A stretch of 39,172 bases of DNA from a virus. Below, one piece after another: positions 1 to 39,172 of the stretch. Each line of letters begins with the position of its first letter. Position 1 is the first letter of the stretch. The position numbers and the translations under genes were made by a program. Where the stretch lies: positions 1-39,172 of the IMG/VR virus record IMGVR_UViG_3300024980_000004; one strand, written 5' to 3'. Under the pieces are notes generated by a model. The model made no database searches. It had not been told where the DNA came from and saw nothing but the letters and a program-made list of their open reading frames with translations.

Positions 1-96
1 AATGTACGCTTTAACGGCATCGGACAACGGCAGCGCTTGCCAATAGATACACGCACCGACTTGGCTTTGTTCCAGGATATGCCCCAAATCGCTAGA
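1..96 (-). CDS. Host gene fragment interrupted or flanked by the prophage
   Basis: Outside the prophage end, the minus strand is open for all 32 codons and reads like ordinary protein (it includes HILEQSQVGACIYWQALP). The frame runs off the left edge of the window. The 22 bases beyond the right end can be read in a compatible frame, but they are too short to prove that both flanks belong to one gene. I do not recognise the product. The call rests only on an open frame of 96 bases. Confidence 0.3.
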
Positions 97-188
97 TGAA
101 GCGCGACGAGATAAATGGGTTGGTTTTAGTGAGATAAATGCGTGGGATTATTATTTCACTAATAACAACTTAATTGCACAATAAGAAA
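97..188. other. Left prophage terminus with transposase-binding sites
   Basis: The terminus reads TGAAGCG, with GAGATAAAT at 108-116 and again at 131-139. The mirror image at the other end has the same offsets (7 bases from TGAA to the first site, 14 bases between sites). From memory, the Mu right end also starts TGAAGCG and has ATAAATGCG-type repeats. This end lies next to the last tail gene, so it corresponds to the Mu R end. No gene is seen between 97 and 188. Confidence 0.85.
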
Positions 189-1778
189 CTACATATTTGT
201 TACTGACAATTTTCCATCTACGTTAGGTAACAAATTTGAATCACCAGTTTTGACATCAATAGCCCGCACTATTCCATTCCACGTATAAATAAACGTCTTG
301 CCATCGAAGCACGACGAAGTACCCCCGGATGCATAAAAATCTATGAATGATTGCCTATAAATATAGTCAACGCTATTACTTGCCGAAAAAGACGCCTCAA
401 CCCATCCAGGCATAATAGACGCAAGTGGCACAGAGTCTGGAGTGGATGTAGACCATGTAAGTAAATCAGCAAAACTTACAGCATAATCATTCGTAACAAT
501 ATGAAATCCACCGCTTTGGGATGACGTAGTCACTGTACTGGTCGGGTGAACAGTAGAAACCGCATTAGAATCTTGAGTGCTGACAACAGCGTTAGCATCA
601 GAAATTAAACTGTACGAAATAAAATAATTGCCGTTGTTGACAATAGCAAAAAGCGGTGTGAATTGATCCTTAGACTCACTTGTTGATGTATTTCCAGAGC
701 TAATGGCAACAGAATAATAAGTCTTTGACCAATTTGATGAACTGCCGCTATTCTCGCTTCTGACAAAGCCACTAAATGTTGCAACTACACTTCCCAAAGT
801 CAGCACAGAATAGCCAACACAACCTCGTAAAAGAAATTCATCAACCACCGCCATAGAATGGGAATTGACTTCGTTTGCTGATGATGTTCCGGTTGTTAAA
901 TAAGTGACAGCAACGTTTAAAGATGTGCTATCAGATCCAGAGACTGATGAAACTCTATGTGTGACTATCCCAAAATTGCCTTTAAAACAGTTGATAGATA
1001 CTAGATCTCCCCCATCGCTGGATAAAGCATAAGAAGTTGCTGAGCTTGAGGTTTGAGTATAATTATCCGTTGTCGCTACACCAACACCAGAACTTGATGT
1101 CGTTGCAGTAATTACCGGAAGATAATCGCGAAAAATTATGCTTTGTCCCAGTTTGCTAATGTAATTAGTCCCTACTAAGACTGAGCCCAAAACCTCCTCA
1201 GTAGTTGACCTGTAAGAAAACAGCAAATGGATATACACACTCCCAGTAGCAGGATCTTTCCGGTCAATAAAACCCCAATGCTGTTGAGAAACCGGCGTAA
1301 ATGCATACGTTAAGGCGATTAACCCGAAATTATCATTAGCATAAACCAGGGCATGGCCAGAGATAGTGACATTGCGGTAAACATGCAAATAAACCAGATC
1401 AGCACTAGGGCCAGCTGTTAGCGTCAGAATCCCTAGCGTGCTATCAGAAAGAGCTATGGCAACAGCCGAAATTACCAGCGACCCAATATTAAGATACGCA
1501 CCTTTGTAATAAATAAAGGTATCTCGCCAGCTCACACAAATAGAATCACAATTAACGTAATTTGATTCACCTGCAAAAAAAGCAGGTTCGTCGGGGGATG
1601 TAGTACCTTGCTTGATCAGCTTTGCATCATAGCTGACCTGCAAAACTCTATCTCTACGATCCTGCAGTGCTTCAGCTGTTACTAACGGACTTGATGCATC
1701 TGTATAGGTACAGTAAATACCGACGCCAAAAGTAATCCTGCGCCCGATGTTATGTACCGTCCATGATTGCCCAGCCAT
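189..1778 (-). CDS. Tail-tip or fibre-like protein, last gene of the tail operon
   Basis: This 529-residue protein is very rich in Ser, Thr, Val and Gly, with low-complexity runs such as TSSSATSYALSSDGG, as in beta-rich phage fibre or tip proteins. I recognise no catalytic motif. It is the last gene before the left terminus and overlaps the upstream gene by TGATG, so it is translated with the tail-tip genes. Its place after the tape measure and hub-like proteins suggests receptor recognition or a tip accessory role. That is inferred from position and composition, not from family recognition. No invertible segment or invertase gene is visible near it. Confidence 0.7.
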   Translation of the reverse strand: MAGQSWTVHNIGRRITFGVGIYCTYTDASSPLVTAEALQDRRDRVLQVSYDAKLIKQGTTSPDEPAFFAGESNYVNCDSICVSWRDTFIYYKGAYLNIGSLVISAVAIALSDSTLGILTLTAGPSADLVYLHVYRNVTISGHALVYANDNFGLIALTYAFTPVSQQHWGFIDRKDPATGSVYIHLLFSYRSTTEEVLGSVLVGTNYISKLGQSIIFRDYLPVITATTSSSGVGVATTDNYTQTSSSATSYALSSDGGDLVSINCFKGNFGIVTHRVSSVSGSDSTSLNVAVTYLTTGTSSANEVNSHSMAVVDEFLLRGCVGYSVLTLGSVVATFSGFVRSENSGSSSNWSKTYYSVAISSGNTSTSESKDQFTPLFAIVNNGNYFISYSLISDANAVVSTQDSNAVSTVHPTSTVTTSSQSGGFHIVTNDYAVSFADLLTWSTSTPDSVPLASIMPGWVEASFSASNSVDYIYRQSFIDFYASGGTSSCFDGKTFIYTWNGIVRAIDVKTGDSNLLPNVDGKLSVTNM

Positions 1779-2275
1779 CAGAAACCAAGCTCTACTAATT
1801 TGGCTGCGACCAGGTCGGCACTACCCGTGACATTATGCATATCGACATGTAAAACCACACCAGCAGGTACCGCGCCCAGTTGATTAACGATCGTGCCCAG
1901 ATAAGGCGCTTGCAGGCTTATTAAATAATTGTGTTGGGTTAAAACCGCCTTATCAGGATTGAAATAGCATGAAACATGCACCCGTTTTTGCTCGTAATAT
2001 TGGTCACCGACATTAAGCCCAGCTATGCCGCTTGAAGCTGGCCAGCCTGAGGGTTTTTCATACGCGCCATTTTCAGTCAGGATAATGGCCGACCAAATAG
2101 TAATCACTTCATACAAATTATCTCCCGATATCCCCAATGCATCAGCAGTCGCTGCAGTAGATACACCAACCCCAAATGCTGAGCCAATTGGCGACCTCTC
2201 TAAAGCACTATCTAATAACGCCCGGCTATTTGCTGACTTATTAACTAAGGCATTAAGAGCATTTTTAATAGTCAT
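1778..2275 (-). CDS. Tail-tip accessory protein, unknown (165 aa)
   Basis: The gene overlaps its upstream neighbour by TAATG and its downstream neighbour by TGATG, so it is firmly part of the tail operon. The N-terminal 45 residues are Ala- and Ser-rich and helical (NALNALVNKSANSRALLDSA). The remainder looks like a small alpha/beta domain (YYEQKRVHVSCYFNPDKAVL). I do not recognise the family. Position between two beta-rich tip proteins suggests a virion tip or fibre-attachment component. No signal peptide or membrane segment is seen. Confidence 0.7.
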   Translation of the reverse strand: MTIKNALNALVNKSANSRALLDSALERSPIGSAFGVGVSTAATADALGISGDNLYEVITIWSAIILTENGAYEKPSGWPASSGIAGLNVGDQYYEQKRVHVSCYFNPDKAVLTQHNYLISLQAPYLGTIVNQLGAVPAGVVLHVDMHNVTGSADLVAAKLVELGF

Positions 2276-2865
2276 TAAGGCGTAACGTCCTTAACAACCA
2301 GTTGCAACTCGGTAGCAGTACCGATAATTGCTGTAGCATCATCGATGCGCATATGTACCGTTTTAGCATTGACTGAACCGCCGGTAATTGATGTGCCTAA
2401 ATTAAGCACCGCCCCAGCTGTCGCTGCAGCCAAACCACCATTAGTAGATGCTAACTTTATCTCAGTCGCCTCATGCAGCTTGCCGTCATTAATCCAAGTC
2501 ACCTGGTTATCGACAACAGATGCGCCAATTGTTATCGGCCAAGTAGGTTCCACCGTCCCCGTTAATCCGCCGCTGGTAATTGCTGAGACTTTATAGCGAT
2601 AGCCATTTTTAGAAGTAGTTCGGGCAGTATTATTAACCAGCTTAGCTACGCCTGCAGCCCAAAGCCCAGTAATGTTAACAATGCTAACTGCCAGCTGAGC
2701 CACCCCAGGATTGGTATTATTTTGATACACACTGGTATCAGTTGCGCCAAGGTAAAAAATGAAATCCTGCGGGTCACCAACACCGCTAACCAAGTGCGCA
2801 ATATTAAAACTTGTTAAAGGAGTAGTAAGCTCAGCGTCCGAGTAAAATTTTAAATTAGTTGCCAT
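2275..2865 (-). CDS. Tail-tip accessory protein, beta-rich (196 aa)
   Basis: This 196-residue protein has alternating hydrophobic and Thr/Asn-rich stretches typical of beta-sandwich virion proteins. A segment near residues 90-130 (YRYKVSAITSGGLTG ... EPTWP ... VVDNQVTWIND) resembles carbohydrate-binding or tail-accessory beta modules. Both junctions are TAATG overlaps, which indicates translational coupling to the hub-like gene upstream and the 165-residue gene downstream. I do not recognise a named family, and the function is inferred from operon position only. Confidence 0.7.
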   Translation of the reverse strand: MATNLKFYSDAELTTPLTSFNIAHLVSGVGDPQDFIFYLGATDTSVYQNNTNPGVAQLAVSIVNITGLWAAGVAKLVNNTARTTSKNGYRYKVSAITSGGLTGTVEPTWPITIGASVVDNQVTWINDGKLHEATEIKLASTNGGLAAATAGAVLNLGTSITGGSVNAKTVHMRIDDATAIIGTATELQLVVKDVTP

Positions 2866-5762
2866 TATGCAGTGACCGTAAGTAGGTTATGAGGGATAGA
2901 AACGTTATAAATATCCGTTGATGTTGTTAATAAATTCAGCGTTTTATCATCAGGAATAGCCGCAAAATTAACCCTAAACTCATTGGGATACATCACTGAG
3001 CCAGGTAGTACGGCAGTGTAATTAGTTAGATAACCAATCCACGCCTTTTCAGCCTCCGGCACAGTAGGCGGCTGAAATGGTGACGGTGGCGTTGCGAGTA
3101 TTCTGGGCGGTATATAACGCTGCCCACCAATATGTGTCGGTAGGTTTGTTTGTTGGTATGGCGTTGCTCCCGCAGAGGGTCCTGCTAATTCAGGCAATGT
3201 AGGCGCTGTAAAACTAGGTTGCGTGACATCTAACCCGGAATTGCCGGAACTTATCGCTAATTCGATGCTAGTAACTGCTCGACCATCAGCAAAGCTATAT
3301 GACTCAACCCAGCGTTGGACGATGCCTTTTGCGTCTACTGTTGCATCAGATACCTGCAGAGTATGGCTAAGCTCAAGATACGGCATTAAAGGCAGATCGA
3401 ACGAAACTGAATTGGTTCGGTGTGATGCGGCGATGCGAGTCGAGGCTTCAGCAATCACTGTATTTAATGCGTTTGAAAGATCAACATGACTGACTTCATC
3501 ATGATAATGGTTTTGCTGATCATCCTGATTAAACCCTGCCGGAATAAAATCGAATGTTGTCTCTGTTGCTCCCCAGTTAGTCACTGGCGTATCAAAAGCA
3601 GCACTGGCATTAATAGAGTCTTGCAACTCACCGTTGTAAGCAGCGATTGAAGCTGGGGCTAACACTGACAACTTAAACTCATGGGTAATCGTTTGTTGCC
3701 ACCTAAACGCCGCCATAATCGTTGCGCCAGTAATACCATCAGGATAATTATTTACCCAAATAAACGTACCAGGAACACTGCTCTCCCCAACAACTGGCAC
3801 TGCTGAGCCACCAATGCCGGAAATTATATAAAGCCCAGTGGGCCATACCGGTTCAAAAGTCACTGCTAATAATTGCCAGCCTGAATTTTTAACAGCGTCT
3901 GTTACCTGTGTTTGGCTGGGTAGAAACGTTGATTTAGCATAAAACTGACCCAGGCCACCGGGATAATCCCAAAATAACTGCTCTACCCGATGATAAAGCC
4001 GCTCAAAGCGCGCTTGAAACGTAATATCTATGCGATTAACCAACTGGCTGCGCTGAGCAAGATTAACGCGCAACGACTCATCAAGGATCTCATTCGCATC
4101 AAAAAAATAATCAGCTACGATCGAATTTTGCAAACTGTTGCATTGCAATACGCCATTGCTGTTTAACTCAACTGACTTTTGCACAGTGGCCAGAAGATCC
4201 TGCAGATAGTCCCAGCCGGTATTTTGATCACTATATATATAAGGTGACCAATAGCCGCCGGTTAGTTGCTTAAGATAGTCTTTAGTCTGTAAATCTATTA
4301 GCCGCTGTAAATCATCCGTACAGGTGCAAGCTAACGTCAACGTCGCACTATCAAACACCGGCTCAACAATTACGCCTTTAAATCTCAGCCAGTGCGGGCC
4401 ATCGGGCTGTATGTATTCAATCGTTACTGCTTTGCCAACCCAGCTTAGTGCGTCAACAGTGCCGGAAAGCAACACGGTAAAATCAGCAATACGAGCGGCA
4501 CTGCGTTGCGCTTCAATTTTTACGCTATCAATCAGGTTTGCACTAATATCAACACCGTTGCAAATAATGCAAATATCCCAATGCGCCCAGCTATTTACGA
4601 TTGAAGCAGGTGAATAGACATTTTGAGTTAACGCGACCGACGCATTGCCGGTGCTTATTACTGACTGAGTAAAGCTAAGTGCTGCATTGCCTGCAGACTG
4701 AATAACCGCTTGCACCAGGGCTAAAGATGCATCACCTACATCATAAACTTTTTGTGATAGGGTTAGCTCAACAGCCCAGCCATTAACCGTTTGGATTAAA
4801 TTTAACACCGCATCGCCGACCGGCGGCGTATAGACAGTTTGCACCAAATTTAAGACGGCATCGCCCACAGGCATACCACCAAAGGTAGGGACAAAATCAG
4901 CTGCCAAACTATTCCAAGTGCCATTAACGCCTAAACTGATACTTGACCATGCAATGCCATTGCTAGAATACGCCGCAATATTCCAATAATTGTCGGGCAC
5001 TGCGACAAAAACAGCGCCCGTCCAAATTACATTGTTATACGGCATGTAATTCGCATAAATCGAGCGTGCAGTCCAATTTATGCCATCAGGCGATGTATAG
5101 CACCAAGAGGCCCCGCCAACCGCGCAAAACAGAAAACCATCGGAAGCAATAAACGTCTTACCCGGCGTGCTGCTAAAATTGCTGTGCGTCCATGTCAACC
5201 CATTATTTTGAGAAACTAAGCAGTCGGTATAACCATTAAAAACAACACAAATCTTGCCATTACTCAGTGCCGCAATGGATGATGCACCATAATAAGTCAA
5301 TGCTGGCAAACCAGTTTGCAGTGTCCAGGTAATGCCATCTGGAGAGGTCATACAACTGCAGTAACTAACATCAATAGCGCAAAAAACCGCGCCATTCCAA
5401 ACCAGTAATTCCCAGCGCTCCTTAGCTATCCCTGTCCGTGTTGTCCACGTTATTCCATCAGCTGAGGTGGCAACAACAGTCGAGCCATAATCGCCATTTA
5501 ATGCACAAAATACCGAGCCATTCCAGGCGATAGCCTGCCAATTTCCTGCTGTTGGTAGGGCATTGGTATGCACTGTCCAGGTAACGCCATCTGCAGATGT
5601 ATATGTATCTCGACCCGATGGCGGTATGGTACAAAAAACACTGCCATTCCAGGCGATTCCACGCCCTGTAGATGCAGGGTATGAGCCATTGGTCCAGCTG
5701 GCGGCATTGGTAGTTGATAACGCGCGGGTATTAGTACCTGATAGAGCGACAATTTTAGACAT
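2865..5762 (-). CDS. Tail hub/tip protein with N-terminal beta-propeller-like repeats
   Basis: The protein has 965 residues in three visible parts. Residues ~1-300 hold about seven repeats with Asp-box-like motifs (TSADGVTWT, TSPDGITWT) alternating with WNGSVFC-type strands, as in sialidase-like propellers. Residues ~305-390 hold five short repeats of the type GDAxLxLxQxV. From ~395 onward comes a region (HWDICIICNGVDIS ... SVKIEAQRSAARIADFTVLL) resembling the hub or tip proteins of B3/D3112-type tails, ending in a Pro-rich tail. A good ribosome site (AGGAAG) precedes the ATG at 5762. The propeller may bind a receptor or surface polysaccharide. The hub call is an inference from resemblance and order. 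Confidence 0.75.
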   Translation of the reverse strand: MSKIVALSGTNTRALSTTNAASWTNGSYPASTGRGIAWNGSVFCTIPPSGRDTYTSADGVTWTVHTNALPTAGNWQAIAWNGSVFCALNGDYGSTVVATSADGITWTTRTGIAKERWELLVWNGAVFCAIDVSYCSCMTSPDGITWTLQTGLPALTYYGASSIAALSNGKICVVFNGYTDCLVSQNNGLTWTHSNFSSTPGKTFIASDGFLFCAVGGASWCYTSPDGINWTARSIYANYMPYNNVIWTGAVFVAVPDNYWNIAAYSSNGIAWSSISLGVNGTWNSLAADFVPTFGGMPVGDAVLNLVQTVYTPPVGDAVLNLIQTVNGWAVELTLSQKVYDVGDASLALVQAVIQSAGNAALSFTQSVISTGNASVALTQNVYSPASIVNSWAHWDICIICNGVDISANLIDSVKIEAQRSAARIADFTVLLSGTVDALSWVGKAVTIEYIQPDGPHWLRFKGVIVEPVFDSATLTLACTCTDDLQRLIDLQTKDYLKQLTGGYWSPYIYSDQNTGWDYLQDLLATVQKSVELNSNGVLQCNSLQNSIVADYFFDANEILDESLRVNLAQRSQLVNRIDITFQARFERLYHRVEQLFWDYPGGLGQFYAKSTFLPSQTQVTDAVKNSGWQLLAVTFEPVWPTGLYIISGIGGSAVPVVGESSVPGTFIWVNNYPDGITGATIMAAFRWQQTITHEFKLSVLAPASIAAYNGELQDSINASAAFDTPVTNWGATETTFDFIPAGFNQDDQQNHYHDEVSHVDLSNALNTVIAEASTRIAASHRTNSVSFDLPLMPYLELSHTLQVSDATVDAKGIVQRWVESYSFADGRAVTSIELAISSGNSGLDVTQPSFTAPTLPELAGPSAGATPYQQTNLPTHIGGQRYIPPRILATPPSPFQPPTVPEAEKAWIGYLTNYTAVLPGSVMYPNEFRVNFAAIPDDKTLNLLTTSTDIYNVSIPHNLLTVTA
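4612..4878 (-). repeat. Degenerate in-gene repeat coding GDAxLxLxQxV units
   Basis: Five related units follow one another between the propeller region and the hub-like region (GDAVLNLVQTV, GDAVLNLIQTV, GDASLALVQAV, GNAALSFTQSV, GNASVALTQNV). The two most alike units are adjacent and also similar at DNA level. It is probably a linker that grew by duplication. Confidence 0.6.
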
Positions 5763-5764
5763 GA

Positions 5765-6268
5765 CTAAGCTTCCTGCACATCAATAGCCCATGACTGCAG
5801 ACCATCGGCGTCATTAAATTGTCGATCGATAGTGATAAAGCCGGTAAGCACTGGATAGTAAACCACTTGGTATTGGCTAGCACCGGCAACGACTGTCAAT
5901 GTCGCTACTTGCCCAGCTGTGGCCACAGGGGTACTGACTGGCTCGTCAGCAACTATGGCAATGCCTTGTACTGTCCAATCGGTATCAGTGCGAAACGCCC
6001 GTGGCATAGTGATGACATTAGACGCGCTGGAAACAGACAACGGTGCAATACAGGATACGGCTACTGCCAGACTGGTATCCAGTGCATCTAGGCCGTCAGG
6101 AATCCAACCTGAGCCGGAAATAGATGAGCCTATTTTTTTCCAGCGGCTTTGCAAAATACCGGTGCCGTTTTTAGTCCGCAATAACGATTTGCCAGCCAGT
6201 TCGCTGTAGGTTTGCCGGATATCAAAACCGGCTTGATCCGGGATGCTGATTGCACCAATGATAATCAT
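5765..6268 (-). CDS. Tail protein downstream of tape measure (167 aa)
   Basis: The start codon overlaps the tape-measure stop (ATGA), so the two are coupled. The 167-residue protein opens with MIIIGAISIPDQAGFDIRQTY, and a polar region near residue 45 (RWKKIGSSISGSGWIPDGL) is followed by beta-rich sequence. In siphovirus-like transposable phages one or two such proteins lie between the tape measure and the tip proteins, comparable to distal-tail or tip-assembly proteins. I do not recognise a specific family, so the role is inferred from order. Confidence 0.75.
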   Translation of the reverse strand: MIIIGAISIPDQAGFDIRQTYSELAGKSLLRTKNGTGILQSRWKKIGSSISGSGWIPDGLDALDTSLAVAVSCIAPLSVSSASNVITMPRAFRTDTDWTVQGIAIVADEPVSTPVATAGQVATLTVVAGASQYQVVYYPVLTGFITIDRQFNDADGLQSWAIDVQEA

Positions 6269-9216
6269 GAGCGGCGACCTCTAATCATTACTTCTCGACC
6301 CAATGCAGCTGCCAGTGCCGCAGAGCTATCGCCGGAACCCATAAACGGGCCAAACTTATTGCCATCTGGTAAATGAATATTAATAGGGGTGCCGCTGTTG
6401 TTACCATTATTGAGCTTTGCCATATCGAGTGATGGCATGTTAAAAGCGATGCGGCCACCTTCAGCCAACTTTAAAGTTTTGGCATGCTTACGTAGCAATT
6501 CAACCGGCGAATTACCCGCGTTAATACCATCAAAAAAACCAGGGCCAAAGGCTTCATCCAATTTTTGCATACCGAATTTATTTACTACACCTTCGCCACT
6601 TTCCAGCAACGCTGGATGACGATCGCCGCCACCAAAGCCCGGCAGGCGCACACCGTCGGCAAAGCCGGGGACAGTGGTAGTAGTCGCGGCATCAGAGGCA
6701 GGTGGAGCCCCATTCGTTACATAATTAACGGCAACAGTAACGGTTTTCGTTGTTTCTAACGCATTGATTTGCTCTATAGCCGTATCCACTGCGCTGGCAT
6801 CGACAATAATTTTTATGCCGGTTTGCAGCTTTTCCAGTAAGTCTTTAGCAAGGGCATTCGCATTAGCTAATCCATCTTTTTGCTTCTCAACCTCCGCTGT
6901 TATTTCGCCCGTTGTTTTCTTTTCCGCCTCAGCTTTTTTAGCATTAACTTTATCGACTTCAGCAGATACTTTTATTAAATCAGCCCCCGCTCTATCAAGT
7001 TCGCTTTGATCAATAATGTCCTGTGAAAATAGGTTTTTTGCTTGCTTAAGTAAATTTGCATAGGCATCTTGAACCCGCTTAGCAGCGGCTAATTCACCAT
7101 CTAAATCGCCTTTCTTTTGAGAAGATCTAATATCATCTTTTAATTTCTCAGCTTTCGAACGCTGATTGCTAAGATCATCGCTATTGTTAACGTCATTTTT
7201 GCCGGTTAAATCATCTACCAGCTCTTGAGTTGAGCGTTTATTATTAGCAATCTCATTATCGATCTGAATAGCTGCATTGCGGTGCTTTTGCTCAAGTGCA
7301 ATTAATTCGTCAATAGTTTTACGAGTGCCGCTTTGCCAGTCTGCTAATACCTTTTGTTTGCTTTGCAGCCATTTAGTATCGATATCGCCAGTATCTTTTT
7401 TAATTTTTTGGGCTGCAGCAATTTCTTGGCCATGCGCTTTATCCAGCAAGTCCAGCTGCTTTTTAGTAGTTTGCTCAGTAATCTTTTGGCGTTCTTGTGC
7501 CGCCTGCACCAATACTTGGGTGATTTCTCGCTCACGCTGACGACTGCGATCGACACCGCCATTATCACTAACACGGGTTTCGACAGTACGGATTGTTTGG
7601 GTTTTAGTATCGTCGAGCTGGGCAATTTTCTGCTTACCGATCTCAGCTTCTGCATCAGCCAGCGACTGATATTGTTTTGCCAGCTTTTCGGCCTGTACCG
7701 ACTGCACTTTTAATAGTTCTACCGATGCCTTAGCAGCCGTATTATTACGCGCTTGTGCATCGGTTGCCTTGTCGGTGGTATTAGCTCGTACCTCATTAAA
7801 ATCAGCCTGGATCTTACTGATTTGCGCGGCAATATCGCTAAATGATGCACGATCTACTAAGCCGGATATAGCTGCACCGGCAATGACAAAGCTTTCAGCA
7901 ATGTAAGTGCCTGCCAAGCGCACCAGTTCAAATTTATTAAGCCAGCCGCCGATTGTTTGCCCAATGTCCCAAGCAATAAATACACTAAGCGCACCATTAA
8001 CAACACCTATGCCACCGCCCATTTTTTCCCATAAGGACGGGGCCTTTTCTACTGATGCAGCCAACGCTGCTTGTTTTGAGTTGGCTAAATCAACGGCAGT
8101 TTTATATTCTAAAATACTGGCTGTTAATGCACGCTTTGCGGCTGCTTCTTTTTCCGTCCCCGCTATCAGTGACAAATGCAACTGAGCCATTTCTATCATT
8201 GGCGCTATTGCTTTAACCCGAGTATTTGCCAGCGTAACTTCAGTCTGTAGCAATTCCAGTGCAGTTACTTTTGCCGCTGCTTGCGAGGCGGCATATTCAC
8301 GAGCGGCAATGGCGCTATTAACCATTGCTGCACCCGATTTAACTAAGCCCTGCAGCAAAGTTATTCCATAAATAGTGGCAATCGTCAGCGCAGTTTCTGC
8401 CAGCGGCTTAAAGTTATCAGCTGCAAATTTAATGGTATTGGCAAGCTTGGCGGTGGCGCCATTAGCGGCATCTGCTTCGCCAATATACTGGGTAAATTTA
8501 TTACTAACCAGCGTTAAAGCACCGCCTACTGTCAATGGCAATTCAGCAAACTTCTTGGCGACTTCCGGCGCAACGTTAATCAAGGCATTGATTAATTTAT
8601 CGCCGGTAATTTGGCCCTGCTCGCCTAACGTTTTTAATGCCGTGACTGGTACGCCTAAGCCATCAGCCAATGCTTGCGCCAGACCGGTGGAGTTTTCCAG
8701 AATTGATTTAAGCTCATCGCCCGCCAGCACGCCGGACCCTAACGCTTGGCTAAACTGCAACAATGCCGCCGAATCTTGTGCAGCACCTTGGCTGGTTAGC
8801 TGGATAGCCTGGTTAAGGGTTTCAGTAATGCCGATCGATTGCTGTTGCGTGCCGCCTAGCTGTTTTACCGCACGATCAACTTTTATGTATGCATCGGTCG
8901 TCGCGCTTAATTCGGTGCGGGTGCGTTGGGCAACGTTAAACAGCTCAGTTTGCGCAGTGACAAATTCGTTAGTGGAATCCGAGGCAATCTTAATGCGCGA
9001 TTGCATGGTTTTGTAACCATCAGCTACATCAATCACTTTGCTGATTTGGTTGCCGATAATTTCGGAAACCTTAATCGCTAAAAAGCCGCTTAATGCGGTT
9101 TTTAGGCTATTCAGTTGGTCATTGATTGATTGCAGCCCTGCACGAGTTTTACCAAACGCACCACTTGTTTGGTCCTCACCCTTAATGACAATCTTCAGAT
9201 TTAAATCGTCAGCCAT
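6265..9216 (-). CDS. Tail tape measure protein
   Basis: At 983 residues this is one of the two longest genes, in the right place after the tail-tube and chaperone genes. Residues ~60-220 contain the classic tape-measure N-terminal domain (SGVLAGDELKSILENSTGLA, then VPVTALKTLGEQGQITGDKL). A long Lys/Glu/Gln-rich coiled-coil region spans roughly residues 480-760. Hydrophobic segments near 270-310 and 400-460 may insert in membranes during DNA entry. By the usual ~1.5 Å per residue, it would set a tail of about 150 nm, which is long and fits a non-contractile tail. Confidence 0.93.
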   Translation of the reverse strand: MADDLNLKIVIKGEDQTSGAFGKTRAGLQSINDQLNSLKTALSGFLAIKVSEIIGNQISKVIDVADGYKTMQSRIKIASDSTNEFVTAQTELFNVAQRTRTELSATTDAYIKVDRAVKQLGGTQQQSIGITETLNQAIQLTSQGAAQDSAALLQFSQALGSGVLAGDELKSILENSTGLAQALADGLGVPVTALKTLGEQGQITGDKLINALINVAPEVAKKFAELPLTVGGALTLVSNKFTQYIGEADAANGATAKLANTIKFAADNFKPLAETALTIATIYGITLLQGLVKSGAAMVNSAIAAREYAASQAAAKVTALELLQTEVTLANTRVKAIAPMIEMAQLHLSLIAGTEKEAAAKRALTASILEYKTAVDLANSKQAALAASVEKAPSLWEKMGGGIGVVNGALSVFIAWDIGQTIGGWLNKFELVRLAGTYIAESFVIAGAAISGLVDRASFSDIAAQISKIQADFNEVRANTTDKATDAQARNNTAAKASVELLKVQSVQAEKLAKQYQSLADAEAEIGKQKIAQLDDTKTQTIRTVETRVSDNGGVDRSRQREREITQVLVQAAQERQKITEQTTKKQLDLLDKAHGQEIAAAQKIKKDTGDIDTKWLQSKQKVLADWQSGTRKTIDELIALEQKHRNAAIQIDNEIANNKRSTQELVDDLTGKNDVNNSDDLSNQRSKAEKLKDDIRSSQKKGDLDGELAAAKRVQDAYANLLKQAKNLFSQDIIDQSELDRAGADLIKVSAEVDKVNAKKAEAEKKTTGEITAEVEKQKDGLANANALAKDLLEKLQTGIKIIVDASAVDTAIEQINALETTKTVTVAVNYVTNGAPPASDAATTTTVPGFADGVRLPGFGGGDRHPALLESGEGVVNKFGMQKLDEAFGPGFFDGINAGNSPVELLRKHAKTLKLAEGGRIAFNMPSLDMAKLNNGNNSGTPINIHLPDGNKFGPFMGSGDSSAALAAALGREVMIRGRRS

Positions 9217-9217
9217 A

Positions 9218-9634
9218 TTATGTTTTTAAAGTATCTAAAACAGTCATAAAAAACCCCCAGCCATAATCCCAAACCTCAGCATGGCCCATCCCAATCAATG
9301 CTACACACGCCTTATCAAGATCGCGCGTCACATGCGTTGGATTTGGGCCTTTTTTAGCGACTTTATAGAGTGCTTGGTTAACGTCATCCCAGCCGATCAT
9401 TAATGCCCCCAGCTGCTCACCGGTTAAATTGGCAAATGTCCAAGCTGCTGGCAGATCGACTAATTGCTGTACAAACGCCTCAGCGATAACAAACCGCTCT
9501 CCTAATAAATCAGTGAGCGGTTTGTCTGTTAGACCCATGCCAGGTGTTACCAGATAACGCACATCGCGCACACGCATTTCCTGAATGACCGCGATGTTTG
9601 TTGCATCTAATAAAACAACCTTGCGCAATTGCAT
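9218..9634 (-). CDS. Tail assembly chaperone-like protein
   Basis: This 138-residue gene lies between the tail tube and the tape measure, the position of tail assembly chaperones. The sequence is a small helical protein (LTDLLGERFVIAEAFVQQLVDL ... LTGEQLGALMIGWDDVNQALY). A second overlapping frame produced by ribosomal slippage is common here in siphoviruses, but I see no obvious slippery heptamer and no second open frame. The assignment rests on order and size. Confidence 0.65.
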   Translation of the reverse strand: MQLRKVVLLDATNIAVIQEMRVRDVRYLVTPGMGLTDKPLTDLLGERFVIAEAFVQQLVDLPAAWTFANLTGEQLGALMIGWDDVNQALYKVAKKGPNPTHVTRDLDKACVALIGMGHAEVWDYGWGFFMTVLDTLKT

Positions 9635-9636
9635 AC

Positions 9637-10389
9637 TTACGAATAAGTCACAGGATCACGCAAATACAAATCTGCGACTTCGCCATTGAGCAAAATACAG
9701 CTGCCGGATAACTCAAAGTCAGAGTAATCATTGCCAATCAATGACAGCTCTTTAGAGGGTGATAACGTGACCTTAGGTACTTCCAGAACTGCTAAATTGC
9801 CTGTTTCAGAGTTAGACAATCTGCCAATCAACTTAACGTCGACTTTCGATTGCGTACCTACTTGAATGGTTGTGCCAGCAATCGCGCCATAGGTGTAATT
9901 GATAGCGCTGGTCGCATTATTGGCAATGGTACCGGTTGATAAAATGCGGATTAAACCCAGCTGGCCATCAACCTCATAATCGACATTAATAGTTTTGCCG
10001 GTGATAACTACTGCAGAAATGTTTTTATGCGCCAGTTGATACCACTTGTCATGCTCAGCAGATGCCAACGACTCAGCTGACACTGTACCGCCTGCCACGG
10101 TATAAGCCGCGGTACTACCCAGCAAAAACAGCGCATATAAATCAGAGTTTGAGGCGTTGGCAGAAATTTTAATATCCGTGGGTGCCGTCCGGGCAAACGA
10201 GCCACGCACTTTGCCCGATTGACCGGTTAAATTCGATTTACGGGTTTTAACCTCGTTGGTGGCTTTAATCGTAAAGCCGGTTACTTCAAACGGGCCAATT
10301 GCCTTGGCTTGCAGCACGTTATTGACATAACGTTGCGCAAAGATGGTGCCTTCATAAATCAGGCCTTGTTGGGTATTTGCATCAGCCAT
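9637..10389 (-). CDS. Major tail tube protein
   Basis: The 250-residue protein is the only tube candidate and has the pattern of siphovirus-type tube proteins of B3/D3112-like phages. An N-terminal strand region (YEGTIFAQRYVNNVLQAKA) is followed by long beta-rich sequence with an Ig-like feel and a C-terminal segment ending in LLNGEVADLYLRDPVTYS. A good ribosome site (GAGGG) precedes the ATG. No sheath gene accompanies it, which argues for a non-contractile tail. It polymerises into the tail tube around the tape measure. Confidence 0.85.
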   Translation of the reverse strand: MADANTQQGLIYEGTIFAQRYVNNVLQAKAIGPFEVTGFTIKATNEVKTRKSNLTGQSGKVRGSFARTAPTDIKISANASNSDLYALFLLGSTAAYTVAGGTVSAESLASAEHDKWYQLAHKNISAVVITGKTINVDYEVDGQLGLIRILSTGTIANNATSAINYTYGAIAGTTIQVGTQSKVDVKLIGRLSNSETGNLAVLEVPKVTLSPSKELSLIGNDYSDFELSGSCILLNGEVADLYLRDPVTYS

Positions 10390-10391
10390 GG

Positions 10392-10550
10392 TTAGCCCTC
10401 GATAACGTTATGTTTCAGTAAAAATGCCGCTTCATCGTGGGTAACATCAATTATGGTGCCCACGGGAATAGCGATGCCTTTATGCTCATGATTATCAGTA
10501 ATCACTTTTACTGATACTAAATCCGGGGTGGGTTCTTTTTTTTCAGCCAT
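10392..10550 (-). CDS. Small DUF7210-like protein (52 aa)
   Basis: This short gene reads MAEKKEPTPDLVSVKVI..., with the core HKGIAIPVGTIIDVTHDEAAFLLKHNVIEG. That core matches the small 'HxGxxxxxGdxIdlxdxeAxxLlxxgvI' proteins that accompany Mu-like head and tail genes, and the N-terminal part of the 157-residue protein at 13916 has the same pattern. A strong ribosome site (AGGAGG) lies 5 bases before the ATG, and only 2 bases separate its stop from the tail-tube start. Its function is not known to me. Confidence 0.8.
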   Translation of the reverse strand: MAEKKEPTPDLVSVKVITDNHEHKGIAIPVGTIIDVTHDEAAFLLKHNVIEG

Positions 10551-10558
10551 GCGGCCTC

Positions 10559-10999
10559 CTAAGTAAAAATACGGGTGGAAAAAGCGAACGGAGTCAGACC
10601 ATAGCCATTGATATAGCCGGTCATATATTGAGATTGCACGCGGTAAAGATGGCCATGGTCAGCATCGAGCTTGATGCCCTGCAGCTTTAGTACATCTTTA
10701 ATAATTAAATCAGCATCAGCTTGTGCAGCCGCACCGGATATATCCGCGACATTACGCACAGAAACAACTACCGACCAGATCTGGTCGACAATTTGATTTT
10801 TGCCATGATTACGATTTGATTTATCGCCGGACAGCACCTTGTCGGCTTGGTGCCAAACAAAACAGGCAGGGGATTTTTGCAATAGCTCAGCAACCTGCTT
10901 CCAACCAGCCGCTGCTTGTACATGGCAAGGCGTAGCGGACTCCGCTAAATTAGCGAGTAATTGGGTTTGAATGAGTTTGCTAGCGCTGAAATATTCCAT
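10559..10999 (-). CDS. Tail terminator / gp37-like neck protein
   Basis: The 146-residue protein has the layout of tail terminator-like proteins (DUF1834/Mu gp37 type): helical N-terminus, then a beta hairpin with CFVWHQADKVLSG, then QIWSVVVSVRN, then a C-terminal strand (PFAFSTRIFT). It sits before the tube gene, as expected. The ATG is at 10999 and is probably the first base of the mRNA, because a predicted late promoter has its -10 element at 11007-11012. There is no ribosome site, so translation may be leaderless. This gene opens the tail transcription unit. Confidence 0.78.
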   Translation of the reverse strand: MEYFSASKLIQTQLLANLAESATPCHVQAAAGWKQVAELLQKSPACFVWHQADKVLSGDKSNRNHGKNQIVDQIWSVVVSVRNVADISGAAAQADADLIIKDVLKLQGIKLDADHGHLYRVQSQYMTGYINGYGLTPFAFSTRIFT

Positions 11000-11006
11000 A
11001 GCAGAT

Positions 11007-11049
11007 AGTGTAAAACTATCGCCATAGCAATCAGTTTAAAGCGCTTTAA
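11007..11049 (-). promoter_or_regulatory. Late promoter for the tail operon (palindrome + 23 + TACACT)
   Basis: The perfect 14-base palindrome TTAAAGCGCTTTAA lies at 11036-11049. Exactly 23 bases downstream on the minus strand is TACACT (11012-11007), followed by 7 bases and the ATG at 10999. Three other sites share this exact geometry. There is no -35 box, which fits an activator-dependent promoter. Confidence 0.75.
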
Positions 11050-11078
11050 GCGTTGGAGCGGGCGAGGGAGTTGAGGAT

Positions 11079-11336
11079 TTACTTTAACTGTTTTTGCAGG
11101 GTTTTGATTTTAAACTCGTAATCAAGCGCGCGGTCGATCAGTTGTTTGATGGCGTGGATACTGAGCATGTAGCGGTCTGGTTGGGTGCCGTGCAGTAAAT
11201 CTGCAGCAAGATGGGCGATGCTGAAAAAGATCATTTTAATGTCGGATTCGAGCAAACGGATGGCGCGCTCGATGTTGGCATCTTCACCCCCTTTATCAAA
11301 GGGGGCTGGAGGGGGATTGTCAGTAGCCACCGCCAT
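11079..11336 (-). CDS. Small helical protein with an in-frame repeat element
   Basis: The frame is open from 11396, but the upstream part overlaps the DUF1320-like gene by 77 bases. The ATG at 11336 gives 85 residues and a 17-base overlap, though its ribosome site is poor. Residues ~8-17 (NPPPAPFDKGG) come from a repeat inserted in frame. The rest is helical (IERAIRLLESDIKMIFFSIA ... KQLIDRALDYEFKIKTLQKQLK) and looks like a small coiled-coil protein. I do not recognise a family. The real start is uncertain and the gene may have been altered by the insertion. Confidence 0.5.
   Translation of the reverse strand: MAVATDNPPPAPFDKGGEDANIERAIRLLESDIKMIFFSIAHLAADLLHGTQPDRYMLSIHAIKQLIDRALDYEFKIKTLQKQLK
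11287..11318. repeat. Palindromic CCCCTTTATCAAAGGGG repeat element
   Basis: The sequence has CCCCCTTTATCAAAGGGGG at its core, flanked by GCTGGAGGGGGATT. This is the type of dispersed bacterial repeat that, read through, encodes NPPPAPFDKGG. Here it lies inside a small reading frame and keeps it open. It could also act as a hairpin terminator between the DUF1320-like gene and the tail operon. Confidence 0.65.
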
Positions 11337-11733
11337 CCCTGCCAAATATAGGAGTAACTGAAACAAACTCGACGCTGTCATTGGGGCTGGTAGCAATGGT
11401 ACCGGTCACGTCCGGCCCTATGCTGATCTGGCCTTTGGCGACCTGGCTTAAGTACTTTATCGCTTGGTCATAACGGGTTTGTACCTGCTCAGTAACAGCA
11501 TCATCGTATAAATAGTATCGCGCTACATCACAACCAATACGCACCAGGTTGGCAGGTACGGACACTAACGGCAGGTAGGCGGTTAAATAGCCGTTGATTT
11601 CTGCCGTGGCGTCAGCGATAGCTTGATCGAGCACGGTGTAATCAATGCTGCCGATATTGTTGCGGTCGGTTAGCTGGATAAGCTCGGCTGCGCTGAAGCG
11701 GTCGGTTAAATCCAGCGCAGTGCAGTAGGGCAT
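11320..11733 (-). CDS. DUF1320 (Mu gp36-like) head-completion protein
   Basis: The 137-residue protein opens MPYCTALDLTDRFSAAELIQ and continues with a pattern of helices typical of DUF1320/Mu gp36 (DQAIADATAEINGYLTAYLPL ... RIGCDVARYYLYDDA). This is the adaptor or head-tail connector of Mu-like phages. A ribosome site (AGGTGA) precedes the ATG. It follows the SGNH gene with 1 base between, so the insertion of that large gene did not break the operon. Confidence 0.85.
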   Translation of the reverse strand: MPYCTALDLTDRFSAAELIQLTDRNNIGSIDYTVLDQAIADATAEINGYLTAYLPLVSVPANLVRIGCDVARYYLYDDAVTEQVQTRYDQAIKYLSQVAKGQISIGPDVTGTIATSPNDSVEFVSVTPIFGRDGGGY

Positions 11734-11734
11734 A

Positions 11735-13912
11735 TCAATTCACCTTTACACACTGCATCAATAAAATTTCAAAAGATGGGCCTGGCGCTGCACTTGCCAT
11801 TGTCGGCATGCTGAAACCCGCTCGTATCTCTCTTAGTATCTCCGCATCACCCAGGCTAAATACTGCCGATTCATATAAAAACACATCGCCAACTGCTAGA
11901 GCTGGCTGCAATGTCTCTATATCAAACGAGCTATGCAATTGGTTAATCCGGAATTGCTTAGTATTAGTATGGTCAGCTTTTTGTATTGATACCGCATTGC
12001 CATTGCAAATACCGTGGGCATTAGTCGGGTCAATCACTCTAACTTTAATGTAGATTTTAAACAGCCCAGTCTCGTTACCTGTGAATGGGATGGTGTTGTT
12101 ATATGGGGCTACGTACTGCCCTTTATCTGTAATAGCGCCGATTTGATTGGTATAAACATTACTACCAGCGTTTGAGATTGGGAATATTGCGCCATCAATT
12201 GATTTAATAACAGTTCCAGCTGATAGATTGGTACCCCCGCCATTGACATCTTTAATCGCGTGAATTGCCTTAATGCCACTTGAGCCAGCAGGGAAGCCTT
12301 TACTCAATAACGGGTTGGGTGCAAACGTCTTGCCACTAGCAGTTGAGTATGGATTGGTAGGTATCGATGCTTTTGTAGCAAATAGATAACCCAGTTGGTT
12401 TAAAAACAGTTTAGCTTCTAAAAGCATACCCGTTGCGTTGGGATGTATATTGCCCAATGTATTAGGATCACCTGGGATACCGGACGCATCATAAGCATCT
12501 CTGTAATAAAGCGGGTTGGCTCTAAATAGCCGTCTATTACCATAAAATAACGAGCTACCACTGTCTTCAATAATGACGCTTGGCTCTGAGTAGCTCAAAC
12601 ACCAGTCGCTGATAATATTGGCCTGTACTAACGGATTAGCTGCGGCAAACATAGTTTTGCTGGCATTATCAGTCGGGCCGATATTAGATAGGACAATAAC
12701 AATGTTAGGCCAACGCGACTTAAGAATTCGGATTATCTCCTTAGCATTGTTAATACTTTTATAGCCGTCTAATCCGCCATAACTATAGCCGTCAATGACT
12801 TGTATTGTGTCATTTGTATGCACTACATCATTTTCAAAAATATCTGATAAATAAAAAATATCCGGCGTATCTATAAACCTATCCAACAGCCCATGTCGCA
12901 GTCTGTAAAGAAACTGATCTGTAAATCCTCCGTCAGTACCGTAACATCCGTAATCATCTAATGTTTCTGGGCTACCGTTCACACTATTTTGGTCGTCATA
13001 GCAAAACCAAGGGGTTAGCGAGCGCCACTTTAACGGCGTATCAGCAGGTACCTCATTTAACGAGCTGGTAGCTTCGCAGTTGTAATACCCAGTAACTGAG
13101 CCAGCGACAGTTTCAACAACCGCCGTATCATTTTTAACAAAAAACTGCCCAACTGTTGAATTTGGCGAACCGATAGAAGTCCAGTTAACACCAGTGCCAG
13201 CAGTTAATATTCGGTATGTTTTACCTGCTACAAGATTGGTAGTAGCAACAGTATTTTTTACCTTGTCGCCATACCCATAAGTTTTAATTGATGACCAATC
13301 ACCGCTATAAGCATCGGCATTTCCGAAGCCATTGTATGGAGCACCTGAATCTGTATGTTTAACAAAATTACCTAGTGTTCTGCATCGTTCAAACCCTCCC
13401 TCGGTTAGTGCGAATAGTTGGTTTATAAAGCCATCAGCTGCAAACGCCCTTGGAACCCAATACTCATAGAGTGATTGGGCTGATATTGAGCAGCCCATTG
13501 ATGCTAGTTTGGGTCGGCGACCTTTCCAGGGAAGATCTACCCCATTGATTTTCGTACTGCCCCTAGCATTTGTAAAATTAACCGATTGAGATGCAGCGGA
13601 ATAATTGTAATCCCGGTCAAACGACTTAACGGCTACGCTATGCTCGCCTGCAGATAGCCCGACCAGCGATATTGACGTGGTTGGACTCGTGGCAGTCGGT
13701 GTAGCACTATCATCCAAAAACGCCGCATATCCCACTACCCCCACTGCATCAGTAGAGGCCGATACAGTTATCGTTGCCCCATTATCAGTAATATTGCTGA
13801 TCACCGGCACACCGGGTGCAGTGGGTGCCGTGGTATCAGCAGCACGCGGGTTGGTTACCGCGGGCAAGGGCTGCCCCGACAACTTTGAGAATATGCGGCT
13901 TTTGCTGACCAT
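11735..13912 (-). CDS. SGNH-hydrolase-like protein with N-terminal FnIII-like domain
   Basis: At 725 residues this is unusually large for the head module. Residues ~28-112 form a fibronectin-III-like domain (DTTAPTAPGVPVISNITDNG). SGNH-type blocks follow: LASMGCSISAQSLYEYW (block I with the serine), DIFYLSDIFENDV (Asn block), IVIVLSNIGP, and GNIHPNATG (His block with N in place of D). A segment around residues 200-285 (GYGDKVKNTV ... VAGKTYRI) interrupts the fold and looks like a binding insert. Such enzymes deacetylate or de-esterify surface polysaccharides. A good ribosome site (GGAG) precedes the ATG at 13912. It may be a tail-spike or decoration enzyme; the location in the virion is inferred. 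Confidence 0.72.
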   Translation of the reverse strand: MVSKSRIFSKLSGQPLPAVTNPRAADTTAPTAPGVPVISNITDNGATITVSASTDAVGVVGYAAFLDDSATPTATSPTTSISLVGLSAGEHSVAVKSFDRDYNYSAASQSVNFTNARGSTKINGVDLPWKGRRPKLASMGCSISAQSLYEYWVPRAFAADGFINQLFALTEGGFERCRTLGNFVKHTDSGAPYNGFGNADAYSGDWSSIKTYGYGDKVKNTVATTNLVAGKTYRILTAGTGVNWTSIGSPNSTVGQFFVKNDTAVVETVAGSVTGYYNCEATSSLNEVPADTPLKWRSLTPWFCYDDQNSVNGSPETLDDYGCYGTDGGFTDQFLYRLRHGLLDRFIDTPDIFYLSDIFENDVVHTNDTIQVIDGYSYGGLDGYKSINNAKEIIRILKSRWPNIVIVLSNIGPTDNASKTMFAAANPLVQANIISDWCLSYSEPSVIIEDSGSSLFYGNRRLFRANPLYYRDAYDASGIPGDPNTLGNIHPNATGMLLEAKLFLNQLGYLFATKASIPTNPYSTASGKTFAPNPLLSKGFPAGSSGIKAIHAIKDVNGGGTNLSAGTVIKSIDGAIFPISNAGSNVYTNQIGAITDKGQYVAPYNNTIPFTGNETGLFKIYIKVRVIDPTNAHGICNGNAVSIQKADHTNTKQFRINQLHSSFDIETLQPALAVGDVFLYESAVFSLGDAEILREIRAGFSMPTMASAAPGPSFEILLMQCVKVN

Positions 13913-13915
13913 TTG

Positions 13916-14389
13916 TTACTCCGTTACGTCGCTAACTGTTGATTTAACCGACTTCTTTTTTACAGTTGGCTTGTCATTCGAAATTGCCTGGGCTTCCTGA
14001 ACATCCTGGACATCCTGAACATCCTGAACATCCTGAACATCCTGAACATCCTGAACATCCTGGACATCCTGGACATCCTGGACATCCTGAACACCCTGAA
14101 CATCCTGGACATCCTGGACATCCTGAACACCCTGAACATCCTGAACATCCTGAACATCCTGAACATCCTGAACATCCTGAACATCCTGAACATCCTGGAC
14201 ATCCTGGACATCCTGGACATCTTCCAACCATTCCGCCGGTTCAATCGCCCCCAACGCGATCAATTCATCGGCATCATCAATATCGATGTCATCGACCGTA
14301 ATCAATGCATTGACAGCCAGGGCATAGCCATCATGCTTGATAGGGTCGATAACCCGGTATCCCGTTACTTTAATAGTCGTACCGGGCAT
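13916..14389 (-). CDS. DUF7210/gp35-like small protein with a DVQ tandem-repeat domain
   Basis: Residues 1-55 (TIKVTGYRVIDPIKHDGYAL ... ELIALGAIEPAEW) match the small proteins that follow the major capsid gene in Mu-like phages (FluMu gp35/DUF7210-like pattern). Residues ~57-133 are a nearly pure Val-Gln-Asp triplet repeat with two Gly substitutions. The C-terminus is Lys/Ser-rich. The repeat would give a highly acidic, extended surface. Its function is unknown; being next to the capsid gene, it may be a capsid fibre or decoration. The start lies next to the capsid stop. Confidence 0.8.
   Translation of the reverse strand: MPGTTIKVTGYRVIDPIKHDGYALAVNALITVDDIDIDDADELIALGAIEPAEWLEDVQDVQDVQDVQDVQDVQDVQDVQDVQDVQGVQDVQDVQDVQGVQDVQDVQDVQDVQDVQDVQDVQDVQDVQDVQEAQAISNDKPTVKKKSVKSTVSDVTE
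14002..14217. repeat. Tandem repeat, 24 perfect-length units of 9 bp (CATCCTGRA)
   Basis: I count 24 consecutive 9-base units: mostly CATCCTGAA, nine CATCCTGGA, and two CACCCTGAA (units 11 and 15). Because 9 is a multiple of 3, copy-number change keeps the gene in frame. The interspersion of variants suggests repeated slippage or unequal exchange. Confidence 0.97.
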
Positions 14390-14390
14390 C

Positions 14391-15356
14391 TTAAGCGACC
14401 GCCGCGCTGATTAAATAGCCCGCCTCAGCACCTGCAATAACTGGTGCAACTTCATCGATAATGGGAAAAATCCATGAGCGGGTATTCTTTTCATAGTACG
14501 GCTGATCGGCCACCGGGTAATTACGCAGTCGGTAGGTATAGCCATAACTGGGCGTACCTCTTGCCGCCAATGTAGCGGTGCGGGTATAGGCGACTACGAC
14601 ATTTTTACCCCACACATCGACATTGGTATCTGAGCCATCAAGGGCAATGGCATCACCGACCAAAAATGTCTCGACATCAAAAATAGCCGCCATTTGCTCT
14701 TTGGTTAATCGCGGCTGGCTATTGCCACCGACGATGGAGATAACGCCGTTTAAAATCGCGGCATCAACCAGTTTAGGGTGGCGTTTTAAAATCTTCCAGA
14801 CCTTGGGGCCGACTACGACAGTATTGGGCCGCTGGCCAGTAGTCGCTCGAATCGCTTCAATCGCGGCATCGACATCGCCGATCGGGTCGGAGTTGGTATA
14901 GTCAGACCATTGACTGGTACCGGATAGCGTCACCTTATTACCGACCGGGTAATTGGCCGCAGTAGTGGCTAAGGTGGCCTGTTCGATTTCCAAGCGTAAA
15001 TCGATAATGTCCTTAGTTGTCAGCACTGTGGTGCTGCTCATATCAATACCCGGCACGACATTGGCTTCTTCATCGATTTCAACCGGCAATACACCTTCCA
15101 GTGCTTGCTGGGTCAGCGAAAATTTACCACCTGAAAAACCTACGTTGATACGGCTGATATTACTGCCCGGTGAGCGAGCCAGGTTATATTGGCGCCAAGC
15201 GCTTTTATCAAACGTGATAATGGTGCCGCCGCGGGCGCCGACGACCACTGGCGGAAATAACGCCATACCAACAAACGAGTCATTGCGGTAACCGCGCGCA
15301 ACGGTGCTTAAAACAGGATCGACAACGCGTGCAGCGCCGGGGGTAAGTTGTGGCAT
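14391..15356 (-). CDS. Major capsid protein
   Basis: The 321-residue protein is a HK97-fold-type major capsid protein: an N-terminal region (PVLSTVARGYRNDSFVGMALFPPV), a long central helix region (LRLEIEQATLATTAANYPVG), QRPNTVVVGPKVWKILKRHP, and the C-terminal PYYEKNTRSWIFPIIDEVAPV. It is the 'phage capsid E-like' variety found in B3-like transposable phages rather than a close Mu T homologue. A good ribosome site (GGAG) precedes the ATG. It follows the protease/scaffold and decoration genes in the standard order. Confidence 0.92.
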   Translation of the reverse strand: MPQLTPGAARVVDPVLSTVARGYRNDSFVGMALFPPVVVGARGGTIITFDKSAWRQYNLARSPGSNISRINVGFSGGKFSLTQQALEGVLPVEIDEEANVVPGIDMSSTTVLTTKDIIDLRLEIEQATLATTAANYPVGNKVTLSGTSQWSDYTNSDPIGDVDAAIEAIRATTGQRPNTVVVGPKVWKILKRHPKLVDAAILNGVISIVGGNSQPRLTKEQMAAIFDVETFLVGDAIALDGSDTNVDVWGKNVVVAYTRTATLAARGTPSYGYTYRLRNYPVADQPYYEKNTRSWIFPIIDEVAPVIAGAEAGYLISAAVA

Positions 15357-15366
15357 GTTTAACTCC

Positions 15367-15711
15367 TTAGTTTTGGATCAAAATAACTTCGACAAATTGT
15401 CCAGCCGCCGAGGCGACTTCGCCCGGTGCCAACCTGCCTAACGTGACGCCTGCCGATTTGGTTACCGCTCGGCCAGAGGCATCAGCCTCGACCAGGGCAT
15501 TGGCAGCGATAGCTGCCCCTGCCTCAACAACTGCAGAGCCCATAATATCAACCGAGACGAGGTCGCCCGATACTCCGGCAGTGCGGGTTACGCCCAAAGC
15601 ATTACCAGCTGCACCCGCTTGCGCGCCCAACCCGGTAACGAAGCGATTGGCAACAACAGTGGCGGTCAACCGTAGCGAGCGGGCAAATAAAGAAGTGGAT
15701 TGTCTACTCAT
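15367..15711 (-). CDS. Capsid decoration protein (DUF2190-like)
   Basis: The 114-residue protein is Ala/Val/Gly-rich beta sequence (LRLTATVVANRFVTGLGAQA ... APGEVASAAGQFVEVILIQ), the pattern of DUF2190-type cement or decoration proteins. These sit between the protease/scaffold and the major capsid gene. It probably binds the outer capsid surface. A good ribosome site (AGGAG) precedes the ATG. Confidence 0.83.
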   Translation of the reverse strand: MSRQSTSLFARSLRLTATVVANRFVTGLGAQAGAAGNALGVTRTAGVSGDLVSVDIMGSAVVEAGAAIAANALVEADASGRAVTKSAGVTLGRLAPGEVASAAGQFVEVILIQN

Positions 15712-15722
15712 AAAAGCTCCTG

Positions 15723-16205
15723 TTATTTAGAGACCGCATGCAATGCGGTTTGGTAGTCGGTTTGATGCGCGGCCTGGTAAGCGAGTGCCGCGTTATGTGT
15801 TTTTAATGCGCCTACATCAACAGACAGCCCGTCTGGGGCGGAAAAATTGACGGTGTGCACATCTTCAGTATTGCCTGCCGCTAACTCGTTAAACTCAATC
15901 CGCTTAGGCAATTTGGCAATTAATGCCTTAGCGCTATCCAATAGCGGCTTTTTAACATCGCCATCGCTAAACTCAACAACATCTTCTGGGGCTGCTACAA
16001 AATCCAGCAAGGCAACTGCTCCCTCTTTTTCAGTAGGTAACAAAGTGCCCGCCTTGATAAGGCTCTCGGCAAATGCGACATGGTCGCTGTGTTTTGCCGC
16101 GGCGCTGGCATTCTTCTGCACTTCGGCAAAATCCGCTTGCTGCTTTTTTAACGCATTATTTTCCGCCTCCAGCTCGATGAGCCTGGCTTTATCTTCTACA
16201 GACAT
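15723..16205 (-). CDS. Nested scaffold protein (gpZ-like internal start)
   Basis: An in-frame ATG at codon 212 of the protease gene (16205) is preceded by GGAG with a 5-base spacing. It gives a 160-residue protein starting MSVEDKARLIELEAENNALK. It contains only the coiled-coil scaffold half, exactly the arrangement of Mu Z inside Mu I. The scaffold would be made in excess over the full protease and cleaved during maturation. The internal start is inferred from the ribosome site and family precedent. Confidence 0.72.
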   Translation of the reverse strand: MSVEDKARLIELEAENNALKKQQADFAEVQKNASAAAKHSDHVAFAESLIKAGTLLPTEKEGAVALLDFVAAPEDVVEFSDGDVKKPLLDSAKALIAKLPKRIEFNELAAGNTEDVHTVNFSAPDGLSVDVGALKTHNAALAYQAAHQTDYQTALHAVSK

Positions 16206-16838
16206 ACTGTCTCCGGGGTTAAGTTCTTGGTAAGAGGGGGATGATGTATCGGCGGCTTCTTCGCGCAATTCATCCTGCGCGGATTGCTCCAGCTGTTGCA
16301 CGGCGCTTTGAGGGATAGTTTGATCGGCTTCTTCCAGGCTAAATTTGGTGATAAAAAACTCACGTAAATTGCGCCATAGACTGGCATTTTGCACATCGTC
16401 GTATTCGTTAAAATCGACAATGCCTTGCTCGTTATCTGCAAAAGACGGATTGCGCATGCCTTTTACAGCAGGCGGTTGCGCCCCTAAAAATCCGACATGA
16501 CGCAAATAAAACACGCCGGGTACCGGATTGCTTGGCGAGTCTGGCGAGTAAAACGAGGCACTGATTTTTTTAAATGCGCCGCTGGCGACCAGCTCGGCAA
16601 AATCGGGATTGACTTGAATGGGGTCAGCTTCCAGCGTGTTACCAGCAAAGCTTAAGGCTTTAATCCAGCCATAAGCAGGGCCGTCGGCTTTGGGATGGCC
16701 CACAACAATCGGTGCTTCATGTAGCGCCGGATCGTAAGCCGCCGCTGAAGCCAGCAAGTCAGTTTCAGAAAAGCTCAGCGTGGCACCATTCATGGCAGTG
16801 TGCTGGCCGGTTTTGAATATTTGGAGTTTTTTTGTCAT
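15723..16838 (-). CDS. Mu gpI-like capsid maturation protease with scaffold domain
   Basis: The 371-residue protein has the Mu I protease region in residues ~1-135 (APIVVGHPKADGPAYGWIKA ... KKISASFYSPDSPSNPVPG, then RHVGFLGAQPPAVKGM). A linker and a coiled-coil scaffold region follow from ~210 (ARLIELEAENNALKKQQADF). Protease and scaffold are the two functions of Mu I and Z. The ATG is at 16838, with no ribosome site. The predicted late promoter puts its -10 element at 16845-16850, so transcription may start at the ATG itself. It heads the head-protein transcription unit. Confidence 0.9.
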   Translation of the reverse strand: MTKKLQIFKTGQHTAMNGATLSFSETDLLASAAAYDPALHEAPIVVGHPKADGPAYGWIKALSFAGNTLEADPIQVNPDFAELVASGAFKKISASFYSPDSPSNPVPGVFYLRHVGFLGAQPPAVKGMRNPSFADNEQGIVDFNEYDDVQNASLWRNLREFFITKFSLEEADQTIPQSAVQQLEQSAQDELREEAADTSSPSYQELNPGDSMSVEDKARLIELEAENNALKKQQADFAEVQKNASAAAKHSDHVAFAESLIKAGTLLPTEKEGAVALLDFVAAPEDVVEFSDGDVKKPLLDSAKALIAKLPKRIEFNELAAGNTEDVHTVNFSAPDGLSVDVGALKTHNAALAYQAAHQTDYQTALHAVSK

Positions 16839-16844
16839 GGCTGC

Positions 16845-16887
16845 AGTTTATGCAACCAGGGTGGGAGTTTGGTTTAAAGCGCTTTAA
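16845..16887 (-). promoter_or_regulatory. Late promoter for the protease/capsid operon (palindrome + 23 + TAAACT)
   Basis: The perfect palindrome TTAAAGCGCTTTAA at 16874-16887 is followed by 23 bases and TAAACT (16850-16845), then 6 bases and the ATG at 16838. This is the same geometry as the promoter at 11007-11049. It is the positional counterpart of the Mu late promoter ahead of gene I. Confidence 0.78.
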
Positions 16888-16905
16888 GGTTTGTGAAGGA
16901 TGACA

Positions 16906-16933
16906 ACCATTGGGAGGATGTCCTCGCAATGGT
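16906..16933. terminator. Hairpin between lipoprotein and protease genes
   Basis: ACCATTG pairs with CAATGGT and GAGGA with TCCTC inside it, with one mismatch between the stems and a tight loop. There is no T-run, so it is not a textbook terminator. Lying downstream of the lipoprotein gene and upstream of the late promoter, it may stop read-through into the late unit. Confidence 0.5.
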
Positions 16934-16944
16934 CTTAGATCTGC

Positions 16945-16975
16945 AGGATGGGTAGAGCATTGCGCAACCCATCAT
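16945..16975. repeat. Partial REP-like element (GGATGGGTAGAGC)
   Basis: AGGATGGGTAGAGCATTGCGCAACCCATC-type sequence forms a 7-base stem (GATGGGT / ACCCATC). It is nearly the same as one half of the larger palindrome at 29245-29316. It is a host-type dispersed repeat placed just downstream of the lipoprotein cargo gene. Confidence 0.75.
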
Positions 16976-16988
16976 AAATAGAATAGTT

Positions 16989-17681
16989 TTATTTTTCCGC
17001 TTGCGGGATATAGCAGTAACGAACAAGGCTGGTTTTATCTGGGCAATGCTTATCGGCTTCTATGCGGTCCTTCTTGTCTGTTGATAGTATCGATATAAAG
17101 CCCTTTGCTGCTAAGCACTCACCATAAAGCTTTTGCTTTTCTCGCTCCATTTTATCAGCATGTCTTAATTTATTTTGTTGATCTGCTTGTATAGCAGACA
17201 GCTGGCTTAAGCTGTTTTCCAAGCCCATACCCGATACATAGGCCCGTGTCTGCTCAGGCGCTGCTGTATCTATGGTTGCTCTATGTGACTCATATTCGCA
17301 TTCAGCCGTGGCTTTGTCATAGTCAACTTGGGTAGCTGATTGATTAAATTTATTATGGACCATATAAATAGGTGGGGCATCTTCCTGCCAAAGCGGCAAC
17401 CCAGCTGCGCAATAAAAATAATTAACTGAATTTATCCAGCCTGTATCCTTGTTTTTATTAACGACCGCTGTATTGCCATCAAACTTAGTCGCCCGCTTTT
17501 TAAACCATTCAGCGTCGTTTTCACAATCCACTGCACTGCAATTATCAACCCCAGCAGCCCGGCATGGCTGTTGATAGGCGGTTTCAATTATTTTTACTTC
17601 TTGCCAGCCGGGATACTTAAGATTCGCACAGCCCGTCAGCGCCACGCTGACAGCTATTGCGGTTAGGGTTAGTTTCTTCAT
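16989..17681 (-). CDS. Lipoprotein, probable cargo (moron)
   Basis: The 230-residue protein has a lipoprotein signal (MKKLTLTAIAVSVALTGCAN), with the lipobox LTGC giving Cys18. The mature part is rich in Cys and Lys/Glu and has a helical stretch around residues 150-185. It resembles no phage structural protein. Genes like this in prophages can alter the cell envelope, for example to block superinfection. It sits between the Mor-linked gene and the late protease promoter and has a good ribosome site (AGAGGA). A hairpin and a REP-like sequence follow. The function is unknown. Confidence 0.8.
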   Translation of the reverse strand: MKKLTLTAIAVSVALTGCANLKYPGWQEVKIIETAYQQPCRAAGVDNCSAVDCENDAEWFKKRATKFDGNTAVVNKNKDTGWINSVNYFYCAAGLPLWQEDAPPIYMVHNKFNQSATQVDYDKATAECEYESHRATIDTAAPEQTRAYVSGMGLENSLSQLSAIQADQQNKLRHADKMEREKQKLYGECLAAKGFISILSTDKKDRIEADKHCPDKTSLVRYCYIPQAEK

Positions 17682-17698
17682 AGTTTCCTCTAGTGTTT

Positions 17699-18028
17699 TT
17701 AATTAGTAACCAAATTTTTATTTTTAATAGTTTTAGACCGGGCTGCCCGCATTTCGCGAATCAACGCCGCAACATGGTCTCGCCAATCGATATATCGAGC
17801 GATATGATGAACTTCACGAGACGTTACAAAACTATACTGGGTAACATCAGCTGGACCCACAACAGCGTTTTTTGATGATCCCAATCGGGTCTCTAACTGG
17901 ATAAAAACGACATCAGCCCGCAGTTCATAATGATAATGGATGCATCGACTCGGCGGGAGTGCAGCAACCCAGTTTAAATAATCGTAGCGATCCGATGGGT
18001 TATTAAAACGCGGTTGATTTTTTTGCAT
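17699..18028 (-). CDS. Unknown protein upstream of the lipoprotein gene (109 aa)
   Basis: The open frame extends to 18055, but the ATG at 18028 has a good ribosome site (AGAGGAAAT) and gives 109 residues. The protein is a small globular one with an YDYLNWVAALPPSRCIHYHYEL start and an Arg/Lys-rich C-terminus (RDHVAALIREMRAARSKTI). It lies where Mu has its C activator after Mor, but I see no Mor/C-family motif in it. It is probably co-transcribed with the lipoprotein gene. Confidence 0.7.
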   Translation of the reverse strand: MQKNQPRFNNPSDRYDYLNWVAALPPSRCIHYHYELRADVVFIQLETRLGSSKNAVVGPADVTQYSFVTSREVHHIARYIDWRDHVAALIREMRAARSKTIKNKNLVTN

Positions 18029-18060
18029 TACTATTTCCTCTACTTTTAATGACAATGTAG

Positions 18061-18072
18061 CGTTTATAAACG
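18061..18072. promoter_or_regulatory. Perfect palindrome CGTTTATAAACG upstream of the 109-aa gene
   Basis: The 12-base palindrome lies 32 bases before the ATG at 18028, in the only intergenic gap between the early operon and this gene pair. It could be an operator or activator site for a middle promoter; TACATT at 18053-18058 on the minus strand could serve as a -10 element. Confidence 0.4.
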
Positions 18073-18144
18073 GTTTATGGGGTCGCTGAATAGCGTCATC
18101 GGCCTTTTGCAGTATCGTTATCGCAGTTTTTACAAAAAAACGCC

Positions 18145-18158
18145 TTAAATCGCTTTAT
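18145..18158 (-). promoter_or_regulatory. Degenerate copy of the late-promoter palindrome
   Basis: On the minus strand the sequence ATAAAGCGATTTAA differs from TTAAAGCGCTTTAA at two positions. GATACT follows after 28 bases rather than 23. It may be a weaker or differently regulated activator site just below the mor gene. Confidence 0.35.
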
Positions 18159-18166
18159 TTTGCGGT

Positions 18167-18718
18167 TTAATCAAATAGCCCTTGTTGGCCGTCATTGTTG
18201 TATTTTTTATGCATCTCATCGGTAATACAGACTAAAACCCCTGGGAAGGTTTTGCATAAAAAAATGGATACTCGATTGGCTAGGTCTTTAGCAACAGACT
18301 CATTTAATCCGCACAATACTAATTCCGCGGGTAAAAAATCCTCGATCACAAATACTGTCACGGGCTTTTTACTGGCTTGCTCGGGCGGCAGTGGAAACAT
18401 ATCATGCTGCACTTTGCGTACCGAGGCTTTGCGCTGGCGTTTAATGATCGAGTAAATTTGCATAGTGCTGAGCGCGTGCTTAATCCCCAAATCGGCATGA
18501 TTAGTGCCGTTAAATTCCCGCCAGATTGCATCGTCGCGTTGCTGGCAGTTGTTTTTGTAGCCGCTGGGTATGTACATGGAGCCGCCGCGAAAATTTAGCC
18601 AAATACAGTCAGACAACGCCCTTACACAGGCCAATGCGGTTTTTTCGCCGCGTTCAGCAACTACAGCATGGTATATAAATTCCTCCATTGCATGTAATAC
18701 CTGCTCGCCGGTAATCAT
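18167..18718 (-). CDS. mor: Mor-family transcription activator
   Basis: The protein has 183 residues from the ATG at 18718, which overlaps the GemA stop (ATGA). The Mor domain is clear: FRGGSMYIPSGYKNNCQQRD (the beta-hairpin segment of the dimerisation region), then AIWREFNGTNHADLGIKHAL and STMQIYSIIKRQRK, the helix-turn-helix. Mor binds a dyad just upstream of RNA polymerase at promoters that lack a -35 box. Unlike Mu Mor (about 129 residues), this one has an extra C-terminal part of about 70 residues (VTVFVIEDFLPAELVLCG...). It ends the early operon. It is the natural candidate to bind the TTAAAG-SS-CTTTAA palindromes. Confidence 0.88.
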   Translation of the reverse strand: MITGEQVLHAMEEFIYHAVVAERGEKTALACVRALSDCIWLNFRGGSMYIPSGYKNNCQQRDDAIWREFNGTNHADLGIKHALSTMQIYSIIKRQRKASVRKVQHDMFPLPPEQASKKPVTVFVIEDFLPAELVLCGLNESVAKDLANRVSIFLCKTFPGVLVCITDEMHKKYNNDGQQGLFD

Positions 18719-19176
18719 CTTGCCACCCACTTTTTCAGCTGCTCAATCAAGCGCTGTTTTTGGTAGCCGTTTAGCCACTGCAACGCCTCGATACCGTCGG
18801 TGGTTTTAAACTGGCTTTTTGCAAAGTTAACCAAGGCGCGCTCACTGGGGTCATTTACCTTGCCTAAGCCGTGCAGCTCCAGCCACAAGCCTCTAATCAT
18901 TTTGCACTGATCATCATCGGCTTGTGGGCGGGTGCCCGCTTGCTTAGGTGGCTTTACTTTAAAGCCCAGCTTGCCCATGCGCTTAAGGACGTTTTCCAGC
19001 TCCCAGCCTTTTAACAGCGCTGCAGAGCGATGGCCTGCCTTGTTTTCTGACTGCAGCAAGTCGCGGTAGGTATCATCATCCAGCCCCAATTGCTTTTGCG
19101 CAATTTTCACTTTTTGCACCAGTTTTTTGCAATGTGCAATCTGTATAGCGGTACGTTGCTGCAAGTCAGTAGTCAT
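18715..19176 (-). CDS. gemA: GemA-family regulatory protein (DUF1018)
   Basis: The 153-residue protein has the GemA/DUF1018 pattern: an N-terminal helix (IAHCKKLVQKVKIAQKQLGL), then DDTYRDLLQSENKAGHRSAA, and a C-terminal module (MIRGLWLELHGLGKVNDPSE ... ALQWLNGYQKQRLIEQLKKW). In Mu GemA affects host gene expression and DNA topology. It lies directly before mor, as in Mu, with ATGA coupling. The ribosome site is GGGAG. Confidence 0.9.
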   Translation of the reverse strand: MTTDLQQRTAIQIAHCKKLVQKVKIAQKQLGLDDDTYRDLLQSENKAGHRSAALLKGWELENVLKRMGKLGFKVKPPKQAGTRPQADDDQCKMIRGLWLELHGLGKVNDPSERALVNFAKSQFKTTDGIEALQWLNGYQKQRLIEQLKKWVAR

Positions 19177-19466
19177 TACAGTCTCCCGGTTAAAAAGGCG
19201 TTGGCCAAACCAGCATCAGGCACTCGATGTTTTGCAGCCGCGACCATGGCCTTGCCTTTACGTGACTGATATTCTTTTGGATAAGCCGGGTTAGTCTTCA
19301 GCCAGTTAGTAATAGCGGCGCGATCATACAAGTGACCATGGGGTAGGCCGTAAGGGATGACTGGGGCGGGCAGTGGATCTTTGGGGCGATTGCGCAAGCG
19401 CACGATGGTAGGGGCGCTAATGCCCAGCCAAGTTTGCAATTCTGCAGTGGTGAGTTTGTCGGTCAT
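19176..19466 (-). CDS. AlpA/MerR-like DNA-binding protein
   Basis: The 96-residue protein has a winged-helix/excisionase-like start (LTTAELQTWLGISAPTIVRLRN), followed by a Tyr/Asp wing (HGHLYDRAAITNWLKTNP) and a basic tail. It probably binds DNA as a regulator or accessory factor. The start codon overlaps the stop of the 59-residue gene upstream. Confidence 0.75.
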   Translation of the reverse strand: MTDKLTTAELQTWLGISAPTIVRLRNRPKDPLPAPVIPYGLPHGHLYDRAAITNWLKTNPAYPKEYQSRKGKAMVAAAKHRVPDAGLANAFLTGRL

Positions 19467-19642
19467 GATTGCACCTGGATGTTAAGTTCGGCGTTAAGTT
19501 GGGCCTCAAGCTCATTGGCTTCATTATCCCGTTCTGCCGCTAAGCGCATTTCCGCTTGATAGTCGCTGTTGCGATCGGCGTATTGCGCTGACTGGCGCAA
19601 GCGTTGGGCATTGGCGCGCAATGTAGCAATCTTCTCTTTCAT
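19463..19642 (-). CDS. Small coiled-coil protein (59 aa)
   Basis: This small gene reads MKEKIATLRANAQRLRQSAQ... and ends NAELNIQVQS. It overlaps the Gam stop by ATGA at its start and the next gene by ATGA at its end, which supports translation. The sequence is a charged heptad-like helix throughout. Function unknown. Confidence 0.8.
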   Translation of the reverse strand: MKEKIATLRANAQRLRQSAQYADRNSDYQAEMRLAAERDNEANELEAQLNAELNIQVQS

Positions 19643-20166
19643 GACAACTCCTGCTCAAAGGGGGTGATAACAAAATCTTCGACACCGGTTTTAATGCTGA
19701 TGCCCGCCACGCCCGCCACCGCTTGCGGCTCGTTTAAAATCGCCTCTTTGTTGATTTCGTCTTTGCTGCGGATAAAGCGCGTCATGCCTAAGCGCAACAG
19801 GGTTTCAATCACCGATTCAGCTCCGCGTACTTGTACGCTGGGCGGGCGTTGTCGCCATTGCACAGAGCCGGTCACAAAGCCTGCTGATTTGGATTTGCCA
19901 TTGTCGGTAAGCTCGGTGCGGTTAGCCTCGCACCAGCTTTGTACGCCCTCTTGCAACAGTTTCATTTGCTGCTGTTGCGGGGTAATGCGGCCGGTGTAAT
20001 CATCGGTGATCATAGCGATAGCGTCATTCATCGCCGCTTGGGTAACGGCTATTTCCCGCTGCATGCGGCCGATCTGGTTGATGGCCTCTGCACATTCGTC
20101 ACCGCTTTGCGGTACGTAGGCGGCGGCTTTGGCTGGTTGTTTAATGCGGTTAGGTTTACTCATCAT
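19639..20166 (-). CDS. gam: Gam host-nuclease inhibitor
   Basis: The 175-residue protein matches the Mu Gam family: helical start (CAEAINQIGRMQREIAVTQA), then AIAMITDDYTGRITPQQQQM, and the typical GKSKSAGFVTGSVQWRQRPPSV. Gam is a Ku-like protein that binds linear double-strand ends and blocks host exonucleases. It lies in the early operon after transposition genes, as in Mu. The ribosome site is GGAGA. Confidence 0.92.
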   Translation of the reverse strand: MMSKPNRIKQPAKAAAYVPQSGDECAEAINQIGRMQREIAVTQAAMNDAIAMITDDYTGRITPQQQQMKLLQEGVQSWCEANRTELTDNGKSKSAGFVTGSVQWRQRPPSVQVRGAESVIETLLRLGMTRFIRSKDEINKEAILNEPQAVAGVAGISIKTGVEDFVITPFEQELS

Positions 20167-20178
20167 TTTCTCCAGTTA

Positions 20179-20301
20179 TTAATCAAGATCATCAGGTGGG
20201 CACTTTGCAAAAACCATTAGTGCCAGGCAAAACATGCCGACCAGTCCGCCAAACATAAACGTCAGTAGATAGCTAATATGGTTAAAAACAAATTCAAGCA
20301 T
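20179..20301 (-). CDS. Small membrane protein (40 aa)
   Basis: The gene reads MLEFVFNHISYLLTFMFGGL... with one membrane span at residues ~8-33 and a polar tail CPPDDLD. It starts inside the last codons of the upstream 93-residue gene and stops 12 bases before Gam. A tight fit in the operon and a clean membrane segment support it. Function unknown. Confidence 0.65.
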   Translation of the reverse strand: MLEFVFNHISYLLTFMFGGLVGMFCLALMVFAKCPPDDLD

Positions 20302-20575
20302 TGGGTTTCTCCTCAGTCCACGTTACCCGGCAGCCATTCACGCGCGCATCTTTGCGCACAAATGGCCCGTGTTTATCATTGCCGGCACCACAAGGCACGC
20401 CGTGCAGTTTGTAGTTCATCGGGCAGTTATGAATTTCAATTTCCGGCACGCTGTCGGCGGTTAATGTCACGGATTTAGCCTCGATGCCGTATTGATCCAG
20501 AGCAGTGATAGCCCCGACCAATTTGCGGTTGTTGGTGCGCATGCGGTAAATGTTTGGATAGTGTTTAGATCTCAT
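20294..20575 (-). CDS. Unknown early protein (93 aa)
   Basis: The protein is basic (MRSKHYPNIYRMRTNNRKLV) and has a middle region (LTADSVPEIEIHNCPMNYKL) with two Cys and several His. The start overlaps the stop of the upstream 56-residue gene (ATGA), and the end overlaps the membrane gene. I do not recognise the family. Lying between the MuB-like and Gam genes, it belongs to the early accessory set of Mu-like phages. Confidence 0.7.
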   Translation of the reverse strand: MRSKHYPNIYRMRTNNRKLVGAITALDQYGIEAKSVTLTADSVPEIEIHNCPMNYKLHGVPCGAGNDKHGPFVRKDARVNGCRVTWTEEKPNA

Positions 20576-20742
20576 AACAACCCCTTGCTTGCTAAGGTGT
20601 GTGCAGTTTGTTTGCGGTGTTTAAAGGCGCGTAAGGTCCAGCGGGCACGCTTCCAGCGGTCCAGTGCCTCGCATGCCAGTTCAATGGCGACGTTGCGCTT
20701 GGCAATCTTGGTAGCCTCATTGCAGCGATAAACAAATTTCAT
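20572..20742 (-). CDS. Small basic early protein (56 aa)
   Basis: The gene reads MKFVYRCNEATKIAKRNVAI... and is strongly basic, with a helical centre (ELACEALDRWKRARWTLRAF). Both ends overlap neighbours by ATGA, so it is part of the translationally coupled operon. It could bind nucleic acid. No family recognised. Confidence 0.75.
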   Translation of the reverse strand: MKFVYRCNEATKIAKRNVAIELACEALDRWKRARWTLRAFKHRKQTAHTLASKGLL

Positions 20743-20951
20743 TTTGACCCCCGGCCTTTTTGGCGTTGTTTAGCTAAGTTGATAGCGGCTTGCTTAACAT
20801 CATGCACTTGCGGCTCAGTGCCACTTTCTCGGCGTTGGCCTTCGACGATCTGCTCGACATCATCAATGCTGATAAAACCCGCTTGAGCGTTAGGTAAGAC
20901 AAACGATCTGGCATAGCCGGTGACAGTTTTGTAGTAATACTCAGTGTGCAT
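20739..20951 (-). CDS. Unknown early protein (70 aa)
   Basis: The protein has an N-terminal strand region (YYYKTVTGYARSFVLPNAQ), a helical middle (SIDDVEQIVEGQRRESG) and a Lys/Arg-rich tail (LAKQRQKGRGSK). A strong ribosome site (AGGAG) follows the MuB-like gene. Its role is unknown. Confidence 0.7.
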   Translation of the reverse strand: MHTEYYYKTVTGYARSFVLPNAQAGFISIDDVEQIVEGQRRESGTEPQVHDVKQAAINLAKQRQKGRGSK

Positions 20952-20959
20952 ATAGACTC

Positions 20960-22150
20960 CTACGCTTCACGGATTAAATCGCCACTGACCTTCGGGAAGC
21001 CCAGTTGGGCGGCCTGATTGAGTGCGGCTGTGACGAGGTTGTTAACCATCAATGGGTACATCAAGCTGATGGTTTCGGGTTTTTTCTTGCCATCGGTTTT
21101 GCTAAAGATCAGCCGGTCTCGGATGCCGTCGAAGGCATCTTTTTCAAAAGCATCGCCAATGTCTCTGCCGACACGGGCAAACTTAAAGCGCAGGTAGTCA
21201 TCTAGCTGGGCATCCAGCGGGCTTAGCTCCACCAGCTCGCAGCGCTGCACCACCTCGCGCACCTCGGATGAGTTTTGCGAGAGTTTGGTTTTTAATTCGG
21301 TTTGGCCGATTAAGATGACAGACAATAGTTTTTTAAAACCATCCTCCAGCTCTAAAAAGCGTTTTAAGTGCTTAAGGGTTTGGGTATTAAGGGCATGGGC
21401 CTCTTCGATGATCAGGCAATGAGCAAAGCCATTGCGGCGACTGTCTTTTAAGATTCTGTGCAGTTGGCGGCTTTTAGCCTCCATTGATGCCCTGGGTGTT
21501 TCTGTAGGTGCTACAGATACGATAATGGCATCGGCAATAGAGGACGACTTCAGTGCTTTGCCTTTTTTATCGTTCTCTTCCATGCCCAGTACATAAGGCT
21601 CAATGATCACAATCGGCGCATCTTCGCGGGCAATGCGGTCGACCAGGTCACGGCGTAAGGTGGATTTACCGGCACCGGACTCGCCAATCACGGCAATAAA
21701 GCCGCCGAATTTAGCGGTGGCGAACATATATTCACGCACTTGCCGTATGCCGGGACTGCTGAATACGTCTTCAACGTCCTGTACGTCCTCGCTAAATGGA
21801 TCTTTAAACAGGCTGAAATGTTTTTTGGCTTGTGGCGTTAAACTCTGTTTGCGTAGTAACATATCTGCGACCTCCTCGGTCAGTAAGTTGGCATCGTCAG
21901 TGATGCCATTATTTTCTGTCTCGACTGTTGACGCAGTCGGGACAGGTTCAAAATGTTCACTCTTTACCCAATATCCAGCATCATTCATCACGCTGGTTAT
22001 CGATTCCTGCAGCTCGTCTCGCGGTGGGCTGGTCGGCCAAATATCCTTGTTGAGCAATTGCGCAATGGTTGCCGGACTAAGCCCAACCATACGGGCCAGC
22101 CACGCTTGGCTAATTTTGCAATCAACAAACATCTGTTTTAATGCAAGCAT
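20960..22150 (-). CDS. MuB-like transposition target-choice ATPase
   Basis: The 396-residue protein has an N-terminal Cro-like helix-turn-helix (ISQAWLARMVGLSPATIAQL), then an AAA+ ATPase with Walker A GESGAGKST (residues 156-164) and Walker B CLIIEEAH (245-252). MuB binds target DNA in ATP-dependent filaments and delivers it to MuA; the N-terminal HTH is typical. It is longer than Mu B (312 residues) because of a ~50-residue insert before the ATPase. It follows the transposase and two small genes in the early operon. Confidence 0.93.
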   Translation of the reverse strand: MLALKQMFVDCKISQAWLARMVGLSPATIAQLLNKDIWPTSPPRDELQESITSVMNDAGYWVKSEHFEPVPTASTVETENNGITDDANLLTEEVADMLLRKQSLTPQAKKHFSLFKDPFSEDVQDVEDVFSSPGIRQVREYMFATAKFGGFIAVIGESGAGKSTLRRDLVDRIAREDAPIVIIEPYVLGMEENDKKGKALKSSSIADAIIVSVAPTETPRASMEAKSRQLHRILKDSRRNGFAHCLIIEEAHALNTQTLKHLKRFLELEDGFKKLLSVILIGQTELKTKLSQNSSEVREVVQRCELVELSPLDAQLDDYLRFKFARVGRDIGDAFEKDAFDGIRDRLIFSKTDGKKKPETISLMYPLMVNNLVTAALNQAAQLGFPKVSGDLIREA

Positions 22151-22392
22151 CTCGCCGCCTTAGCAACCACACCCAATTGCTCTGCTTGCTGCAAAACCTC
22201 CTCCGTGGTCATTTGCTCTTTAACAATCGTTGCCGCCAGCTCTTTAGCCTGTGCGGCCGTTTCCGCCAATAGGCCATCTACATGCCTTGCTACTGCATTA
22301 GCGGGGGATTGTGTGTCCATCTCACCACCAAAACGCATGCACTGGATGTGGATGCCTTTTTCGTTGTCTTCGATGACAAATATGATTTTCAT
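22138..22392 (-). CDS. Unknown early protein (84 aa)
   Basis: The 84-residue protein starts with a beta segment (MKIIFVIEDNEKGIHIQCMR) and continues as a helix (DGLLAETAAQAKELAATIVK). It has a strong ribosome site (AGGAG) and overlaps both neighbours. I do not recognise the family. Confidence 0.7.
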   Translation of the reverse strand: MKIIFVIEDNEKGIHIQCMRFGGEMDTQSPANAVARHVDGLLAETAAQAKELAATIVKEQMTTEEVLQQAEQLGVVAKAARCLH

Positions 22393-22571
22393 TTTCTCTC
22401 CTGGGTTGATTGGTCTATCTCATAATCACAAACTAAAAAATGGTTTGAGCAATATAAAAATCCTGTTGAAACTACCTGCACCAATTTTGATTTGCATATT
22501 GGGCATGACTCCTCTGTGAGTCGATGTACACAGTTGCCATTGCCGCAATTCCATACATTGCAGGACCACAT
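22389..22571 (-). CDS. Small Cys-rich, zinc-ribbon-like protein (60 aa)
   Basis: Seven cysteines are spread over 60 residues (C4, C9, C14, C23, C26, C41, C48), including a CPIC pair. A zinc-ribbon or related fold is likely. The start overlaps the transposase stop by TAATG. It could be an accessory DNA-binding protein of the transposition module. No family recognised. Confidence 0.65.
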   Translation of the reverse strand: MWSCNVWNCGNGNCVHRLTEESCPICKSKLVQVVSTGFLYCSNHFLVCDYEIDQSTQERK

Positions 22572-24394
22572 TAAACCGCCTGCAATTTAGCCCTGCCGCC
22601 TGCGGTTCTGCCCGCGCGCACATCAGCCAATACGTGTTCCAGTTCCGGCTCGGTAGCACCGGTAGGAAACCTTTTCGTTAAGTCCGCCAACATGGTCGGT
22701 TGGTAGTCATCGCCCAGCCTGCCTGCCAGCCACTTGGCCATGGCCGGGAAGGTCATGCGCTGCAATTCGGCCTCCCTGGCTTGCGGTAGATCAATATCGC
22801 GCCCGGTGGGCAAGATGCGCGTCGGTAGCTCTTCGCGGCCTAGATAGCTATGCGAGACGATGCCTTTACCGTCGTTAAGATGCTGAAATGGCCTAACGTT
22901 TTTGCGCAGCAGCTCTTCAGCTTCGGCCAAATTGACATCGCCATAGGCGGTTTGGGCAATCTGTTTGGCTGCGTGTTCGGCTTTGGTATGCGGCACGGCG
23001 CGAAACTCTTCACCGATGACCGGGTTGTCCATAGCGCGGCCAAAGGCGTCGAAGTCCTTAACGGGCTGCACCTCTACCAACAGCGCCTCTTTACCCAGCT
23101 GCTCGATAGCCACGCGCACAGTGCCATCGGCCAGCAGTAGTGGCGACACCTGGACCTTGTCGTTTTGGCTATAAAACTCAGCCCATTGCACCAGGCTATA
23201 TTGCTGACTGCGACCTAGCTCCGGATGTACATAACTGATGACGTTATCGCGGACATTTCGGGTAACAGTTTTACCGGTTAAAAACCAGCGACAGACTTTT
23301 TCAGCAGGCAGCTTTACCAAGGCTTCCGGCGTTCTTAAGATGGTTTGCCAAAGCTCATCGCGGCTAAAAGCCTCGCCATTGGGCAATTTAATTCTGCTAT
23401 CGACAAACTTGATAGCATTGGCGTTGTAGTCACGCACCCAGCGCTCAACAGATTCGTTAAGTTCTTCAACACAGCTCACCGGCTGATCGCGCAAACGGCT
23501 TTCAAACTGCATTTCGACAATGTTATTAGCGTTTTCAACACCGCCCTTTACCCACGCATGATGGGTGGCATGCGGCTCATGATCTACACCCATGGCATCC
23601 AGCCAGTTGCAGACAGCAGGGCTAGAGCGTTCCGAGCCCTTATCCCACAACAGCTTTTGCGGTACGCCATGCGACAAGCGATTGGATTGCTCACCCCAGG
23701 TGTACAGCAGAAAATCAAATAGGCAGTATTGGTTTTCGCCCGCCGCTTGGTAATAGCGGACATCAATCGACCGGCTGGCATGGTCCCAGCGCACATAGCG
23801 CCAGCATTTAAGTTTTACCTTTTCCATAGCCGCCGGTTTATTTTTATTAAACTCCGCCTCGGTCATAATCATTTGCCGTTTGCCGATGTAGTACACCAAG
23901 CAAAGCGATGGGTCGATCTGATGTACATGGTTTGGATGCAAACTACGCATGCGGCCATGGTTACGAGCATTGGCCTGGGATTTGGTATCTAGTCGATGAT
24001 TGCGCAAAATACGGTTGATGGTGCCGGCGCTGACGTTAACTGTCATGCCATTGGCGTCGGCTATATTCATGGCCACGTTGGTGGGCTTAGTCGCTTTGCC
24101 GTTGGCACGCACCGACATGTTTTTAGTGGCGGCAATAAAGCTTAGTGTTTCCATAGGTAACTTGGTTTGCCCAGTATCGCTGCGCTTCTTGCGGCTGGCG
24201 TTATACCCGGCGAAGTTACTTAGCCAGCGCCATACGGTTTGTTTGCTGCGGCCATGGGTCGTTGAAAACGTATCGATCAACCGACCGCCTTCACCATGCG
24301 CCGCAACTTCCAATTGCCTGCGCAGTGTTAACAGCATTTCCATCATCTCCGCATTGGGTTTATTCATTGTTAACCACTCCGAAATAGCGCTCAT
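22571..24394 (-). CDS. MuA-like DDE transposase
   Basis: With the ATG at 24394, which overlaps the upstream stop (ATGA), the protein has 607 residues. A second ATG at 24367 has a better ribosome site (GGAGTGG). The frame upstream to 24481 is probably not used. N-terminal helix-turn-helix regions (GRSKQTVWRWLSNFAGY; SAGTINRILRNHRL) precede the RNase-H-like core. The catalytic triad is visible: D161 (HQID), D251 (LLWDKGSERSS) and E287 (KGGVENANN), followed by a Mu-type C-terminal beta barrel (VSPLLLADGTVRVAIEQLG). It cleaves the phage ends and joins them to target DNA during replicative transposition. Confidence 0.95.
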   Translation of the reverse strand: MSAISEWLTMNKPNAEMMEMLLTLRRQLEVAAHGEGGRLIDTFSTTHGRSKQTVWRWLSNFAGYNASRKKRSDTGQTKLPMETLSFIAATKNMSVRANGKATKPTNVAMNIADANGMTVNVSAGTINRILRNHRLDTKSQANARNHGRMRSLHPNHVHQIDPSLCLVYYIGKRQMIMTEAEFNKNKPAAMEKVKLKCWRYVRWDHASRSIDVRYYQAAGENQYCLFDFLLYTWGEQSNRLSHGVPQKLLWDKGSERSSPAVCNWLDAMGVDHEPHATHHAWVKGGVENANNIVEMQFESRLRDQPVSCVEELNESVERWVRDYNANAIKFVDSRIKLPNGEAFSRDELWQTILRTPEALVKLPAEKVCRWFLTGKTVTRNVRDNVISYVHPELGRSQQYSLVQWAEFYSQNDKVQVSPLLLADGTVRVAIEQLGKEALLVEVQPVKDFDAFGRAMDNPVIGEEFRAVPHTKAEHAAKQIAQTAYGDVNLAEAEELLRKNVRPFQHLNDGKGIVSHSYLGREELPTRILPTGRDIDLPQAREAELQRMTFPAMAKWLAGRLGDDYQPTMLADLTKRFPTGATEPELEHVLADVRAGRTAGGRAKLQAV

Positions 24395-25323
24395 TGGTCC
24401 AGCAGGGCAATACGTGCATCGCTGTAGGCACCTAGGGTGCGGTCGAATTGCATGCCCAGTGCCTGGACCATTTCCAGGCATTCGTTATGGATTCCAATCA
24501 ATTCAGTCGCCAGGATTTCGCGAGCTTGGTTTAACGAGGCTTCTTCGGCTTCCGATGCCGGTTCTATCTTCATCGCCTCAGCACGCACAACATCCAATGC
24601 GCCCATGTTGTGCTTAATGTTTTTGCGCACAATTGCCAGTTGCTCAACATAACCTTTAAAGGCTTCAGGCCAATCTATATGCGCAGTGCGGCTGGTGTTT
24701 TCCAGCAAGGCGAGCCGTTCTTGTTTTTTGTTAAGCTCTTCGCTTTTGGCTTTGATTACGTCATCCTTAGCTTTGGCCAGCTCTTGAGATTCACGCAGGG
24801 CTTTTTTAAGTTCCGATGCGGACATAAGATCTATGGCTTCAAATGTGATACCCAATACACTGCCTTCTTGTCCCAGCTCTTCAATCTCATCATCATCAAG
24901 GATTAAAAGCTCCAGCATCTTGCTAGTATTTTCTTGATTCGCATTAAAACTTCCCAATCTGGGAAGTTTGGAGAACTTTCGAGCCAATTGCATAAATCGG
25001 TATGCTGTACTTTTACTAAATCCTAAAAGTGTTAATCGCTCTAAAAATTCACCATGAGGGGTTAGCTCTTTAAGCAGCAGCATCCGCTTACCAAGCTCTA
25101 TACAAGCTTCTGCAGTCCTACGCTGATAAAATCTAATTCCATCCTCTAGCCCACCGACTGTCAGCGGGCCGTCATAGCTAACCTGCTTTGCTATCGCTAT
25201 AACGTTTTCAGAAATGTGCGCCTCTATAGCTGCTAATTGACTAATTGCTTGTCCTGCTGCCTCTAATTCGGGTGTAGATTCTTGAATAAACTGCTCAACT
25301 TGATTTTCTAATTTAGTTCTCAT
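24391..25323 (-). CDS. DUF3102-domain protein
   Basis: The 310-residue protein contains a DUF3102 region around residues 50-120 (FYQRRTAEACIELGKRMLLL, then GEFLERLTLLGFSKSTAYRF). A long coiled coil (SELKKALRESQELAKAKDDV) and a C-terminal helical part follow. DUF3102 proteins are often near plasmid or phage replication genes and resemble ParB-like or regulatory factors. Here the gene sits just upstream of the transposase with ATGA coupling. The specific function is unknown. Confidence 0.8.
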   Translation of the reverse strand: MRTKLENQVEQFIQESTPELEAAGQAISQLAAIEAHISENVIAIAKQVSYDGPLTVGGLEDGIRFYQRRTAEACIELGKRMLLLKELTPHGEFLERLTLLGFSKSTAYRFMQLARKFSKLPRLGSFNANQENTSKMLELLILDDDEIEELGQEGSVLGITFEAIDLMSASELKKALRESQELAKAKDDVIKAKSEELNKKQERLALLENTSRTAHIDWPEAFKGYVEQLAIVRKNIKHNMGALDVVRAEAMKIEPASEAEEASLNQAREILATELIGIHNECLEMVQALGMQFDRTLGAYSDARIALLDQ

Positions 25324-25325
25324 TA

Positions 25326-25694
25326 CTACTTCCTAGTCATACGGTCAAAAGCACGATTAACATCAGCTTCACTTGTGCCACCAAACAGTCTTTTTCTGCT
25401 CTCGGCAACTTGTTGTTCGGCAGCCTCAAGTGATCGCATGATCTGTACGGCGGCCCTTGCTAACTGGTGGCTAGGCCGAATCCGTCCTGTTTCTTGAATG
25501 CGCTCAGCAAAGCCTGCTGTGACCAGCGTGCCGACATAGCGGGTAATATCACTGGCACCAAAGCCGGTTTCCTTAACTAACTCAGTCGGGCTAAAGCCAT
25601 GGGCGAAGTTACGAAGTAACACATCTAACACCGCAAGCACCTTGCCTGCGCTTTTGGTATCTTGGGTTTTGCCGGGTTGTTTAGTGGTTGTCAT
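25326..25694 (-). CDS. IclR/MarR-like winged-helix protein
   Basis: The 122-residue protein has a winged helix at residues ~15-70 (KVLAVLDVLLRNFAHGFSPT, then ELVKETGFGASDITRYVGTLV), followed by a helical tail. IclR-type small proteins of this kind are common upstream of transposase genes in B3-like phages. The ATG at 25694 overlaps the stop of the 35-residue gene. Confidence 0.8.
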   Translation of the reverse strand: MTTTKQPGKTQDTKSAGKVLAVLDVLLRNFAHGFSPTELVKETGFGASDITRYVGTLVTAGFAERIQETGRIRPSHQLARAAVQIMRSLEAAEQQVAESRKRLFGGTSEADVNRAFDRMTRK

Positions 25695-25801
25695 TATTTG
25701 TCCACCTTATATTTGATAACCACAAGGCCCGTAGCGTGGTCAGTCACGACAAACCTAACTAACTGAGCATCTGGTTTAGGTTTAGATTTAGTTTTTTTCA
25801 T
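25694..25801 (-). CDS. Small basic protein (35 aa)
   Basis: The gene reads MKKTKSKPKPDAQLVRFVVT... with a ribosome site (AGGAGT) in front and a TAATG overlap with the next gene. It starts 5 bases after the upstream gene's stop. The basic N-terminus followed by a short beta-like segment suggests a nucleic-acid-associated peptide. It fills an otherwise empty gap in a tightly packed operon. Confidence 0.75.
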   Translation of the reverse strand: MKKTKSKPKPDAQLVRFVVTDHATGLVVIKYKVDK

Positions 25802-25806
25802 TGCTA

Positions 25807-26280
25807 TTACTCCTCATCAAAAGGCAGCTCAGGCTGCCGGTATTTTTCGATATTGCCCCGGTGCCAGCTGGTATGCTCCAGGGACGTTTGTATGGCTGCC
25901 AGAGCGGCATCTACGTCGCTCAACTCGCTGTAAAAGCGCATGACCTCGCCCACCATTTGATGTGAGGCCACCTGCAATACCTGTACATCTACAGGGCCGC
26001 ACTTTTTGCCACGCGGTACGTCGATAATGATTTTTCCGTTACTTTCAACCAGCCAGCGGCTGACGTAATCAATACCGCAGGCATGCTCAAAACTTTTGAT
26101 GTACTTTGTGGGCATGTCGGCTTCATCAATCCACTTATAAACCGTCCACTTCTTATGCCCCATCAAGTCGGCGACATTGTCGATTGACCGGTTGTACTGC
26201 TCTTTGGCAAACCGCACATCCCACTGGAAAGCATCCCGCAAATCTAATGGCCTAACCGCCTTCCAATTCCTTGCCCTCAT
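25807..26280 (-). CDS. Early regulatory protein, HTH-like (157 aa)
   Basis: The open frame reaches 26337, but the ATG at 26280 has a better ribosome site (GGGGTG) and the sequence from there looks coding (MRARNWKAVRPLDLRDAFQW). A helix-turn-helix-like stretch follows (SIDNVADLMGHKKWTVYKWI), then helical sequence and a C-terminus PELPFDEE. It looks like a phage regulator of the CII/Cox size class. I cannot name the family. Confidence 0.7.
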   Translation of the reverse strand: MRARNWKAVRPLDLRDAFQWDVRFAKEQYNRSIDNVADLMGHKKWTVYKWIDEADMPTKYIKSFEHACGIDYVSRWLVESNGKIIIDVPRGKKCGPVDVQVLQVASHQMVGEVMRFYSELSDVDAALAAIQTSLEHTSWHRGNIEKYRQPELPFDEE

Positions 26281-26322
26281 TGGACACCCCTGTTTTTTAA
26301 TGCATGCAAACAAATAAACGTT

Positions 26323-26351
26323 TTGCATATTGTGCAAAGCTGTTTTACATT
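26323..26351 (+). promoter_or_regulatory. Candidate sigma70 promoter for rightward small genes, with TTGCA/TGCAA palindrome
   Basis: TTGCAT (26323-26328) and TACATT (26346-26351) are separated by 17 bases. The -35 region also forms an inverted repeat, TTGCA-5-TGCAA (26323-26337). It points at the open frame starting at 26392 and opposes the early operon. Confidence 0.5.
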
Positions 26352-26391
26352 GCCAAAATAAGCCCGACTTAAATCAACTCGGGAAAACACC

Positions 26392-26643
26392 ATGAACACA
26401 CAATATGAAGAGCTCAGCGGACGTATAGAGGGGCTGGCTGACTTTGTCCTGGCCTTAACAGCTACGCTGGAGATAGACAATCTGATTAATGGCGAATTGC
26501 TCACTGAGCGTATCCATCAGTCGGCACAGTTGCGGACAATTCCTGATCGACCCGATTGCACAAAAGCTGCTCGCCAAATGCTGCTTGGGATGGCGACCCA
26601 GCTTGAGAGCATGAGATCGGCACGCCAATTAATGGGCTGTTAA
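26392..26643 (+). CDS. Small rightward protein antisense to the early operon (83 aa)
   Basis: The sequence (MNTQYEELSGRIEGLADFVL ... LLTERIHQSAQLRTIPDRPD) has normal protein composition and a helical pattern. A sigma70-like promoter lies upstream at 26323-26351. The ribosome site is weak. It lies in a gap of the leftward early operon and is antisense to a possible small minus-strand gene. Its pattern (charged start, 'E-x2-R-x5-L-x8-L') resembles that of the next rightward frame at 26717. Confidence 0.55.
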   Translation: MNTQYEELSGRIEGLADFVLALTATLEIDNLINGELLTERIHQSAQLRTIPDRPDCTKAARQMLLGMATQLESMRSARQLMGC

Positions 26644-26674
26644 GGTCGAAACCGAATTCGCTGTAGTTAGACAT
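26501..26674 (-). CDS. Possible small minus-strand gene (57 aa)
   Basis: An ATG at 26674 with a good ribosome site (GGGAG, 6 bases) starts MSNYSEFGFDLNSPLIGVPI. The first 10 codons are outside the rightward gene; the rest is antisense to it. The C-terminal half may be a shadow of the plus-strand gene. Kept only because of the ribosome site. Confidence 0.3.
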   Translation of the reverse strand: MSNYSEFGFDLNSPLIGVPISCSQAGSPSQAAFGEQLLCNRVDQELSATVPTDGYAQ

Positions 26675-26687
26675 GACAGGCTCCCAA

Positions 26688-27116
26688 TTAACGTTTAACA
26701 AAATGCGTAGCTGAAAATGACCGAACAAACTCTAACCACTGAAGAGCGATTTGACGTACTTGAAACTGTATTGCAGACGCTGTTGTTGGGTGCCTTACAG
26801 GATAAACCGGACATTCAGCGACAACTGGCTGAGCATCTGAACACAGCGATAGAAGCTTCTCAGCGGCACCAGACCCGGCCTGCGCATGTACTGCATGAAC
26901 TACAACGCTACGCAGATGCTCTGGTAATGCTTGATAGTGTTGCGGCGCCGCTACGACCGTTTCTACGGCCTTAATAAGGGCGAGTTTTTTCTTTAGTCTG
27001 CGTTGGTCTATTAAGGCGTTATAAACATCCAGCACGCTAATGTTATGAGCCTTAGCAAGATCATGATGGTTATAGCCATTAAATTCGGCATAGACGGCGG
27101 TATTATTAATTGCCAT
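26688..27116 (-). CDS. Early DNA-binding-like protein (142 aa)
   Basis: A strong ribosome site (GGAGATCGCC) precedes the ATG at 27116. Residues 1-55 (EFNGYNHHDLAKAHNISVLD, then VYNALIDQRRLKKKLALIKA) resemble the C-terminal helix-turn-helix of Mor-type activators (compare AIWREFNGTNHADLGIKHAL in the mor gene here). From about residue 58 the frame is antisense to the rightward gene 26717-26974 and looks less like protein. The gene may have been shortened or extended by overlap. Confidence 0.65.
   Translation of the reverse strand: MAINNTAVYAEFNGYNHHDLAKAHNISVLDVYNALIDQRRLKKKLALIKAVETVVAAPQHYQALPEHLRSVVVHAVHAQAGSGAAEKLLSLCSDAQPVVAECPVYPVRHPTTASAIQFQVRQIALQWLEFVRSFSATHFVKR
26717..26974 (+). CDS. 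Small rightward protein, antisense partner (85 aa)
   Basis: The translation (MTEQTLTTEERFDVLETVLQ ... RQLAEHLNTAIEASQRHQTR) looks like an authentic helical acidic protein. There is no good ribosome site and no clear promoter of its own; it may follow the rightward gene at 26392. It converges with the leftward gene whose 3' part it overlaps. Which of the two frames is real in the overlap cannot be decided from sequence alone. Confidence 0.5.
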   Translation: MTEQTLTTEERFDVLETVLQTLLLGALQDKPDIQRQLAEHLNTAIEASQRHQTRPAHVLHELQRYADALVMLDSVAAPLRPFLRP

Positions 27117-27125
27117 GGCGATCTC

Positions 27126-27641
27126 CTAATGCAGTAAGCCAAGCTGATGGCAGCGGCGGCGGTTGGCGGTAATGGTGGATAGACTACGATGACCGGTTTT
27201 AGCAGCGATAGCAGCGCGGGATTCACCGTCTTCGGTGCCTTGTGCGACGACTAGCAAATGGGGACGCAAGATAGATAGCGCATTGGCTTCGCGCTTAGTT
27301 TTTGCCTTTAAAGCGGTTTCCATGTTGCGGAAGTCGGTTAAGAAATCGATCTTCCATTGCAGGGCTTGTTTGCCGGTGAAGCCCATGGCTAGGATGGCAA
27401 AACCATCATGGGTGATTTTGTACATAGGCAGTGTTCTTCTGGTCGAATCTTGGTATGAGCTGAGCTGAAAATTCAGCTCAGCAAACTCTTTATCAGGGCA
27501 ATCGGAGAGCAACTTTTCAATGGACTGCAAAACGTTTTTATGTTGCTTTTGAAAATGCTCAGCCACTTTTAATGAGGTAGTAAAGGTATGACTATCAACT
27601 ACATCGACAAGCAGGGTTTCTGGGAAAAGGTCTTTGTTCAT
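27126..27641 (-). CDS. Rha-family phage regulatory protein
   Basis: The 171-residue protein carries the Rha domain: TTSLKVAEHFQKQHKNVLQS, then FAELNFQLSSYQDSTRRTLP and MYKITHDGFAILAMGFTGKQ with ALQWKIDFLTDFRNME. Rha proteins regulate lysogenic or lytic development in lambdoid phages; here the gene is second in the leftward early operon. The C-terminal part has another helix-turn-helix-like segment (AAIAAKTGHRSLSTITANRR). The ribosome site GGAG is good. Confidence 0.9.
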   Translation of the reverse strand: MNKDLFPETLLVDVVDSHTFTTSLKVAEHFQKQHKNVLQSIEKLLSDCPDKEFAELNFQLSSYQDSTRRTLPMYKITHDGFAILAMGFTGKQALQWKIDFLTDFRNMETALKAKTKREANALSILRPHLLVVAQGTEDGESRAAIAAKTGHRSLSTITANRRRCHQLGLLH

Positions 27642-27650
27642 AACGGGCTC

Positions 27651-27833
27651 CTAAGCAGCTTCTGATTTAAGGCCAAGCTTTACAGCAATTTCATGGCCTT
27701 TGCCAAAGCGGGCTTTGTTTTGGCCATTGATAACGCGGTAAACCTCCCAACGTTGATAGCCGTGGTTTTTAGCCCAGTCAGCGACGGTTTCCCCGCGTTG
27801 TTGGAATTGTTGTTTAAGTTTTTCAGGGGTCAT
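27651..27833 (-). CDS. Ner/Cro-like DNA-binding protein (60 aa)
   Basis: This 60-residue first gene of the early operon is a single helix-turn-helix domain (EKLKQQFQQRGETVADWAKN, then HGYQRWEVYRVINGQNKARF). It has the size and position of Mu Ner, which turns down both the repressor and early promoters after induction. It probably binds in the 27834-27902 interval. The ribosome site is GGAGAT. Confidence 0.85.
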   Translation of the reverse strand: MTPEKLKQQFQQRGETVADWAKNHGYQRWEVYRVINGQNKARFGKGHEIAVKLGLKSEAA

Positions 27834-27880
27834 GGAATATCTCCGTTGTGATGTGTTTTAAACGTGCTCTAGTGGTATTT

Positions 27881-27909
27881 AATATATTCCACCATTTGGT
27901 GGATGTCAA
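27881..27909 (-). promoter_or_regulatory. Early lytic promoter, TTGACA-17-TATATT
   Basis: On the minus strand TTGACA (27909-27904) is separated by exactly 17 bases from TATATT (27886-27881), a near-consensus sigma70 promoter. It drives the Ner-like gene 48 bases downstream. Its spacer is filled by the operator palindrome at 27889-27902. Confidence 0.88.
27889..27902. promoter_or_regulatory. Operator palindrome CCACCATTTGGTGG
   Basis: This inverted repeat (6-base arms, 2-base centre) lies wholly inside the early-promoter spacer, so a bound repressor or Ner dimer would block RNA polymerase. A half-site pair (GTGG at 27872, CCAC at 27889) overlaps the -10 element. No second full copy is seen nearby. 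Confidence 0.75.
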
Positions 27910-28709
27910 ACAATTGGTGTTTTTTAATGGAAATAAATAGAGCAGAAATTGCAATCAGGATTGTGGAAGAGCGCGCAAAGCTAGGATTTAGCCAGCGCGA
28001 CTTTGCTAACCAACTGTTGGTTAGTGGCGAAACAGTTAGAAGATATGAGATTGGTGAAAGAGAAATGGGCGTTGAGTTTTTGGCTCGTGCGGCGGCTCTA
28101 GGTGTTGATGTGCAATATGTATTGACTGGAGTAGCTTCGAAAAATAAGGCTGAGGTAGAAGCTGCAATACAGCCATCAATGGCAATCAACGGCAGTACGA
28201 ATGTAATTGGTATTGTTCAGAATGGTGCAACAGTTAATCAGATTAAAACTGATAGGCATGTGACTACGATTAAAGCTGAGGTTAAGCCAGGGGATGAGCA
28301 TATAACCCAAGCGCAAGCCGCAAAGTTAACAGCGATAGTTAATGAAATTGTTGTATTGGAAGCTAAGTTAAAACAGCAGCCAAAATCACATCGTTCCGTT
28401 TGGGGAACTCTGAATGCACATATGGGAGTTACCCGTTATTTACTGATTCCGGCAATAGGCTTTGAAAAAGCCGAAAAGTATTTAAGGCAATGGATGGGGC
28501 GATTAAATTCAATGTCATCTGCACCAATAAAAGATGGCGATGCTTGGCGTAAGCGCAAATATGCTTATATCAAGATCAATTCAAAAGATGATCCAGATTC
28601 TGTTGATAAATACATCGCTAAGAATTTCAGCGCATCTAGTCTTTCAGATTTATCCAATGATGAATTGGATAAGGTATATCGATACGTTGCTGCAAAAAAA
28701 AGAAAATGA
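27903..28709 (+). CDS. Phage repressor (HTH_3)
   Basis: The 268-residue protein has an N-terminal Cro/cI-type helix-turn-helix (SQRDFANQLLVSGETVRRYE). The middle (NVIGIVQNGATVNQIKTDRH) lacks the LexA-type Ser/Lys protease pattern, so SOS self-cleavage is not supported. An ORF6C-like C-terminal half follows (HRSVWGTLNAHMGVTRYLLI) with a basic tail (KVYRYVAAKKRK). The frame starts at 27903 inside the early promoter's -35 region; the ATG at 27927 (MEINRAEIAI) is a likely alternative. It is divergent from the early operon and should maintain lysogeny. Confidence 0.9.
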   Translation: MSNNWCFLMEINRAEIAIRIVEERAKLGFSQRDFANQLLVSGETVRRYEIGEREMGVEFLARAAALGVDVQYVLTGVASKNKAEVEAAIQPSMAINGSTNVIGIVQNGATVNQIKTDRHVTTIKAEVKPGDEHITQAQAAKLTAIVNEIVVLEAKLKQQPKSHRSVWGTLNAHMGVTRYLLIPAIGFEKAEKYLRQWMGRLNSMSSAPIKDGDAWRKRKYAYIKINSKDDPDSVDKYIAKNFSASSLSDLSNDELDKVYRYVAAKKRK

Positions 28710-28825
28710 TTTTAAAAAGTCTGCTCTGTCGCCTATTCAAACACCAATGGCAATTCAGACTAAAAAGCCTGGAAGGTCATAAGGTATTTATATGCAAGCG
28801 GTGCGGTAAGGAACTAATAATTTAA
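28706..28825 (+). CDS. Small DUF1660-like zinc-finger protein (39 aa)
   Basis: The gene starts on the repressor stop (ATGA overlap) and reads MILKSLLCRLFKHQWQFRLK..., ending FICKRCGKELII. The pattern C-x4-H-W-type start followed by CxxC is that of small prophage proteins such as DUF1660. Likely zinc ligands are C8, H13, C30 and C33. Being coupled to the repressor, it would be made in the lysogen. Function unknown. Confidence 0.78.
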   Translation: MILKSLLCRLFKHQWQFRLKSLEGHKVFICKRCGKELII

Positions 28826-28835
28826 GGAGTTATGA

Positions 28836-29201
28836 GTGGATAACAGAGTAGTTGGTAAGTGGGAAATTTTAGCTGCACTTATTTTTGTAGTATTTATGAT
28901 CTATAGATCTGCAAATGATTATACCGCCCAACCTAAATCAAGTAATGACTGGAATTATGCATTGCTATTGTGTCAACAGGTACTTGCAAATGCATCACGT
29001 GATCCAGGTTCAGCTAGCATCCCTTATGTTCCGAATGCAGGATCTGGCAATCAATACTATTTTGCCTGGGGGAATAGCACAACACATGCCCATATGAAAA
29101 ATGGGCTGGGCATAGATGTGCCAGTTTCGGCATCCTGTTTTGTGGATGGGAATACCAACAGAATTACTGGGCTAACTCTAAATGGGGAAACACTTATTTA
29201 G
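28836..29201 (+). CDS. Membrane-anchored prophage protein (121 aa)
   Basis: The start is a GTG at 28836 with AAGGAG 6 bases before it. An N-terminal membrane span (KWEILAALIFVVFMIYRSAN) is followed by an outside domain with two Cys (LLLCQQVLANASRDPGSASI; SASCFVDGNTNRITGLTLNG). It follows the repressor and the zinc-finger gene and is probably expressed in the lysogen. It could be a superinfection-exclusion or other lysogenic-conversion protein. This is a position-based guess. Confidence 0.75.
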   Translation: MDNRVVGKWEILAALIFVVFMIYRSANDYTAQPKSSNDWNYALLLCQQVLANASRDPGSASIPYVPNAGSGNQYYFAWGNSTTHAHMKNGLGIDVPVSASCFVDGNTNRITGLTLNGETLI

Positions 29202-29244
29202 ATAGGCAGTCAAAGCTAGAATTGCGTGAAGAAAAAAAGAGGGC

Positions 29245-29316
29245 CGTAGGATGGGTAGAGCATCGCGAAACCCATCATTATCAGCATGGGTTTCACTGCG
29301 TTCTACCCATCCTACG
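29245..29316. repeat. REP-like 72-bp palindrome, bidirectional hairpin
   Basis: CGTAGGATGGGTAGA and TCTACCCATCCTACG form the outer stem, and inside it AAACCCAT pairs with ATGGGTTT. It is a full copy of the repeat whose half occurs at 16945. It lies between convergent genes (28836 rightward and 29371 leftward), so it can terminate both. The rest of 29202-29370 shows no gene. Confidence 0.85.
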
Positions 29317-29370
29317 AGCTACGAGCTATACAATAAACGCATAGCCTCACTCAGATTAAAGACTGAATAG

Positions 29371-29634
29371 TTACTTAATTTTTTCTTCGGTCAATCTAAT
29401 TGATTGCTCAACTCGGTATTTGGCACGCTTAAAACTTTCCTTGCTGCAATTTAAATCAAAATCTTCATCTCGCATAAAATCACATGCCTCCCGCAAGCCA
29501 GTTATTAATGCATTTAATAGCAACACTATCATTGCTAATGGCAATAAAAAAATATGTGCTATTAACCAAATAAAATAGTTACTAACGGTTAACAAAACTA
29601 ATAATTTAAGTGGGTTTATAAATTTTATTGTCAT
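29371..29634 (-). CDS. Small membrane protein of the lysis operon (87 aa)
   Basis: The frame is open to 29736, but the ATG at 29634 overlaps the stop of the upstream 65-residue gene (ATGA) and gives 87 residues. Two close hydrophobic stretches (LKLLVLLTVSNYFIWLIAHI and FLLPLAMIVLLLNALI) are followed by a charged tail (EESFKRAKYRVEQSI-like). As the last gene of a lysozyme operon it might be a holin, antiholin or spanin component. That is inferred from position and membrane topology. Confidence 0.65.
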   Translation of the reverse strand: MTIKFINPLKLLVLLTVSNYFIWLIAHIFLLPLAMIVLLLNALITGLREACDFMRDEDFDLNCSKESFKRAKYRVEQSIRLTEEKIK

Positions 29635-29828
29635 CGTCTGTATGCCTCTGGTGGTGGTATGTCGCTGGCTGGCAAGCGCAGCATTTTGCGCCATACCTGG
29701 TTGAATTTGTGGTTGTCTGCCGCGACTGCCTGCCATTGCTGTTCGGTTCGGCCCCGGCTTAGGTAAAAGTTTTTAATTGCTTGGTAGCGTTTATGTGCTC
29801 GTAGCAGCTGGGCGCGTTGATCTGGCAT
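29631..29828 (-). CDS. Small basic protein next to lysozyme (65 aa)
   Basis: The 65-residue protein is helical and basic (RAQLLRAHKRYQAIKNFYLS, then TEQQWQAVAADNHKFNQVWR). It follows lysozyme with 5 bases between and overlaps the next gene. No signal or membrane segment is seen. Function unknown. Confidence 0.65.
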   Translation of the reverse strand: MPDQRAQLLRAHKRYQAIKNFYLSRGRTEQQWQAVAADNHKFNQVWRKMLRLPASDIPPPEAYRR

Positions 29829-29833
29829 GGGTG

Positions 29834-30340
29834 TTACCAGTGCTCATACGTGCCCGATGTCCACAGGTTAAATTCACAGGCCCGGCGATTTATTAATCCC
29901 TGTATAAATTTACCGCGGCTTTTAGCCCATGCGCCCCAGGCTTTGCCTAATGTCGGGTATGGCGTTTTAGCCGCTGGGTTATTTATCAGTTTAACAATCG
30001 AGGACCCACGCAGGCCATTGATGCCGATGTTAAACGCCAATAAACACAGGGCATCAAATTGATGCTGTTGCAATGGTACGGTAATGCACTTTTTGATAGC
30101 GGCTTCAACCGGTTGCAAATCCTCACGAAATAATGCGGTAGCTTGCTGGTAACTGATGCCGTCTTGATACATCCACCAGTCGTTTTCTGCGATTAAATGC
30201 CCGCAGCCAATAGTTGCGCCGGTTACCCAGCGGTTGATAGTCAGGCCGGTTTGATCGTCGTAGGGATGCAGTTGCAGGGTTTCAATGTCGCTGAGCAGTT
30301 GCAGGCCTTTAGTGCTGATGGTTAGGGTATTATTGCTCAT
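29834..30340 (-). CDS. T4-type lysozyme (GH24 endolysin)
   Basis: The 168-residue protein has the GH24 active-site layout: E20 (SDIETLQLHPYDDQTG), D29, and T43 in ATIGCGH, followed by a helical C-terminal region typical of phage lysozymes (CLLAFNIGINGLRGSSIVKL). It cleaves the glycan backbone of peptidoglycan. The start overlaps the upstream gene's end. No signal or SAR segment is present, so it should depend on a holin; a GTA_holin_3TM-like gene is in the divergent operon. Confidence 0.93.
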   Translation of the reverse strand: MSNNTLTISTKGLQLLSDIETLQLHPYDDQTGLTINRWVTGATIGCGHLIAENDWWMYQDGISYQQATALFREDLQPVEAAIKKCITVPLQQHQFDALCLLAFNIGINGLRGSSIVKLINNPAAKTPYPTLGKAWGAWAKSRGKFIQGLINRRACEFNLWTSGTYEHW

Positions 30341-30923
30341 GGGCGTTCCGTTGGCTGCGTAGTTGTTGCGTTAGCTTGTTGACCTCATCACACCAATAAG
30401 GATCGCCGGTTTGGTCGGCCATTTTTTTGGCGTGGGCGAGATCTTGATTAAGCTTTTGCGTCGCTTGGGCGCGCTGGGCGGCTTGCTTTTGGGCTTGGTC
30501 GACGGGGGTTTCTTCTGTGTCTTGCCAGCGGCGTTCTGCTAGCCAGCCTTCGGCCATTTTGGCAACTTGGCCTTCTGGCAGGTTTTTACGGGCAGCTGCG
30601 GCACGTTTTGCGCCGGCAATTATTTTGTCGTATTCGGTTTTTGGTAATTCACCCAGTTGCAGCCAGCGCCCGGCCGCCCGGTCTTTGCTGGCTTTGTAGT
30701 CAAAGGCCAGCCAGAACAGGTCAAAGGCGGCTTTCATAGTCGGGTTAAGTTTGTCGTAGGCCTTGGTAATTTCATGCGGGCCGGTTTCTTTTAATGCGCC
30801 GTAGCCTTTTTCATCCAGCCGTTCCCATAGCTTTTCAGCATAGGCCAGGGTTTTATTAAGATCCCAATCCAACGCGGGCATAAACTGGATGCACGCCGCC
30901 TGAATAAATTCGCGTTTTTTCAT
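30330..30923 (-). CDS. Unknown phage protein heading the lysis operon (197 aa)
   Basis: The 197-residue protein is helical and charged. An N-terminal segment (REFIQAACIQFMPALDWDLN) is followed by KYDKIIAGAKRAAAARKNLP-like helix and GWLAERRWQDTEETP, a motif common near the C-termini of phage replication or regulatory proteins. A strong ribosome site (GGAGGG) precedes the ATG. The operon starts at a predicted late promoter (-10 at 30949-30954). I do not recognise the family. Confidence 0.65.
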   Translation of the reverse strand: MKKREFIQAACIQFMPALDWDLNKTLAYAEKLWERLDEKGYGALKETGPHEITKAYDKLNPTMKAAFDLFWLAFDYKASKDRAAGRWLQLGELPKTEYDKIIAGAKRAAAARKNLPEGQVAKMAEGWLAERRWQDTEETPVDQAQKQAAQRAQATQKLNQDLAHAKKMADQTGDPYWCDEVNKLTQQLRSQRNAHEQ

Positions 30924-30948
30924 TTTCTGCCCTCCTCAGTGCGGGGGC

Positions 30949-30991
30949 AGTATCTATTGATTAGTACCCCAATAAACTTAAAGCCCTTTAA
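30949..30991 (-). promoter_or_regulatory. Late promoter for the lysis operon (shared palindrome + 23 + GATACT)
   Basis: The palindrome at 30978-30991 (TTAAAGGGCTTTAA on this strand) is followed by exactly 23 bases and GATACT (30954-30949). The ATG of the first gene is at 30923 with a ribosome site, giving a leader of about 19 bases. It is analogous to the Mu lysis promoter. Confidence 0.72.
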
Positions 30992-31020
30992 AACTAAGGC
31001 GGTTAAGCAGTCGTCATACT
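30978..31020 (+). promoter_or_regulatory. Late promoter for the rightward operon (shared palindrome + 23 + CATACT)
   Basis: The same palindrome (TTAAAGCCCTTTAA, 30978-30991) is followed on the plus strand by 23 bases and CATACT (31015-31020). The first gene starts at 31051 behind GGAGG. One activator site thus serves two divergent promoters at equal spacing. Confidence 0.75.
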
Positions 31021-31050
31021 GTGCCGCATGGTTAACGTTAGGAGGGTGTG

Positions 31051-31278
31051 ATGATTTATATTTTGGTGTGTTTTGCAGTGTATTTAATGTGGGGCTGGCG
31101 ATGTGAGCGTGAGCGGGCGGAGTTGCTGCATACGCGGTTTAAAAAGGATCAAAAAACCATTAGTACTGTCAATTATTTGTGGGCTCGTGAGCAGGCACGC
31201 AATACCCGGCTGCATAACCGCCTGGCTGCAGTGCGTAAAGCTGTCAATGAACCTAGACATAAAGGAGATTGCCAATGA
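31051..31278 (+). CDS. Spanin-like small membrane protein (75 aa)
   Basis: An N-terminal membrane span (MIYILVCFAVYLMWGW) is followed by a charged helical region (RCERERAELLHTRFKKDQKT), the topology of an inner-membrane spanin (Rz-like) or a lysis-module accessory. A good ribosome site (GGAGG) precedes the ATG at 31051. It is the first gene of the rightward late operon, just before the holin gene. No outer-membrane spanin with a lipobox is seen inside or after it. Confidence 0.7.
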   Translation: MIYILVCFAVYLMWGWRCERERAELLHTRFKKDQKTISTVNYLWAREQARNTRLHNRLAAVRKAVNEPRHKGDCQ

Positions 31279-31676
31279 TAGGCATTGATGCAATTGCCAG
31301 CCTGGTATCTACCACGGTCGATAAAATTTGGCCAGACGCAAATATTGAGGCCCAAGCTAAAGCGGATACGCTAAAACAGGAGCTGACCAAGGAGCTGCAA
31401 TACACACTGGGTCAAATTGATATTAATAAGATCGAAGCCGCCTCAAGTTCTGTATTTGTTGCAGGTTGGCGCCCAGCGGTAGGCTGGGCGGGGGCGTTTG
31501 GTTACGGTTATGAGTTTGTTATTAGACCGATTTTAAACGGACTGATTGTTGCCAGCGGTTTCCCACCGGTTTTTCCAGGGATTGAAATCGACGCCCTGGG
31601 CAGTTTGTTGTTTGGGCTATTGGGATTAGGCACGTTGCGGACGGTCGAAAAAGTAAAAGGAGTGGCTAGAAAATGA
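31275..31676 (+). CDS. Holin, GTA_holin_3TM-like
   Basis: From the ATG at 31275 (with AAAGGAG in front and an overlap with the previous stop) the protein has 133 residues. It carries the hallmark SSVFVAGWRPAVGWAGAFGY segment and the following membrane helices (VIRPILNGLIVASGFPPVFP; LLFGLLGLGTLRTVEKVKG), typical of the GTA_holin_3TM/DUF3154 family. It would form the membrane lesion that releases the lysozyme encoded in the divergent operon. Confidence 0.88.
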   Translation: MIGIDAIASLVSTTVDKIWPDANIEAQAKADTLKQELTKELQYTLGQIDINKIEAASSSVFVAGWRPAVGWAGAFGYGYEFVIRPILNGLIVASGFPPVFPGIEIDALGSLLFGLLGLGTLRTVEKVKGVARK

Positions 31677-31849
31677 GGAAATCGTCCGCCATGCTAGCTG
31701 CTGCAATGCTATCAGTAACAACTATGTTGCCAACGCGATCAATAAAAATCCCCCGACGAATTGATATTGAAATTATCAACCCCTTTAAGCGATATGGTGT
31801 CAGCACTGGCAAGCGCCGCCGAAGCCGCGCAGAAGTACGGGGTTGGTAA
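31673..31849 (+). CDS. Small basic protein (58 aa)
   Basis: The gene starts on the holin stop (ATGA) and stops on the next gene's ATG (TAATG), so both junctions are coupled. The translation (MRKSSAMLAAAMLSVTTMLP, then an Ile-rich and Arg/Lys-rich part ending RRRSRAEVRGW) suggests a membrane-associated N-terminus and a strongly basic tail. It may be a lysis accessory. Function unknown. Confidence 0.75.
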   Translation: MRKSSAMLAAAMLSVTTMLPTRSIKIPRRIDIEIINPFKRYGVSTGKRRRSRAEVRGW

Positions 31850-32118
31850 TGAAAGGCTTAGAAGTATTGCTCAATCCGGACGAGCACATGAACCCGGAAG
31901 AGGCCGCCGACCATGCTGCACAGTTTATTAATGACCTGGCGTTATTGCCGCATCAACAACGTGCAGCTGCAGACAAAGACGCACCACCCTCAACGGGCAT
32001 CTGTAATGATTGCGGTAACGATATTGACCCTAGGCGCGTCGCGGCGTTACCGCATTGCACACGCTGCATATATTGCCAACAGGCCGAAGATAAAAAGGAT
32101 AAACGCTATGGATCATGA
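31849..32118 (+). CDS. TraR/DksA-type zinc-finger protein
   Basis: The ATG at 31849 gives 89 residues. The zinc finger is explicit: GICNDCGNDIDPRRVAALPH, then CTRCIYCQQ (four cysteines, C-x2-C ... C-x2-C). Such TraR-like proteins bind the RNA polymerase secondary channel and shift transcription. It lies between the holin and DUF2730 genes, as in many Mu-like phages. Confidence 0.92.
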   Translation: MKGLEVLLNPDEHMNPEEAADHAAQFINDLALLPHQQRAAADKDAPPSTGICNDCGNDIDPRRVAALPHCTRCIYCQQAEDKKDKRYGS

Positions 32119-32443
32119 GGCGGCAAAATTTTGGTTTGATGTGATCCAGACTGCGCTGATTGCAGTGATCGGCATCATGAACTGGCTAAACAATCGCCAG
32201 CGGGTAACCAATGCGACGATTGCCAAGCTGGAGAGCCATATCGATGAACGCCAGGATGACCACAACCAGCGGTTAACGCGGGTTGAACAGGATATGAAAC
32301 ACGCCCCAAAAACTCAGGATTTAGCCAAGATTTATGACCGATTAAACGGCATGGACGGTGGTTTTAATCAGCTAAAAGGCGAAATACATGGCATGGCGAC
32401 GACGCTAAACCTGATTCATCATTATCTACTCGATAAAAAATAG
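32108..32443 (+). CDS. DUF2730-family protein
   Basis: The 111-residue protein starts at the ATG at 32108, overlapping the zinc-finger gene by 11 bases. An N-terminal membrane span (FWFDVIQTALIAVIGIMNWL) is followed by a coiled coil (IAKLESHIDERQDDHNQRLT ... VEQDMKHAPKTQDLAKIYDR). This is the DUF2730 pattern conserved in the pre-terminase region of Mu-like phages. Its exact role is unknown; spanin-like functions have been suggested for proteins of this layout. Confidence 0.85.
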   Translation: MDHEAAKFWFDVIQTALIAVIGIMNWLNNRQRVTNATIAKLESHIDERQDDHNQRLTRVEQDMKHAPKTQDLAKIYDRLNGMDGGFNQLKGEIHGMATTLNLIHHYLLDKK

Positions 32444-32450
32444 GCTAACT

Positions 32451-32744
32451 ATGGACTATCAACAACATATTACTGAGCACCGCCGATTGGCGGTGTTAAA
32501 GCTTTTAAACGATGCTGCAGCCTATACGCTGCATGAGCAGGATATTAAAAAAATCCTCTCCGCACATGGTCAAGCCACAGGCACCGACATTTTGCGGGCG
32601 GATCTGCAATGGTTACATGAGCAAGGTTTGGTGCTGGCTAGTCAGCCCGGTGGCGTTTGGATTGCAACACTGACTGCTAGAGGCGGTGATGTGCAGCAAG
32701 GGCTATCGACTGTACCAGGCGTAGCGCGTCCGGAGCCGGTTTGA
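32451..32744 (+). CDS. VpaChn25_0724-family winged-helix protein
   Basis: The 97-residue protein has the family's typical pattern: HRRLAVLKLLNDAAAYTLHE, then ADLQWLHEQGLVLASQPGGV and WIATLTARGGDVQQGLSTVP with a Pro-rich end. It looks like a winged helix and always sits just before DUF3486 in Mu-like phages. The stop overlaps the DUF3486 start (TGATG). Confidence 0.88.
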   Translation: MDYQQHITEHRRLAVLKLLNDAAAYTLHEQDIKKILSAHGQATGTDILRADLQWLHEQGLVLASQPGGVWIATLTARGGDVQQGLSTVPGVARPEPV

Positions 32745-33301
32745 TGCCGCCACGCGCTGCCATTGCTGCCTTGCCGGATGAAGTTTTAAGCGGACTTAAT
32801 ACTCGCCTGGTTGATAACAGTTTTGGTGATTACGATGGCTTAGCCGCTTGGTTACAAGAGCAAGGCTATCAAATCAGCCGCTCGGCCGTGGGTCGTTATG
32901 GTGCCGATCTTAAGGGCAAGATGGAAAAGTCTATGGCGCGCGCCCGTGAGCGCATGGAGATTGCTAAAGCCCTGCGTGGTGCCAGCGATGATGAAAAAGC
33001 CGCGCTCATGGAAGCCAATGAAATGGTGGCTATGGACCAGATTATGGATATGTTTGAGGAAGTCAGCGGCCTAGAGATTGGCGAGCGTATGGCAGCTGTG
33101 CCTAAGCTGGTGCGGGCCATTGCCGATTTGAATCGATCAGCGATTGGTTCGGCGAAGTGGAAGAAGGAGTTTGAGGCGGAAGCCAAGCGGTTAGCGCGGG
33201 AAGAGGCTACTGAAAAAGCAGCGGCCGTTGCAAAACGTAGCGGATTAAGTGCTGATGCGATAGCCGCATTTAAGCGCGAAATGCTGGGCGTACCCGCATG
33301 A
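32744..33301 (+). CDS. Small terminase subunit (DUF3486, Mu gp27-like)
   Basis: The 185-residue protein starts at the ATG at 32744. It has the DUF3486 pattern: PDEVLSGLNTRLVDNSFGDY, then GLAAWLQEQGYQISRSAVGR, followed by a long helical middle and a basic helical tail (EAKRLAREEATEKAAAVAKR). It recognises phage DNA for packaging with the large subunit encoded immediately after it (ATGA overlap). Confidence 0.92.
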   Translation: MPPRAAIAALPDEVLSGLNTRLVDNSFGDYDGLAAWLQEQGYQISRSAVGRYGADLKGKMEKSMARARERMEIAKALRGASDDEKAALMEANEMVAMDQIMDMFEEVSGLEIGERMAAVPKLVRAIADLNRSAIGSAKWKKEFEAEAKRLAREEATEKAAAVAKRSGLSADAIAAFKREMLGVPA

Positions 33302-34842
33302 CGATCAATTTGCCCTCAATTCTCTATCCGTCTCAGCAACGCTGGATAGCTGACGATAGCCGATTTAAGGTGGCTGAAAAGGCCCGCCGTACTGGTATTA
33401 CCTTCGCGGAGGCGGCCGATAATGTACTGATTGCTGGTGCGGATAAATCCGCCGGTGGTCAAAACGTGTATTACATCGGCACCGACAAAGATATGACGGA
33501 AGAATATATCGATGCCTGTGCCAGTTGGGCCAAGATGTTTAACCGGGCGGCCTCAGCGATCGGCGAGGGATTGTGGGATGAGGATAAGGAAGACAGCCAC
33601 ATTAAGACCTATACCATCCGCTTTCCGGAATCCGGGTTCAAGATTACGGCGCTGGCGTCCAGACCGCGTAAATTAAGGGGTCGACAAGGCATTCTGGTTG
33701 GAGATGAGGCGGCATTCCAGGATGATTTGCGTGCATTAAAAAAAGCCGCGATGGCTTTTTTAATTTGGGGCGGCAAAGTGCGTTTTATATCTACGCATGA
33801 TGGCGAGGAAAATCAATTTAATCAGCTGATTGAGGAAATACGTGCAGGCAAACAGCGAGGCACGATCCATCGAATACCATTTAGACAGGCTGTTGCAGAA
33901 GGGCTATTTCAACGTATCTGCTTGCGCCTGGGCAAGGTCTGGACGCCAGACGCCGAACTGGAGTTTTTAGGAGACACATACGATTATTACGGCGACGATG
34001 CAGATGAGGAGCTCGATTTAGTGCCGTCGAAAGGTGGTGGAGTTTATTTAAACATGGGGCTGGTCTTGTCCCGGATGACCCACAAAACACCCATTGCGCG
34101 CGGCGCATGGGAACCTAAGTTTGCCTGGGAAAGTGAGGAAACTCGCTGGGAGACTGTAAAAATGTGGTGCGATGAAAATCTGTTGCCGCATTTGCAAAAC
34201 CTTGATCCCAAGCGGGCGCACGGTATGGGCGGCGACTATGGCCGGGTAGGCGATTTAACAGTTTATCCAATTCTGGAGGAAGGCACGGATTTGGTACGGC
34301 GGGTTAAATTGTGGATCGAGCTGTCGGTTTGCCCCTATCGCCAGCAAGAACAGATTTTTAATTACATTGCCGACCGCTTGCCGCGCTTTCGCGGTGCAGC
34401 GCTGGACGGGCGAGGCATTGGGTCAACGTTGGCGGAGTTTGCAAAGCAGAAATACGGCTCGAAAATCGAGCTGGTAATGGCCAGCCAAACTTTTTACCTG
34501 GAAAACATGCCGCCCTTTAAGGCCGACCTGGAAGACGGCACGTTGACTGATATCCCGAAGGACGATCAAGTGCGTGACGATTTGCTGGCAATCAGAAAAA
34601 CCAAGGGTGTACCGTCGGTACCGGAAGCTAAATCGCAGAAAAAAAGCGCCGACGGCAAAAAGCTACAGCGGCATGGCGATGGTGCTATCGCGCTGTTTTT
34701 AGCTAATTACGCCATGGCTAAACCACCACAAGAAATAGATTTTGCTGCGACTGGCACGCGTGTTTCCAATGCCGACAACCCCACCTATACCGATCGCGGC
34801 TTTGGTACTGTCGCTGGTGGCAATGATTTTTCAGGATATTAA
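33298..34842 (+). CDS. Large terminase subunit (Mu gp28-like)
   Basis: The 514-residue protein has an ATPase domain with a variant Walker A (EKARRTGITFAEA, residues 28-40) and Walker B GILVGDEAAF (131-140). A coupling motif follows (FISTHDGEEN). The RNase-H-like nuclease domain has D313 (HGMGGDYGRVGDLTV), D370 (AALDGRGIGS) and a late Asp (HGDGAIALFLANYA). It packages DNA by headful cutting from the integrated copies. Confidence 0.94.
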   Translation: MTINLPSILYPSQQRWIADDSRFKVAEKARRTGITFAEAADNVLIAGADKSAGGQNVYYIGTDKDMTEEYIDACASWAKMFNRAASAIGEGLWDEDKEDSHIKTYTIRFPESGFKITALASRPRKLRGRQGILVGDEAAFQDDLRALKKAAMAFLIWGGKVRFISTHDGEENQFNQLIEEIRAGKQRGTIHRIPFRQAVAEGLFQRICLRLGKVWTPDAELEFLGDTYDYYGDDADEELDLVPSKGGGVYLNMGLVLSRMTHKTPIARGAWEPKFAWESEETRWETVKMWCDENLLPHLQNLDPKRAHGMGGDYGRVGDLTVYPILEEGTDLVRRVKLWIELSVCPYRQQEQIFNYIADRLPRFRGAALDGRGIGSTLAEFAKQKYGSKIELVMASQTFYLENMPPFKADLEDGTLTDIPKDDQVRDDLLAIRKTKGVPSVPEAKSQKKSADGKKLQRHGDGAIALFLANYAMAKPPQEIDFAATGTRVSNADNPTYTDRGFGTVAGGNDFSGY

Positions 34843-34843
34843 T

Positions 34844-36409
34844 ATGGCCAACTACGTACAAACCCAGCACGGCGTTATCGTTCCCGAAGCAGTTTTTGCA
34901 GAACGCATGCCCGCCAAACCCGAAGGCCGTGAGATTGCCACAGCAAGTAGTGGCCGCGATATTACCCGCGGATATCTGCCAGATAATATGATTATGGCAG
35001 CGGGTGATACGGTGCTGGCCGCGCGCGGTGGCGATTACAGTATTTATGAGGACATCGCCCGTGACGACCAGGTAAAAACCTGCCGTCAGCAACGCGAACT
35101 CGCGTTAATTGCTAAAGAATGGGGTGTAGAACCTGGTGACAGCAGCCGCAAGGCCAAGAAAGCGGCTGAACGTCTGGAGGCGGTGCTAGACCGGCTGGCA
35201 TGGGATGATAAAACCCAGAAGATGCTCAGCGGCGTACTGTATGGCTTTGCGGTCGGCGAGGTGTTGTGGGCCACCGATGGCAGCGAAATCACTATTGACG
35301 ATATTAAAGTACGCAATCGCTCCCGCTTTGGCTTTTTGCCCTCCGGCGAATTACGCTTGCGTACGCTGGGTAATCAAATGGATGGCGAAGCACTGCCGCC
35401 GGGTAAGTTTTGGGCATTTAGTTGCGGGGCTGATCATGATGATGAGCCCTACGGACTGGGCCTAGGCCACTATTTATATTGGCCGACGTTTTTCAAGAAA
35501 AACGGCATTAAGTTTTGGCTGCAGTTTTTGGAAAAATTCGGCCAGCCGACCGCGGTGGGTAAGTATCCAGTGGGGGCTGATCCGCAAGGTTCAGAAAATA
35601 GAAAATTATTGCAGGCTCTAGCAGCTATTTCGTCCAGCACCGCAATAACGATGCCTGAGAGCATGCAGGTTGATTTTCTGGAGGCCGCTCGTTCCGGTAC
35701 CGCCGATTACACGGCACTTTATGACCGCATGAATGCATCGATTTCAAAGGTATATCTGGGGCATTCTGCCGGGGCAGATTCAACCCCGGGCAAGTTGGGT
35801 GGTGAAGATAATGCCGGTGAGGTGCGCGAGGATCTAATTAAGGCGGATGCTGATTTAGTATGTGGATCGTTTAACCGTGGGCCTGCGCGTTGGTTGACCT
35901 ATTACAACGATGGTCCCGATGTTGCGCCGCCCAGAGTCTGGCGTAAAACTGAGCCGCCGGAAGATTTAAAAGCCGCGGCGGATAAAGATAAAACGCTGTT
36001 TGATATGGGCTTTAAGCCAACACTTAAGTATGTGACTGATAAATATGGCGCGGGCTATGAAGAAAAACCTGCGCCGGTACCGGATACAACCCTAGGGGGT
36101 ATAGCCCCCGCCCAGAGCCAGCCTGCGCAGGTGGACAATCCTGCGCAGTTTGCTGAGCAATCCGATATCGACCCTACATCAACGGATTCGCAAACCGATT
36201 TATTAGCCGATGCCGCTGGGCCCGCAATTAAAAGCTGGGTGGATACCATCCGCGCCAAAGTTGAAGCTGCTGATAGCTTGGAAGCGCTGCGTGATGATCT
36301 ACTGGCTAGCTATGCAGAATTAGATAGAGAAAAGCTGACTAATGTGATGACGCTGGCGTTTGCGGCGGCTGATTTGTCGGGGCGGTTTGATGTTAATGAG
36401 GGCGGGTGA
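34844..36409 (+). CDS. Portal protein (DUF935, Mu gp29-like)
   Basis: The ATG at 34844 lies one base after the terminase stop and gives 521 residues; the open frame upstream of it is not used. DUF935 features include DDQVKTCRQQRELALIAKEW, KFWAFSCGADHDDEPYGLGL and KKNGIKFWLQFLEKFGQPTA, followed by GTADYTALYDRMNASISKVY. It forms the dodecameric channel at the capsid vertex. The C-terminal ~90 residues are Gln/Ala-rich and variable. Confidence 0.95.
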   Translation: MANYVQTQHGVIVPEAVFAERMPAKPEGREIATASSGRDITRGYLPDNMIMAAGDTVLAARGGDYSIYEDIARDDQVKTCRQQRELALIAKEWGVEPGDSSRKAKKAAERLEAVLDRLAWDDKTQKMLSGVLYGFAVGEVLWATDGSEITIDDIKVRNRSRFGFLPSGELRLRTLGNQMDGEALPPGKFWAFSCGADHDDEPYGLGLGHYLYWPTFFKKNGIKFWLQFLEKFGQPTAVGKYPVGADPQGSENRKLLQALAAISSSTAITMPESMQVDFLEAARSGTADYTALYDRMNASISKVYLGHSAGADSTPGKLGGEDNAGEVREDLIKADADLVCGSFNRGPARWLTYYNDGPDVAPPRVWRKTEPPEDLKAAADKDKTLFDMGFKPTLKYVTDKYGAGYEEKPAPVPDTTLGGIAPAQSQPAQVDNPAQFAEQSDIDPTSTDSQTDLLADAAGPAIKSWVDTIRAKVEAADSLEALRDDLLASYAELDREKLTNVMTLAFAAADLSGRFDVNEGG

Positions 36410-36897
36410 TGTCAGGGAAAATAGGTGCTTCAAATAAAAATAAAAGCATCGAATGGTATACGCCTAGATGGATATTCGATGAACTAGCTATAGATTTTGA
36501 CCTTGACCCATGTAGCCCATACGACATGCTCACGCCTGTACCTGCCAGACGTAAATTAACGTTATATGATGATGGATTGATGCATGAGTGGAGCGGTAAG
36601 GTATGGTTAAACCCACCATATTGCAAGCAAACTCCGATATGGATGAAAAAGATGGAAAATCATCATAATGGTATTGCGCTAGTTTTTTCACGGACTGATT
36701 CAAAATGGTTTCAATCGTGTCTGCAGTCGGCCTCAGCAACGCTGTTTTTAGCAGGTCGTATAAAATTTGTGCCAGGCACAGAAAATCAGCATAAAAAATC
36801 AACTGCGGGGGCTGGCTCTGCTTTTTTTGCATGGGGGGATGATTGTAAATCAGCTCTAAAAAACCTCGCACATCGTGGTTTTTTTATATGTCGTTAA
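36409..36897 (+). CDS. Phage DNA N6-adenine methyltransferase
   Basis: The 162-residue protein begins at the ATG at 36409 (TGATG with the portal stop). It has the phage Dam-like pattern: SIEWYTPRWIFDEL, FDLDPCS at residues 30-36 (cofactor binding), catalytic NPPY at 68-71 (VWLNPPYCKQ), and a C-terminal GAGSAFFAWGDDCKSALKNL. It methylates adenine in phage DNA, perhaps to evade restriction or to protect packaged DNA. It is inserted between the portal and gpF genes, which are adjacent in Mu. Confidence 0.92.
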   Translation: MSGKIGASNKNKSIEWYTPRWIFDELAIDFDLDPCSPYDMLTPVPARRKLTLYDDGLMHEWSGKVWLNPPYCKQTPIWMKKMENHHNGIALVFSRTDSKWFQSCLQSASATLFLAGRIKFVPGTENQHKKSTAGAGSAFFAWGDDCKSALKNLAHRGFFICR

Positions 36898-38321
36898 ATC
36901 TATCCCCTACCCAAGTCGCCTTCAACGCCCGTGGCGATGGTAAATTCAACAAGCCTTTTCAAGAACAGGTCGATTTTTTACGCAATAAAATAAACCTGCC
37001 CACTGAGCATTACGACGATATTTTAAAAAGCGCCCACGATCGCGCGTTTGTTGTCGCAGGTGCTACTAAGGCGGATTTGTTAGCTGATTTCCATACTGCT
37101 ATTAATAAAGCCGCCCAGGAAGGAAAAAGTATTCAGTGGTTTAAAAAGGAATTTGAAAGCATTGTGCAAAAGCACGGCTGGGAAGGCTGGACGGGCTCAG
37201 ATACTAAGTCGGGCCGCGATTGGCGGGCACGTATTATCTATAAAACCAATCTTTCTGCTAGTTATGCCGCCGGTCGCTATGCACAGTTAACGCACCCGGA
37301 TTTATTAAAGTCTCGTCCTTATTGGAAATACATCCACAACGATACCGTCGCGCACCCGCGCCCGCTGCATGTGGCATGGTCTGGGCTGGTATTGCGATAC
37401 GATGATCCATTTTGGCAAACGCATTTTCCGCCCAATGGTTGGGGTTGTCGGTGCCGGATTACAGCTGTTTCCGCCAAAGAATATGATGGCGCGCAAGCAC
37501 CCGATGAAGGTGTCTCTATATATAAGGATAGAGCGGGCAATAATCACGTTATCCCCAAGGGCATTGATTATGGCTGGGATTATGCGCCGGGGGCGAGTAT
37601 TAGCCAGCAAACAAGTCAGTGTATTGCGGATAAAATCAAGACGTTGCCACCTTTATTAGGGCAGGCGTTTAAAGCCGATATCGATAAGGTTATTAATACT
37701 AACAGTGTAAGCAATTCCTTAACCCTTCCAGGTGGTAAAACTGGGTCAGTATTTAAAGCCGTTTTAACTGAGATCGATAATTTACACAGTATTGATGGAT
37801 TACCAACAATACCTGCAAAATCTAGCCGAAGTGTTAGATACCAAGGTGTTTATCGGTTTTATCCATCAACTAATAAAGCGGCTGATATTCAACTATCATC
37901 ATCAAGTGTAAATCCAGAATTAACCGTGGCGCATGAAATAGGCCACTTTATTGATCATCAGTCTTTTAATGCAGCAGGTGTTTTTAGCAGTATTAATGAT
38001 GATTTGATGGCTGCTTTTAGACGGGCAGTCGATGAGAGCACGGCAACGGCCACCCTTAAAGAGTACGTAGCTACTGCCGCCGATAGCAATTCTCGTAAAA
38101 GAGCCAAATATTATTTATCGGCACACGAGCAATGGGCTAGAGCCTATGCACAGTGGGTTGCTGTCCGGAGCAATAACCAAGTCATGATTGATCAAGTAAA
38201 TAAAATTATTGGCAACACTAAAAGCCCGGCATATAGTGCATCGCAATGGCTGGAGGCTGACTTTGAGCCAATCGCAAAAGCAATTGACGAAATATTTAAC
38301 TCATTCGGATGGTTAAAATGA
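36888..38321 (+). CDS. gpF-like head morphogenesis protein fused to a zinc metallopeptidase-like domain
   Basis: The protein has 477 residues. Residues ~1-235 are the Mu gpF/SPP1 gp7-type minor head protein (VAGATKADLLADFHTAINKA; RPLHVAWSGLVLRYDDPFWQ; PPNGWGCRCRIT at 181-192). Residues ~280-477 carry a zincin motif HEIGHFIDH (349-357) and, about 60 residues later, HEQWARAYAQWV with E414 as a likely third zinc ligand. Typical gpF proteins lack this. The start overlaps the methyltransferase by 10 bases with no ribosome site. The fused domain may be a capsid-delivered protease acting in assembly or injected into the host. Confidence 0.88.
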   Translation: MSLNLSPTQVAFNARGDGKFNKPFQEQVDFLRNKINLPTEHYDDILKSAHDRAFVVAGATKADLLADFHTAINKAAQEGKSIQWFKKEFESIVQKHGWEGWTGSDTKSGRDWRARIIYKTNLSASYAAGRYAQLTHPDLLKSRPYWKYIHNDTVAHPRPLHVAWSGLVLRYDDPFWQTHFPPNGWGCRCRITAVSAKEYDGAQAPDEGVSIYKDRAGNNHVIPKGIDYGWDYAPGASISQQTSQCIADKIKTLPPLLGQAFKADIDKVINTNSVSNSLTLPGGKTGSVFKAVLTEIDNLHSIDGLPTIPAKSSRSVRYQGVYRFYPSTNKAADIQLSSSSVNPELTVAHEIGHFIDHQSFNAAGVFSSINDDLMAAFRRAVDESTATATLKEYVATAADSNSRKRAKYYLSAHEQWARAYAQWVAVRSNNQVMIDQVNKIIGNTKSPAYSASQWLEADFEPIAKAIDEIFNSFGWLK

Positions 38322-38476
38322 CGACTAGCATAGATAGTACGATTGCCGACATTATGCAAAAGTACCCTGAAGATGAATGGCTGGATAGATGCCACAAAGC
38401 GTTGCCAGACGTTGATGATGGTGTAATTTTTAGTGCGTTTGAAATTTTTAGCGAAGGCGACGTTCAAGAATTATGA
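38318..38476 (+). CDS. Small acidic protein between gpF and gpG (52 aa)
   Basis: The gene starts on the gpF stop (ATGA) and ends on the gpG start (ATGA), so it is tightly coupled. The translation (MTTSIDSTIADIMQKYPEDE, then WLDRCHKALPDVDDGVIFSA, ending EGDVQEL) is very acidic. An acidic partner right after a metallopeptidase-fused protein could be an inhibitor or immunity-like factor, but that is speculation. No family recognised. Confidence 0.8.
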   Translation: MTTSIDSTIADIMQKYPEDEWLDRCHKALPDVDDGVIFSAFEIFSEGDVQEL

Positions 38477-39027
38477 TTACAGTCGAATTAGACGATACCA
38501 AAATCAAAAAAGCCTTGCAGGATTTGCAAAGCGCTACTGGTGACTTATCACCCGCTTTTCGTGAGATTGGCGAGCAACTAGTAGAGTCTACTAAGCAACG
38601 GTTTTCATCTGGTACCGGTCCAGATGGTAAGAAGTGGGCACCCAATAGCCAAGCAACGTATGAAGCCCATTTAAACCGTAAGAGCGGAATATTTAACGAA
38701 GGTGGCAAGCGAACTGGCACGAAGAAAGGTTACATTTTAAAAGACGGGCGTGCTGGAGCTCGTTCCGCAAACGTAGTCTCTGGCAAGCGGCCCTTAATTG
38801 ATGAGGGCACGCTTATGCAGCAAATTAATTATGCTCTGCTTGGCAATAATGGATTGGAAGTTGGCAGCTCAATGGATTACGCCGCTATGCAACAATTTGG
38901 AGGTACTAAAGCCGAATTCTCACATCTTTGGGGTGACATTCCTGCTAGGCCATTTTTAGGCATATCAAGTGATGATGAATCTTCTATTTTAAGCACCATA
39001 GAAGATCATATTTTAAAAGCAATCTAG
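38473..39027 (+). CDS. Virion morphogenesis protein (Mu gpG-like)
   Basis: The 184-residue protein matches the Mu G family: SPAFREIGEQLVESTKQRFS, then GTGPDGKKWAPNSQATYEAH, RPLIDEGTLMQQINYALLGN, VGSSMDYAAMQQFGG, and the C-terminal DIPARPFLGISSDDE. It is involved in tail or head-tail assembly. It is the last gene of the rightward operon and lies 123 bases from the right terminus. Confidence 0.93.
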   Translation: MITVELDDTKIKKALQDLQSATGDLSPAFREIGEQLVESTKQRFSSGTGPDGKKWAPNSQATYEAHLNRKSGIFNEGGKRTGTKKGYILKDGRAGARSANVVSGKRPLIDEGTLMQQINYALLGNNGLEVGSSMDYAAMQQFGGTKAEFSHLWGDIPARPFLGISSDDESSILSTIEDHILKAI

Positions 39028-39150
39028 CCCATTTTTTCTATTGCACTATCTGCAACTATATTTCATTTTTAATTTGTAAAAATCGAAATTCATCCCTAAA
39101 AAAATCAATTTATCTCGTTTAATCCCGTTTAAATATCTCACCTCTGTTCA
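39028..39150. other. Right prophage terminus with transposase-binding sites
   Basis: Read inward from 39150 on the minus strand, the end is TGAACAG, with GAGATATTT at 39139-39131 and GAGATAAAT at 39116-39108. Offsets are identical to those at the left end (7 and 14 bases). The stretch 39028-39107 is AT-rich with no gene. This end abuts the gpG gene, unlike Mu, whose left end abuts the repressor. Confidence 0.85.
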
Positions 39151-39172
39151 GCGTATGTTTTGAACCGTATGA

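Follow-up and report, generated by a model that had tools for sequence, protein, structure and literature searches.

Palindromes at a fixed 23-base distance from weak -10 hexamers as predicted Mor-dependent late promoters of a Mu-like phage

We found four candidate late promoters in a Mu-like transposable phage, each consisting of a short palindrome, exactly 23 bases and a weak hexamer of the form NANACT. Judging from their sequence and that of their relatives, we estimate a probability of about 0.87 that these units are late promoters fired by the phage's single Mor/C-family protein (18167-18730), which would replace the -35 box. The palindrome-23 rule is very probably a common switch for particle building and cell bursting. 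In Pasteurellaceae, the recognition helix type of Mor predicts whether such sites are present.

Palindromes, hexamers and late genes in the window

The window, i.e. the whole stretch of DNA that was analysed, is the 39,172-base IMG/VR record IMGVR_UViG_3300024980_000004. The palindrome TTAAAGSSCTTTAA (TTAAAG-SS-CTTTAA) occurs in it exactly three times, in the positions listed below. By dinucleotide shuffling 0.01 copies are expected, and none of 100 shuffles reached three. Four of the six outward readings from these palindromes arrive at NANACT at exactly 23 bases; over spacings of 0-59, NANACT occurs four times at 23 and at most once at any other value. The probability that four of six readings share one given spacing is ~2e-9, or ~6e-5 once generously corrected for the post hoc choice of spacing and hexamer. 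Three of the four readings are on the minus strand, and the palindrome at 30978 is used in both directions. No further good palindrome-23-NANACT site was found in the window.

The putative promoter elements, the first genes behind them and the proposed activator are as follows.

11036-11049, minus strand: putative operator of the tail promoter (TTAAAGCGCTTTAA), exact palindrome
11007-11012, minus strand: putative -10 hexamer of the tail promoter (TACACT), 23 nt from its operator
10559-10999, minus strand: tail terminator, first gene of the tail unit (PF23840, 4e-17)
16874-16887, minus strand: putative operator of the head promoter (TTAAAGCGCTTTAA), exact palindrome, in the position of Mu PI
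16845-16850, minus strand: putative -10 hexamer of the head promoter (TAAACT), 23 nt from its operator
15723-16838, minus strand: head maturation protease of the Mu gpI type, first gene of the head unit (phrog_976, 3.5e-119)
30978-30991, both directions: putative shared operator of the lysis/packaging promoters (TTAAAGCCCTTTAA), exact palindrome
31015-31020, plus strand: putative -10 hexamer of the rightward promoter (CATACT), 23 nt from the 30978 operator
30949-30954, minus strand: putative -10 hexamer of the leftward promoter (GATACT), 23 nt from the 30978 operator
31048-31278, plus strand: small-protein gene, first of the rightward unit
31269-31676, plus strand: holin gene with three TM segments (PF11351)
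32741-34842, plus strand: terminase (PHROGs)
29834-30923, minus strand: leftward unit, comprising a gene at 30330-30923 and then a phage lysozyme at 29834-30340 (PF00959, 4.1e-27)
27881-27909, minus strand: probable early promoter (TTGACA-17-TATATT, 11 of 12 consensus matches), a contrasting case with a -35 box
18167-18730, minus strand: Mor/C-family activator, proposed ligand of the operators (PF08765, 8.7e-20, 71.2 bits against a cut-off of 24.9)

None of the four hexamers is preceded by a consensus -35 box (at most three of six matches) or carries an extended -10 TG. Ordinary sigma-70 promoters with a poor -35 were rejected as an explanation on these grounds. With the hexamer set at -12 to -7, the dyad falls at -49 to -36 and is centred at -42.5.

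The early genes run leftward from ~27.8 kb on the minus strand (ner, A-type transposase, B-type ATPase and Gam), and are followed on the same strand by a GemA-type gene and then by the Mor/C-family activator. The minus strand also carries head and tail genes, namely the protease (15723-16838), the major head protein, the tail terminator and the tape measure. From 31 kb onward, the genes for lysis, terminase, portal and minor head proteins are read rightward, with portal, gpF-like and neck-like genes (PHROGs) following the terminase up to 39027. The late genes are therefore arranged in two divergent arms.

A sequence-only reading had previously proposed much of this arrangement. The three palindromes are exactly where it had placed them, and its fixed distance of 23 bases to a hexamer recurs in four readings, as NANACT. 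Its statements that a -35 box is lacking, that the dyad is centred near -42 and that identical spacing is unlikely by chance agree with our values, and all four sites do lie ahead of late genes (tail terminator, head protease, the small gene before the holin, and the lysozyme unit). It had named the four hexamers correctly; if TACACT and TAAACT were meant as plus-strand readings, that detail was wrong, since only CATACT is on the plus strand.

Some other features of the genome are worth recording. A protein encoded at 13916-14389 (minus strand) consists mostly of short VQD repeats, which are encoded by a tandem DNA repeat. Its gene sits between that of the major head protein and that of a large protein (11735-13912), and the latter separates it from the head-tail adaptor. 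The overall gene order mirrors that of Pseudomonas phage Bise (L174). In the window the early genes lead into the head/tail arm, in Bise into the terminase/portal arm, a difference such as an inversion of the early module between both late arms would produce.

Relatives of the promoters and their link to Mor

We scanned 2.9 million viral contigs in IMG/VR for the palindrome plus ACT at a set distance. Of 57 matching stretches, 54 also have an A that was not part of the search pattern, giving ANACT at a spacing of 23; ANACT shifted by one base occurs at four loci each for spacings 22 and 24. Removal of near-duplicates left 25 distinct promoters, with T in the first place of the hexamer in 18 and the full hexamer TAAACT in 11. 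The first downstream genes encode a head protease, amidase, tail protein, baseplate wedge, tail terminator or tail fibre. The check that the sequence-only reading had proposed, a scan of relatives for the motif ahead of late genes, thus shows the spacing fixed at 23 in independent phages.

Three relatives (L008, L041, L054) retain the upstream flank, palindrome and 23-base register of site 11036, although the downstream gene has been exchanged. Given that the flank and palindrome are kept while the next gene differs, this promoter lies at a boundary of module exchange. Compared with window positions 10900-11150, the gene that follows the site in these relatives is a different one of tail-terminator type. 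Both sides of the divergent site 30978 are conserved in two relatives (L032 and L053), and a third (L014) also has a -10 hexamer on both sides of its divergent site.

The distance to the start codon gives additional information on the hexamer. In the window, the protease ATG begins exactly 6 nt after TAAACT and the tail terminator ATG 7 nt after TACACT, both without a Shine-Dalgarno sequence; the latter start is supported by a homologue (L017). An offset of 6 nt is the commonest among the distinct promoters (6/25) and occurs in four of five sites in Bise. If +1 is assumed to lie 7 bases after the hexamer, the protease and tail terminator mRNAs would begin at or one base before the AUG. Thus, the protease mRNA is predicted to be leaderless, and that of the tail terminator is probably leaderless or nearly so. 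An ATG at the position where +1 would fall supports the assignment of the hexamer as a -10 element. ATG offsets of 6-7 nt also recur in unrelated Mu-like phages.

A protease-centred search showed that the motif is absent from most protease relatives, at 38-62% identity. The sequence-only reading had considered that relatives with the same genes but lacking the motif would speak against it. Such relatives exist, but those whose Mor could be located carry a different type. The motif therefore tracks the activator and not the downstream gene. The palindrome is also absent from JBD25, MuM16-1 and Vibrio phage martha. Two of these that bear Mor, JBD25 (L170) and MuM16-1 (L172), have other repeated boxes before late genes, approximately TTTTCGCNCCTTCCAAAA and CCCGAAACCTTTCCAATCCGC, which are probably operators of other Mor helix classes. 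A pattern scan of genome contigs for the palindrome yielded mostly chance matches in AT-rich genomes, and several matches on one contig were seen only in Gallibacterium.

The Mor/C-family protein of the window also matches phrog_532 (late transcriptional activator), as well as the structures of Mu C (9l0x, 1.1e-9) and Mor (1rr7, 7.3e-8). Its PF08765 match spans positions 28-107 of the 107-position profile, and the first 27 positions, towards the N-terminal dimerisation part, are unrecognised. Its location is typical of the family: the GemA-type gene (phrog_286, 18715-19176) is followed by Mor (18167-18730) and then by the protease unit, so that Mor comes after gemA and ahead of late genes. It is the only full-length Mor/C-family member visible in the window, in agreement with the earlier remark that no C gene is visible. 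An AlphaFold2 model (pLDDT 49) was too poor for use. Searching with this Mor alone retrieved near-identical copies only, and an alignment of Mor proteins at large had too much diversity to be used for scanning.

Two further observations concern proteins of this family. The window Mor (L146/L149) has an extra C-terminal domain of ~70 residues. In record G014, its closest distinct relative, the extension matches PF08765 positions 4-54 (E 6e-4), which suggests that the extension is a duplicated Mor N-domain, i.e. an N-domain, HTH, N-domain arrangement. A protein in the early region (26688-27116, minus strand) carries a Mor-type HTH on its own, with a match to PF08765 61-99 that is below the cut-off, and could compete for or fine-tune the same predicted operators.

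We analysed the association with Mor in 121 Pasteurellaceae genomes that were chosen regardless of the motif. The strict pattern occurs six times, always at 0-14 kb downstream of a same-strand Mor gene, and its backward control gave no match. A relaxed pattern (TTAAA-N4-TTTAA, 23 bases, TANNCT) has 85 matches in the 121 genomes. Of these, 59 are no more than 45 kb from a strong Mor gene, although such neighbourhoods comprise only ~1.8% of the DNA; the backward control for this pattern gave ~53 matches by hand count. The relaxed sites recur ~0.1-1.5, 8-10, 13.5-14.5 and 20 kb after Mor. In the annotation of Pasteurella phage AFS-2018a, the lysis, protease, tail and baseplate units lie at these distances. 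We found 26 near-palindromes in the sense orientation in 20 Pasteurellaceae Mor regions, and 18 of the 26 have TA..CT at exactly 23. Each other spacing from 8 to 44 has none or one, leaving a single spike at 23, and no TA..CT was found at spacings 18-28 on the antisense strand of these regions.

We then sorted 53 strong Mor genes by their DNA-recognition helix, where the QWxY class is defined as S-x-Q-[WCQ]-x-Y. Sites accompany 23 of 28 Mors in this class but only one of 25 in all other classes (Fisher p 4e-9), in a test made within one host family that leaves phage lineage, shared by the neighbouring GemA, uncontrolled. Since a single host family was used, base composition is controlled. Around five QWxY Mors no site was found within 45 kb; three of the five are near contig ends (classified by hand) and two are unexplained. 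The recognition helix of the window Mor, STMQIY, is a variant outside the strict QWxY class of Pasteurellaceae.

Proposed mechanism and alternative explanations

We propose that a dimer of the Mor/C-family protein would bind the palindrome at -42.5, in place of a -35 box, and would contact and recruit the host sigma-70 RNA polymerase as Mor or C does. The polymerase would then start at the weak NANACT -10, with Mor compensating for this weakness. The 16874 operator would fire the head unit and the 11036 operator the tail unit. Because the 30978 operator is symmetric, one copy could serve two divergent units, one with the lysozyme and the other with the holin, terminase and portal genes, and the endolysin side would start together with the holin/terminase/portal side if one operator fires both. 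The sites, their fixed spacing, the late genes behind them, the association with Mor genes, the covariation with its recognition helix and the shared plan of the Mu late promoters are observed. That Mor binds and activates these sites, where and when transcription begins, and that 30978 really fires both ways are what we infer. The idea of the sequence-only reading, that a Mor-like activator at sites replacing the -35 turns on the split late modules together, is supported by the spacing, the late genes, the clustering with Mor and the helix class.

It is conceivable, although unlikely, that the operators are real late-promoter elements whose ligand is another protein, such as GemA (18715-19176), the HTH protein encoded at 26688-27116, or a host factor. 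GemA adjoins Mor in Mu-like phages, including the one in the window, and because of this adjacency and common inheritance, co-occurrence alone cannot separate the two. Moreover, a second Mor-HTH protein, with a weak match, is encoded in the early region, and the helix of the window Mor is outside the strict class. However, among phages of a single host family the sites follow the class of the Mor recognition helix, a pattern that a host factor would leave unaccounted for, and Mor and C are known activators of the -40 region, where the dyads lie at the same position. We regard it as very improbable that the palindromes are operators of a lysogeny or late repressor that silences late promoters. 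Such a role would suit perfect or near-perfect short palindromes, one of which lies between divergent units, but the hexamers are weak and have no -35, and they are therefore unlikely to fire unassisted. In addition, the whole dyad lies upstream of the -10, always by the same distance, as with class II activators, and the sites are ahead of late units only, with none near the early promoter at 27909.

Chance, base composition, or DNA repeats for packaging, transposition or uptake with no role in transcription are the least credible of these explanations, and we give them almost no weight. The palindrome ends are AT-rich and the hexamer was chosen after being seen. Against this, the number of palindromes expected in the window is only 0.01, the peak at exactly 23 is present in independent genomes according to the spacing controls, and the orientation ahead of late genes is fixed. 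We therefore favor firing by the Mor/C-family protein.

Late-gene control in Mu-like phages other than Mu has so far rested on the annotation “Mor family”. With the rule of an operator, 23 bases and NANNCT, late promoters would become readable from the genomes of Mu-like phages and prophages that have the same type of Mor. The rule would also explain why late modules that are split or inverted can still share one timing: the activator sets the sequence of the promoter, and the promoter moves along with the boundary of its module. Given that solved Mu structures exist, these phages offer a ready system for studying how a Mor/C helix reads DNA, and one suited to asking whether a single class II site fires two ways.

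Comparison with Mu and other known systems

In Mu, a Mor dimer binds Pm at a 16-bp dyad whose two 5-bp inverted repeats flank a G/C-rich spacer of 6 bp; the dyad has its centre at -43.5 and takes the place of the -35 (PMC4390567, PMC4287176). The window sites have a dyad in nearly this position, which would likewise replace the -35. However, Pm is one middle promoter that makes C and does not belong to a set of late promoters, and its half-site sequence is different.

Mu C turns on four late promoters by binding next to the -35 (PMC4461284). In the Mu record, an ATAA half-site ends exactly 24 bases before a -10-like hexamer in all four, and the hexamers of Plys (TAGACT) and PI (CAAACT) are of the form NANACT. 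The palindrome of the window is absent from Mu positions 9000-36717. Like the C-dependent promoters (Plys, PI, PP and Pmom), the window sites precede several late units, including lysis and the counterpart of protease gene I, and their dyad overlaps the -35 region, with an unvarying distance to a -10 that departs from the consensus. The half-sites are TTAT/ATAA in Mu but TTAA(A)/(T)TTAA in the window, and the register is 24 nt in Mu but 23 in the window. Mu requires a cascade from Mor to C, whereas one full-length family member is visible in the window. Also, no divergent operator is shared among the four Mu late promoters, unlike in the window.

The window sites thus fall outside a narrow definition of Mu C sites (TTAT-N6-ATAA, 24 nt to the -10). 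They have the broader properties of Mu-type late promoters: they lack a -35 and have a non-consensus -10; their dyad, in the -40 region, keeps 23 nt to the -10 both in the window and in independent relatives; and they are ahead of units for lysis, the protease and the tail.

Mu-like prophages of Pasteurellaceae and Pasteurella phage AFS-2018a have the same operator core and 23-nt register. Each has 3-4 sites, placed ahead of its lysis, protease, tail and baseplate units. They resemble the plan of the window, but their late units all run one way and the inner four bases of the operator vary. We found no published description of the palindrome or operator, including the Pasteurellaceae sites, in the open-access papers that were searched.

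The BcepMu-like phages PhiKM and KP12, and Pseudomonas phages Bise and Komp_PAO1_1, have the variant dyads CTAAAGNNCTTTAA, TTAAACGCCTTTAA and TTAAACCCGATTAA, which are 23 nt from xAxxxT before late genes, often with an ATG 6 nt further on. Their half-sites are degenerate, however, and their Mor helices are unlike that of the window.

By their sequence, the operators described here appear to vary the Mu Mor/C late-promoter system, from which they differ in their half-site and in their register of 23 bases. Whether they represent a large class of Mu-like phages that dispense with the Mor-to-C cascade is a question on which we are evenly balanced. In such a class, one Mor-type activator would run the whole late program, the recognition helix would set the half-site, the register would be one bp off that of Mu, two divergent promoters per palindrome would be possible, and transcription would often start on the AUG.
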